Shown here: piece by piece, positions 1 through 44,836 of the stretch | How the letters are laid out: each line of letters opens with the position of its first letter | Position numbering within the stretch: position 1 is the first letter of the stretch | Assembly (NCBI GenBank): GCA_003021005.1 | Contig: PXRI01000021.1 | Coordinates: forward strand, 1 to 44,836 | Direction: 5' to 3' | Source: Halobacteriales archaeon QS_1_69_70 | GTDB taxonomy: Archaea; Halobacteriota; Halobacteria; Halobacteriales; Haloarculaceae | Length of the DNA: 44,836 bases | Notes under the pieces: model-generated | Told to the model about the DNA's origin: nothing | Databases searched by the model: none | Seen by the model: only the letters and a program-made list of their open reading frames with translations | Translations under genes and position numbers: made by a program

Positions 1-147
1 CGCCTCGAACCCCTCGACCTGCAGCGTCTGGGTGAGGACGGCCGTGGCCACCGCCACGACGACGAACGCGACCGCGAGCCGGAGCCCCGGACGGCCGGAG
101 AGCCGCGAGAGGCCTTCCTGGAACGCCTCGCCGATATCCAGCGTCAT
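1..147 (-). CDS. Membrane protein, N-terminal fragment (cut by window edge)
   Basis: Only the first 49 codons are inside the window. The start is the ATG at 147, followed by an amphipathic stretch (MTLDIGEAFQEGLSRLSGRP) and then a long Val/Ala-rich hydrophobic segment, so this is the cytoplasmic N terminus and first membrane helix of an integral membrane protein. This kind of start resembles haloarchaeal multi-spanning proteins of unknown function, but too little is visible to name a family. The 195 bases to the next gene hold a possible TATA-like stretch (ACTTAAGAG on the + strand, about 170-178) upstream of this start and nothing else I recognise. Confidence 0.6.
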   Translation of the reverse strand, partial: MTLDIGEAFQEGLSRLSGRPGLRLAVAFVVVAVATAVLTQTLQVEGFEA

Positions 148-341
148 ATCTGTCCGTCCACACGCCCCTACTTAAGAGCAACCGAATCCGGCGACCGCGC
201 CGCGGCGGCGACGCCGACGAGCGGGTCAGCTGCCACCGACCCCGGGTTCAACGGGCCACGTGGTCGGGAACGCTCGAAAGCAATGAACCGGCCACCGGGC
301 GGGAACCCAGGACTGAGTTCCCTCTTGGGGGCCCGTCCCCG

Positions 342-758
342 TTACGGCCAGTCGTCGCGGCCCTCGTCGTCCGCGGCGTCCGCGTCCGGTTCGGGGTCGC
401 CGAGCGACCATTCCGCAGCCTCGGCGGCCCGCTCGACCGGGAGGTACTCCCACTCGACGGACTCGGCGAGGGCGGCGTCCTCGTCGTCGACGCCGACGAA
501 GACGTGGCGGTCGGTGTCGAACTGCGCTTTCACGTTCTCGAGGCTCTCCTCGCGGCCCCGCGGCCCGGAGAAGAAGTCCTGACGGATGCGCTGTTTCCGC
601 GTGAAGTTCGTCACGACGTAGGTCGGCTCCTCGGAGACTACCCCGACGTACTCGCTCCAGGTCCGGGCGTCGGAGAACACCTCCGCCGGCCGGGCCAGCC
701 GCTTTAGCGCCTCGAGTTCGAACGCGAGCGTCATGTCCGTCGAGCCGCCGCCGTCCAT
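342..758 (-). CDS. Conserved small haloarchaeal protein of unknown function
   Basis: 138 residues from the ATG at 758 (MDGGGSTDM) to TAA at 342-344; the ATG at 734 is an alternative start. No membrane segment or signal peptide. The centre carries the well-conserved-looking stretch VVSEEPTYVVTNFTRKQR followed by DFFSGPRGREES, and the C terminus is an acidic Asp/Glu/Ala tail ending DDWP. I recognise the sequence as a family restricted to haloarchaea (probably the one catalogued as DUF7124; the number is from memory). No function is known to me. A longer reading frame runs upstream to 1352, but that extension is Arg/His-rich and opposes another gene, so the short start is preferred. Confidence 0.8.
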   Translation of the reverse strand: MDGGGSTDMTLAFELEALKRLARPAEVFSDARTWSEYVGVVSEEPTYVVTNFTRKQRIRQDFFSGPRGREESLENVKAQFDTDRHVFVGVDDEDAALAESVEWEYLPVERAAEAAEWSLGDPEPDADAADDEGRDDWP

Positions 759-998
759 ACCCGGACGGGGGACTCGGCCGGAGAAAACCCTTTGGATACG
801 TCGGCTTCGAAGCGCCGTGGCGGCCGAGGAGTTCGATACCATGGACGCAGCCCGGCGGGCAGCTGACCACTGGCGGACGGCCTCGCGGTCGTTCGGGAGC
901 CTCGATGCACCGGCGGGTCGGGCCACGATGCGGGCCCTGATTTCGTCCGGCTGAGCGCCCCGGGAAGGCTTATCCGCGCAGCGACCGGACCGCCCGGT

Positions 999-1346
999 AT
1001 GATGAGCGCCCTCCGAAACGCGGTGTGGAACCGTGCCGTCCTGGTCGTGTTCGCGCTGCCGGCGGTGGGGTACTTGGCATTCCTCTCGCAGTTCGTGCTC
1101 GGTGATCCGTCCGGCCTCACGGGGACCGCGCTCGCGGCCGTCGTGGCGGTCGCCCTCCCCGTCATGATGCTGTACTCGGCGCTGCTCGACGTGGTCGGGC
1201 CAATCGACCAGGTGGTCGGGACGGTCGGCTTTTTCGTCTTCACCTATCTGTGCGCCGTGGTGGTCGTCAGGGTCGCCCGCCCGGGCGTCCGGTTCATCCG
1301 CCGACGACGGCCACCGGGGAGCGGCTCCGAACCGACGGATTCCTGA
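999..1346 (+). CDS. Small membrane protein, four predicted helices
   Basis: 115 residues starting at the ATG at 999 (a second ATG follows at once). Hydrophobic segments lie near residues 12-32, 43-62, 64-80 and 74-92, and the C-terminal 20 residues are basic (RRRRPP) and presumably cytoplasmic. There are no catalytic motifs. The box GGCTTATCC sits about 30 bases upstream, placing the transcript start at or next to the ATG (leaderless). I do not recognise the family; a small integral membrane protein of unknown role is all that can be said. Confidence 0.65.
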   Translation: MMSALRNAVWNRAVLVVFALPAVGYLAFLSQFVLGDPSGLTGTALAAVVAVALPVMMLYSALLDVVGPIDQVVGTVGFFVFTYLCAVVVVRVARPGVRFIRRRRPPGSGSEPTDS

Positions 1347-1369
1347 CGGCACTCCCTCTTCGGCGACGC

Positions 1370-1525
1370 ATGGCGATCAAACGCTCCGACGAAGGGAAAG
1401 CGGCCCGTCGGTCTCTCCGCCCCGACGGCTACCGGTTCACCGACTTCGACGGCGTCGGCTCACCGCTCGAGGCGCGTCTCACCGTCGTGACTGTGCTCGG
1501 CATCGTCAGACTGTATGGGGTCTGA
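1370..1525 (+). CDS. Possible small protein, unknown
   Basis: A 51-codon frame starting with ATG at 1370 (MAIKRSDEGKAARR) and ending GIVRLYGV. It lies between two same-strand genes in a spacer otherwise empty. The composition is unlike the acidic norm here, with a basic N-terminal half, and no family is recognised. It may be a genuine small protein or chance coding in GC-rich DNA. Confidence 0.3.
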   Translation: MAIKRSDEGKAARRSLRPDGYRFTDFDGVGSPLEARLTVVTVLGIVRLYGV

Positions 1526-1567
1526 CCCGAGAGGAGGGCTCTTTGCGGTCCGCCACGAGGGGCCGGT

Positions 1568-3145
1568 ATGAGCAACTGGCTGCGCCGGTCACTCCTCTAC
1601 GTCGGCACGGTGGTCGGCACGATGCTGGCGTTCTCCGTCCCGTACCACTACGGAATGCTCTATCTCGAAGGGGCGGAGGGCCGGCTGTACGTGGAGTCAC
1701 TCCAGCACGTCGTCGAGACGTTCACCGCGACCGGGTACGGGTCCGACTCGCCATGGAACACCGTCACGATGAACCTCTTCGTCATCCTCATGGACGTCGT
1801 CGGCGTCGCGCTCGTCTTCCTCGCGCTCCCGGTCTTCATGTTCCCGCTACTCCAGGAAGCCCTGCAGACGACGATCCCGACGAGTGTCGATGACCTGACC
1901 GACCACGTGGTCATCTGTACGTATTCCTCCCGCGCCGAGGCCCTGATCGGTGAACTGGATTCCCGCGGCGTCCCCTACGTCGTCATGGAACCCGATCGGG
2001 ATCGGGCGCTGGACCTCTACGAGTCCGAGTACTCTGTGATCTACGCCGACCCCGAGTCCGCCGAGGCCCTCCGGGACGCCCGCCTCGAGCACGCCCGGGC
2101 GCTAGTCGCGGACGTCTCCGACGAGGTCGACACCAGCATCGTACTGTCCGCCGGTGAAATCGCCGAGGACGTCACCGTCGTCAGCGTGGTCGAGGAGCCG
2201 AGCCGGGAGCGCTACCATCGGCTGGCCGGCGCGGACGTCGTCTCGCCCCGGCCGCTCCTGGGCCGGAGCCTCGCCTCGAAGGTCACGGGCGCCCTCACGG
2301 CTGAGCTGGACGACGCCGTCGAGATCGGCGAAGACTTCGAGATCGCGGAGCTCGCGGTCCAGCGCGGGAGCCGGCTCGCCGGCGCCACACTCGCCGAGAG
2401 CGGCATCCGGGAGCGGACCGGCGCCAACGTCATCGGCGCCTGGTTCGCGGGCGAGTTCAGGAGTCCGCTGCCGCCCGGGGAGACGCTGACCGACGGGACG
2501 GTACTCCTCGTCTCCGGCGAGCGGGCACAGCTGTCGGAACTCAGGACCCAAACTCGGTCGCCCGTCCGGCGGGTGCAGCCCGGCGAGGTGGTCGTAGTCG
2601 GCTTAGGGGAGGTCGGCCGGGCCGTCGCCGACGTCCTCCGGGGCGCCGACGTCGAGTACACGGTGGTCGACCTCGAGGACGCAGACGGCGTCGACGTGGT
2701 CGGCGACGCGACCGACCCGGCGACCCTCGAGGCGGCCGGCATCGACGAGGCGCGGTCGGCGGTGCTCGCGCTCCCCGACGACACGGTGGCGGAGTTCGCC
2801 ACGCTCGTCATCGACGATCTCGCGCCCGGCGTGGAGGTCGTCGCGCGCGTCGAGAGCGCTGACAGCGTCACCAAGATGTACCGCGCCGGCGCCGACTACG
2901 TCCTGGCGCTGTCGACCATCACCGGGCGGATGCTGGCCTCGGCGCTTTTGGAGGAGCAGGTGCTGACGCCCGACCTCCAGATCGAACTCGTCAGGACGGC
3001 GGCGCCGGCCCTCGACGGCCGGCGACTGGCGGACGCGGACGTCCGCGGGCATCCAGCGGTTCAACGAACTCGCCGGGTAGCCACGGGCGCATGCCGACCG
3101 CTCCGGGGCACGGACCGCTTCACTCGGGGGTCGCGGCCTCCGTGA
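1568..3145 (+). CDS. Two-helix K+ channel with tandem RCK/TrkA domains, C terminus disrupted
   Basis: Starts at ATG 1568. Residues 1-110 form a two-helix ion-channel module: a first helix near 8-28, a pore segment with the potassium selectivity signature TATGYG at 53-58, and a second helix near 66-92. Two RCK units follow. The first begins DHVVICTYSSRAEAL (TrkA_N, about 112-230), followed by a TrkA_C-like part with GSRLAGATLAESGI and LLVSGE. The second begins EVVVVGLGEVGRAV (about 340). RCK domains gate such channels by binding nucleotides or Ca2+. After DADVR (residue 493) the protein turns into an Arg-rich tail to 3145. The +1 frame at 3048-3080 instead reads GIQRFNELAG-stop, the normal end of a TrkA_C domain. 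Roughly 35 codons of the last domain therefore look deleted, with a frame change. Function of the product is doubtful. Confidence 0.85.
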   Translation: MSNWLRRSLLYVGTVVGTMLAFSVPYHYGMLYLEGAEGRLYVESLQHVVETFTATGYGSDSPWNTVTMNLFVILMDVVGVALVFLALPVFMFPLLQEALQTTIPTSVDDLTDHVVICTYSSRAEALIGELDSRGVPYVVMEPDRDRALDLYESEYSVIYADPESAEALRDARLEHARALVADVSDEVDTSIVLSAGEIAEDVTVVSVVEEPSRERYHRLAGADVVSPRPLLGRSLASKVTGALTAELDDAVEIGEDFEIAELAVQRGSRLAGATLAESGIRERTGANVIGAWFAGEFRSPLPPGETLTDGTVLLVSGERAQLSELRTQTRSPVRRVQPGEVVVVGLGEVGRAVADVLRGADVEYTVVDLEDADGVDVVGDATDPATLEAAGIDEARSAVLALPDDTVAEFATLVIDDLAPGVEVVARVESADSVTKMYRAGADYVLALSTITGRMLASALLEEQVLTPDLQIELVRTAAPALDGRRLADADVRGHPAVQRTRRVATGACRPLRGTDRFTRGSRPP

Positions 3146-4364
3146 AGGCCTCGACGTCGACATCCTCGTCGAGCAACCGGTCCGTGCGGTCGGAGACGTC
3201 GACGCCCCGCCGGGCGAGCTTCTTCAGCGCCGACTGCGCCGCGAGATCGCCGATGAGGACCCCGCCGACGACGCGGCCGTCCTTCAGCGTGACGCGGCGC
3301 CAGGTGCCCTCGTCGTAGGTCCGTTCGACGGTCTCGTCGCCGAGCGTCGGGTGGCCGAACGAGAGGAACGGGAACTCGAAGTGCGTGATAGAATAGGAAG
3401 ACACCCACTCGAACTCCTCGGTCTCGCCGCCGGTCGCCATGTTGCGGCCGGCGACCGAGCCTTGTTCCTTTGCGGAGCCCCAGGCGCCGTTCTGGGCGCG
3501 CTCGCCGAGGACGACGTCGTGGAACCGGGTGATGTCGCCGGCGGCGTAGACGTCCTCGACGCTCGTCCGCATGTACTCGTCGACGAGGATGCCGTTGTCG
3601 CACTCGATGGGGGTGTCCTGGATGAACTCCGTGTTGAAGTCCAGGCCGATGGCGACCCCGACGAAGTCGGCCGCGTACCGGTCGCCGTCCGGGTCGACGG
3701 CGGCGGTGACGTGGCCGTCGGCGTCGGTCTCGAAGTGGTCGACGCCGGACCCGAACACCGGCGTGACGCCCTTGTCCCGGAGGGCGTCGTGGATGATCGC
3801 GGCGCCGTCCTCGGAGAGCGCGTACCGCCACCAGGCGTCGCCGCGCATCAGGTAGTGGGCGTCGACGGCCTGGGCGCCACAGATGGCCGCCAGGTCGAGG
3901 CCGAGCAGGCCCGCGCCGACGACGACGCCCGTCTCGGCCTCGGCCGCGGCCGCCTTGATGGCGCGGGCGTCCTCGAACGTCCAGAAGTGGTGGATGCCGT
4001 CGGCGTCGCTGTCGTCGACCGGCAGCTGGGCCGGGGTGCCGCCGGTCGCGAGCAGGAGGCGATCGTAGCCGTAGGTGTCGCCCTCGTGGGTGGATAGTTC
4101 GTGTGCGTCGGTGTCGACGCCCGTCACGACGGTGTTCAACCGGAGGTCGATGTCGCGGTCGGCGTACCAGTCGGGCTCGCGGATGGACACCGGGGCGGCC
4201 GGGAGCTTGCCCTTCGCGAACTCCTTTATGAGGATGCGGTTGTAGAGGGCCTCCCCCTCCTCCGTGATGACGGTGACGTCGGCCTCCGGGTCGGCCTCCC
4301 GCAGCGTCTCCGCCGCGGAGGACCCGGCGATGCCGTCACCGACGATGACGTACGACGCACACAT
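3120..4364 (-). CDS. NAD(P)/FAD-dependent oxidoreductase (NirB/NADH-nitrite reductase-like flavoprotein family)
   Basis: 414 residues, ATG at 4364. The first Rossmann motif is YVIVGDGIAGSSAAETL (FAD), the ATG motif is LLLATGGTP, the second nucleotide site is GVVVGAGLLGLDLA, and the FAD-phosphate contact is VYAAGDITRF. This is the pyridine nucleotide-disulfide oxidoreductase fold without a redox CxxxxC, as in NirB-type or rubredoxin-reductase-like flavoproteins. The partner that receives electrons is not visible nearby. The C-terminal domain (TLKDGRVVGGVLIGD) is typical of that class. It converges with the channel gene upstream. The exact substrate cannot be given. Confidence 0.85.
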   Translation of the reverse strand: MCASYVIVGDGIAGSSAAETLREADPEADVTVITEEGEALYNRILIKEFAKGKLPAAPVSIREPDWYADRDIDLRLNTVVTGVDTDAHELSTHEGDTYGYDRLLLATGGTPAQLPVDDSDADGIHHFWTFEDARAIKAAAAEAETGVVVGAGLLGLDLAAICGAQAVDAHYLMRGDAWWRYALSEDGAAIIHDALRDKGVTPVFGSGVDHFETDADGHVTAAVDPDGDRYAADFVGVAIGLDFNTEFIQDTPIECDNGILVDEYMRTSVEDVYAAGDITRFHDVVLGERAQNGAWGSAKEQGSVAGRNMATGGETEEFEWVSSYSITHFEFPFLSFGHPTLGDETVERTYDEGTWRRVTLKDGRVVGGVLIGDLAAQSALKKLARRGVDVSDRTDRLLDEDVDVEAFTEAATPE

Positions 4365-4512
4365 ATCGCCGGGCTACGAAACCCGGGGTAATGTGAATTG
4401 CTATGTCCCGCGCCGGCGGGCCACCGGCCCGCCCCGGGACCGGATGCGGAGTCGCCGTTCGCCCTCGACCGCCTTCCGTGGGTTGAAGGGTCCGAGGCCC
4501 GGAATCGTGGGC

Positions 4513-5106
4513 ATGAAGATCCGCCAGAACATCCGGCACTGGGCCGCGAAGCAGGCGCTGACCACGCCTGTCCTCGGGGACGTCGCCCGGGAGAAGCTGG
4601 TCGACCTCCACACCCGGATCTTCCTCGAGAAGGCCGACGAGGACCGCCGGCCGGAGCGACGCGACCACCTCGACGACTTCTTCGCGGCGACGATGGACAG
4701 CTACGTCGCCGCCCTGGAGGCCGGTCACACGGAGGCTGAGGCCCGCGAGATTACGCACGTCCAGGCTAACTTCGAGTTCTTCGACAACGGGTGGACGGAG
4801 ATGATGGAGATCCCCGGCGACGAACTCGAGGCCCACTACCGCCGGTACGAGCAGTTCTTCGTCCGGCACGGGATCACCATCGACGACCCGCTCGGCGAGT
4901 TCCACCCGGCCGACGGCATCGCGGACGCGTCCGAGACGCCCGAGAACCTCGCGGAGCCGGAGTACGAGAACGCCATCGCCGGGTTCGCCGACGACGTCTA
5001 CGTTGAGACCGACGATGGCAAGACGCTGGTCGGGGGGACCGAGGAACCCGACACGGTCGACCCGACCGAGGCGCCCGGCCTCGACGAGGACGTCCAGGCG
5101 GACTGA
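4513..5106 (+). CDS. DUF6149-like conserved haloarchaeal protein
   Basis: 197 residues from ATG 4513 (MKIRQNIRHWAAKQALTTP). Helical and acidic: a charged N-terminal half with LHTRIFLEKADEDRRPERRDHL, then an alternation of Glu/Ala and aromatic residues (HVQANFEFFDNGWTEMMEIP) and an acidic low-complexity tail. There is no signal peptide or membrane helix. I recognise this as a haloarchaeal family, probably the one called DUF6149, with no established role. A longer frame opens at 4264, but it runs antisense through the 5' end of the flavoprotein gene, so the internal ATG is chosen. It converges with the amine-oxidase-type gene, 36 bases from its stop. Confidence 0.75.
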   Translation: MKIRQNIRHWAAKQALTTPVLGDVAREKLVDLHTRIFLEKADEDRRPERRDHLDDFFAATMDSYVAALEAGHTEAEAREITHVQANFEFFDNGWTEMMEIPGDELEAHYRRYEQFFVRHGITIDDPLGEFHPADGIADASETPENLAEPEYENAIAGFADDVYVETDDGKTLVGGTEEPDTVDPTEAPGLDEDVQAD

Positions 5107-5142
5107 CCGCGCCGGTCGAACGCCGCGACCCGTCCAGCGTCG

Positions 5143-6480
5143 TCAATCGACCGACGCCAGGAGCGCCTCCGCGGCGTCGTAGCCGGCCTCGATGGCGCCG
5201 TCCAGGCTCCGCTCGGGATACTGCGCCCGGGAGGCCATCCCGGCGTAGGCGACCCCCGGCGCGACCGCGTCGCCGAGGTCCGAGGGGACGACCATCTCCA
5301 GGTAGCCCCGCTCGTAGACCGGCGCGGTCTTCGGGTTTCGCCCGACCCGCACCCGGTTGACGGCGTCGCGGGAGAACTGCGGGAACAGGTCCTCGATCCC
5401 GTCGAGCCACAACGCTTCGACGGCCTCGTCGTCCAGCTGCCACAGCTCCTCGCCGCGGTCCTGGACGTAGCTCGCGACGTACAGCAGGTGTTCGCCGCCG
5501 TACCGCTCCGGGGGCACGAAGTTGGTGTGCTCGATGAGCGCGCCGAACGGGGCGTCGTCGGCGATGTTGAGCCAGTAGGTGTCCAAGAGTGGCTCGTCCA
5601 TCGAGACCACGGCACAGACGGAGCCCTGGAAGTCGATGTCGCAGGTGTAGCCGGTCAGCGAGTCCAGGACGTCCGGCATCGTCGCGACGACCACGCCATC
5701 GACGTCGTGGCTCGTCGCGCCCGCGTCCGGGCGCTCGACGGTGAGCGCCGCGACGCCCGTCCGGCGGTCGTCCGCGGCGCGGTCGAACTCGAGGTCGGTC
5801 ACGCGGGCCTCGGTCACCACGTTCTCCCGACCGACGGCCTCCAGGAGCGCGTCGACGAGGACGCCGAACCCGCCGTCGAGGTAGCCCAGGACTTCGCCCC
5901 GCAGCAGGTCCCGTTCGCCGCGGAACTTGATGCGGCCGAGCAGCCACGCCGCGGAGACCTCGGCCTTGCGGCTCCCGAACTTCGCCTCCAGGAGCGGCTC
6001 GAAGAAGTGCTCGTAGACCCCGCGGGTCGTGTGCTCGAGGAGGAACGCCTCCACGGGGACGTCCTCGAAGGCCTCGATGTCCTCGTAGGTGTCCCGCCGG
6101 GGGACGCCGCCCCGGACGTCGATACCCAGGGTGAGCATCGCCAGCCGGAACGTGTCGTACACCGATAGGTAGGGGTAGGCGGCGATCTCCCAGGGGGTGT
6201 CGAGCGGGTGGGCGACGCCGTCGACGTAGTAGGCGTTCTCGCCGATCCGCCACTCGATGCGGTCGCCGAGCCCGAGTTCGTGGGCCAGCTCGACGATGGT
6301 CTCCTCGGACTTCGAGAGGTGGTGGTAGAACCGCTCGATCCGGTCGCCGCGGGTCTCGTATGTCGCCGCGAGGCCGCCGACACGGGCGTCCGCCTCGAAT
6401 ACGGTCACCTCGTGGCCGGCCTCCTGGAGCCGGTAGGCGGCCGCGAGGCCGGCGAGGCCGCCCCCGACGACGCCGATCAT
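5143..6480 (-). CDS. FAD-dependent amine-oxidase/protoporphyrinogen-oxidase-like protein
   Basis: 445 residues, ATG at 6480. It opens directly with the FAD dinucleotide fold IGVVGGGLAGLAAAYRL, then EVTVFEADARVGGLA, the second fingerprint of the flavin amine oxidase/phytoene desaturase/HemG superfamily. The middle (EHFFEPLLEAKFGSRKAEVSAAW) and the C-terminal FAD-contact region (APGVAYAGMASRAQYPERSL) are complete. Haloarchaea carry several such proteins, and many sit in lipid or polysaccharide loci, but no such neighbours are visible here. The substrate is unknown. A mutated copy of the first 20-odd codons lies on the same strand near 7430-7500. Confidence 0.85.
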   Translation of the reverse strand: MIGVVGGGLAGLAAAYRLQEAGHEVTVFEADARVGGLAATYETRGDRIERFYHHLSKSEETIVELAHELGLGDRIEWRIGENAYYVDGVAHPLDTPWEIAAYPYLSVYDTFRLAMLTLGIDVRGGVPRRDTYEDIEAFEDVPVEAFLLEHTTRGVYEHFFEPLLEAKFGSRKAEVSAAWLLGRIKFRGERDLLRGEVLGYLDGGFGVLVDALLEAVGRENVVTEARVTDLEFDRAADDRRTGVAALTVERPDAGATSHDVDGVVVATMPDVLDSLTGYTCDIDFQGSVCAVVSMDEPLLDTYWLNIADDAPFGALIEHTNFVPPERYGGEHLLYVASYVQDRGEELWQLDDEAVEALWLDGIEDLFPQFSRDAVNRVRVGRNPKTAPVYERGYLEMVVPSDLGDAVAPGVAYAGMASRAQYPERSLDGAIEAGYDAAEALLASVD

Positions 6481-6524
6481 ACCGGCGGGTCAGCCGCGCG
6501 AGGGATGGGCCTTTCGGGTCCGTG

Positions 6525-7337
6525 TCAGTCAGGAGTGGGCCGCCGTCTCCCGCCCGGGGGCTCGGTCGTCGACCCGTCTCGTGGATACAGCGTCCAGCAC
6601 GCCCAAAACGTCAGGACGGCGGCGAGGGCCGGAGGCGTACCGAGCCAGAACGAGTCGGTCAGGAACCCGAGGACGGCGACGAAGACACAGACCAGCGCGA
6701 GCGGGAGCACGTACCAATGGGCAGCGTCCGGACGGCGCGCCGTCGTGGCGGCCAGCAGTCCGGCGAGCGCGAGCGCATAGAGGCCGAGCGCGAAGAATAC
6801 CGGCGGCGACCCAATGACGCTCGGCTCCATCGACGAACCACCCCGAAGACTGGGTGTGAACACGGTCACCCCGAGGATCGTCGCCAGGGTCCCGACCAGC
6901 AACCAGGCGTGGGACCGCGACAGCGGCCCGAGGACGGTTGCGAGGATTCCGAGGCTAAAACCGAGGACGCTGAACCCGGCCAGCAGCCACCACGCGCCCA
7001 AAAGCGTGGTCTCGGGAGCCTCGCCGAACGCCCAGGCGGCGGCGGGGGCCATTGCCAGGCCACCGGCGGCCGACCCGGTCTCCAGCAGCCGACGACCCCA
7101 CGGCGGGAGGTCGGCCAGCGCGACGAGACCGGCCAGGAGCGCGGCCTCGGTGAACACGACGAAACTCATCGCGAGGAACAATAGCGCGAGGATTGCTCCG
7201 AATGCGACCCCGATGTGGTCGTACTGCGCGCTCGCGGCAGAGACCTCTTCGTAGAGGGCGTGATGCGCCGCGTACCCGACGACCGCGAGGAGCGCCGTTC
7301 CACCGGCGACGAGACACGAACGCACGTCGGGTTCCAT
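6525..7337 (-). CDS. Multi-spanning membrane protein, unknown
   Basis: 270 residues from ATG 7337 (MEPDVRSC). About eight hydrophobic segments can be drawn, among them VAFGAILALLFLAMSFVVF, LLAGFSVLGFSLGILATVLG and YVLPLALVCVFVAVLGFL, with short loops and a Pro/Arg-rich cytoplasmic tail. No transporter or enzyme motif is seen. The frame stays open to 7430, but the added 31 residues are Arg/Lys/Asn-rich and overlap a relic region, so the internal ATG is preferred. It runs in the same direction as the FAD oxidoreductase 44 bases further on and could be cotranscribed with it. Confidence 0.7.
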   Translation of the reverse strand: MEPDVRSCLVAGGTALLAVVGYAAHHALYEEVSAASAQYDHIGVAFGAILALLFLAMSFVVFTEAALLAGLVALADLPPWGRRLLETGSAAGGLAMAPAAAWAFGEAPETTLLGAWWLLAGFSVLGFSLGILATVLGPLSRSHAWLLVGTLATILGVTVFTPSLRGGSSMEPSVIGSPPVFFALGLYALALAGLLAATTARRPDAAHWYVLPLALVCVFVAVLGFLTDSFWLGTPPALAAVLTFWACWTLYPRDGSTTEPPGGRRRPTPD

Positions 7338-7429
7338 ATCGAATCGGACCGACTGACTCAGGATAAGTTTTCTCCTGTTCGTCTTGGTTTTATTCCTAAG
7401 TCGATTCGACCTCGCGGTCGTTCGCCTCA

Positions 7430-7500
7430 ACCTGTCACCCTGCTGGAGGCGGTAGGCGGCGGCCAGCCCTGTGAGTCCGTCCGACTACGATACCGATTAT
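7430..7500 (-). pseudogene. Relic of the 5' end of an FAD oxidoreductase gene
   Basis: Read on the minus strand from 7500, the codons give ATA (mutated start) then IGIVV. After a one-base frame change they give DGLTGLAAAYRLQQGD. This matches the start of the intact gene at 6480 (IGVVGGGLAGLAAAYRL) over roughly 65 bases. The rest of the gene is absent, so it is a decayed fragment of a paralogue or duplication in the 270-base spacer before thrB. Confidence 0.6.
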
Positions 7501-7604
7501 CTGAGATAGTCAATCCCGGACGAAAAGAGACTGTCGGGGGCGGAGGCCGCCCGACGGTCGCTGGGAGCGGGGTCGCTACCTTTTTGCCCGCCGTCCCGGA
7601 ATCC

Positions 7605-7610
7605 GGAGGT
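7605..7610 (+). promoter_or_regulatory. Purine-rich site GGAGGT directly before thrB start
   Basis: GGAGGT abuts the ATG at 7611 with no spacer, so it is a poor Shine-Dalgarno site by position. The box CTTTTTGCC around 7580-7588 lies about 27 bases upstream of the ATG and fits a leaderless promoter. The purine run may therefore be incidental. Confidence 0.35.
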
Positions 7611-8486
7611 ATGCTCACCGTCCGGGCCCCCGCGACGAGTGCGAACCTCGGCAGCGGATTCGACGTCTTCGGGGCGGCCCTGGCGCGGCCCGCCGACGTC
7701 GTCCGGCTCCGGCGGGCCGACCGGACCGACATCGAGGTGACGGGCGCCGGGAGCCAGTACATCCCGGAGGACCCCGAGGACAACACCGTCGGCGCCGTCG
7801 CGGAGGCGCTTTCCGCCCCCGCCCACATCCAGATCGACAAGGGCGTCCGGCCCGCCTCCGGGCTGGGCTCCTCGGCGGCCTCCGCCGCGGCGGCCGCCGT
7901 CGGCCTGAACGAACTATACGGCCGCGGCCACACCCGGGCGGAACTCGTCCCGATCGCCGCGGAGGGCGAGGCCGTCGTCTCCGGGGACGCCCACGCGGAC
8001 AACGTCGCGCCGTCGATCCTCGGTGGGTTCACCGTCGCCCGCGAGGACGGCGTCGAACGGATCGACGCCTCGATCCCGCTCGTGACCTGCCTGCCGGACA
8101 TCGTCGTCTCGACGAGCGACGCCCGCGAGGTCGTCCCCGACGGCGCCACCATGGACCAGCTCGTCGACGTGGTCGGGAGCGCGGCGGCACTGACGGTCGG
8201 GATGGCGCGCGATGATCCTGCCCTCGTCGGCGCCGGGATGGAGGACGGCGTCGTCACGCCGGCTCGGGCCGACCTCATCACCGGCTACGGCCCCGTCCGG
8301 GAGGCCGCCTTCGACGCCGGCGCGACCGGCGTCACCATCTCCGGCGCCGGCCCGGCGGTGATCGCCGCCTGCCGGGAGCGGGACCGTCGCGACGTCGCCG
8401 CCGCGATGGTCGAGGCCTTCGAGGCCGCCGAGGTCGACGCCCGGGCCCACCAGACCCGGATCGGCGAGGGCGCGACGATACACTGA
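7611..8486 (+). CDS. thrB: Homoserine kinase
   Basis: 291 residues from ATG 7611. GHMP-kinase family: N-terminal MLTVRAPATSANLGSGFD, the ATP-binding loop PASGLGSSAASAAAAAVG at about 81-98, and the C-terminal ISGAGPAVIA (residues 244-253) that closes the active site. The enzyme phosphorylates L-homoserine with ATP, the step before threonine synthase in threonine synthesis, and works in the cytosol. The length is normal for the family. The frame extends upstream to 7215, but that part overlaps the divergent membrane-protein promoter and the relic, and the ATG with its adjacent GGAGGT is the clear start. A fragment of the window's GC-rich repeat family follows the stop directly. Confidence 0.93.
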   Translation: MLTVRAPATSANLGSGFDVFGAALARPADVVRLRRADRTDIEVTGAGSQYIPEDPEDNTVGAVAEALSAPAHIQIDKGVRPASGLGSSAASAAAAAVGLNELYGRGHTRAELVPIAAEGEAVVSGDAHADNVAPSILGGFTVAREDGVERIDASIPLVTCLPDIVVSTSDAREVVPDGATMDQLVDVVGSAAALTVGMARDDPALVGAGMEDGVVTPARADLITGYGPVREAAFDAGATGVTISGAGPAVIAACRERDRRDVAAAMVEAFEAAEVDARAHQTRIGEGATIH

Positions 8487-8580
8487 CCGCGAGGCCGACC
8501 GCAGGGAGGCCTCGGAACGAGCGAGCGGGAGGAGCGACCAGCGGGAGCGACGACACGCGAGCCGCGAACCGGGCGTCTAC
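8487..8580 (+). repeat. Short member of the GC-rich mosaic repeat family (island A)
   Basis: Immediately after the thrB stop the sequence GACCGCAGGGAGGCCTCGG, AACGAGCGAGCGGGAGG and GACGACACGCGAGCCGCGA appears. The same strings recur in the long island near 41.4-41.7 kb in the same orientation and, reverse-complemented, near 25.7-25.9 kb. The remaining 180 bases before fumC hold no gene; a TTTTACC box at about 8728-8735 lies 25-30 bases before the fumC ATG. Confidence 0.7.
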
Positions 8581-8758
8581 TTCGTCTGGTGCAGTGCCGT
8601 GCCCAGCGGTGCTCGACCTCGTATACGCCGGATCCGCTTCGAAGCTGGCCGATACAGGTGTTCGAGGCGGCAGAGCGGCCGATGGAGCCGGAACGGCCGA
8701 CCGCCGCGCCCCCGCCCCTTCCGATGCGTTTTACCCCCGCCGGCGACTGGGTGTGCGC

Positions 8759-10168
8759 ATGCCCGACGAGGAATACCGCGTCGAACAGGACAGCCTCGGC
8801 GAAATGGAAGTGCCCGCGGACGCATACTGGGGCGCCCAGACCCAGCGCGCCGTCGAGAACTTCCCCATCTCCGGACTCACCTTCCAGCGGCGGTTCGTCC
8901 GCGCGCTCGGGGTCGTCAAGAAGGCGGCCGCGGAGGCCAACCTCGAACTGGAACGCATCCCGGCCGAGGAGGGCCGGGCCATCGTCGAGGCCGCCGACGA
9001 GGTCGTCGCCGGCGCCCACGACGATCAGTTCCCCGTCGACGTCTTCCAGACCGGATCCGGGACCTCCTCGAACATGAACGCCAACGAGGTCATCGCCAAC
9101 CGCGCGACCGAGATCTACGGCGGCGAGGTCGGCAGCCGGGAGATCCACCCGAACGACCACGTAAACTGCGGCCAGTCTTCGAACGACGTCATCCCGACGG
9201 CGATGCACGTCGCCGGACTGGAGGCCCTGGAGAAGGACGTAATCCCCGCACTGGAGTCACTCGCCGAGGCGCTTTCGGCGAAGGAACGGGAGTTCGACGG
9301 CGTCGTCAAGACCGGCCGCACCCACCTCCAGGACGCCACCCCCGTCCGGCTCGGCCAGGAGTTCGGCGGCTACCGCACCCAGATCCAGAAGGGCGTCAAA
9401 CGAGTCGCCAGCGCACGGGACCACCTCGGGGAACTCGCGCTGGGCGGGACCGCCGTCGGCACGGGCCTGAACACCCACCCGGAGTTCCCCGGGCTGGCCG
9501 CCCAGTTCGTCTCCTCGGAGACCGGCCTGGAGTTCCGGGAGGCCGACGACCACTTCGAGGCCCAGGCGGCCCACGACGCCATGAGCGAGGCCCACGGCGC
9601 GCTCCGGACCGTCGCCGGCTCGATGAACAAGGTCGCGAACGACCTCCGCCTGCTCGCGTCGGGCCCGCGGAACGGCCTCGGCGAACTCGAACAGCCCGAG
9701 AACCAGCCGGGCTCCTCCATCATGCCCGGGAAGGTCAACCCGGTCGTCGCCGAGTCGGTCAACCAGGTCCACAAGCAGGTCGTCGGCAACGACGCCGCCG
9801 TCGCCGCGGGCGCCGCCCGCGGCGAACTGGAGCTGAACCTCTACAAGCCCGTGGTGGCGTACGACTTCCTCCAGAGCGCCGAGTTGATCGCCAACGCGGC
9901 CGAGACGTTCGCCGAGCGGTTCGTCGCGAACCTCGAGGCCAACGAGGACCACTGCCGGACACGGGTCGAGCAGTCGATGGCGCTGGCGACCGCCCTGAAC
10001 CCGGCCATTGGCTACGACGCGGCCGCCACGGTCGCAAAGCGGGCGCTCGACGAGGGCAGATCCGTCCGCGAGGTCGCGGTCGCGGCGGGCCACCTCACCG
10101 AGGCGGAGGCGGAGGAGGTACTGGACCCGGCGGGGATGACCGACCGGGTCGTCCTGGGCGAGGACTGA
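8759..10168 (+). CDS. fumC: Class II fumarate hydratase
   Basis: 469 residues, ATG at 8759, about 27 bases after a TTTTACC box. Fumarase/aspartase superfamily. Substrate-binding TGSGTSSNMN is at 98-107, QSSNDVIPTAMH at 139-150, KTGRTHLQDATPV at 184-196, and the family signature GSSIMPGKVNP at 318-328. It interconverts fumarate and L-malate in the citric acid cycle and needs no iron-sulfur cluster. The length and all signatures are complete. Argininosuccinate lyase and aspartase are the alternatives within the superfamily, but the signature set and the N-terminal DAYWGAQTQRAVENFPISG are typical of fumarase. Confidence 0.93.
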   Translation: MPDEEYRVEQDSLGEMEVPADAYWGAQTQRAVENFPISGLTFQRRFVRALGVVKKAAAEANLELERIPAEEGRAIVEAADEVVAGAHDDQFPVDVFQTGSGTSSNMNANEVIANRATEIYGGEVGSREIHPNDHVNCGQSSNDVIPTAMHVAGLEALEKDVIPALESLAEALSAKEREFDGVVKTGRTHLQDATPVRLGQEFGGYRTQIQKGVKRVASARDHLGELALGGTAVGTGLNTHPEFPGLAAQFVSSETGLEFREADDHFEAQAAHDAMSEAHGALRTVAGSMNKVANDLRLLASGPRNGLGELEQPENQPGSSIMPGKVNPVVAESVNQVHKQVVGNDAAVAAGAARGELELNLYKPVVAYDFLQSAELIANAAETFAERFVANLEANEDHCRTRVEQSMALATALNPAIGYDAAATVAKRALDEGRSVREVAVAAGHLTEAEAEEVLDPAGMTDRVVLGED

Positions 10169-10192
10169 CCGGCGGTCGTCGATCGCACGGAT

Positions 10193-10306
10193 CGGGCGAG
10201 GACGAACCGGCCGTCGCCGAGGGCACCCACCGGGCGAGGACGAACCGGCCGTCGCCGAGGGCACCCACCGGGCGAGAACGGACCGGCCGTCGCCCAGAGT
10301 ACGGAC
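10193..10306 (+). repeat. Three tandem copies of a 38-bp repeat
   Basis: Units start at 10193, 10231 and 10269 with CGGGCGAG(G/A)ACG. The first two are identical over 38 bases and the third is degenerate in its second half. They lie in the fumC to regulator spacer, 130 bases before the next start codon. There are no spacers between copies. Confidence 0.9.
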
Positions 10307-10352
10307 CGGCCGACGGCGCGGCCGTCCGGCCGCCGCCCGCCGCCGCTTCACT

Positions 10353-10363
10353 AACCATATATA
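10353..10363 (+). promoter_or_regulatory. TATA box for the PadR-like gene
   Basis: AACCATATATA is the only strongly AT-rich stretch in a GC-rich spacer. It lies about 75 bases before the ATG at 10437, so the mRNA should start near 10385 and carry a leader of about 50 bases, unlike most leaderless genes here. Confidence 0.6.
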
Positions 10364-10408
10364 GACGTTCCGGTCCCGTTCCGTATTACGAAGACCCTCG
10401 CGTGGGGT

Positions 10409-10427
10409 TAGGGGGGTGTAGCCCCTA
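10409..10427 (+). promoter_or_regulatory. Inverted repeat in the leader of the PadR-like gene, possible operator
   Basis: TAGGGG (10409-10414), seven bases, CCCCTA (10422-10427). The palindrome sits between the predicted transcript start and the ATG, the position expected for autoregulation by the encoded DNA-binding protein; that role is inference. Confidence 0.4.
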
Positions 10428-10436
10428 CGTGTAGTC

Positions 10437-10934
10437 ATGTCATCGAACGACAGCCAGCTAGGCAACGAGACAGGCGGTCCGGACTCGGTCGACATCTCGC
10501 GGCTCCGCGGGGAACTCGACGGCGGGACCGCCTCCGACGAGGCGACGCTTTCGGCCATCGCCTCGACGGCCGATCGGTCGGTGTTTCCGGATGGCTTCTC
10601 GTTCCGCGAGGAGCGGGTGAAGGCGTCCCTCGACGAACTGCTCGTGATGCTGGCCGGCGTCCGCTCCTCGGAGACCCACGGCAAACAGCTGATCGACGAC
10701 CTCGACGAACAGTTCGACACCCCGCTCTCTCCCGGCACCGTCTACCCGCGGCTTCACGACCTCTGTGACGACGGCGTCCTCGAGCGTCGCGAACTCGTCC
10801 GCACGAAGGAGTACGAGGTAACCGACCCCATCGAGGCCCGCGCCAGTATCGCGGAGTCGGCCCGCCAGCACCTCGCGTTGGGTCTCGCGTTCAAGGCCGC
10901 CCTCGAGCAGGGCGCGTTCGGGGACGACGAGTAA
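10437..10934 (+). CDS. PadR-like winged-helix transcriptional regulator
   Basis: 165 residues, ATG at 10437. After a disordered acidic N terminus (1-50), residues about 58-130 form the winged helix: SLDELLVMLAGVRSSETHGKQLIDDL, then the recognition part LSPGTVYPRLHDLCDDGVLER, which is the PadR hallmark, then a wing RTKEYEVTD. A C-terminal helix (SARQHLALGLAFKAAL) should dimerise. PadR-type proteins bind operator DNA as dimers and often control their own gene; the palindrome in the leader supports this. The effector and regulon cannot be told from the sequence. Confidence 0.85.
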   Translation: MSSNDSQLGNETGGPDSVDISRLRGELDGGTASDEATLSAIASTADRSVFPDGFSFREERVKASLDELLVMLAGVRSSETHGKQLIDDLDEQFDTPLSPGTVYPRLHDLCDDGVLERRELVRTKEYEVTDPIEARASIAESARQHLALGLAFKAALEQGAFGDDE

Positions 10935-10978
10935 CGAGACGACGAGCGACCGGGCGCTTACCGGGTCACCTTGCGACC

Positions 10979-11032
10979 AGTCGCATACCGAGTCGGCGAG
11001 CGACTAATCGTATACCGAATTCGCCGAGCGAC
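10979..11032 (+). repeat. Imperfect tandem repeat of about 26 bp
   Basis: Two copies, 10979-11004 and 11006-11032, share the pattern A-TCG-ATACCGA-TCG--GAGCGAC. They lie in the 287-base spacer between the regulator and gatE, which is otherwise without a gene. Confidence 0.7.
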
Positions 11033-11142
11033 GGCACGACGAGCAACGATACGGTCTCCGGGCCGACTATCGACCGGGTCGACGGCAAAAGAGACGATCA
11101 CAGAGTCGACGAACCACCGCACGACGAACACGGATATACGGG

Positions 11143-11160
11143 GCCGGACTGCGGTCCGGC
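11143..11160 (+). terminator. Perfect 7-bp hairpin in the spacer before gatE
   Basis: GCCGGAC, loop TGCG, GTCCGGC. It may end the regulator transcript or simply be a structure in the gatE upstream region. The T-run TATTTTTTG about 30 bases later (11189-11197) is better explained as the TATA box of gatE, about 28 bases before its ATG. Confidence 0.4.
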
Positions 11161-11221
11161 AGCCGGGCCTGCCGCGGCCGACCGCCGTATTTTTTGACAC
11201 TGGACGCCGCAGTCACCGACG

Positions 11222-13075
11222 ATGAGCCAGGACTACGAGGAGCAGGGCCTCGTCGCCGGCCTCGAGATCCACCAACAGCTCGACACGGCGACGAAGCTGT
11301 TCTGCAACTGCCCGACGGAGCGCCGCGATCCCGCCGAGTCCGTCCGGTCGTTCACGCGCTATCTGCATCCGACGAAGTCCGAACTCGGCGAACTCGACGA
11401 GGCCGCCCTCGAGGAGTCACGGGTCGACCGGGCGTTCGAGTACCTCGCGTTCGACACGACCTGTCTCGTCGAGGAGGACGACGAGCCGCCCCACCGGCTC
11501 GACGCGGCGGCCCTGGAGGCCGCGATGGAGATCGCGGCGCTTCTGGACTGCGAGCTCGTCGACCAGGCCCACGTGATGCGGAAGATCGTCGTGGACGGCT
11601 CGAACACCTCCGGCTTCCAGCGGTCGGCGCTGGTGGCGACCGACGGCGAGATCCGGACCGACCACGGCCCCGTCGGCATCGACGACCTCCTGCTCGAGGA
11701 GGAGTCCGCCGCCCGCATCGAGGAACGGGACGACGGGGTCGTCTACGCGCTGGACCGCCTGGGCATCCCGCTCGTGGAGATCGGGACCGAGCCCGACATC
11801 CGGTCTCCCGCGCAGGCGAAGGCCGCCGCCGAACGCATCGGCATGTTGCTCCGTTCGACGGGGACGGTAAAGCGCGGGCTCGGCACCATCCGGCAGGACG
11901 TCAACGTCTCCATCGCGGAGGGCGCCCGCGTCGAACTCAAGGGCGTCCAGCGCCTCGATGACATCGACGACATCGTCGCGAACGAGGTGGCCCGCCAGGT
12001 CGAACTCCTCGAGGCCGCCGCGGACCTGCGCGACCGCGGCGCGGCCGTCGCCGACCCCGAACCGGTGACCGAGGTGTTCGCCGACACCGACAGCGGCGTG
12101 ATCGCCGGCGCCGAAACCGTGATGGCGGTCCGCCTTGAGGGCTTCGACGGGCTCGTCGGCCGGGAGATACAGCCCGACCGGCGGCTCGGCACGGAGCTGT
12201 CGGACCACGCCACACGGCACGGCGCCGGCGGCATCTTCCACACGGACGAACTCCCGGCATACGGCATCAGCGAGGTGGAGGTCGAGGCGCTCCGGGACGC
12301 CGTTGATGCCGGCGCCGACGACGCCGTCGCCATCGTCGCGGCCGACGCCGCGGTCGCCGAGCGGGCCATCGAGGCCGTCGCCGACCGCGCCGCGGTCGCC
12401 ATCGAGGACGTCCCCGAGGAGACCCGAGGCGCGAACGAGGACGGCACCTCCCGCTACCTCCGACCCCTTCCGGGGGCGGCGCGGATGTACCCCGAGACGG
12501 ACGTGCCGCCGGTCGAACCCGACCCGGCCGACGTCGAACCGCCGGAACTGTTGACCGAGAAGGTCGACCGGTATCAGGCCGAGTACGGCCTCGACGCCGG
12601 CCTGGCCGAACAGGTCGCCTACGGCGAGCACATGCAGACGTTCGAGGCCGCCGTCGAGCGCGGCGTCGACCCGACCACCGCCGCCGGGACGCTCGAGTCA
12701 ACGGTGACCGAGCTCCGCCGGGACGACGTCCCGGTCGAATCCCTCACCGAGCGTCACCTCCTCGATGTCCTTGGGCTGGTCGAGGCCGGCGAACTCCCGA
12801 AGGAGGGTATCGGGCCCGTGCTCTCGACGCTCGCAGAAGAGCCGGGGCTCGACGCCGATGCGGCGATGGAGGCCGCCGGCGTCGGCGGCGTCGACCGCGA
12901 GGCCGTCCGGGAGGTCGTCGTCGAGGTCGTCGAGCGGAACGCCGACCAGGTTCAGGCCGAGGGGATGGGCGCCTTCTCCGGCCTGATGGGCGAGTGCATG
13001 GGCGAACTCCGCGGGCAGGCCGACGGCGAGGTCGTCTCGGAGCTGTTGCGCGAGGAGATCGGCAAGCGAACCTGA
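11222..13075 (+). CDS. gatE: Glutamyl-tRNA(Gln) amidotransferase subunit E
   Basis: 617 residues from ATG 11222, full family length. GatE is the archaea-specific tRNA-binding/kinase subunit that, with the asparaginase-like GatD, converts Glu-tRNA(Gln) to Gln-tRNA(Gln). The GatB-type cradle starts GLVAGLEIHQQLDT and continues with HVMRKIVVDGSNTSGFQRS, LGIPLVEIGTEPDI and GTIRQDVNVSI. The GAD insert domain (about 275-410) carries FDGLVGREIQ and SDHATRHGAGGIFHTDELP. Then come YLRPLPGAARMYPETDVPPV and the C-terminal helical YqeY-like domain ending SELLREEIGKRT. gatD is not adjacent in this window. Leaderless promoter TATTTTTTG. Confidence 0.95.
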   Translation: MSQDYEEQGLVAGLEIHQQLDTATKLFCNCPTERRDPAESVRSFTRYLHPTKSELGELDEAALEESRVDRAFEYLAFDTTCLVEEDDEPPHRLDAAALEAAMEIAALLDCELVDQAHVMRKIVVDGSNTSGFQRSALVATDGEIRTDHGPVGIDDLLLEEESAARIEERDDGVVYALDRLGIPLVEIGTEPDIRSPAQAKAAAERIGMLLRSTGTVKRGLGTIRQDVNVSIAEGARVELKGVQRLDDIDDIVANEVARQVELLEAAADLRDRGAAVADPEPVTEVFADTDSGVIAGAETVMAVRLEGFDGLVGREIQPDRRLGTELSDHATRHGAGGIFHTDELPAYGISEVEVEALRDAVDAGADDAVAIVAADAAVAERAIEAVADRAAVAIEDVPEETRGANEDGTSRYLRPLPGAARMYPETDVPPVEPDPADVEPPELLTEKVDRYQAEYGLDAGLAEQVAYGEHMQTFEAAVERGVDPTTAAGTLESTVTELRRDDVPVESLTERHLLDVLGLVEAGELPKEGIGPVLSTLAEEPGLDADAAMEAAGVGGVDREAVREVVVEVVERNADQVQAEGMGAFSGLMGECMGELRGQADGEVVSELLREEIGKRT

Positions 13076-13192
13076 TCGCGGTCCCCGCCGACGGCGGCCC
13101 GTTCCCCGCTGTCGTTCGGTCCGGCCGTTTCCTCCCGTTCGGCCGTTCGATTCCGTCCCGAGACTTAACGGGACGTGCCGAGAAGCGCCCCC

Positions 13193-14164
13193 ATGGACGG
13201 GGAGGAGCTCTACGTCGAGACGTGGCTCGACGCCGACGTGGCCGACCTCTGGGCCGCCACCCAGGAGCCGGACGAACACCAGCGGTGGGACCTCCGCTTT
13301 ACCGACATCGACTACCTCCCGCGACCGGACGAGTCCGACCCCCAGCGGTTCGAGTACGCCACCCACGTTGGGTTCGGGGTCGGCGTCACCGGCGAGGGTG
13401 AGTCGACCGGGGAGACCCGCGAGGGCGGCGTGCGGACCTCCGCGCTCCGGTTCCGGTCCGACGACCCGAAGTCCCTCATCGCGGAGGGCACCGGCTACTG
13501 GAAGTACGTGCCGGAGGACGACGGCGTCCGGTTTCTGACCGGGTACAACTACCGGGTCCGGTTCGGTCGGGTCGGGCGCCTGTTCGACCGTCTCGTGTTC
13601 CGGCCGCTCATGGTGTGGGCGACGGCGTGGAGCTTCGACCGGCTCCGCCTATGGCTGGAGGCCGACGTCTCCCCGGCGGCCTCCATCAGGGCCGCGGCCG
13701 CCCACGTCGGTGCCCGCCTGGGGCTCGTCCTGGTCTGGCTGTACGCCGGTCTGGTCCCGAAGCTCCTCGGGCCCCACCCCGAGGAACTCACCCTGGCCGG
13801 GGCGGCCCTGCCGGCCGGGCTCGGGCCGGAACCCGCCGTGCTCGCCCTCGGCGCGGCCGAGGTCGGGCTCGCAGGGGTGCTGCTCGTCGGCTGGCACCGC
13901 CGGTGGCCGCTCCTGCTTTCGGCAGCGGCGACGGTGGGCGTCGTCGGTGCCGGGGTGCTGGCGCGACCCGTCCTCCTGGCGCATCCGCTCTCACCGCTCC
14001 CGCTGGGCGCCGCGATGCTCGGGCTGGCCGCCGCCGGCTCCGCAACCATCGAGGACCTCCCCCGAGCGAGCCGGTGTATCACCGACCGGGCCGACAGCCG
14101 CCTTCCATGGAACAGCGGCGCCGGAGCGGCCGAGAGGGACCACGTCGGGGGCGAGGCGGCGTGA
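13193..14164 (+). CDS. SRPBCC-domain protein fused to DoxX-like membrane domain
   Basis: 323 residues from ATG 13193. Residues 1-155 resemble the SRPBCC/START-like ligand-binding fold (YVETWLDADVADLWAATQEP; GEGTGYWKYVPEDDGVRFLTG pattern near 107-127). Residues about 175-295 are four membrane helices of the DoxX-like family (LVLVWLYAGLVPKLLGPHP, ALGAAEVGLAGVLLVGW). A membrane-tethered lipid- or small-molecule-binding protein is suggested. The next gene starts with GTG overlapping this TGA by four bases, so the two are translationally coupled and probably act together. The ligand is unknown. The 18-base upstream extension (MPRSAP) is possible but the inner ATG is chosen. Promoter box ACTTAACG lies about 30 bases upstream. 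Confidence 0.8.
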   Translation: MDGEELYVETWLDADVADLWAATQEPDEHQRWDLRFTDIDYLPRPDESDPQRFEYATHVGFGVGVTGEGESTGETREGGVRTSALRFRSDDPKSLIAEGTGYWKYVPEDDGVRFLTGYNYRVRFGRVGRLFDRLVFRPLMVWATAWSFDRLRLWLEADVSPAASIRAAAAHVGARLGLVLVWLYAGLVPKLLGPHPEELTLAGAALPAGLGPEPAVLALGAAEVGLAGVLLVGWHRRWPLLLSAAATVGVVGAGVLARPVLLAHPLSPLPLGAAMLGLAAAGSATIEDLPRASRCITDRADSRLPWNSGAGAAERDHVGGEAA

Positions 14165-14838
14165 GCGACCGGTCGATATACGAGCGCGCACTCGGCGAGG
14201 GCTTCCAGGACCTGCACCCGAAGATCCAGCGGCGGTTCGGCTTCGATAGCGACGACGACGTGGCCGCCGTCGGCCGCGGTGAGATGCGGTACGTCCGCAA
14301 CGGCGGCCTGGTGGTGTACCCGTTCCTGCTCGTCGGGGCCACCCACAACACGATGTTCCCCGAGGAGAACACGGCGGTGCCCTTCGAGGTCCGCAACTAC
14401 GCCTACGTCGACGCCTACGGCCGCGAGACCGTCAGTTGGCTCCGCCGATTCCGGATGCCGCGGGAGCGGCGGTTCGACGCGGCGATGATCTACAGCGAGG
14501 ACCGGGACTGCATCGTCGACTACCTCGGAACCCGCCACCACCTCGCCGTCGACATCGACCTCTCGGTGAGCGACGAGGGCGGCGTGCACATTCGAAGTGG
14601 CGACCAGCGGCTCTACGCCTTCGGTCGCGGCGTCGACTTCCCGATGTTCCTTTCGGCCCGCGCCGACGTTCACGAGTGGTACGACGAGGACGCGGAGACC
14701 TTCCGCATCCACGTCGACGTCCGGAACGACGTCGTCGGGCTGATCTTCGAGTACGAGGGCAGCTTCGACGTCGAGTGGGTCGACTGCGACACGGTGCCCG
14801 AGAAGCACCGGTCGGTGTCGCCGACACGTGGGGAGTAG
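14161..14838 (+). CDS. DUF4166 domain protein
   Basis: 225 residues with a GTG start at 14161 overlapping the previous stop (GTGA). Recognisable DUF4166 features are YERALGEGFQDLHPKIQRRF at the N terminus, MRYVRNGG, then TMFPEENTAVPFEVRN, and the C-terminal FEYEGSFDVEW. The family is thought to be a beta-rich soluble domain and its function is unknown. Its tight coupling to the SRPBCC-DoxX gene suggests a joint membrane-associated role. It converges with the methyltransferase gene with 24 bases between stops. Confidence 0.82.
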   Translation: MSDRSIYERALGEGFQDLHPKIQRRFGFDSDDDVAAVGRGEMRYVRNGGLVVYPFLLVGATHNTMFPEENTAVPFEVRNYAYVDAYGRETVSWLRRFRMPRERRFDAAMIYSEDRDCIVDYLGTRHHLAVDIDLSVSDEGGVHIRSGDQRLYAFGRGVDFPMFLSARADVHEWYDEDAETFRIHVDVRNDVVGLIFEYEGSFDVEWVDCDTVPEKHRSVSPTRGE

Positions 14839-14862
14839 ACCACCCCTGCTGACGGGTCGACG

Positions 14863-15639
14863 TCAGGGGCCGTCAGAAGGGTCCGCGTCCTCGTCCCACT
14901 TCCCGACCCGGCGTGGAATCTCGCCGGTCGCCACCATCGCGCCGCGGCGCAACACACCGCGCAGCGTCCGCGCCTCGCGACCCGTCGGATGTGCCCTGGC
15001 GAGCAGGCGCCGGAACAGCCGGCCGGTCTTATCGACCTTCTCCGGCGGGTGGCCGACGGCCCGCAGATAGTCGTCGAAGGTCCCGTAGAGGCCCTCGAGT
15101 TCGCGCTCTTCGGCCCGCTCGTGGGGCTCCTCAGGGTGCTGGGTCGCCTCGACGGTCACCTCTCGGAGCTCGTACAGCACGATAGTGGCGGCCTGTGCGA
15201 GGTTCAGGACGGGGTAGTCGGCGGCGGCCGGGATCGAGCAGACCCGGTCGAACCGGGCGAGTTCCTCGTTGGTGAGGCCGACGCGCTCCCGGCCGAAGAC
15301 GAGACAGACGTCGGCGTCGATGCCCGCGACATCGTCGGCCAGGTCGGCGGGCTCGACGAACGGGTAGCGGACGTGCTTCGTGGCGTCCTCGTTCGTGATG
15401 GCCGTCGTCGCGACGGTGTAGAAGTTCTCGACGAGAAACTGGAGGTCGACCTCGCGGGCGTCCGGGAGGACGTCCTCGCGGGCCTGGCCGGCGAACCCGT
15501 AGGCCTCGCCGTCGGGGTCTAAGTCCGGCGGGTCGACGAGGTATAGCGCTTCGAGCCCGAAGTTCTTCATCGCGCGCGCGACGGTGCCGACGTTGCCGGG
15601 CGTCTCGGCGCCGACCACGGCGACGGCAACGTCGGGCAT
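14863..15639 (-). CDS. SpoU-family RNA 2'-O-methyltransferase (TrmJ-like)
   Basis: 258 residues, ATG at 15639. SPOUT/TrmH fold. Motif 1 is VAVVGAETPGNVGTVARAMKNFG; motif 2 is LVFGRERVGLTNEEL with the S-adenosylmethionine-binding G-E-x-x-GL pattern; motif 3 is SIPAAADYPVLNLAQAATIVLYEL, the trefoil-knot region. The C-terminal extension (RAEERELEGLYGTFDDYL) matches TrmJ, which in archaea methylates the 2'-OH of C32 in tRNA anticodon loops. The exact target is inferred. The start lies one base after the stop of the upstream gene, so they form an operon. The Leu/Glu-rich C terminus is complete. Confidence 0.88.
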   Translation of the reverse strand: MPDVAVAVVGAETPGNVGTVARAMKNFGLEALYLVDPPDLDPDGEAYGFAGQAREDVLPDAREVDLQFLVENFYTVATTAITNEDATKHVRYPFVEPADLADDVAGIDADVCLVFGRERVGLTNEELARFDRVCSIPAAADYPVLNLAQAATIVLYELREVTVEATQHPEEPHERAEERELEGLYGTFDDYLRAVGHPPEKVDKTGRLFRRLLARAHPTGREARTLRGVLRRGAMVATGEIPRRVGKWDEDADPSDGP

Positions 15640-15640
15640 C

Positions 15641-16156
15641 TCAGGTGAGCTCCGAGTAGTCCATCCCGAGGTCATCGAGCGCCTCGTCATCCAGATCCGC
15701 GATGGCCGCCTCCAGCTCCGGGACGTCCTCGCCCATCTCCGGCGCGGGGATCCGGTCCGGTTCCGTGTCGACATGTAAGAGGCCCCCGTAGCCGTCCGGC
15801 GCGCGGTTCCCGGCGGCGAACCACTCGTGGAAGACGTCGGCGAAGTGCTCCTCGCCCGTGTGGTCGCTGCCGCCCGCCTCGCGGTACCAGTAGAGGAAGT
15901 CCGCCTCGTGGTCCGGACAGAGCAGTACCTCGGAGAGCGGCTCCCCGTAGACGATGCGGGCGACGTCGCAGTCGGCCTTCGCCTCGTTGAGAAGGTAGCA
16001 GGCGTCGCAGGGCTCGCCGGCCACGACCCGCAACCGGATCAGCCGCTGCCGGGTCTCCTCGGTGACCTCCTCCAGCGGCCGCACGTGACCCTCCTCGTCG
16101 AAGACCTCCGTCTCGTCGAACCGCCAGCCCCGCAGCGCGATGGAGACCTTGCCCAT
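15641..16156 (-). CDS. Conserved haloarchaeal protein with Cys/His metal-site pattern
   Basis: 171 residues from ATG 16156 (MGKVSIALRGWRFDE). Cysteines at 50, 53, 63 and 80 with His83 (CDAC, C, LLCPDH) look like a zinc site. The middle has FLYWYREAGG and the tail is acidic. I recognise similar haloarchaeal proteins next to the SpoU methyltransferase gene but know of no function. The one-base spacing to the methyltransferase argues for a linked role, perhaps in RNA modification; this is inference. It diverges from the dihydropteroate synthase gene with 102 bases between starts. Confidence 0.78.
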   Translation of the reverse strand: MGKVSIALRGWRFDETEVFDEEGHVRPLEEVTEETRQRLIRLRVVAGEPCDACYLLNEAKADCDVARIVYGEPLSEVLLCPDHEADFLYWYREAGGSDHTGEEHFADVFHEWFAAGNRAPDGYGGLLHVDTEPDRIPAPEMGEDVPELEAAIADLDDEALDDLGMDYSELT

Positions 16157-16258
16157 GTCGGCGGTTCGGGGCCGGCCCGGATAAGCGCGTCCGTCCACGA
16201 ATCGGCGGCCGTCACCGCTATCCGGTCCCTTTAGCCGGCGGCGGGCGAACGCGCCGGC

Positions 16259-17446
16259 ATGCGAACGGTCACCGCCGCCGGCCTCCCCATCGGCGACGAC
16301 CACCCGCCGCGGATCATGGGCGTGCTCAACGTCTCCGAGGAGTCCCCCTACGACGGGAGCGTCCACGCCGACCCGGGCGAGGCTGCGGCCTACGTCGACG
16401 AGGCGCTCGTCCGCGAGGGCGCCGACATCGTCGACGTCGGCCTGGCGTCGGCCAACAAGCGGTTCGAGGTGCTGTCGGCCGAGGCGGAACTCGACCGGCT
16501 CGAGACCGCCGTCGAGACCGCGGCGAGCACCTCGGGCGACGTCGTCTGGTCCATCGAGACCCGGTACCACGAGGTCGCCGACGCCGCGCTGTCGGCCGGC
16601 TTCGACATGGTGAACGACGTCTGCGGGTTCGCCGACCCGGAGATGCCCCGCGTCTGCGCCGAGTACGACGCCGCGGTCTCGAAGATGGCGTCGCCGCCGG
16701 ACCTCCAGCGGCCCGGCGCCGTCGCGGACGGCAACCGGGCGGCACGGCGCGCCGCCGGTCCGGCGCGTCGCCGGGGGCACGCCGACGACGTCTACGAGGC
16801 CCTGGCGCGGAACGGCTTCACAGACAAGACGCTCGTCGACCCCGCCTTCGGCGGGTGGTCGGCGGCTAAGACGCTGGCGGACGACCGGGAGACGTTCGAT
16901 CGCCTCCGCGAGTTCCAGGGGTTGGGGCGCCCCATCCTGGTCTCGATCAACCGGAAGAACTTCCTGAAGGACGTCGTCGACCGCGACACCGATGGCGCGC
17001 TGCCGGCGTCGCTCGCGGCGACAGCCATGGCCGTCGAGCGCGGCGCCCACGTCGTCCGGACCCACGACGTCGCCGCGACCCGCGACGCGGCCAGGATCGG
17101 CCACGAGTTCACCCGGGACCGCCTCCAGGACCCGGCCGTCGGCGTCGCGGAACTGGACGTGACGACGGACGCCGAGTTCCGCCGCCACCGCGACAGGGTC
17201 GCCGGCGGCGACGGCCTCGAGGCCGACGACGCCGTCGTGACCCGCGTCGCCGAGGTCGATATCCCCCCGGTCGCCGCCGAGCACGTCGCGACCGCCGCCC
17301 GGCAGTCCGGCATCGACGTCTACGGCGACGAGACGCTGTTACTCGCCGGCGAGGACCCCCAGTTCCGCTCGGTCAACGCTGCAAGCAACGACGCCCCCGA
17401 AGCCGCCGAACGGGCGATAGAGCAGCTCTCCGGCGGCTTCGAATAG
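16259..17446 (+). CDS. folP: Dihydropteroate synthase (archaeal type)
   Basis: 395 residues, ATG 16259, with TTTAGCC about 27 bases upstream (leaderless). DHPS TIM-barrel motifs: PRIMGVLNVSEESPYDGS (loop 1), GADIVDVGLASANKRF, NDVCGFADPEMP, then DKTLVDPAFGGW and LVSINRKNFLKDVV. The enzyme joins a dihydropterin diphosphate with an aminobenzoate moiety in folate-type cofactor synthesis. The C-terminal 100 residues are an extra domain seen in haloarchaeal forms. The MptE-like kinase that makes its pterin substrate is the next gene. Residues about 150-172 (AVADGNRAARRAAG...RRRGH) are a basic, low-complexity stretch between DLQRPG and DDVYEAL, out of character with the rest; it may be an insertion or paired frame errors. 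Confidence 0.85.
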   Translation: MRTVTAAGLPIGDDHPPRIMGVLNVSEESPYDGSVHADPGEAAAYVDEALVREGADIVDVGLASANKRFEVLSAEAELDRLETAVETAASTSGDVVWSIETRYHEVADAALSAGFDMVNDVCGFADPEMPRVCAEYDAAVSKMASPPDLQRPGAVADGNRAARRAAGPARRRGHADDVYEALARNGFTDKTLVDPAFGGWSAAKTLADDRETFDRLREFQGLGRPILVSINRKNFLKDVVDRDTDGALPASLAATAMAVERGAHVVRTHDVAATRDAARIGHEFTRDRLQDPAVGVAELDVTTDAEFRRHRDRVAGGDGLEADDAVVTRVAEVDIPPVAAEHVATAARQSGIDVYGDETLLLAGEDPQFRSVNAASNDAPEAAERAIEQLSGGFE

Positions 17447-17485
17447 TCTGACGGCTGGCAGACGGATGGCGTTCGCGACGAGAAA

Positions 17486-17590
17486 GCTTATACCAGTCCC
17501 CTCGAAAGGCCCGGGTGGATGCCCGGAGGGCACACCGGGTAGGGGTACCTTGGTGTCCTCGGGGCCCAGTCTTTCGACCCCGTAGTGGCC
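17486..17590 (+). promoter_or_regulatory. Promoter and structured leader of the MptE-like gene
   Basis: The TATA box GCTTATACC is at 17486-17494 and puts the transcript start near 17515, giving an unusually long leader of about 75 bases. The DNA has nested complementarity: CGAAAG (17503-17508) with CTTTCG (17571-17576), GCCC (17509-17512) with GGGC (17562-17565), and CACACC with GGTGT inside. The outer stem would be in RNA only if transcription reads through from folP. A 7-codon frame, ATG 17519 to TAG 17542 (MPGGHTG), begins almost at the predicted start. Confidence 0.4.
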
Positions 17591-18277
17591 ATGCTATACG
17601 CGGAGTGGCGTCCGGCCTACGAGGCGATCTGCCGCGCGTTCGACTACGACCGGGCGGCCGACGAGCGGGGTCGCGACGCCCTTCGTGAGCTAGTCGCCGG
17701 TCGCGAGCCGCTCGTCCCCGGGGATCTCTCGCTATCCGGCACCGTCGCCGTCTGCGGCGCCGGCCCCTCGCTCCCGCGCGACGTCGAGACCGCCCGCCGG
17801 GCGGACGCCGTCGTCGCCGCCTCGACGGCCGCCGTCGGCCTCCAGGAGGCCGGCGTCGGCGTCGACTGCCTGGTGACCGACCTCGACGGCGACCCCGCAA
17901 TGGCCCGCGGGATGGCCGCCGCCGGCACGCCAGTGGCCGTCCACGCCCACGGCGACAACGTCGAGTCGATTCGGCGCCACGTCCCGGAGATGGCGGTCGC
18001 GGCGGTGCTGCCGACGACGCAGGCCGAGCCCCGGCCGCCCGTCTATAACCACGGCGGGTTCACCGACGGCGACCGGGCCGCGTTCCTGGCGGACGCGTGC
18101 GGCGCCGACCGCCTCCTGTTTCCCGGCTGGGACCTCGAGGACCCCGCCGTCGAGGCGGAGAAGGCCCGCAAACTCGCCTGGGCCGAACGGCTCCTCCACT
18201 GGCTGGAACGCCGGCGCGACGAACGGTTCGCGCTGCTCGACGGCCGCCGGGACGACGTCGAACTCCCCTGGCTGTAA
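17591..18277 (+). CDS. mptE: 6-hydroxymethyl-dihydropterin diphosphokinase, MptE-like (DUF115)
   Basis: 228 residues from ATG 17591 (a GTG at 17585 would add two residues). MptE/DUF115 features are the N-terminal helix region LYAEWRPAYEAICRAFDYD, the nucleotide-binding loop VAVCGAGPSL, DCLVTDLDGDP with the metal-binding aspartates, VHAHGDNVE, TTQAEP, the glycine-rich NHGGFTDGDRA and the C-terminal EKARKLAWAERLLHWL. The enzyme transfers pyrophosphate from ATP to 6-hydroxymethyl-7,8-dihydropterin, producing the substrate of the DHPS encoded upstream. It is unrelated to bacterial FolK. The two genes make a compact folate unit. The leader before it is unusually long. Confidence 0.85.
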   Translation: MLYAEWRPAYEAICRAFDYDRAADERGRDALRELVAGREPLVPGDLSLSGTVAVCGAGPSLPRDVETARRADAVVAASTAAVGLQEAGVGVDCLVTDLDGDPAMARGMAAAGTPVAVHAHGDNVESIRRHVPEMAVAAVLPTTQAEPRPPVYNHGGFTDGDRAAFLADACGADRLLFPGWDLEDPAVEAEKARKLAWAERLLHWLERRRDERFALLDGRRDDVELPWL

Positions 18278-18437
18278 GGACCCAATCAACCGCGTGGCCC
18301 ATGGACGGGCCCACGTGTCATCACGGCTCGACACCGCGGCCGGCCACCGACCGCCGTCGACACCCCTCCGGAGCGATCTCGCCGAGCGGCCCGCGCTCCG
18401 GCGGAACACCCATTACGGAGGGAGAATACGACCGCGT

Positions 18438-18650
18438 ATGGCGACCGACAGCGAGACCGGCTGCGACAAGTGCGGCCAAACCCAGACCGACGTCGGCACG
18501 ATCTCGACGACCGGCGGCGGGCTCACCAAGTTGTTCGACGTCCAGACGAACAGCTTCAAGGTCGTCTCCTGCACCAACTGCGGCTACTCGGAGCTGTACC
18601 GGGACGACACGGCCGGCTCCAGCGACATCGTCGACGTCTTCCTGGGCTGA
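18438..18650 (+). CDS. Small zinc-ribbon protein
   Basis: 70 residues, ATG 18438. Two CxxC knuckles, Cys9/Cys12 (CDKC) and Cys45/Cys48 (CTNC), enclose a beta-rich centre (VQTNSFKVVSC) and GYSELY, typical of the zinc-ribbon nucleic-acid-binding family of COG3478 type. Role unknown. Its TGA shares one base with the ATG of the next small gene, so the two are cotranslated. Confidence 0.8.
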   Translation: MATDSETGCDKCGQTQTDVGTISTTGGGLTKLFDVQTNSFKVVSCTNCGYSELYRDDTAGSSDIVDVFLG

Positions 18651-18811
18651 TGGCTGCCCACGGCGCCATCTTCGTGTTGGTCCTGCTCGTCGGCCTGCTG
18701 GCCCCACTCGGGCTGTACTATCTGGTCAGGCGCGAACACGACGACCGGGAGGAGATGAGTCGGGAGGAGGCCGAACGGGCCGCGCGGCGCGACGTCGACG
18801 ACGAGCGGTAG
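18650..18811 (+). CDS. Single-pass small membrane protein
   Basis: 53 residues, ATG at 18650 overlapping the previous stop (TGATG). One hydrophobic helix (GAIFVLVLLVGLLAPLGLYYL, about residues 5-25) is followed by a highly charged coil (REHDDREEMSREEAERAARRDVDDER). It probably sits in the membrane with a cytoplasmic tail. No family recognised. It converges with the quinone oxidoreductase gene, one base apart. Confidence 0.65.
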   Translation: MAAHGAIFVLVLLVGLLAPLGLYYLVRREHDDREEMSREEAERAARRDVDDER

Positions 18812-18812
18812 C

Positions 18813-19784
18813 CTACGGCACCAGGAGAACCTTGCCACTGGACTTGCGGTCCTCGATGAACGCGTGGGCCTCGGCGGCGGCCTCCAGATCGAAGGTGTGG
18901 CCGACCTGGACCGCGACCGTCCCGTCGGCGAGCAGCCCCGAAAGCTCCGGGACGGCCCCCATCACCCGCATGGGTTCCTCGGCGATGGCGCGGCCGAGGT
19001 GGTAGCCGATGACGCGCTTGTTGCCGAACAGTAGGTCGGCCGTGTTCGGCCGGCCGGGTTCGCCGGACGCCGCCCCGTAGGAGACCATCCGGCCGAACGA
19101 GGAAAGCGCCTGCAGGCTCCGGTCGGTCGTCTCCCCGCCGATGCCGTCCAGCACCAGCTCCACGCCCTCGCCGTCCGTGACGTCCTCGACCCGGTCGACG
19201 AAGTCCACCTCGGTGTAGCGGATGCCGTGGTCCATCCCGAGGTCCCGCGCCACCTCGAGTTTCGCCTCGGTGGAGGCCGTCCCGACGACCGTCGCGCCGG
19301 CCTCGTCGGCCAGCTGGACGGCGGCGGAGCCGACGCCGCCGGCGGCGGCGTGGATCAGGACGGTCTCGCCCGCCTCGAGCCCGCCCCACTCGTGGAGGCA
19401 GTTGTGAGCGGTGAGCCACTGGACCGGGAACCCGGCGGCCTCCTCGACGCCCATCCCCTCGGGGATCTCCAGCAGGCCGCGGGCGTCCGCCACCGTGTAT
19501 TCAGCGTACCCGGCGGCTTCGACCAGCGAGACCACGGCCTCGCCCGGCTCGCGGTTCACACCGTCGCCGACCGCGTCGACGACGCCGGCGACCTCCATCC
19601 CGGGCACGTACGGCGGCTCCGGGCCGCCATGGTAGTGGCCGCGCCGCTGCATGATGTCGGCGAAGTTGATGCCGGCGGCCCGGACCTCGAGCCGGACTTC
19701 CCCCTCGTCGGGCTCGGGGACCGGGCGCTCGGTGGTCGTCAGGACGTCGGCGTCGCCATAGGCGGGGACCTCGATGGCTCGCAT
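18813..19784 (-). CDS. Quinone oxidoreductase-type medium-chain dehydrogenase (QOR)
   Basis: 323 residues from ATG 19784 (MRAIEVPAYGDADVL; ATG 19790 adds two). The zinc-free MDR/QOR subfamily: catalytic domain with AAGINFADIMQRRGHY and PPYVPGMEVAGVV, the NADPH-binding Rossmann motif AAAGGVGSAAVQLA, and VLDGIGGETTDRSL. These enzymes reduce quinones or enoyl substrates with NADPH. None of the zinc ligands of alcohol dehydrogenases is present. The product is complete. It is divergent from the GlcD-type gene, sharing a 225-base promoter region. Confidence 0.88.
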   Translation of the reverse strand: MRAIEVPAYGDADVLTTTERPVPEPDEGEVRLEVRAAGINFADIMQRRGHYHGGPEPPYVPGMEVAGVVDAVGDGVNREPGEAVVSLVEAAGYAEYTVADARGLLEIPEGMGVEEAAGFPVQWLTAHNCLHEWGGLEAGETVLIHAAAGGVGSAAVQLADEAGATVVGTASTEAKLEVARDLGMDHGIRYTEVDFVDRVEDVTDGEGVELVLDGIGGETTDRSLQALSSFGRMVSYGAASGEPGRPNTADLLFGNKRVIGYHLGRAIAEEPMRVMGAVPELSGLLADGTVAVQVGHTFDLEAAAEAHAFIEDRKSSGKVLLVP

Positions 19785-20009
19785 GGGCATACGCCGCCTG
19801 CGGCCCCCGGCCCTATCAACGCACGGAACGACGCAACGCCGGGACACATACGGGCCCAGCGGCCCGCCGGCGTCCCCATTGGGTCCGCCGTCGACGCCGC
19901 GAAAGACTGGTTTCCCCTCGCATCCATCCTCACGGTCACTAAAAGCTGAACCGATGCTCGACGGCCGCCCCCGGCCACCTTTATGCCGTTTCGGGCGTCC
20001 TGTCCGGGT

Positions 20010-21431
20010 ATGTCGTACGACTGCTCGTTCCTCGAGGACCTCCCGCTGGACGGCGACGTCTCCTTCGGGGAGTCGGCCCGCGAGAGCCACGCCGCCGACT
20101 GGGTCGCTCAGGAGGCCGGCATGGGCGTGACCCCTGACGCCGTCGTCTGGCCGAAATCGACCGCGGACGTTTCGGCCGTCCTCGAGGCCGCGAACGACCG
20201 CGAGGTGCCCGTGACGCCGTACGCCGCCGGGACCTCGCTGGAGGGCAACGCCGTTCCACTATTCAGGGGCGTCAGCATGGACATGACGAAGATGGACGCG
20301 GTACTCGACGTCCGACCCGAGGACTTCCAGATCGACGTCGAACCCGGCGTGATGGGCGACGTCGTCGACGAGACGGTCGCCGACCACGGGCTGTTCTTCC
20401 CGCCGATGCCGTCCTCGGCGAACCTCTCGACGGTCGGCGGCATGATCGTCAACGACGCCTCCGGCCAGCAGACCGTCAGGTACGGCGAGGTCGCCGACTG
20501 GGTGCTCGAACTCGAGGTCGTCCTGGCCGACGGCACCGTCGTCGAGGCCGGGAGCAAGGCCGTCAAGACCTCCTCCGGCTACAACCTCAAGGACGTCATC
20601 GTCGGCAGCGAGGGCACCCTCGGCGTGGTGACCCGCGCCACGCTCGAACTCGCGGGCCTGCCGGAGCAGATCAAGGGTGGGCGGGCGGTCTTCGGAACGA
20701 TGGACGCCGCCGCCGAGGCGGTGTCCGACGCGGTCCGGTCCGGCGTCGACGTCGCGAAGATCGAACTACTCGACCCGCTGGCCGCCGAGATGGCCAACGA
20801 CTACTTCGACACCGGCCTCCCGGACGGCTCGATGATCTTCTACGAGTTCCACGCCGACCACGGCGTCGACGACGAGATCGACTTCTTCGAGACCATCCTC
20901 GAGGCCCACGACGTCACGACCTCCGAGGTCGCCGACGAGGACCGGATGGCCGAGATCTGGCGGGCCCGCGACGAACTCGCCTTCGCCGTCCAGCAGTACG
21001 ACCCCGACCTCGAACCCCGCCACCCCGGCGACGTCACCGTCCCGATCAGCAGGTACCCCGACATCGTCCGGCACGCGAAGGACCTCGCCGACGACCACGA
21101 CCTCCCGCTGCCGGTCTTCGGCCACGCCGGCGACGGCAACGTCCACTACGCCGCCCTGATCGACCCCGACGACGCCGACTCCGAGGCCCGCGCCGAGGAC
21201 GTTTACGACGGCATCGTCGAGCAGGCCATCGAGTGGGGCGGCACCGCCACCGGCGAGCACGGCATCGGGATGGGCAAACGGCGGTTCCTCGAGCTGGAGC
21301 ACGGCGCCGGCGCCGTCGAGGCGATGCGGGCGCTGAAGGGCGCATTAGATCCCAACGACGTCCTCAACCCCGGGAAGATGTTCCCCGAGACGGCGGCCGA
21401 GGGCGGTCGCGTCGACCTCCCCGGCCGGTGA
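20010..21431 (+). CDS. FAD-linked oxidoreductase, glycolate oxidase/D-lactate dehydrogenase family
   Basis: 473 residues from ATG 20010, 27 bases after CTTTATGCC (leaderless). PCMH/VAO FAD-binding fold: VPVTPYAAGTSLEGNAVP, STVGGMIVNDASGQQTVRYG, SGYNLKDVIVGSEGTLGVVT. The C-terminal substrate domain has LPVFGHAGDGNVHYA and the active-site GEHGIGMGKRRFL. Family members oxidise D-2-hydroxyacids (D-lactate, glycolate), passing electrons to the membrane quinone pool. The substrate is not decided by the sequence. A stand-alone protein without GlcE/GlcF neighbours points to a D-lactate dehydrogenase-type enzyme. Confidence 0.9.
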   Translation: MSYDCSFLEDLPLDGDVSFGESARESHAADWVAQEAGMGVTPDAVVWPKSTADVSAVLEAANDREVPVTPYAAGTSLEGNAVPLFRGVSMDMTKMDAVLDVRPEDFQIDVEPGVMGDVVDETVADHGLFFPPMPSSANLSTVGGMIVNDASGQQTVRYGEVADWVLELEVVLADGTVVEAGSKAVKTSSGYNLKDVIVGSEGTLGVVTRATLELAGLPEQIKGGRAVFGTMDAAAEAVSDAVRSGVDVAKIELLDPLAAEMANDYFDTGLPDGSMIFYEFHADHGVDDEIDFFETILEAHDVTTSEVADEDRMAEIWRARDELAFAVQQYDPDLEPRHPGDVTVPISRYPDIVRHAKDLADDHDLPLPVFGHAGDGNVHYAALIDPDDADSEARAEDVYDGIVEQAIEWGGTATGEHGIGMGKRRFLELEHGAGAVEAMRALKGALDPNDVLNPGKMFPETAAEGGRVDLPGR

Positions 21432-21522
21432 CTCGGGGTAACTCGCCGGGGGCCGAACCCGATGATTCCGCCGGAGCCGGAATGCAGAGAATATTTGTGT
21501 CGCCTGTACTTCGTCCCGGGTG

Positions 21523-22173
21523 ATGTCGAACCACACGACGCGACGGAACCTGGTACGGTCGATGGCCGCTGCCGGCCTCGCAGTCGGCCTTGCGGGATGT
21601 AACGGCGACGACGGGGACGGCAACGGCGACGGCAACATGACCGATGGGCCCACCCCCACGAACGGGACCGAGACCGACGGACAGGGGGCCGCCGCGGTCG
21701 CCGAGGCCTCGTTCGCGGCGTCGCTGTCCGACGACGACTCGATCCCGGGCCACGACGACTCCGGCTCGGACGGCACCGGCGAGGCCAGCTTCGACGGCAC
21801 CGCCGAGGGGGACATCGAGTTCGAGGTCACCTGGGAGAACCTCGAGGGCGACGTCACCGGCATCCACATCCACGGCGAGGGGTCCGCCGACGGCGGCTAC
21901 CTCGTGCGGCTGTTCGAACCCTCCGAGTCCGAGCACGCCGACGGCGCCGTGCTGACCGGGGACCTCAAGGCGGCGTCGGGCGGCTCGATCAGCGGCACGT
22001 TCACCGACGAGCACGTCAACCCCTCGGGCGACTTCGACGGCGACATCGAGACGACCGCCGCACTCGTCGCCGAACTCGAGAGCCCGGAACTCGGCGAGAG
22101 CGGCGGCGTCGTCAACATTCACAGCGAGCACGACCAGGACAGCGAACTGGCGGGGCAAGTCACCGCCCAGTGA
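21523..22173 (+). CDS. CHRD-domain lipoprotein exported by Tat
   Basis: 216 residues from ATG 21523 (GTG 21520 in frame just before). A twin-arginine signal TRRNLVRSMAAAGLAVGLAGC has the lipobox cysteine at 26, so the mature protein is lipid-anchored outside the membrane. A low-complexity Gly/Asp/Asn linker and Thr-rich stretch follow. Residues about 65-216 form a CHRD domain: VTGIHIHGEG, GGYLVRLF, SGTFTDEHVNPSGD and the ending GGVVNIHSEHDQDSELAGQV. CHRD domains are named from chordin; their role in prokaryotes is unclear, possibly metal or protein binding. TATA-like ATATTTG lies 30 bases upstream. Confidence 0.87.
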   Translation: MSNHTTRRNLVRSMAAAGLAVGLAGCNGDDGDGNGDGNMTDGPTPTNGTETDGQGAAAVAEASFAASLSDDDSIPGHDDSGSDGTGEASFDGTAEGDIEFEVTWENLEGDVTGIHIHGEGSADGGYLVRLFEPSESEHADGAVLTGDLKAASGGSISGTFTDEHVNPSGDFDGDIETTAALVAELESPELGESGGVVNIHSEHDQDSELAGQVTAQ

Positions 22174-22278
22174 GGCCACGACCGCGTTCGACCGCGTCGA
22201 GGGTCGGCGCGACTATCAGTTAAACGCCCTCGTATGCGGCGGCGAACCGATTAGCGGCTCGTGGCCGAAGGCCGCGCC

Positions 22279-23469
22279 ATGCGGCACACCCACCTCGACG
22301 AGGAACACGAGCTGATCCGGTCGTCCCTCCGGGAGTTCCTGGAGGCCGAGATCGCCCCCGAGCTGCCGGCGGCCGACCGGGAGCCGATGAGCAAGGCCGA
22401 CGCGATCGAGTACCAAAAGCTGCTCGGCGACCTCGGCATCGGGCCGGGCGACGTCGAGGGCGACGGCTTCGCCGACCCGCTCACCTACGCCGTCACCTCC
22501 GAGGAGATCTCGCGGATCTGGCCGTCGCTGAACGTCACGCTGAACATGTCGTTCCCGACCCGTTTCGCCCGATACGCGGGCGAGGAGACCCGGGCCGCGC
22601 TCGCCGACACGCTCGACGACGGCTCCTGTATCGGCTGCATGGCGGTCACCGAGCCGGACGGCGGCAGCGACACCCGGAACCCGACGACCACGGCCGAGAA
22701 AGAGGGCGACGAGTACGTCATCGACGGCCAGAAGACCTGGGTGTCGAACGCGCCGATCGCCGACATGGCGCTGGTCGTCGCCAACGATGAGGCCCTCGGC
22801 CAGCGGGACTTCTTCATCGTCGACTGCGTCACGAACGACGTCGAGACGCGCGAGCTGGGCAAGCTCGGCTGGAACGGCTCGCCGACGGGCCAGATGTTCT
22901 TCGACAAGGTCCGCGTCCACGAAGACGACAAGCTGATGAACGCCGTCGCTGAGATGGTGGCCTCCGGCGACTCCGACATCGCCGACAACGAGATGTTCCG
23001 GACCCAGAACCCGCTGAACGCCATGTTCTCCTACATGCGGACGGGGATGGCCGCGATGTCGGTCGGCATCATGCAGGCCGCCTACGAGGACGCCCTCCGG
23101 TACGCCAAACAGCGGGAGGTCTTCGGCGGCCCCATCGGCGGCCACCAGCTGGTCCAGGAGAAGCTCTACGAGATCCGTGCCGGCCTCGAGACCGGGCGGC
23201 TGCTCACCTACGAGACCGCCCGGAAGGTCGCCGAGGGCGACCCCGAGGCCCGGCTGTACTCCTCGCTGGCGAAAGGGTGGGTCTGCGAGACGAGCGTCGA
23301 CGTTACCGACCTGGCGCTGCAGATCCACGGCGGCAACGGGCTCTCCGAGGAGTACCCCCTCGAGCGGTACTACCGGGACGCCCGCACCATGACCGTCCCC
23401 GACGGGACGACGGACATCCAGAAACTCGTCGTCGGCAAGGAGTTAACCGGCGAGAGTGCATACACATAG
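22279..23469 (+). CDS. Acyl-CoA dehydrogenase
   Basis: 396 residues from ATG 22279 (GTG at 22261 possible). ACAD architecture: N-terminal helical domain (EEHELIRSSLREFLEAEIAP), beta domain with MAVTEPDGGSDTRNPTT and IDGQKTWVSNAPIADMA, C-terminal helical domain with YAKQREVFGGPIGGHQLVQ and IHGGNGLSEEYPLERYYRDA. It oxidises a CoA thioester to the enoyl-CoA, passing electrons to ETF. Where MCAD-type enzymes have YEGT with the catalytic Glu, this reads VPDGTTDIQK, with Asp at that place. This occurs in some ACAD subfamilies, but it makes the substrate class uncertain. It ends six bases before the next GTG. Confidence 0.88.
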   Translation: MRHTHLDEEHELIRSSLREFLEAEIAPELPAADREPMSKADAIEYQKLLGDLGIGPGDVEGDGFADPLTYAVTSEEISRIWPSLNVTLNMSFPTRFARYAGEETRAALADTLDDGSCIGCMAVTEPDGGSDTRNPTTTAEKEGDEYVIDGQKTWVSNAPIADMALVVANDEALGQRDFFIVDCVTNDVETRELGKLGWNGSPTGQMFFDKVRVHEDDKLMNAVAEMVASGDSDIADNEMFRTQNPLNAMFSYMRTGMAAMSVGIMQAAYEDALRYAKQREVFGGPIGGHQLVQEKLYEIRAGLETGRLLTYETARKVAEGDPEARLYSSLAKGWVCETSVDVTDLALQIHGGNGLSEEYPLERYYRDARTMTVPDGTTDIQKLVVGKELTGESAYT

Positions 23470-23474
23470 ACACC

Positions 23475-24536
23475 GTGGTCCGGTGGTCTCGCGACGCGCG
23501 ACGGCTCGTCGTCTCGACGGTTCTGGTAACGCTTCTCGTTGCGGGCAGCGCCGGCGTCGTGGTGGCCCCACACTACGACGGCGACAACGACGGCGACCGC
23601 GCCAGCGACTTCCGCGTCGCGACCTACGGCGGCCCGCCCGCTGACCAGCGCGCCCCGGGCGCCACCGACCGGAGCTACTGGACGGAGTCGACCATCTACG
23701 GTATACCCGACGGGGAGACCGTCTACCTGACGGAGACAGTGACCTACCGGCCGATCCCCTCGAGCTGTGCGCCCGAGGACACCGAGGAGTTCGGCGTCGA
23801 CCGCAACGCCACCTACGAAGGGGAACGACGCATCGACGACAGCGCCACCGAAAGCGTCGAGTCCTTCTCGAAGGACGCGGACGCCCGCGGCGCGTACGAA
23901 CGGAACTACGGACAGTACGGCCGCCTTTCGACCACCGACTGGGCGTACGTCGAGCGGCTCCGCGTCGAGTGGTACGAGCCCGACGAGTTCGGCGCCCCGC
24001 TGGAGGTCCGGCACGGCGACCGGTTCGTCTCCGCCCAGCGGGGCTGTCTCGACAACCCCGACGCGGCCGGCTGGTACCGGTTCGCCTCGGTCACCACCGG
24101 CGAGTTCGACAACGGGACCGAGGTCAGTCAGGACCGGCCGACGTTCAGCCACTGGTTCTACGTCTGCGACTGTGCGAGCCGCGAGGCGGCCGTCGAGACG
24201 CTCGGTCCGCCACCCTCCGAGACGGACGCCGAGGGCGAGGCCGGGACGCCCACCTCCATGAGTGAGGCCGCGACAACGGCCGCCGGCACCGACACAGCCG
24301 GGCCGGTCGAGACGGCTCGCACGCCGACGGCCAATTCGACGACGACCGACGAGCCCACCGCCCGATCCACTTCAACGACGGCGACGACGCCCACGGCCGC
24401 CCCGGCCGACACCCCGACCGCCGGCTGGGACGACCGGGTCATACGGACGCCGACGGCCGCGGACGGCGCCGGGCTCACGCCGGTGGCACCCCTCCTCGCC
24501 ACCATCGCCGGCCTCGCCCTGCTCCGCCGCCACTGA
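23475..24536 (+). CDS. Exported cell-surface protein with Thr-rich stalk and C-terminal membrane anchor
   Basis: 353 residues with GTG at 23475, directly after the ACAD gene. N-terminal membrane/signal segment LVVSTVLVTLLVAGSAGVVV (about 12-31). An extracellular domain with four cysteines follows, two of them in CDCAS. Residues about 255-320 are a Thr/Pro/Ala/Ser stalk likely to be O-glycosylated. The tail VAPLLATIAGLALLRRH is a hydrophobic helix plus basic end, as in archaeosortase substrates, but without a clear PGF motif. It is surface-anchored. Function unknown. No ATG is available in frame near the 5' end; the frame is open further upstream inside the ACAD gene. Confidence 0.7.
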   Translation: MVRWSRDARRLVVSTVLVTLLVAGSAGVVVAPHYDGDNDGDRASDFRVATYGGPPADQRAPGATDRSYWTESTIYGIPDGETVYLTETVTYRPIPSSCAPEDTEEFGVDRNATYEGERRIDDSATESVESFSKDADARGAYERNYGQYGRLSTTDWAYVERLRVEWYEPDEFGAPLEVRHGDRFVSAQRGCLDNPDAAGWYRFASVTTGEFDNGTEVSQDRPTFSHWFYVCDCASREAAVETLGPPPSETDAEGEAGTPTSMSEAATTAAGTDTAGPVETARTPTANSTTTDEPTARSTSTTATTPTAAPADTPTAGWDDRVIRTPTAADGAGLTPVAPLLATIAGLALLRRH

Positions 24537-24575
24537 GGCCGGGTGCTTTTTCCCGTCGGTTGCCAACGGCCCCGC

Positions 24576-25195
24576 ATGGACGGGCGGGCACTCGAAGAGG
24601 TCGCTGGCGCCATCCGGGACGCCGGCTCGGTCGTCGCCCTGACGGGCGCCGGTGTCTCGACCGCCTCGGGCATCCCCGACTTCCGTTCAGCGGACGGTAT
24701 TTGGTCCGAGTATGACCCCCAGGCGTTCCATATCTCGCGGTTCCGCCGGGACTCGACGGCCTCCACCAGGACGCCGGCAGCGAGGACCCCGTCGAGATCC
24801 ACGGCAACGGTCGACGGGTCGCCTGTACCGGGTGTAGCCGCCGGTCCGACGCCGACCCGGTGTTCGCGCGGGCCCGGGGTGGCGAGGTGCCGCCGACCTG
24901 CGACGAGTGCGGCGACGTCCTGAAGCCCGACGACGTTCTCTTCGGCGAGCAGTTGCCCGAGCACGCGCTGTTCCGTGCGCAGGCGCTGTCGGAATCGGCC
25001 GACGCCTACCTCGTCGTCGGCTCCTCGCTGTCGGTCGAACCGGCCGCGTCGCTGCCCCGGACCGCCGCCGAGCGCGGCGCGACCCTCGTCGTGGTCAACC
25101 TCGAGGACACCCCGCTGTCGAACCGCGCGGAGTACGACTTCCGCGCCGACGTCACCGAGGCGTTACCGCTCCTGGCCGACGCCGTGGTATCGTAG
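24576..25195 (+). pseudogene. Sir2-type NAD-dependent protein deacylase, internal deletion and frame change
   Basis: The 5' part (ATG 24576) encodes VVALTGAGVSTASGIPDFRS, the NAD-binding site, to HISRFRRD at 24752. From 24755 the +2 frame continues DGLHQDAGSEDPVEIHGN (catalytic His in IHG), the zinc ribbon cysteines (CTGC...CDEC), KPDDVLFGEQLP, VVGSSLSVEPA and a normal end at 25195. The intervening segment expected in Sir2 proteins (about 40 residues including the QN of the QN-x-D motif) is missing and the frames do not match. Each half is otherwise pristine. If real, the gene is dead or makes a truncated protein; if an artefact, the gene is an ordinary sirtuin acting on lysine acyl groups. 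Confidence 0.85.
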
Positions 25196-25239
25196 CCTCG
25201 GATAGCTTTTTGCCGCAGGGCAGCCACGAGCCGGCCACC

Positions 25240-25641
25240 ATGGAGTACGAAGTCGTCGAACTGGCGGACGCCCCGGTGACCGACCTCTCGGAGATGGAGG
25301 CGCTGCCGCCGGACCACGATGTCAAACCCGTCGGGGACCTCCTCGGCCTGGAGGAGATGCGGGCGACCGTCTGGTACTTCGAGCCCGGCGAGGAGATCCA
25401 GTACCACGCCCACAGCGAACAGGAGGAGCTCTACTACGTCGTCCAGGGCGAGTTCTCGCTGAAACTCGGCCGGTCCGGCGAGGAGGAGTACGTCGAGGTC
25501 GAGGAGGGTGCGCTGTGGGCAGCCGGGCCGGAGATCGGCCATGGCCACCGGTACGTCGGCGACGAGGAGGGGGTCGTCCTCTCGATCGGCGCGCCGCCCG
25601 TCGAGGACCCGGGGCTGGACCCACACGAGCTCGACGAGTGA
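25240..25641 (+). CDS. Cupin-domain protein
   Basis: 133 residues, ATG 25240, with GCTTTTTGCC about 30 bases upstream. Single-domain cupin: motif 1 FEPGEEIQYHAHSEQEELYYV gives the His, His and Glu ligands, and motif 2 is EGALWAAGPEIGHGHRYVG. It probably binds a divalent metal. Such small cupins act as isomerases, dioxygenases or binding proteins, and nothing here selects one. A long repeat island follows its stop. Confidence 0.85.
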   Translation: MEYEVVELADAPVTDLSEMEALPPDHDVKPVGDLLGLEEMRATVWYFEPGEEIQYHAHSEQEELYYVVQGEFSLKLGRSGEEEYVEVEEGALWAAGPEIGHGHRYVGDEEGVVLSIGAPPVEDPGLDPHELDE

Positions 25642-26139
25642 GCACTCGAGCCGGCGGCACCCCCGGCCCATCGTCCGGCTCGCGTGTCGTTCCTCTCTGC
25701 GGTCGGAGCTAGCGGCTCGCTCGTCCGGCGGCCTCCCTACGGTCGCCCCGCCCGCCGCCCGGCGCCAGGCTCGCGGCTCACTCCGTTCGCCGCTCGCCCG
25801 TTCCGAGGCCTCCCTCCGGTCGGCCTCGCGCCTCGCGTGTCGTCGGTCGCTCCGCTCACTGCTCGCGGCTGGTTCAACTCACCGCTCGCCTAACCGAGGC
25901 GCTCCCGGTGGTCGCGCCTCGCACCTCCCGCTCGCTCGTCCGGCGGCACTCCCTGGCTCACGGATCACTTCGTTCACCGGCAGCGCTTCGCCCTGCCGAA
26001 CCCTCGCTCGCTGCGCTCGCGAGGACTCCGTTCGCCCGTTCGGCGGCCTCCCTCCGGTCGGCCTCCCGCGTCGCGCCGCCCGGCTCGCGGCTTCGCCGCT
26101 CGCTCGTCCGGCGGCGCTCCCGATGGTCGCGCCGCCAGC
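25642..26139 (-). repeat. GC-rich mosaic repeat island B
   Basis: About 500 bases between the convergent cupin and glutaredoxin-like genes, made of recurring strings such as GCTCGTCCGGCGGC, CTCCCTCCGGTCGGCCTC, CGCTCGCTGCGCTCGCGAGG and CACTCCGTTCGCCG. All frames are open but encode only Arg/Ser/Ala/Pro repeats. The same strings form islands at 37.4-37.9 kb (same strand) and 41.2-41.9 kb (opposite strand). A double-hairpin core is at 25978-26024 (CGGCAG with CTGCCG, then CCTCGC with GCGAGG). No gene is seen in it. Confidence 0.85.
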
Positions 26140-26140
26140 C

Positions 26141-26416
26141 TCAGATCGCTGCTTCGACCTCCTCCGGCGAGTCGGCCTCGCCGTAGGTCGTCTCGAGGTA
26201 CTCGAAGATCCGTGCGGACTCGGACATCGTGACCCCGTAATCGTCGTCGACGATGACGGGGACCTGCCGCTGGCCGGAGACCGCATTGACCTCGTTCCGC
26301 CGGGAGTGGCGGCCCTCGACCCAGACGCTGTCGAACTCCAGGTCCAGCGCCTCGAGCTTGTCGACGACGAACTCGCAGTACGGACACCCCTCGAGCCGGT
26401 AGAGCGTGAGCGACAT
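26141..26416 (-). CDS. Glutaredoxin/GST N-terminal domain-like thioredoxin-fold protein
   Basis: 91 residues, ATG 26416. A minimal thioredoxin fold: beta1 LTLYRLEG, the redox motif CPYC at 11-14, a helix EFVVDKLEAL, then the cis-Pro segment RQVPVIVDDD and SARIFEYLETTYG, as in glutaredoxins and GST N-terminal domains. It probably reduces disulfides or mixed disulfides with low-molecular-weight thiols, which in haloarchaea include gamma-glutamylcysteine. It is divergent from the redoxin gene (86 bases between starts). Repeat island B begins at its stop. Confidence 0.87.
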   Translation of the reverse strand: MSLTLYRLEGCPYCEFVVDKLEALDLEFDSVWVEGRHSRRNEVNAVSGQRQVPVIVDDDYGVTMSESARIFEYLETTYGEADSPEEVEAAI

Positions 26417-26502
26417 ACCCGACAGTTCGGCCGCGTCGACAAAAAGCCGACGCCGGCCTCGTAGGACACCGCGCTTATGGGCCGCCGCTCGGATGTGGGG
26501 GT

Positions 26503-26985
26503 ATGCCCCCGGCAGTCGGCGACGCCGCGCCTCGATTCGAGGCGCTACTCTGTGACGGCGAGACGTTCCGGGCGATGACGCTCACGGAGCGCACCGGTGA
26601 CCGCGGCGCCGTCCTCGTCTTCGACGGCTTCGTGTTCTCGGCCATCGCGCGGAACTGGTGGCGGCGGTACGACCGCGCCGGGTGGGACGAGTTCGACGGC
26701 GTCACCGTCACCGGCGTGGTCCGGGACGGCCCGTACTCGATCAACGAGTTCCTCCGGCAGAACGACAGCCCCTTCGCCGTCTTCTCCGACGTCGACGGAG
26801 CGGTCGCCGACGCCTACGACCTCCTCGTCGAACGGGAGGGCATGGCCGGTATCCACACGGCGCGCCGTGCGATCTTCGTCCTCGACGTCGACGGGGTCGT
26901 CCGCCACGCCTGGGACACCGACGAGTGGATCCACCCCGTGCCGCGGGCGGAGATCGAGGCGGCCGTCGACGAACTCGGTCAGTAG
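26503..26985 (+). CDS. Redoxin (peroxiredoxin-like) domain protein lacking the peroxidatic Cys
   Basis: 160 residues, ATG 26503. The AhpC/TSA-Redoxin fold is visible: VGDAAPRFEALLCDGETF, AVLVFDGFVFSAIARNWW, FAVFSDVDGAVADAYDLL and RRAIFVLDVDGVVRHAW. At the place of the peroxidatic Cys (after the first strand) it has FSAIARNWW, and the only cysteine is Cys17 in LLCDGE, so peroxidase activity of the usual kind is unlikely. It may be a structural or regulatory relative. It is divergent from the glutaredoxin-like gene, which suggests shared redox regulation. Confidence 0.8.
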   Translation: MPPAVGDAAPRFEALLCDGETFRAMTLTERTGDRGAVLVFDGFVFSAIARNWWRRYDRAGWDEFDGVTVTGVVRDGPYSINEFLRQNDSPFAVFSDVDGAVADAYDLLVEREGMAGIHTARRAIFVLDVDGVVRHAWDTDEWIHPVPRAEIEAAVDELGQ

Positions 26986-27296
26986 TGCGCCGCGGCGACC
27001 GCGGCCGGCACGACCACCACCAGCCAGTAGACCAGACCGCCGACCGGTGCGGTGGTCATCTGGGTGCCGAGCCAGAGCCCGGCGACGACCCCGATGGCGG
27101 CATAGCCCGCCGGCGAAAACGCCCCGGCGACGACGGCGATACAGGTGGGGGCGTCATCGTAGCCCGGACCGACTCGACGGCGGACTACCGTGCCGTGGTC
27201 TCGTCGACCGCAACGTTCGGCGCCGTGCGGTACCTGAGACCACGGAACGCTGTCGGGCGTTCCCAGGCCGCGGGCGGTCGCCGGGGCGAACATCAT
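26979..27296 (-). CDS. Small hydrophobic protein, uncertain 5' end
   Basis: The last 55 residues look real: PTCIAVVAGAFSPAGY, GVVAGLWLGTQM and VYWLVVVVPAAVAAAHY, two or three membrane helices. The first half of the 105-residue frame (from ATG 27296) is Arg/Gly-rich and does not look like protein. An out-of-frame ATG within GATGACGCCCCCACC near 27150-27164 would give a short membrane protein if the C-run had one base fewer or more. The gene may be frameshifted, truncated or wrongly started. It overlaps the redoxin stop by seven bases. Confidence 0.4.
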   Translation of the reverse strand: MMFAPATARGLGTPDSVPWSQVPHGAERCGRRDHGTVVRRRVGPGYDDAPTCIAVVAGAFSPAGYAAIGVVAGLWLGTQMTTAPVGGLVYWLVVVVPAAVAAAHY

Positions 27297-27390
27297 TACG
27301 TCCCGATCGGGTGACGGTCCCGGTCCGTCGCCTCCAATGCCGCCCGGACCGAGCGCGACCACGGCGGCGTCGCCGGTCGGAGCTGATCCG

Positions 27391-28614
27391 TCAGCTGACG
27401 CCGAGTTCCTTCGCGATCGTGTTCAGCTGGATCTCGTCGGTCCCCTCGACGACCCGGAGGATCCTCGCGGTCTCCAGTTCGTCCATGAACGGGTTGTCCT
27501 CGGCGAGTCCGTTGCCGCCGTGGACCTGGACGACGTCGTCGGCGACGTCGAACATCACGTTCGACGCCAGGTACTTGACGATCGAGGACTCCTCGATGGT
27601 CTGCTCGCCCTCGTCCATCAGCCAGGCGAGCCGGAGTGCGGCGGCGTCGGCGGCGAATGCGTTCGCTCGGGCGCGGGCCAGCTTGTGGGAGACGCCTTGG
27701 AACTTTCCGATCGGCCGGCCGAACGCCTCCCGCTCCGTGGCGTACTCGACGCCCCGCTCGATGAGGAACTCCGTGTGGCCCAGCGCCCGCGCGCCGATCT
27801 CCAGCCGCCCGAGCGAGAGGAACTCCATCGCGTCGTAGAAGGCGCCATCCTCCGTGCCCAGCACGCGGTCGTCCGGAAGGCGGACGTCGTCCAGCGCGAT
27901 CTCGCCCTGCATCCCCGTCATCCCGACGGCGTTGTTCAGCGAGGCGACCTCGTACTCGTCGCGTTCGACGATGAAGCAGGTGATGCCCCCGTACCGACCC
28001 ATCTCCTCGATCGGCGACGTGCGGGCGAGCACTTGCACGAAGTCGGCGTACGGTGCGTTCGTGATCCACTGCTTGCGGCCGTTCAGGACCCACTCGTCGC
28101 CGTCTCTCTCCGCCGTCGTCGACATGTTCGGCGAGTCCGAGCCGACGCCCGGCTCCGTCTGGGCGAACGCGGTCGACTTCTCGCCGCGGACGCAGGGCTC
28201 GAGGTACCGCTCGACCTGCTCGCCCGCCGCCTGTGCCAACAGCGGCTTCGGCCCCTCCGGCCCGGCCAGCACGTACTCCGAGAGGCCCGGCCCGGACGAG
28301 GCGACGTGCTTCATCGCCCGGTACCAGGTGACGTTCGAGACCCCCTCCCCGCCCGCCTCCTCCGGGAGGTTCATCGCGTAGAAGCCCGCCTCGCCGCTCT
28401 TCTCGCGGACTTCCTGGATGGCCTCCTGGACCGCCGGGACGAGCCGTCCGTCCTCGGCGTGTCGCTTCCGCGGGTTCGACCAGGTCGCTCCGAGGTCATC
28501 CTCCAGCGGCTCGACCTCCTGCTCGATGAACTCATCGAGGCTGGTGAGAATGAGGTTCGTCTCTTCGGCCGTCCCGAAGCTGACACCCACGTTCGGGGTT
28601 TCCTGTATCGCCAT
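27391..28614 (-). CDS. Acyl-CoA dehydrogenase
   Basis: 407 residues from ATG 28614. ACAD features: AFAQTEPGVGSDSPNMSTT (FAD/substrate loop), LNGRKQWITNAPYADF, YATEREAFGRPIGKFQGVSHKLA, VHGGNGLAEDNPF, and VVEGTDEIQLNTIAKEL with the usual catalytic Glu of the EGT motif. It is FAD-dependent and passes electrons to ETF. Compared with the other ACAD here it is more like crotonobetainyl/short-chain types. It is divergent from the CaiB-type CoA transferase (126 bases between starts), a pairing that suggests one catabolic route for a CoA-activated acid. Confidence 0.9.
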   Translation of the reverse strand: MAIQETPNVGVSFGTAEETNLILTSLDEFIEQEVEPLEDDLGATWSNPRKRHAEDGRLVPAVQEAIQEVREKSGEAGFYAMNLPEEAGGEGVSNVTWYRAMKHVASSGPGLSEYVLAGPEGPKPLLAQAAGEQVERYLEPCVRGEKSTAFAQTEPGVGSDSPNMSTTAERDGDEWVLNGRKQWITNAPYADFVQVLARTSPIEEMGRYGGITCFIVERDEYEVASLNNAVGMTGMQGEIALDDVRLPDDRVLGTEDGAFYDAMEFLSLGRLEIGARALGHTEFLIERGVEYATEREAFGRPIGKFQGVSHKLARARANAFAADAAALRLAWLMDEGEQTIEESSIVKYLASNVMFDVADDVVQVHGGNGLAEDNPFMDELETARILRVVEGTDEIQLNTIAKELGVS

Positions 28615-28740
28615 AGCGCCATATGCGGCGGCCGCCTCCTTGAACCCTGTGTGCCGCCAGGCCGGACCCTGAACCCGGACCACGCGTCGTCAGTGCTCCG
28701 GCGACAGCAGGCTTATGCCACGACGCGACGACCGCCCCAC
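28615..28740. promoter_or_regulatory. Divergent promoter region, acyl-CoA dehydrogenase / CoA transferase
   Basis: 126 bases between two divergent starts. GGCTTATGCC at 28710-28719 is about 26 bases before the CoA-transferase ATG (leaderless). On the other strand a weaker box, GCATATGG around 28618-28626, lies close to the dehydrogenase start. Confidence 0.5.
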
Positions 28741-29910
28741 ATGCGACTCGACGGCGTGCGCGTCCTCGATCTGACGCGGTTGCTCCCCGGCCCGTACGCG
28801 ACGCAACTGCTCGCCGACGCCGGCGCTGACGTGGTGAAGGTCGAGGACACCGGCGCCGGCGACTACGCTCGCCACATGCCGCCGGTCACCGACGACGGCG
28901 TCGGCGCCGTCTTCGACGCCGTCAACCGCGGCAAGCGCAGCGTCGCCATCGACCTAAAGGACGACGACGGCCGGGCGGCCTTCCACGACCTCGTCGCCGA
29001 CGCCGACGTCGTCATCGAGAGCTTCCGCCCCGGCGTCACCGACCGCCTCGGCGTCGACTACGGGACGCTCACCGACCACCGGCCGGACCTGGTGTACTGC
29101 TCGCTCACCGGGTACGGCCAGGCCGGCCCGTACGCCGACCGGGCCGGCCACGACCTCAACTACGTCGGCCTCGCCGGTCTCCTCGACATGACCCGGGAGG
29201 GCGAGGACGAGACGCCCCGCGTGCCGGGGTATCAGATCGCCGACATGGCCGGCGGCCTCCTGGCGGCGTTCTCGATCTGTTCGGCGCTGCTCTCCCGGGA
29301 ACTCGGGAACACCGACGGGGAGTACCTCGACGTAGCATTGACCGACGCTGTCGTCTCCTTCTCGCAGGCCATCGCCCCGGACGCGCTGGCAGGCGACGAG
29401 CCCCGACCGGGCGAGACCCCGCTGACCGGGCAGTACCCCTGGTACGACATCTACGAGACGAAGGACGGCCGGTACGTCACGCTCGGCGCCCTGGAGCCGC
29501 AGTTCTGGACCGCCTTCTGTGAGGCCGTCGACCGCCCGGACCTCGCGGACGCCCACATGACCGGCGACGCCGCCGAGCGCGAGGCGCTCCGCGAGGAGTT
29601 GACCGACATCTTCCGGTCCCGGACCCGCGAGGAGTGGGCCGACGCGATGGCCGACGTCGACGCGACGGTGGACGCCGTCTACACCCCGGCGGAGACCTTC
29701 GAGCACCCACAGGTCGAGGCCCGCGGATACGTCGAACGGCCCGCCGACGCGGCGCCGCGGGTCGGCCTCCCCGTCTGCGGCTCGGAGATATCCCGTGGTG
29801 ACGTCGGCGCCGCCCCGGGGCACGGCGAGCACACCGTGGAGGTGCTCTCGGCCGCCGGCCTCGGAGCTGACGAGATCCAGCGGCTGCGGGACGCCGGCGC
29901 GATCAGCTGA
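28741..29910 (+). CDS. CaiB/BaiF-family (class III) CoA transferase
   Basis: 389 residues, ATG 28741. Class III CoA-transferase motifs: VLDLTRLLPGPYATQLLADAGADVVKVED at the N terminus, NRGKRSVAIDLK, DVVIESFRPGV, CSLTGYGQAGP and VPGYQIADMAGG with the catalytic Asp at 168, plus the second-domain WYDIYETKDGRYVTLGALE. It moves CoA between an acyl-CoA and a carboxylic acid through a mixed anhydride/thioester on that Asp. Together with the divergent ACAD it suggests degradation of a carnitine-like, branched or aromatic acid; the substrate is unknown. It overlaps the convergent EamA gene by eight bases. Confidence 0.9.
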   Translation: MRLDGVRVLDLTRLLPGPYATQLLADAGADVVKVEDTGAGDYARHMPPVTDDGVGAVFDAVNRGKRSVAIDLKDDDGRAAFHDLVADADVVIESFRPGVTDRLGVDYGTLTDHRPDLVYCSLTGYGQAGPYADRAGHDLNYVGLAGLLDMTREGEDETPRVPGYQIADMAGGLLAAFSICSALLSRELGNTDGEYLDVALTDAVVSFSQAIAPDALAGDEPRPGETPLTGQYPWYDIYETKDGRYVTLGALEPQFWTAFCEAVDRPDLADAHMTGDAAEREALREELTDIFRSRTREEWADAMADVDATVDAVYTPAETFEHPQVEARGYVERPADAAPRVGLPVCGSEISRGDVGAAPGHGEHTVEVLSAAGLGADEIQRLRDAGAIS

Positions 29911-30805
29911 CACCGGCCCCGACCATGTCGACGAGGGCCCGGCGCTTCAACAGTGCGAACCCGAGGAAGACGACGACGAACCCGACGAGCGAGAGGATAC
30001 CGACCCTCTCGCCGAGGACGGCGACGCCGACCACGGTCGCGACCACCGGCACCAGGTAGGCGACGAGGCTCGCCTCGAAGGCGCCACGGTCGTGCAGGAT
30101 GGTGAAGTAGATGATGAACGCGAGCGCGGTCGAGAACACCCCGAGATAGGCGACGACGCCGACGGCGGCGGGCTCGGCGGCTCTCGCCGGAACGGGTTCA
30201 CCGGCGGCGAGACTGAGCAGGTGCAACACCAGGCCGCCGACCAGCATGGCCCACCCGGTCATCGGGACGCGCTCCATCGACGGGCGGGCGCGGTCGACGA
30301 GCACGCTGCCGAGCGAGACGCTTGCCACCTGCCCGAGGATGATCAGCCGGCCGGCCGTGTCACCGGCCAGCAGGCTGTCGGGGTTCGGCTGGACGACGAG
30401 CGCGATCCCGAGAAAGCCCAGGGCAACGCCGACGCTTCCGACCCCCGAGAGGCGCTCGCCGAGGAGCCCCAGCGCCCACAGCGCCGTCGCGATCGGCACC
30501 ATCGCCTGGAGGATCGCGGCGACGCCGCTCGGGACGGTCTGCTGGCCGATGAAGAGCAGTCCGTTCCCCGCGACCAGGAACAAGCCCCCGAAGACGATCG
30601 CGTGTCTGTCGTTCCGACCGACGGGCCGCCAGCCATCGGTCGAGACGGCGGCGTACCCCAACAGGAGTACCGCGGCGGTGTCGTACCGAAACGCCGCGAA
30701 CAACAGCGGCGGGATGTACTCGAGGCCGACGGAGATCGCGGGAAACGACAGCCCCCACATCGTCGCCAGCGTGACGAACAGGGCGGTCGCGTACCACCGG
30801 GACAC
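29903..30805 (-). CDS. EamA-family (drug/metabolite) transporter
   Basis: 300 residues with GTG at 30805 (VSRWYATALFVTLATMWG). Ten hydrophobic segments arranged as two EamA repeats of five: the first includes FVTLATMWGLSFPAISVGL and GLFLVAGNGLLFIGQQT, the second LIILGQVASVSLGSVLVDRA and FIIYFTILHDRGAF. The typical end VGFVVVFLGFALLKRR is complete. Such proteins export small metabolites or amino acids by secondary transport. The frame is open to 30970, but the extra N-terminal part is Arg/Pro-rich and not membrane-like. The 260 bases upstream hold no gene. Confidence 0.87.
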   Translation of the reverse strand: MSRWYATALFVTLATMWGLSFPAISVGLEYIPPLLFAAFRYDTAAVLLLGYAAVSTDGWRPVGRNDRHAIVFGGLFLVAGNGLLFIGQQTVPSGVAAILQAMVPIATALWALGLLGERLSGVGSVGVALGFLGIALVVQPNPDSLLAGDTAGRLIILGQVASVSLGSVLVDRARPSMERVPMTGWAMLVGGLVLHLLSLAAGEPVPARAAEPAAVGVVAYLGVFSTALAFIIYFTILHDRGAFEASLVAYLVPVVATVVGVAVLGERVGILSLVGFVVVFLGFALLKRRALVDMVGAGVS

Positions 30806-31065
30806 GGTGGGTGGTCTCGCGGCCGCGTGAAATCCCTGCCGTTTGCGGCGGCGACGGGGGCCGGCCAGCGCTGCCCGGCGCGTCCGGAGTGGCGAACAGG
30901 CGACCCGTTCGTCGTGAACGCCGGCCCGTGGGTCGCACACCCGCCTCGGCGGCCCGGCGCGGACGGTCACCGCACGGGCCGTCTGGTCCCCTCTCGGTAT
31001 CTAAATCCTCGGGTAACCTGCCACGACCGGTGTCGGTCGGAGATCCGGCCGTCCGCCCCGTTGCG

Positions 31066-32662
31066 TCAGTCGTGGATGAGGACGTCGATGACATCGGTGC
31101 CGCCGGTCTCGAGCGCGGTCTCGTACACTTCGGGGAACTCCGCAGTGGTTTCGACGAGGTGGCCGCGAGCTCCGTGGCTCTCGACGTTCCGCGGGATGTC
31201 GACGTGCGGGTCGAAGTCCATCCCGACGAAGTCGTAGTCCGCTTCCTCGCCGCCCATCATCTCGAGGGTGTTGTCCTTGAGGATGCGGTAGTTGCGGTTG
31301 TCGGGGACGACGACCGTCAGGTCGACGGCCTGGCGGACGGCCGAGTAGATGGCGTGGGGGTAGTAGAGGTAGGAGCCGTCGCCGATGTACCCCACGACGG
31401 TACGGGGGTTGTCACGGAGGGATTCGGCGATGGCGGCGCCGACGGCGGCCGGCAGGCCGTAGCCGAGGCCGCCGCCCTTGTTCGACAGCAACTGTTCGGC
31501 CCCGAACGGGAACCGGGTGAGCAGCGCGAACTTTGCGGTGACGCCCTCGTCGACGATGTACGTGTCGGAATCGACGGCCTTCATGTGGTCCACGAGTTCG
31601 GCCTTCGACGAGCGGGTGTCGCCGTCCGGCTTCTCGTCCTCCCCCATCTCCGTCATCGTGGCCTCGAGGCCGGTCTTCATCGTCTGAACGTACTGGATCC
31701 GTTCATCGCGCTCGGCGTCGTCGAGGCGGTCCTCGACGCGGTCGGCGAGTGTCCTCGGAGACGAGCGGGTTCTCGTGGCGGAGCAGCGTGGTGTTCGTCG
31801 AGCAGCCGACCAGCGCGAGCGTGTCGGTGTCCATCAGCATCGAGGCGACGTCCTCGTCGGGCCCGACGAAGGAGATCCACTGCTCGTGGTCGGTCGGGAA
31901 GTTGATCTCGCAGGCGAGGATCTCGCCGTGGACGCGGGCGCCGCAGGCCTCGGCGAGGCGGACGGCGGCGTCGACGGCGTCGGTCCCGGCGCGAGCGACG
32001 TGGTCGCCGACGACGAGTACCGGCTGGTCGGCCTCGACGAGGTAGTCGGCAGCCGTCTCGATGTTCTCCGGGTCGCCGCCGCCGGCATCGGGGATCGGGC
32101 CGAGCCGCTGTGGGTCCGCGTCGGTCTCGGACTGCATGACGTCAACGGGGAACGAGAGGAACACGGGACCGGTCGGTGGCGTCAGCGCCACCCGGACGGC
32201 CCGCCGGAGCAGCATCGGGAGGGCGTCGACGTCCGTGACCTCGGCCGAGAACTTGCAGAACTGCGAGACCAGCTCCTCCAGGTCGCCGGTCAACAGCGGC
32301 TCCTCGTGGCGGAAGTCGAGTTCGTGGTTGCCGGCGGTGACGAGCACCGGCGCGCCGCCGTACATCGCGCCGAAGACGTTCCCGAGCCCGTGGGCGAGGC
32401 CGGGCGTGATGTGGAGGTTGACCACCCCTAGCGGGCACACCGACGGGTCGCCGTCCGTGTGGTATCGCCGCGTGGAGGCGTAGCCGGCGGCCATCCCGGT
32501 GGCGACGTCCTCCTGGAGGCCGAGGACGTACTCGACGTCGCCGTCGCCGAGCGCCTCCATGATCGGGAGTTCGGTCGTGCCGGGGTTGCCGAAGACGTGT
32601 TCGACCCCGTACTGCTCGAGGGCGTCCACGAACAGGTCCGCGCCCGTGTAGGCGTCAGGCAT
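31066..32662 (-). pseudogene. TPP-dependent enzyme (benzoylformate decarboxylase/acetolactate synthase-like), internal deletion and frame change
   Basis: N-terminal part from ATG 32662: VDALEQYGVEHVFGNPGTTELPIMEAL with the cofactor Glu region, EDVATGMAAGYA, VVNLHITPGLAHGLGN and PTGPVFLSFPVDVM, up to HENPLVSEDT near 31748. From 31749 the other frame continues LADRVEDRLDD, then EGVTAKFALL, GGGLGYGLPAAVGAAIAE and the TPP-Mg motif GDGSYLYYPHAIYSA...DNRNYR to TGA/TAA at 31066. About 30 residues expected between the central and the TPP-binding domain are missing with loss of frame. Otherwise both parts are intact. An upstream in-frame ATG at 32698 exists, but the TATA box lies between the two ATGs, so 32662 is the likely start. 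The substrate is a 2-keto acid, unspecified. Confidence 0.85.
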
Positions 32663-32684
32663 GGGTTCCACTGCCGGTGGCGCC

Positions 32685-32692
32685 GATAAATA
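32685..32692 (-). promoter_or_regulatory. TATA box of the TPP-enzyme gene
   Basis: Minus-strand TATTTATC centred 26 bases before the ATG at 32662, the classic haloarchaeal leaderless spacing. It decides the start against the ATG at 32698. Confidence 0.7.
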
Positions 32693-32752
32693 GTTCATCC
32701 CTCCGCCGTCGACGGGCGGACGTCCGCCACGGTCGGGGCACCGCCGGACCGG

Positions 32753-33754
32753 TCAGTCGGGCGAAAGCGCCCGCATCGTCGACTCGATGGCCTCGAGGTC
32801 GGCGGACCTGGGGAACGACACCGAGATGGCCTCGACGCCGTCGATGTCAGTGAACCGCCTGAAGCGCTCGCCGGCGGACTCCGGCGTGCCCCAGACGGCG
32901 AGCTGTTCGAGGAGGTCGTCGGGAACTGCGGCCATCGCGGCCTCGCGGTCGCCGGCCTGCCAGTTGTCGTAGACGGCGTTGGCGACGTCAGCGTGACCCT
33001 GGCGGGCGAGGTTGTCGCGGTAGTATGTCCCCATCCCGCCGACGTAGAAGGCGGCGTGTTGCTTCACGAGCCGCTTCGCCTCGTCGGGGTCCTCGAGGGC
33101 AGCGCATGTGAGCGAGAGCGTGACGCACTGCTCGTCGCGGTCGCGGTCGCCGAGGTCGGCGCCGCGTTCGAAGTCCGCCAGCCGGTCCCGGAGGCCGTCC
33201 CGGGTCAGCATCAGGGCGTGCCAGCCGTCGCCGAACCGGCCGGCGAGTTCGACCGCCTTCGGGCCCATGCCGGCGGTCTCGATCGGCGGGACGGGCTCGG
33301 GCGGGTCACAGCGGAGCCGGAACCCCTCGAGGTCGAAGTACTCGCCGTGGTACTCGACGGGGTCGCCGGTCAGGACCTGCTTGACGATCTCGACGGTCTC
33401 GCGGGTGCGCCGGAGCGGGTTGTCGAAGTCGGCGCCGTGCCAGTTCTCGATGACGATGGGACCGGAGGGCCCGAGGCCGAGCCGGAACCGGCCGTCGGCG
33501 ACCTCCTGGAGGGTCGCGGCGGTCTGGCCAAGGAGGGCTGGCGACCGGGAGTACACCGGCACGATGGAGGTGCCGACGTCGATGGTGTCGGTGGCGTGTG
33601 CGATGCTCGTGAGCGTCGTGACGGCGTCCCGGCCCCACGTCTCGGGGAGCCAGGCGGTGTCGTAGCCGAGGTCCTCGCCGAGGCGGGCCTGCTCGACCAG
33701 TGCGTCCACGCTCGGCTGGGCGGAGACCGGCAGGAACACGTCGCGTTCGGTCAC
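32753..33754 (-). CDS. LLM-class flavin/F420-dependent oxidoreductase (NP1902A-type)
   Basis: 333 residues, ATG 33754. Luciferase-like TIM barrel: FLPVSAQPSVDALVEQARL, EDLGYDTAWLPETWGRDAVT, IDVGTSIVPVYSRSPALLGQTAATLQEV, GRFRLGLGPSGP and PPIETAGMGPKAVELAGRFGDGWH. I recognise the haloarchaeal F420-dependent NP1902A group (TIGR04024, from memory). These enzymes carry hydride transfer with reduced F420 or FMN on unknown substrates. It begins 22 bases after the stop of the SDR gene in the same direction, so the two form an operon; both could act on one hydroxy/keto substrate. Confidence 0.87.
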   Translation of the reverse strand: MTERDVFLPVSAQPSVDALVEQARLGEDLGYDTAWLPETWGRDAVTTLTSIAHATDTIDVGTSIVPVYSRSPALLGQTAATLQEVADGRFRLGLGPSGPIVIENWHGADFDNPLRRTRETVEIVKQVLTGDPVEYHGEYFDLEGFRLRCDPPEPVPPIETAGMGPKAVELAGRFGDGWHALMLTRDGLRDRLADFERGADLGDRDRDEQCVTLSLTCAALEDPDEAKRLVKQHAAFYVGGMGTYYRDNLARQGHADVANAVYDNWQAGDREAAMAAVPDDLLEQLAVWGTPESAGERFRRFTDIDGVEAISVSFPRSADLEAIESTMRALSPD

Positions 33755-33776
33755 CGGTTGGGCCTCCGGTTGGCGG

Positions 33777-34553
33777 TCATACGTTCGGGGACTCCTCGAT
33801 GTCGGGCAGTCCCTTCGCCGTGATGGTCTCCCCGACCATGTAGGAGGACGCGTCGCTGGCGAGGAACTGGACGATGTCGGCGATCTCCTCGGAGAGCCCC
33901 ATCCGTCGCTTCACCTCGCTCCGGTCGACGTCGCCGGCGTCGATCCCCATCTGGGAGGCGACACCGGGGGTGGCGACGAAGCCGGGCGCGATGCAGTTGA
34001 CGCGGATGCCGTGGTCGGCGTACTCGTAGGCCAGCGTGGTGGTGAGGTTGACCACGCCGGCCTTCGCGGCGCCGTAGTGGCTCATGTACGGGGAACCCTG
34101 GGTGCCGGCGACCGACGCGAAGTTGATGATGGTGCCGCCGTCGGCGTCCTGCATCCGCTTTCCGGCGACCTGCGAGCAGTGGAAGGTGCCGTGGAGGTTG
34201 ATATCGACGATGGTCTTCCAGCCGTTCTCCGAAAGGTCGTCGAAGCCGACCATGAACGAGGCGCCGGCATTGTTGATCATCGAGTCCAGGCCGCCGAACG
34301 TCTCGACGGTCGCCTCGACCAGCGCCTCGACGGCGTCCCGGTCCCGGACGTCGCACTCGACGGCGATGGCCTCGCCGGGACGGTCGCTGTCGTTGATCTC
34401 GTCGGCGACAGCCTCGATCTGCTCCTGGGAGCGGGAGGTGACGACGACGTCGGCGCCCTCGTCGGCGAACCGCTTTGCGGTCACCTCCCCGATGCCCTGG
34501 CTGGAGCCGGTGATGATGGCGGTCTGGCCTGCGACGCTGAACTGGTCTAGCAC
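33777..34553 (-). CDS. Short-chain dehydrogenase/reductase
   Basis: 258 residues, ATG 34553. Classical SDR: cofactor loop TGSSQGIG at 15-22, NNAG at 94-97, catalytic Ser147 (FASVAG), Tyr160 and Lys164 (YGAAK), the PG motif IAPGFVATPG, and the C-terminal FLASDASSYMVGETITAKG. The Asp/Arg pattern after beta2 (TSRSQEQ) suggests NADP(H). Complete and of normal length. It reduces a ketone or oxidises an alcohol, unspecified. It is the first gene of a two-gene unit with the F420/LLM oxidoreductase. The 174 bases to the divergent MBL gene hold the two promoters, including GTAAATAAAGG around 34624-34634. Confidence 0.9.
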   Translation of the reverse strand: MLDQFSVAGQTAIITGSSQGIGEVTAKRFADEGADVVVTSRSQEQIEAVADEINDSDRPGEAIAVECDVRDRDAVEALVEATVETFGGLDSMINNAGASFMVGFDDLSENGWKTIVDINLHGTFHCSQVAGKRMQDADGGTIINFASVAGTQGSPYMSHYGAAKAGVVNLTTTLAYEYADHGIRVNCIAPGFVATPGVASQMGIDAGDVDRSEVKRRMGLSEEIADIVQFLASDASSYMVGETITAKGLPDIEESPNV

Positions 34554-34727
34554 CGCCGATCACCCGCCGTGACGGCGCCCGTGGCTCTCCGGGTCATAGA
34601 ACGTCTCGAACCTCCGTCCGGGCGTAAATAAAGGTAAGTCCCCCCACGAACGAAGTGAACGATGGAAAGTCAGCGAGGGATGACCTGAAACGAACTCTTA
34701 TGGTTTGCGGCGGCGTGTTTCCGGCTG

Positions 34728-35690
34728 ATGGACCCCCGGGGCACGGCGCAGGACGTCCACCGGTTGACCTTCGACATCGACTGGCCGCCAGGCACCGTCG
34801 CCTGCTATCTCATCGACGGGCGGGAGACGGTCCTGGTCGACGCCGTCACGCCCGACCACGGGACGGCGTTCGGAGAGCGGCTCGCGGCCCACGACCTCGC
34901 CCCGGCCGACGTCGACCACGTCCTGGTCACGCATCCCCACGTCGACCATATCGGCCAGGTCCCGACCGTGGTCACCGCCGGGGAGCCGATGGTGTACGCA
35001 CCCGCCGGCGTCCGCGAACGGTTCGCCCGTGACACGGCCGAGCTGGCGGCCAGCGTGCGCCGCAACGCCACCGAGGCCGGGTTCCCCGAAGACTGGCAGG
35101 AGATGGCCGTCGACATGGCGGTGGAGTCCCTCGAACGGAACAGCGACCTGCTCGCGCCCGACGCCGTGGACGTCTGGATAGAGCCGGGCGACACCACCGC
35201 CGTCGGCCCCATCGAGGTCGGGGCCGTCCACGTCCCGGGCCACCAAGCCGACCACCTCGCCTACCAGGTCGAGATCGGCGGCGAGTCCGCGCTCTTCGCC
35301 GGCGATATGGCCATCGAGCCGTTGCGGTCGGTCAGCCTCCACGACGGCCTGGACGATGGCCATCGCGAGGCCGTGGACGCCTTCTACGCGGCCCTCGACC
35401 GACTGGCCGCCCTGGAGGTCGACCGCGTCTACCCCGGCCACGGGCCCGTCCACCGGGACCTCCAGGGCGTCGTCAGACGGGACCGCCAGAGCCTCGACGC
35501 CCGCCTCGACGCCGTCCGCGACCTCGTCGCCTACGGGCAAGAGACGGCCGCGGAGGTCGCGTTCGCTCTGGCCGGCGACCGCGACGTCAGGTACCTCATC
35601 CCGGAGACGATGGCGGCGCTGGCACACCTCGAATCGACCGGCGCGGTGTCGGTCGAGCTGGTCGACGGCGTGCGGCGATACAATGCATGA
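34728..35690 (+). CDS. Metallo-beta-lactamase-fold hydrolase
   Basis: 320 residues, ATG 34728, 26 bases after CTCTTATGG (leaderless). The di-metal site HPHVDHIG (69-76) is followed by VPGHQADHLAYQV, LFAGDMAI and VYPGHGPVH, giving the His/Asp ligands of glyoxalase-II-like enzymes. The C-terminal 60 residues (ETAAEVAFALAGDRDVRYLIPETMAALAHLESTGAV) form the winged-helix-like LACTB2 tail. It probably hydrolyses a thioester or phosphodiester. Its stop overlaps the next start by four bases (ATGA). Confidence 0.88.
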   Translation: MDPRGTAQDVHRLTFDIDWPPGTVACYLIDGRETVLVDAVTPDHGTAFGERLAAHDLAPADVDHVLVTHPHVDHIGQVPTVVTAGEPMVYAPAGVRERFARDTAELAASVRRNATEAGFPEDWQEMAVDMAVESLERNSDLLAPDAVDVWIEPGDTTAVGPIEVGAVHVPGHQADHLAYQVEIGGESALFAGDMAIEPLRSVSLHDGLDDGHREAVDAFYAALDRLAALEVDRVYPGHGPVHRDLQGVVRRDRQSLDARLDAVRDLVAYGQETAAEVAFALAGDRDVRYLIPETMAALAHLESTGAVSVELVDGVRRYNA

Positions 35691-36379
35691 GCGGCCCGAC
35701 GCGCCGCTACGAGGCGGTGTTCTGGGACGTCGGCGGCGTGCTCGTCGACCTCCGGTCCGTGCGGGCGGGCTACGCCGCCTTCGTCGCCGAACTGGCCGAC
35801 GACCACGACCTGGCGCCCGAGGAGGCCATAGAGCGCTGGCGGACCCGCCTCGGCGAGTACTTCCGCAGCCGGGAGGGCACCGAGTTTCGGCCCGCCCGGG
35901 AGGGCTACCGGCGGGCCACCGCGGCGCTCTTCGATGGCGACCCGCCCGCCGGCTGGGAGGCGACGTTCGACCGGGCGAGTAGCGCGGCGCTCCGGGCCGA
36001 GCCCGGCGCCGTCGAGACGGTCGAGACGCTCGCCGCCGCCGGGGTGACCCAGGCCATCGTCTCCGACATCGACACCCGCGAGGCCGAGTCGATGCTCGAG
36101 TCCTTCGGCATCCGGGACCGCTTCGACCACGTCACGACCTCCGAGGCCGTCGGCCACACCAAGCCGGACGAGCGCATGTTCCGGCACGCCCTCGCGGGGA
36201 CGGGCGTCGACCCCGAGGATGCGCTGATGGTCGGGGACCGCTACGAGCACGACGTCGAGGGCGCGGCCGCCGTCGGCCTCGCGGCGGCGGGCTACGGCGA
36301 GGACGCCTGGGGGCCGGCGGCGACCCACGAGCTGGCGTCCCTCCGGGAGCTGCCGGCCGTTGTCGGCATCCGGGACTGA
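35687..36379 (+). CDS. HAD-superfamily hydrolase
   Basis: 230 residues, ATG 35687 overlapping the MBL stop. HAD motifs: I FWDVGGVLVD with the nucleophile Asp14, where the usual DxD second Asp is Gly (DVG), which is common in dehalogenase/epoxide-hydrolase-like subgroups; II AIVSDIDT; III HTKPDERMF; IV MVGDRYEHDVEGAAAVG. The cap domain lies between residues 20 and 105. It may hydrolyse phosphate or halo esters. The missing second Asp makes a plain phosphatase less certain. Cotranslation with the MBL protein suggests a two-step reaction. A perfect 14-base palindrome lies 57 bases after its stop. Confidence 0.87.
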   Translation: MSGPTRRYEAVFWDVGGVLVDLRSVRAGYAAFVAELADDHDLAPEEAIERWRTRLGEYFRSREGTEFRPAREGYRRATAALFDGDPPAGWEATFDRASSAALRAEPGAVETVETLAAAGVTQAIVSDIDTREAESMLESFGIRDRFDHVTTSEAVGHTKPDERMFRHALAGTGVDPEDALMVGDRYEHDVEGAAAVGLAAAGYGEDAWGPAATHELASLRELPAVVGIRD

Positions 36380-36435
36380 GTACCGGGCCCGGTCGACGGG
36401 TGTCCAGCCCGGAGGAACGAGGATGTCCGGGGCTG

Positions 36436-36449
36436 CCGGCTGCAGCCGG
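36436..36449 (+). terminator. Palindrome followed by T-rich stretch after the HAD gene
   Basis: CCGGCTGCAGCCGG, a perfect 14-base palindrome, followed by TTTGTGTGTATT. It may end the MBL-HAD transcript, although archaeal terminators often need only the T-run. Confidence 0.45.
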
Positions 36450-36499
36450 TTTGTGTGTATTAGGGACGATTGGAGTGTGGGTCACCGGGCCTGCCGGCT

Positions 36500-36582
36500 G
36501 GGGGCGGGTCTGGGGGTCTTTGGGGGTGATGGCTCCGACTGATCGGTGGGACCGGGATGGATGGTCCCGGTCGGCCGGGACC
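36500..36582 (+). promoter_or_regulatory. G-quadruplex-type motif and two competing hairpins
   Basis: Four G-runs at 36500-36526 (G5, C, G3, TCT, G5, TCTTT, G5) meet the canonical quadruplex pattern. Right after, GACCGGGA (36550-36557) pairs with TCCCGGTC (36565-36572). The overlapping GGTCCCGG (36563-36570) pairs instead with CCGGGACC (36575-36582) over a TCGG loop. The two 8-bp stems exclude each other. The region is upstream of the TATA box CTTATCC (36628-36634) of the next SDR, so it is outside that gene's leaderless mRNA. Confidence 0.5.
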
Positions 36583-36660
36583 GCCACCGCGGCCGTCCAG
36601 CACCCGCCTCGCATCGCCGGCGGAATCCTTATCCTGTAACCTGCGGATAGCCGTCTTGCA

Positions 36661-37358
36661 ATGGACTTCGGACTCGACGACAAGACCGCGCTCGTGACGG
36701 GCGGGGCCGGACGCATCGGGAGCGAGGACTGCCGCGTGCTCGCCCGGGAGGGCGCGGAGGTCGTCATCGCGACCTCACCGATCGCGACGACGTCGCCGAC
36801 ACCGTCGCCGCACTCGAGGCGGAGACCGGCGGCATCGACGTCCTCGTGAACAACGCCGGGATGGTCGACGCCCGCGACAGGGTCGAGGACTTCGACGACG
36901 ACATCTGGGATCGGGACGTCTCAGTGAACCTCACCGGCGCCTACAACGTCACCCGCGAGGTCTACCCCGAGATGAAATCGCGGGAGTGGGGCCGCATCAT
37001 CAGCATGTCCTCGATGGCAGGCTGGCAGGGCGGCTTCGGTCAGCTGTCGTACTCGGCGACGAAGGCCGCGCTCATCGGGTTCGGCAAGACCCTCGCGCTC
37101 GAGGGCGCCCAGCACGGCGTCACCTCCAACGTCATCGCGCCCAGCATCGTGGTCGGCCAGCTCGCCGAGCTGCCCATCGACCAGCTCGAGCAGGTCGACG
37201 AGCACTTCGCCCGCATCGCGAAGGTCACGCCGATGCGGCAGCTCGGCACGGAGACCGACGTCGCCACCCTCGTCGCCTTCCTCGCCAGCGAACAGTCCAG
37301 CTACATCACCGGACAGGTCGTCGGCGTCACCGGCGGCATCGACCTGTTCACTTTCTAG
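36661..37358 (+). pseudogene. Short-chain dehydrogenase/reductase, internal deletion and frame change
   Basis: From ATG 36661: DDKTALVTGGAGRIG (cofactor loop) and CRVLAREGAEVVI up to about 36769. From 36771 the +2 frame continues DLTDRDDVADTVAALEAETGG, IDVLVNNAG, the catalytic SMAGW...YSATK region, NVIAPSIV and the normal end QSSYITGQVVGVTGGIDLFTF. The expected 20-25 residues of strand 3 are missing with loss of frame. The gene is otherwise complete and follows CTTATCC by about 30 bases. The junction lies inside a perfect inverted repeat, GAGGTCG (36757-36763) with CGACCTC (36770-36776). Translation from the ATG would stop within 63 codons. Confidence 0.85.
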
Positions 37359-37375
37359 ATCACCCACTTTTTACT

Positions 37376-37905
37376 CGCTCGGGTTCCGCGCCCGCGGCGC
37401 GGAACCGCTCGCTCGCAAAAACTTGGGGAAAAACCACCGCCCCGGCCGCTCCCTGCGGTCGCGGCCGGTGAACCTCGCTCGCTTCGCTCGCGCGGATGCT
37501 TGCCCTCCACTTTTACTCGTCGGGTTTCTCGCACGCGGCTGACGGCTCGCGGCAGCTCGTGGCTCTCGACGGCTCGCGGGTCGCTTCCGCTCTTCGCTCG
37601 CCAAATGGAGGCGCTCCATGGCCCACGGCTCACTCCGGCTCACGGCTCCCTCCGGTCGTAGTTCGCACGTTCGGAGGTCTCCCTACGGCCGACCTCCCAT
37701 TCGCCGGCAGAGTTTCGCTCTGCCGAGCCCTCGCTCGCTTCGCTCGCGAGGACACCGTTCGCTCGTCCGGCGGCCTCCCTCGTTCACGGCTCGCTTCGCT
37801 CACCGTTCACGCATTCGGAGCCGCTCCCTCCGGTCACGGCTCCCTCCGGTCGGCCGCCCGCCGCTCGCCGCCGGTGAAACCGCGACTCATCCCGTTCGTC
37901 AGTGT
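37376..37905 (-). repeat. GC-rich mosaic repeat island C
   Basis: About 530 bases after the broken SDR, composed of GCTCGCTTCGCTCGCG, CGTTCGCTCGTCCGGCGGC, CTCCCTCCGGTCGG and CACTCCGGCTCACGGC-like strings. It has the same vocabulary and strand as island B. The double-hairpin core is at 37705-37751: CGGCAGAG (37705-37712) with CTCTGCCG (37718-37725), then CCTCGC with GCGAGG (37746-37751). Open frames in it encode only Arg/Ser/Pro-rich repeats and are not genes. Confidence 0.85.
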
Positions 37906-38070
37906 ATGCTCGCGCGTTCTTGCTCGGCTAGAGTGTCGGGTTAGGGGACCCCCGCCGTCAGGAACCCACTCACGGATCGCGACGATATCGTCGTACGCAC
38001 GGTCGATATCCCGAATAGCGTCACGTACCTCGCCGGCCCTCGGCGCGGGATCATTTTCGTACAACAGCAA
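37834..38070 (-). pseudogene. Gene remnant of unknown family running into island C
   Basis: On the minus strand from about 38093 the frame reads VVDDVPYGLLLYENDPAPRA, then GEVRDAIRDIDRAYDDIVAI and REWVPDGGG, convincing protein sequence with A/T-ending codons unlike the neighbours. It then changes to Arg-rich repeat translation inside island C. No ATG is available at the 5' end (only TTG at 38070) and a stop precedes the protein-like part. Probably the surviving middle of an acquired gene whose 3' end was replaced by the repeat island. Family not recognised. Confidence 0.4.
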
Positions 38071-38250
38071 TCCGTAGGGTACGTCATCGACGACTTACTC
38101 ATCGTCTGCAGTCAGGGCCGTCCAGTCTTGGGGTAGCAGAATACAGCCCGATGGGCTACTATTCCCCGGACGGTGACTGGTCACGTACCATCAGGTCTTG
38201 CCTGGCCCCTGTCGAAAAGACTTATTGTAAATCATATATACTCCGGCTTC

Positions 38251-38913
38251 ATGGAGCGTCGGCAGTTCGTCACTATGGTAGGTGTGGGGGTGGTGCTCAC
38301 TCCGCTCGCAGGGTGTTCAATCCTGAGCGGGGAGGCAGTCGAGACACCGACGTCGACGGGAACGCTGACTGAAACCCGGACACCGAGAACTCGGGGGTCG
38401 ACTGAGTCACCAGAAACGACCGAGACCTCCTCTGAAACGCCGGACCCAACGCCGGAATTACAGATAGCTGAGACACCGACCTCGAAGTTCCCACAACCTG
38501 AGATGGGAGAGCCAATCATTCGAAATCAACCGGAAGACTACCGGACGGTCGAAATCGGGAGTCGAGAGAACGTCGACACGCCGGTCGTCGGACACGCTAA
38601 CGGGCCGTTTCACCTGCATATCTTTCGATACACCCCCACGGACGTCTTCTATGAAATCCAGATAGTCGATCTCGATGCCGACGCAGTTCTCCGCCACGAA
38701 GGGTTCACAATTCCCGCTGAACGCGCGCTCCACATCGTGTTCAACGAGCCATCCACGTATGCGTTGAACCTCTATGACCACGATTACGACAACGGATGGA
38801 CCGCCGGCATCGAGAAAGATCGGTTCGACTGTAATTTTCATCGGAGCAACTTCTTCGCACTCGATGGCGGCGACTTCAGGTGGAACACCCTGAGTTCACG
38901 CGCAGACTGTTAA
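38251..38913 (+). CDS. Tat-exported lipoprotein of unknown function
   Basis: 220 residues, ATG 38251, with CTTATTGTAAA about 28 bases and ATATATA about 15 bases upstream. Signal MERRQFVTMVGVGVVLTPLAGC has an RR pair and lipobox LAGC (Cys at 22). Residues 27-85 are a Thr/Glu/Pro/Ser linker. The mature domain (about 95-220) is beta-rich and aromatic (FHLHIFRYTPTDVFYEIQIVD, HIVFNEPSTYALNLYDHDYD) with a pair of late cysteines. Codon use and base content are clearly less GC-rich than in the flanking genes, suggesting acquisition. No family recognised; a surface-exposed binding protein is the most that can be said. Confidence 0.75.
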   Translation: MERRQFVTMVGVGVVLTPLAGCSILSGEAVETPTSTGTLTETRTPRTRGSTESPETTETSSETPDPTPELQIAETPTSKFPQPEMGEPIIRNQPEDYRTVEIGSRENVDTPVVGHANGPFHLHIFRYTPTDVFYEIQIVDLDADAVLRHEGFTIPAERALHIVFNEPSTYALNLYDHDYDNGWTAGIEKDRFDCNFHRSNFFALDGGDFRWNTLSSRADC

Positions 38914-39259
38914 TCGCTCTGGGTCCTCACCAGTGACAGCTGTTCTCTCCTCCACTAACGACTCCCGTTCGGACAGGCTTCCAGATTTCGTGAGAGATTT
39001 CATCGGGCTTACTGAATGCACCCTCTGGATCTTGCACGCTACTTCTGACTGGGATCAAGGTTGTGCCGATCTGATCCACTCAATCGTTCGCCTGTATCGA
39101 CCGATTCCGCCCGTCCGTCGTCGATGGTCGACGGAGTTCGCGAGACCTCATCTCCGCATTCGCGGTATCACGCTGTTCTTCCCTTTGAGTAGAAATTCCG
39201 TATACGCTTGCGTGGAGCTATGGTAAGGAGTAACATCAACCATTTCACCCAATACAGCG
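38914..39259. other. Gene-poor debris region of reduced GC
   Basis: About 345 bases between the lipoprotein and the SDR relic. A 97-codon frame at 38933-39226 exists on the plus strand, but its translation (WILHATSDWDQGCADLIHS...) matches no family I know, has only a GTG start and no promoter I can place. I see no reliable gene. Confidence 0.4.
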
Positions 39260-39423
39260 AGGTAGTACTGATCAGGGGCGCGGGCTCCGGCTAGTAGTTG
39301 CTGCTGTCCTCGCTGTCGAACGCCAGCTTCGTCGCCCTGCTCTCGAGCAAACAGTCCGACTACATCACGGGCAAGGTCATTGGCATCACGGGCGGCATCG
39401 GTCGTTTGCGCTCGATAGGATAA
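39260..39423 (+). pseudogene. Scar of a short-chain dehydrogenase gene
   Basis: Two pieces of an SDR lie almost next to each other. Near 39260-39293 the frame reads EVVLIRGAGSG then stop, resembling the SDR cofactor loop VTGAGSGIG. At 39316-39423 it reads SFVALLSSKQSDYITGKVIG and ITGGIG, resembling the SDR C terminus (compare QSSYITGQVVGVTGGI at the end of the gene at 36661-37358). Some 200 codons between are gone. Confidence 0.55.
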
Positions 39424-39426
39424 AAA

Positions 39427-39921
39427 TTAAATTTCACTACGAGCGAGCGTACCTGTATTCGTGCGTTCGGGAACGTTTGATCCAGGACAATATGGTGGAT
39501 AGTCTGGTTGATTTCCGAGTTGTCCGGTCCACTGAATGCGTACAATCGCTGTTGTATTATTAGCCTTTGAGATGTTTGAGATAGCGACGTGACTTCCTTT
39601 ATCGATAGGATATGTGCCGCCGACTGAACGCCAGGTTAGGTCTTGGACGTTTGACCGCCTCTCAATGATGATTGTAACCTCTTGGGTCGTATTTGTGTAT
39701 AAGATATCTCCGCCTACGTGACGAACAGTTACAGTTTTTGATGAGGCTTCATATGAGACATTGAACTCCGTTGTGGGAATGGTAGATTCGGTTTTGGTAC
39801 CCAGTTCGCCGGAACATCCGAATGGAACTAGTAACTGCGGAAATACTGAAATTCCAAGAATGTAATAACCAGCAATGATGAATACAATGATTACAGCCCA
39901 AGTCCGTTTCTGAAAAGTCAT
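39427..39921 (-). CDS. Secreted or membrane-anchored pilin-like protein
   Basis: 164 residues, ATG 39921, preceded by the AT-rich box TAGGTATAAAAAAG. One N-terminal hydrophobic helix, WAVIIVFIIAGYYILGISVF (about 8-27), then an extracytoplasmic domain with VTVRHVGGDILYTNTTQEVTI, several NxT/S glycosylation sites and two cysteines. The strand pattern around GGDIL resembles the archaeal type IV pilin/archaellin-like beta domain, but the peptidase III cleavage motif is not clear, so the assignment is weak. It is among the most AT-rich coding sequence of the window, pointing to horizontal acquisition. Confidence 0.6.
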   Translation of the reverse strand: MTFQKRTWAVIIVFIIAGYYILGISVFPQLLVPFGCSGELGTKTESTIPTTEFNVSYEASSKTVTVRHVGGDILYTNTTQEVTIIIERRSNVQDLTWRSVGGTYPIDKGSHVAISNISKANNTTAIVRIQWTGQLGNQPDYPPYCPGSNVPERTNTGTLARSEI

Positions 39922-40082
39922 CTTTTTTATACCTATTAACGGAAAACCCCGGCGCTTCCTGCTTCTACGGTCGTTTTTGATAGATCACGGCGAATCCTGC
40001 GTGGTCAGAATACATGAATAGTGGTTTGCGGTAACCTATATTAAAGATTGCTCCAAAATCAAAGACCATGTTTAATTAATCG

Positions 40083-40224
40083 AGAGCCGGCTGGTTAGCC
40101 AGTGACGGGCGGGACCTCGAATTGGGGCCGACCGCTCGTGGAGCGAGGCCGACGCACGCATGGCCGCCGGTCGCGCGCAACGAAGCCCTGCCCGCCAGCG
40201 GGAGGGGGCGGTCGGACACGCTGT
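40083..40224 (+). ncRNA. Candidate structured RNA or mobile-element end: GC-rich block in AT-rich spacer
   Basis: A 140-base GC-rich block stands in an otherwise AT-rich 480-base spacer and is preceded by the TATA-like TTTAATTAA (40071-40079). It has strong self-complementarity: CCGACCGC (40129-40136) with GCGGTCGG (40208-40215), a local CGCTC/GAGCG hairpin inside, GGGCGGG near 40107 with CCCGCC near 40191, and CTGG-TTAG-CCAG at 40091-40102. No protein frame is convincing. A stable RNA, or an end hairpin left by an insertion element, are the alternatives. Confidence 0.3.
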
Positions 40225-40401
40225 CATAATCGCCGAATTACGCTCATACCACATAACTAACCACTACTGTACTCCCTGCCGAAACAGCTAATACCCTCTC
40301 TACGTTCTCCTAACGCTGTCCGAATTGGGTCCAAGTCGGTCGATCGGACGGCGGACGACCCGAGGACAGGTTATTACCGGCGGCGGCCGCCAGACCCACG
40401 C

Positions 40402-41100
40402 ATGAGTGGGGCGTCACACTTCGGGCGGTCCCCGACAGAGCGGCTCAAGAGCTACTTCGTGACGGGCGCGGTGTTCGTCGTTCCGGCGATCGTCACCGTC
40501 GGGATCATCCTCTTCGTCTACCTGTCCGTCGCGGGATACCTGTCTCCGGTCGCCGGCATGATCGCCGACCTCACGGGCGTGAGCGATACCGGCGCCGACC
40601 TCCTCACCATGGGCCTGCTTTTGGTTTCGGTTGTGGTGATCGGGGCGGTCCTGGAGACGCTGCCGTACGGCTCGACGGCCGCGGACCTCTTCCACCGGGC
40701 GGCCGAGGCCATCCCCGGCGTCGGCCAGGTCTACGGCGGGTTCCGGGAGATGAGCGAGACGATGGCCAACGGCGAGGAGAGCTTCCGGGACGTGAAGCTC
40801 GTCGAGTACCCCTCCGAGGGCTCCTACACGATGGCGTTCGTCACGTCCGACGCGCCGACCTACCTCGAGGAGAGCGTCGACCACGCCGAGGAAGGGATGA
40901 TGAGCCTCTTTCTCCCGATGGGGCCCAACCCCGTGATGGGCGGGTTCGTCATCTACGTCGCCCGCGACCGGGTCCACGACATCGACATCGGCGTCGAGGA
41001 GGGACTGCAAGCCATCATCACCAGCGGCGTGACGATAAGCGAGGACGGCGACGAGCCGGACATCGGCGGGCGCATGCAGCAACGGCTCGAGGGAACCTGA
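40402..41100 (+). CDS. DUF502 family membrane protein
   Basis: 232 residues, ATG 40402. N-terminal LKSYFVTGAVFVVPAIVTVGIILFVYLSVAGYL is the hallmark first DUF502 segment; a second helix, LLTMGLLLVSVVVIGAVLETL, follows. The soluble part has IPGVGQVYGGFREMSETM, VKLVEYPSEGSYTMAFVTSD, and LPMGPNPVMGGFVIYVARDRV with the conserved P-NP-GG motif. The family is widespread in bacteria and archaea, has two membrane helices and a cytoplasmic beta domain, and is of unknown function. Upstream GGTTATTACC gives a promoter box about 30 bases before the ATG. Repeat island D starts 140 bases after its stop. Confidence 0.9.
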   Translation: MSGASHFGRSPTERLKSYFVTGAVFVVPAIVTVGIILFVYLSVAGYLSPVAGMIADLTGVSDTGADLLTMGLLLVSVVVIGAVLETLPYGSTAADLFHRAAEAIPGVGQVYGGFREMSETMANGEESFRDVKLVEYPSEGSYTMAFVTSDAPTYLEESVDHAEEGMMSLFLPMGPNPVMGGFVIYVARDRVHDIDIGVEEGLQAIITSGVTISEDGDEPDIGGRMQQRLEGT

Positions 41101-41220
41101 CCCGCGGCCGCTCCAGTCGAGCGTCGCGCCCTCGGCCGTTGCCCGACGTAGGCTTGCCACGTCGGCCGTCGCCGGACGCCGGACTGCTTCATCTCCCCGC
41201 CCTGGCCTGCGCCGCCGTCC

Positions 41221-41973
41221 GTCTCCGACCCCGGCCTGCGTCGTCGGCCGGAGCAGAGCGAGTGCCGCCGAATGTGCGAACGGCGTCCTCGCGAGCGAAG
41301 CGAGCGAGGGCTCGGCAGAGCGACGCTCTGCCGGCGAACGGAGTGAGTCGTGAGCAAGGGAGCGCCTCGGTTAGGCGAGCGGTGAGTGTAACGAGCCGCG
41401 AGCAGGGAGCGGAGCGACCGACGACACGCGAGCCGCGAGGCCAAACGAAGTGAGGCCTCGGAACGAGCGAGCGGGGAGCGGGAGGTCGAGCGAAGCGAGA
41501 CCTCCGGGGGCGAGCGGCGACAGCGAGGCGCGACCAGCGGGAGCGCCTCGATTTGGCGAGCGGGGAGCGAAAGCGACCCGCGAGCCGCCGGGAGCCGCGA
41601 GCGAAGCGACCCGCGAGCCGGGCGGCGCGACCGCAGGGAGGGCCGCCGAATGCGAGCGGCGAAGCCGCGAGCCGCGAGGCCGACAGGCGGGAGCCGTGAC
41701 CGGAGGGAGCGGCTCCGAATGCGTGAACGGTGAGCGGAGCGAGCCGTGAACCAGGGAGGGCCCGGAATGGTCGAGCGGCGAAGCCGCGAGCCGGGCGCCT
41801 GGCGGCCTTCCGATGGTCGGCCGCCGGATGGGCGAACGGGGAGCGGGAGGACGAGCGAAGCGAGACCTCCATGGGCGAGCGGCGACCGTCGGGAGCCGTG
41901 AGCGAAGCGATCCGTGAGCGGTAGCGAGCGTCGCGCCGCCGCCAGTCTCCGACCCCGGCCCGCGTCGACGGCC
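41221..41973 (+). repeat. GC-rich mosaic repeat island D with flanking direct repeats
   Basis: About 700 bases (41240-41935) built of GAGCGAAGCGAGC, CGAGCCGCGAG, GACCGGAGGGAG, GAATGCGTGAACGG and similar strings, the reverse complement of the islands B/C vocabulary. The core double hairpin is at 41287-41333: CCTCGC with GCGAGG, then CGGCAGAG (41313-41320) with CTCTGCCG (41326-41333). The island is bracketed by 30-base direct repeats, 41221-41250 and 41944-41973 (GTCTCCGACCCCGGCC...GCGTCG-CGGCCG, 28 of 30 identical). Long frames crossing it encode only repetitive Arg/Ala/Gly/Glu sequence. Confidence 0.85.
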
Positions 41974-42035
41974 GTCTCCGACGATCGGAGCGTTTCGGCG
42001 AGAGCGGATGGCGAATCGGCGTTCGACGGTCGCGC

Positions 42036-43271
42036 CTACGCCTCGTCGAACAACGTCTCGCCGTCGACCATGTGCTCGGCGACGACGTCCAGATCGAGGG
42101 TCACCCCGAGGCCGGGCTCCTCCGGCACCGTGGCGTAGCCGTCCTCGATGACCGGCTCCTCGACGAGGTCGTCCCACCATGGCAGCTCGTAGCTGTGGAA
42201 CTCGACGGCCAGCGCGTTCGGGACTGCGGCGGCCAGGTGGACGCCGGCCACCGTCCCGACCGGCGAGGCGACGTTGTGGAGCGCGACGGGGACGTAGTAC
42301 TGGTCGGCCATGTCGGCGATCCGGCGGGTCTCGCCCATTCCGCCGACCTTCGGGAGGTCGGGCGTGACGATGTCGACGGCGCCGTCTTCCAGCAGTCGGC
42401 GGTGTTCGGTGACCCGATAGCGGTTCTCGCCGGTCGCTATCGGGGTCGACGTAGAGTGGGTCACGTCGGCCTGCACGCCGAGGTTCTCCGGGGGGATCGG
42501 GTCCTCGAGCCACCAGACGTCGTGCGGTTCCAGGGCCGCCGCCAGCCGCCTGGCCGACCCGGCGGCGTACGACCAGTGACAGTCGAAGGCGACGTCGGCG
42601 CGCGGGCCGACCCGCTCGGTGACCGCCTCGACGATGTCGGCCTTGTGCCGGATCTCGGCGGGCCGCAAGTGGCGGTTGGCGCGGTCCTTGGCGTGGCCGG
42701 AGGGGACGTCGAGGTCGAACTTCAAGGCGTCGTAGCCCAACTCCGCGACGACGCGCTCGGCCTCGTCGGCGCAGGCGGCCGCGGTGGCGCCCTGTTCGGT
42801 GTGGCAGTCGCAGTACACGCGGACCGAATCGCGGTACTTGCCGCCGAGGAGCTGGTAGGCCGGGACCTCGAGCAGCTTGCCGGCTACGTCGTGGAGTGCC
42901 GTCTCGATGCCGGAGATGGCGGTGACGGTGACGCCCTCGACGGAGCCCTCCCCGGAGGTCTTCTGGACCAGGTGCTCGTACAGCCGGTCGAGGTCCAGGG
43001 GGTTCTCGCCGACGACGAACGGCGTCATCCGCTCGACGAGTTCGGGGACCCCGGCGCCCCAGTAGGCCTCGCCGGTCCCGACGACGCCGGCGTCGGTGTA
43101 GACCCGCACGAGCGTCCACGGGAAGTTGCCGTCGACCATCGTCGTCTGGACGTCCGTGATCTCGACGTCCCGGGACCCCCGCGACGCCGTCGCCCCCATC
43201 GCGGCCGCCGAGAGGTCCCGCGCCGTGTACTCGGCGTTCGGGTCCCGGAGCGACCGATAGTCCCTGCTCAT
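42036..43271 (-). CDS. Enolase-superfamily (mandelate racemase/muconate lactonizing) sugar-acid dehydratase-like enzyme
   Basis: 411 residues, ATG 43271. The MR/MLE N-terminal capping domain has IETALHDVAGKLLEVPAYQLLGGK. In the barrel: Lys184 (LKFDLD), metal ligands Asp230 (AFDCHW), Glu256 (WWLEDP) and Glu282 (TGEN), His232 in the gluconate/galactonate-dehydratase pattern, and a late HNVASPVG. It probably dehydrates an aldonic acid such as galactonate, gluconate or xylonate, fitting the semi-phosphorylative sugar routes of haloarchaea. The alpha-glucosidase gene upstream on the same strand supports a carbohydrate role. The substrate cannot be fixed from motifs alone. Confidence 0.87.
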   Translation of the reverse strand: MSRDYRSLRDPNAEYTARDLSAAAMGATASRGSRDVEITDVQTTMVDGNFPWTLVRVYTDAGVVGTGEAYWGAGVPELVERMTPFVVGENPLDLDRLYEHLVQKTSGEGSVEGVTVTAISGIETALHDVAGKLLEVPAYQLLGGKYRDSVRVYCDCHTEQGATAAACADEAERVVAELGYDALKFDLDVPSGHAKDRANRHLRPAEIRHKADIVEAVTERVGPRADVAFDCHWSYAAGSARRLAAALEPHDVWWLEDPIPPENLGVQADVTHSTSTPIATGENRYRVTEHRRLLEDGAVDIVTPDLPKVGGMGETRRIADMADQYYVPVALHNVASPVGTVAGVHLAAAVPNALAVEFHSYELPWWDDLVEEPVIEDGYATVPEEPGLGVTLDLDVVAEHMVDGETLFDEA

Positions 43272-43329
43272 ACCGAGACCATCGGGCGGGTCGCGTAAAG
43301 CGTTGAGGCCTGGCGGCGTCTCACGACGG

Positions 43330-44836
43330 CTACACGTCGTAGACCAGCGCCTCCCACGGGCGGAGCCGCGGGTCGCCGATCGGCCCGGCGTGGTCGTAGT
43401 TACCCAGGAGGAGGTCGCCGTCGTCGTACGGCGCCTCGAACTCGGGCGAGTCTGCCCCGAAGTTGAGCACCACCAGGATCGTCTCGTCCCCGAGCGTCCG
43501 TTCGTACATCCACACCTGGTCGTGGTCGGCCGGTAGGAGGTCGTAGTCGCCGTACACCAGCACCTCGTGGTCGTCGCGCAGTGCGGCCAGCCGTCGGTAG
43601 TACCGGAGCACCGAGTCGGGGTCGGGCCGTGCCGCCGCGACGTTGATCTCCGTGTGGTTGGGGTTCACGGGCAGCCAGGGCTTGCCGTCGGTGAAGCCGG
43701 CGTTCGGCGAGTCGTCCCACTGCATCGGCGTCCGGGCGTTGTCGCGGGTCCGGTGGCGGACCAGCGCCATCATCTCGGCGTCGTCCTCGAAGGCGCCGCG
43801 CTCTCTGAGTATCTCGACGTTCTGCCGGGTGTCGACGTCGACAACCTCCTCGAGGGACTCGAAGGGGTAGTTGGTCATCCCGAGCTCCTCGCCCTGGTAG
43901 CAGAAGGGCGTCCCGCGGAGGGTATACAGGAGCGTCCCGAGCAGCTTCGCGCTCTCCCGGCGATACCGGCCGTCGTCGCCGAACCGCGAGACCATCCGCG
44001 GCTCGTCGTGGTTGTTCAGGTACAGCGGGCTCCAGCCATCGAGGGCGGTCTGCCACCGGCTGACCACCCGCTTCAGGTCGCTGACGGACCACTCGACGCG
44101 GTTCCAGCGGCTCCCCGTCATGTCCAGCCGCATGTGGTCGAAGTTGAACGCCATCTGCATCCCGAGGCCGTCCGGGTCGAGGTACCGTTCGGCCTCCTCG
44201 ACGGTCCCGCCGACCATCTCCCCGATGGTCAGGACGTCCCTGTCGGACAGCGTCGCGTCGTACATCTCCCGGAGGTACTCGAAGAGCCGCGGGCCGCCGA
44301 CGTAGCGGTCGGCGCCCCGGACGATGGTGTCGGCCTCGGGGTCGGCGTCCGGGTACCCCTCGGGCTTGGACAGCAGGTCGATGACGTCCAGCCGGAAGCC
44401 GTCGATGCCCTTCCGGAGCCACCAGTCCATCATCTCGTAGACGTCCCGGCGGACCGCCGGCGTCCCCCAGTCCAGGTCGGGTTGCTTCTCGTCGAACAGG
44501 TGCAAATACCACGCCCCCCGCTCGTCGTCGTAGCTCCAGGCCGACCCGCCGAAAAAGGACTCCCAGTCGTTCGGCGGCTCCTCGGGCGGGCCCTCGACCC
44601 AGTGGTAGTAGTCGGCATAGGCGGGGTCGCCGCGCCGCGAGCGGCGGAACCACTCGTGCTCGTCCGAGGTGTGGTTCACCACCAGGTCCATCAACAGCCC
44701 GATGTCGCGGTCGTGGAGGTCGGCGAGCAGTCCCTCCAGGTCGGCCATGGTGCCGTAGTCGTCGTCGACGGCGTAGTAGTCCCGGACGTCGTAGCCGGCG
44801 TCGGCCTGCGGGGAGTCGTACACCGGGTTCAGCCAG
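43330..44836 (-). CDS. GH13 alpha-glucosidase/oligo-1,6-glucosidase (5' end outside window)
   Basis: About 502 C-terminal residues are visible; the start lies beyond the window. GH13 regions: I DLVVNHTS; II GFRLDVID with the nucleophile Asp; III LTIGEMVGG with the acid/base Glu; IV LNNHDEPR with the stabilising Asp. WESFFGGSAWSYDDERG, GTPFCYQGEELGMTNYPF and RTPMQWDDSPNAGFTDGKPWLPVNPN are typical of the GH13_31 alpha-glucosidase/isomaltase group. It hydrolyses terminal alpha-linked glucose from oligosaccharides. No signal peptide can be judged. The C-terminal beta domain (VWMYERTLGDETILVVLNF) is complete to the TAG at 43330. It lies 58 bases before the start of the dehydratase gene in the same direction. 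Confidence 0.92.
   Translation of the reverse strand, partial: WLNPVYDSPQADAGYDVRDYYAVDDDYGTMADLEGLLADLHDRDIGLLMDLVVNHTSDEHEWFRRSRRGDPAYADYYHWVEGPPEEPPNDWESFFGGSAWSYDDERGAWYLHLFDEKQPDLDWGTPAVRRDVYEMMDWWLRKGIDGFRLDVIDLLSKPEGYPDADPEADTIVRGADRYVGGPRLFEYLREMYDATLSDRDVLTIGEMVGGTVEEAERYLDPDGLGMQMAFNFDHMRLDMTGSRWNRVEWSVSDLKRVVSRWQTALDGWSPLYLNNHDEPRMVSRFGDDGRYRRESAKLLGTLLYTLRGTPFCYQGEELGMTNYPFESLEEVVDVDTRQNVEILRERGAFEDDAEMMALVRHRTRDNARTPMQWDDSPNAGFTDGKPWLPVNPNHTEINVAAARPDPDSVLRYYRRLAALRDDHEVLVYGDYDLLPADHDQVWMYERTLGDETILVVLNFGADSPEFEAPYDDGDLLLGNYDHAGPIGDPRLRPWEALVYDV

What the first reader, a model, noticed from the sequence alone, without database searches (positions are those of the whole stretch)
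1568..37358. Recurrent short internal losses with frame change in four unrelated genes
The TrkA-like (near 3046), Sir2 (near 24753), TPP enzyme (near 31750) and SDR (near 36770) genes each have two pristine halves in different frames, with roughly 20-45 expected conserved residues missing between them. There are no other lesions, which is not how ordinary pseudogenes look. In-frame losses would be invisible here, so the true number may be higher (for out-of-frame losses, expect about one in-frame for every two seen). In two of the four the junction lies inside a perfect 7-bp-stem inverted repeat (3034-3047; 36757-36776), and in the other two inside 4-bp ones, which is weak in GC-rich DNA. Either this is a genome-wide deletion process tied to secondary structure, or a systematic assembly/amplification artefact.
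Basis: partly seen in the sequence, partly recalled or inferred. Interest (0 to 1): 0.75.

Follow-up and report, generated by a model that had tools for sequence, protein, structure and literature searches.

The report
Silent scaffold-join deletions in draft genome
Four broken genes in this salt-loving archaeon's draft genome most likely lost about 100 letters each when assembly software joined pieces without marking the gap, so this is a data error and not a new biological deletion process.

Summary
Relatives that have both flanks keep the segments.

The cause is most likely assembly. In 174 kb aligned between the window's MAG (G000) and G014 I found 30 clean losses of 40-400 bp: 16 in G000 and 14 in G014, at unrelated sites. 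Of these, 26 are 66-142 bp long. They are frame-blind (13 of 30 divisible by three) and show no excess of inverted repeats. Eleven control pairs (157.6 kb) gave one such loss: 66 bp, in frame, at an 8-bp repeat. Five well-anchored N gaps in these MAGs and a third are too short by 63-149 bp, the same size as the losses. That suggests a scaffolder that underestimates gaps by about 100 bp and omits the Ns when the estimate is zero or below.

Short deletions in IDBA-UD assemblies are already reported (PMC4384745), and the study of the relatives used IDBA_UD (PMC5532433). Reads could not be mapped, G000's assembler is not known, and other MAGs of that study show few such losses.

The parts
1568..3080 (+). 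TrkA-like gene (TrkA_N and TrkA_C domains), broken at 3046|3047 by a 116-bp loss 11 codons before its end
   Evidence: Pfam PF02254 and PF02080 on the intact G014 copy
3046..3047 (.). Junction 1: 116 bp missing against G014, 1-bp ambiguity. The 7-bp palindrome 3034-3047 lies almost wholly in the left flank
24576..25195 (+). Sir2-family NAD-dependent deacylase gene, broken at 24752|24753
   Evidence: PF02146 and NCBIfam CobB-type models on the intact G014 copy
24752..24753 (.). Junction 2: 136 bp missing, no microhomology
31066..32698 (-). Thiamine-pyrophosphate enzyme gene (acetolactate synthase / benzoylformate decarboxylase type), broken at 31748|31749
   Evidence: PF02776, PF00205 and PF02775 on the intact G014 copy
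31748..31749 (.). Junction 3: 98 bp missing, no microhomology
36661..37358 (+). Short-chain dehydrogenase/reductase (SDR) gene, broken at 36768|36769
   Evidence: PF00106 and PF13561 on the intact G007 copy and on the window's second half
36768..36769 (.). Junction 4: 82 bp missing, no microhomology. The arms of the 7-bp stem 36757-36776 lie on opposite sides of the join
44836..44836 (.). Window ends exactly at a 189-N gap (G000:C21:44837-45025), showing that the contig is a scaffold

Best explanation
The four broken genes are local assembly errors. Shown: each lacks 82-136 bp that relatives keep, and the same kind of loss is spread over the sampled parts of the MAG (about one per 11 kb) and over the sister MAG G014. 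Inferred: short-read contigs stopped at a poorly covered spot, paired reads linked them, and the scaffolder's gap estimate was too small by roughly 100 bp. When the estimate stayed positive a too-short N run was written. When it was zero or negative the contigs were joined with no N, apparently with trimming, so that about 100 bp vanished whatever the true gap. The organism's genes are then expected to be intact.
For: (1) In 174,217 aligned bp G000 x G014 there are 30 clean losses of 40-400 bp, 16 in G000 and 14 in G014; 26 of 30 are 66-142 bp, median 102.5 (SDR added by hand at 82 bp). The 25 of these 26 measured by script have 0-3 bp of microhomology, while the two shorter ones (45 and 50 bp) have 6 and 16 bp. 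(2) Frame-blind: 13 of 30 divisible by three, P = 0.25 against one third. Of 47 losses of 20-400 bp, 16 could be called coding, 6 in-frame and 10 shifting, 11 with the SDR re-measured. (3) Controls: 11 pairs (10 of named isolates, plus the unnamed near-complete genomes G018/G016), 157,602 aligned bp, one loss passing the same fit filter: 66 bp, in frame, 8-bp microhomology. A protein-level scan found no frameshifting loss of 15 bp or more in about 355 kb of coding-like isolate sequence (only two 1-bp shifts and two apparent gains), against 3 in 13.6 kb of the window. (4) Sites in G000 and G014 do not coincide (median nearest distance 5.8 kb, 6.2 kb by chance). (5) N gaps with flush flanks in unique sequence are too short by 63, 97, 113, 149 and 148 bp (where G014 and the single-contig G018 both give 292 bp for 144 N). 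(6) Core genes are hit: in-frame losses inside FtsZ (G014) and succinate-CoA ligase beta (G000), and losses in PolX in both MAGs at different places. [quoted passage not shown] PMC7111523 (passages): local assembly errors suspected to be particularly prominent in IDBA-UD. PMC5532433 (passages): the Sw/Qh/Qs study used 100-bp paired reads and IDBA_UD; no local-error curation appears in the passages shown.
Against: No reads could be mapped. Other MAGs judged by name to be of the same study show few such losses: 0 in 54.8 kb over seven loci in the protein-level scan, one of them a piece of G014, and one 49-bp loss in G011 against G013, plus losses of about 830 bp (G011) and 61 bp (G013) seen against the window. 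The rate must vary between MAGs, perhaps with coverage. Outside 40-400 bp there are eight more good-fit differences: 23, 27, 33, 37 and 38 bp, all missing in G014, and 495, 1458 and 1575 bp, so the size band is strong but not exclusive (26 of 38 overall). The N-gap link rests on 5 of the 22 N runs in the G000, G014 and G011 stretches. Others disagree or are unusable: L132 -96 against G014 (flanks share a repeat), L229 and L153 about -179 (duplicated flanks), L200 -36 to -39 (127 bases unaligned), L193 about +23 (repeat), L148 about +253 (32 bases unaligned), L158 +622 (unaligned). The trimming step was not checked against IDBA-UD's code.
Confidence: 0.93

Rival explanations
1. A real genome-wide deletion process in this archaeal lineage removes about 100-bp segments, blind to reading frame.
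For: Losses are frequent, mostly blunt, of a narrow size and found in two related MAGs at similar rates.
Against: No stem enrichment, control genomes lack it, frame-blind losses reach core genes, N-gap deficits have the same size, and few such losses appear in G011 and G013 of the same genus.
Confidence: 0.03
2. Library amplification (13 PCR cycles in the study of the relatives) deleted hairpin-prone segments before sequencing, and the assembler reported the deleted molecules faithfully.
For: PCR enrichment is described for the related MAGs (passage) and the DNA is GC-rich.
Against: Lost segments are not significantly more GC-rich or structured than random ones (GC 0.713 vs 0.696, P = 0.10; folding energy P = 0.16) and sites differ between the two MAGs. 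A deleted molecule would have to be the majority at each site.
Confidence: 0.02
3. The four genes are ordinary decaying pseudogenes with deletions at short direct repeats.
For: A few surveyed losses have long direct repeats (16 bp at L138, 23 bp at L135) and may be true slippage deletions.
Against: The four junctions have 0-1 bp of microhomology, no other lesion is seen, and they fall in the same size band as losses in many unrelated genes.
Confidence: 0.02

Closest known systems
Short deletions in IDBA-UD assemblies (Raveh-Sadka et al. 2015, PMC4384745, passages seen; author name recalled)
   Same: Short sequence losses in a metagenomic assembly
   Different: That work found them by read mapping; here they are inferred by comparison with relatives, with a size band near 100 bp and a link to N-gap underestimates
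Local assembly errors and unneeded N gaps over overlapping flanks (PMC7111523, Genome Res. 2020, passages seen)
   Same: Both kinds seem present: losses without N, and N runs whose flanks are near-copies (L229:2878-2957, L153:9141-9198)
   Different: The paper's test is absence of any perfectly matching read, which could not be applied here

Membership tests
IDBA-UD-type local assembly error (N-free join with loss) | No read supports the junction perfectly | not testable with these tools
IDBA-UD-type local assembly error (N-free join with loss) | Relatives keep the missing segment in one open frame | tested here: met
   Among loci with both flanks: SDR 69 of 71, TPP 16 of 17, Sir2 3 of 4, failures being the window or its copy; TrkA in G014, G011 and G007 by alignment
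IDBA-UD-type local assembly error (N-free join with loss) | Assembly made with IDBA-UD | tested here: inconclusive
   G000 is unnamed. QH/QS names fit the Sw/Qh/Qs study that used IDBA_UD. G000 has N runs of varied length
IDBA-UD-type local assembly error (N-free join with loss) | Frame-blind and unrelated to gene function | tested here: met
   13 of 30 divisible by three, P = 0.25; several unrelated genes
Secondary-structure-driven deletion | Inverted repeats enriched at junctions | tested here: not met
   Mean longest stem 3.90 vs 3.98 at random sites, P = 0.70, 29 losses; stems of 7 bp or more in 3% vs 2%
Slippage deletion between direct repeats | Direct repeats at the junctions | tested here: not met
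   0-1 bp at the four junctions (SDR). In the survey 32 of 38 have 0-1 bp; the mean of 1.68 vs 0.89 by chance is raised by cases of 6, 16 and 23 bp, which may be true slippage

The most novel reading that the evidence does not exclude
A lineage-specific deletion activity that cuts out segments of about 100 bp regardless of frame, active in this species and its sister but not in the isolates compared.
Probability: 0.03. Interest if true: 0.85.

Novelty: not a real feature. Interest (0 to 1): 0.12.

Why it matters
At the sampled rate (16 in 174 kb) the 2.45-Mb MAG would carry about 225 silent losses, so gene-loss, pseudogene or frameshift claims from such MAGs need read support. The 66-142 bp band next to N-gap deficits of 63-149 bp is a read-free warning sign that could be looked for in other archived scaffolds. 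The effect itself is already reported for IDBA-UD.

Tried and rejected
Stem or hairpin cause: tested on 29 losses, no enrichment. Unusual GC or folding of the lost segments: not significant. Shared hot spots between G000 and G014: none. Microhomology as a general cause: 32 of 38 losses have 0-1 bp. Reading the intergenic differences at window 25190 (495 bp) and 31030 (243 bp) as the same kind of loss was rejected: they contain multi-copy short repeats present in G014. One protein-level test was useless for TrkA because its tail is too short. The N gaps in L216 and L207 could not be placed; the 4-N gap in L208 lies in a repeat and was not resolved. The search (a 20-kb stretch of G000) was used for orientation only and enters no count.

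Rows dropped before counts: one search listed 89 length differences of 12 bp or more; one search kept 52 (20-1600 bp, at most 9 extra or 70 overlapping bases, no N within 30 bases), 38 of them 40-400 bp; 29 of these had a junction fit of at least 0.9. The SDR loss was mis-sized by blastn as 84 bp with a poor fit and added at its aligned size of 82 bp. Control pairs passed the same length and fit filters, but with an alignment identity floor of 74% instead of 84%. Their stretches all come from the SDR neighbourhood, three pairs are combinations of the same three Natrialba strains, and 5 of 11 are more diverged (78-83%) than G000 and G014.
Full report
What is there. The window is the first 44,836 bases of scaffold C21 (95,273 bp) of a haloarchaeal MAG, G000: 2.45 Mb, 44 contigs, 82% complete. 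It ends exactly at a run of 189 N. Over the window its aligned pieces are about 88-97% identical.

The four breaks. Aligned to G014 and other relatives, the losses are 116 bp at 3046|3047 (TrkA-like), 136 bp at 24752|24753 (Sir2), 98 bp at 31748|31749 (TPP enzyme) and 82 bp at 36768|36769 (SDR) (families). All shift the frame, none has more than 1 bp of microhomology, and no other lesion is seen in the halves. At the protein level, among loci with both flanks, the SDR reads through in 69 of 71, TPP in 16 of 17 and Sir2 in 3 of 4; every failure is the window or its duplicate fetch L001. TrkA could not be scored that way; G014, G011 and G007 keep its segment in the alignment. Two relatives are broken in these genes by other losses: G011 in TPP (about 830 bp) and G013 in Sir2 (61 bp).

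Is the window special? No. I took stretches of up to 20 kb of G000 (746,696 bases with the window) and G014 (645,980 bases), of which 174,217 bases of G000 align. With one set of filters (given under Tried and rejected) there are 30 clean losses of 40-400 bp, 16 in G000 and 14 in G014. The window holds 4 of the 16 in 36.9 of the 174 kb. Of the 30, 26 are 66-142 bp, with a median of 102.5 over all 30. The two below 66 bp (45 and 50) have 6 and 16 bp of microhomology and may be true slippage deletions; the 25 script-measured losses of 66-142 bp have 0-3 bp. Outside 40-400 bp there are eight more good-fit differences (23-38 bp, five, all missing in G014; 495, 1458 and 1575 bp), so the band holds 26 of 38 overall. 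Thirteen of the 30 are divisible by three (P = 0.25 against one third). Where codon-position mismatches allowed a coding call (16 of 47 losses of 20-400 bp), 6 are in frame and 10 shift it, 11 when the SDR loss is re-measured from 84 to 82 bp and counted as coding.

What the losses do not show. Inverted repeats at the junction are no longer than at random sites (3.90 vs 3.98, P = 0.70, 29 losses). Stems of 7 bp or more occur at 3% of them against 2%, and adding the SDR gives 2 of 30. The lost segments are not significantly richer in GC (0.713 vs 0.696, P = 0.10) or more structured (P = 0.16). The arms of the SDR stem lie on either side of the join, and the TrkA palindrome lies almost wholly in the left flank. 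Loss sites in the two MAGs are placed independently. A sequence-driven process is hard to fit to this.

Controls. Eleven pairs (ten of named isolates, three of them combinations of three Natrialba strains, and the unnamed near-complete genomes G018 and G016; 157,602 aligned bp around the SDR gene) gave three differences of 40 bp or more, of which one passed the fit filter: 66 bp, in frame, with 8 bp of microhomology. A protein-level scan found no frameshifting loss of 15 bp or more in about 355 kb of coding-like isolate sequence (two 1-bp shifts and two apparent gains were listed) and none in 62 kb of other MAGs, against 3 in 13.6 kb of the window. The same scan found none in 54.8 kb of seven loci judged by name to be of the study of the relatives, one of which (L051) is a piece of G014. 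By design it skips large losses, and it did not list G014's loss near the end of the F420-oxidoreductase gene. Pairwise comparison did show one 49-bp loss in G011, and the G011 and G013 losses named above. The error rate therefore varies between MAGs; coverage is the likely reason but was not measurable here.

How it most likely arose. The same assemblies contain N runs of varied length: 6 in the G000, 15 in the G014 and 1 in the G011 stretches. Five whose flanks align flush (within 2 bases) to relatives in unique sequence are too short by 63, 97, 113 and 149 bp and 148 bp (G014 and the single-contig G018 agree on 292 bp for 144 N). This matches the size of the N-free losses. If the gap estimate is low by a roughly constant 100 bp, and a zero or negative estimate leads to a join with trimming, the net loss equals that bias whatever the true gap, which would explain the size band. 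This step is inferred. Only 5 of 22 N runs were usable. L132 (-96), L200 (about -37), L229 and L153 (about -179), L193 (about +23), L148 (about +253) and L158 (+622) do not fit or cannot be judged because of repeats, duplicated flanks or unaligned bases.

Biological plausibility. The genes hit include ones that a living population would hardly lose piecemeal: FtsZ (75 bp in frame, G014), succinate-CoA ligase beta (72 bp in frame, inside the ATP-grasp domain, G000) and PolX, with separate losses in both MAGs. For in-frame cases the direction (loss, not gain) rests on the family match alone. That such genes matter to the cell is general knowledge, not tested here.

What is known. PMC4384745 (eLife 2015, passages) states that short deletions are common in IDBA-UD assemblies. 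PMC7111523 (Genome Res. 2020, passages) suspects local assembly errors to be particularly prominent in IDBA-UD and describes N gaps over overlapping flanks, of which L229 and L153 look like cases. PMC5532433 (Front. Microbiol. 2017, passages) describes 100-bp paired reads, 600-1000 bp libraries and IDBA_UD for the Sw/Qh/Qs salt crusts. That G000 belongs to that study is an inference. Three literature searches (listings only, apart from the papers named) showed me no description of a constant gap bias; this is a limited search.

Verdict. A real pattern in the data, almost certainly an assembly artefact of a kind already reported, and not a biological feature. Confidence 0.93, interest 0.12.

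Noticed in passing
window 37359-40343: About 3 kb between the SDR gene and a DUF502 gene is absent in four relatives (G007, G011, G013, G016), which run from one almost straight to the other. It holds two ORFs (38173-38913, 39427-39921) without Pfam matches and copies of short multi-copy repeats.
   Followed up: partly
window 25190 and 31025-31034; L100:6985-7487 and L100:12885-13145: Intergenic length differences (495 bp with an 8-bp direct-repeat tie, and 243 bp) contain short repeats found in 7 and 8 of 79 G000/G014 stretches, which look like small repeat elements present in G014 and absent here.
   Followed up: partly
L229:2878-2957 and L153:9141-9198: N runs whose two flanks are near-copies of each other (98 bp at 99%, about 100 bp at 84%), as if Ns had been placed between overlapping contigs or inside a tandem repeat.
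   Followed up: partly
L032 (QS_4_69_225), around 6792-6799: The TPP-enzyme gene of this MAG lacks about 830 bp relative to window 31626-32448, with about 8 bp of overlap at the join, a separate loss in the same gene.
   Followed up: no
L152:9548-11518 (G014): A single 656-aa ORF matches succinate-CoA ligase beta (N-terminal part only) followed by alpha, a fusion perhaps created by G014's own sequence losses there.
   Followed up: no
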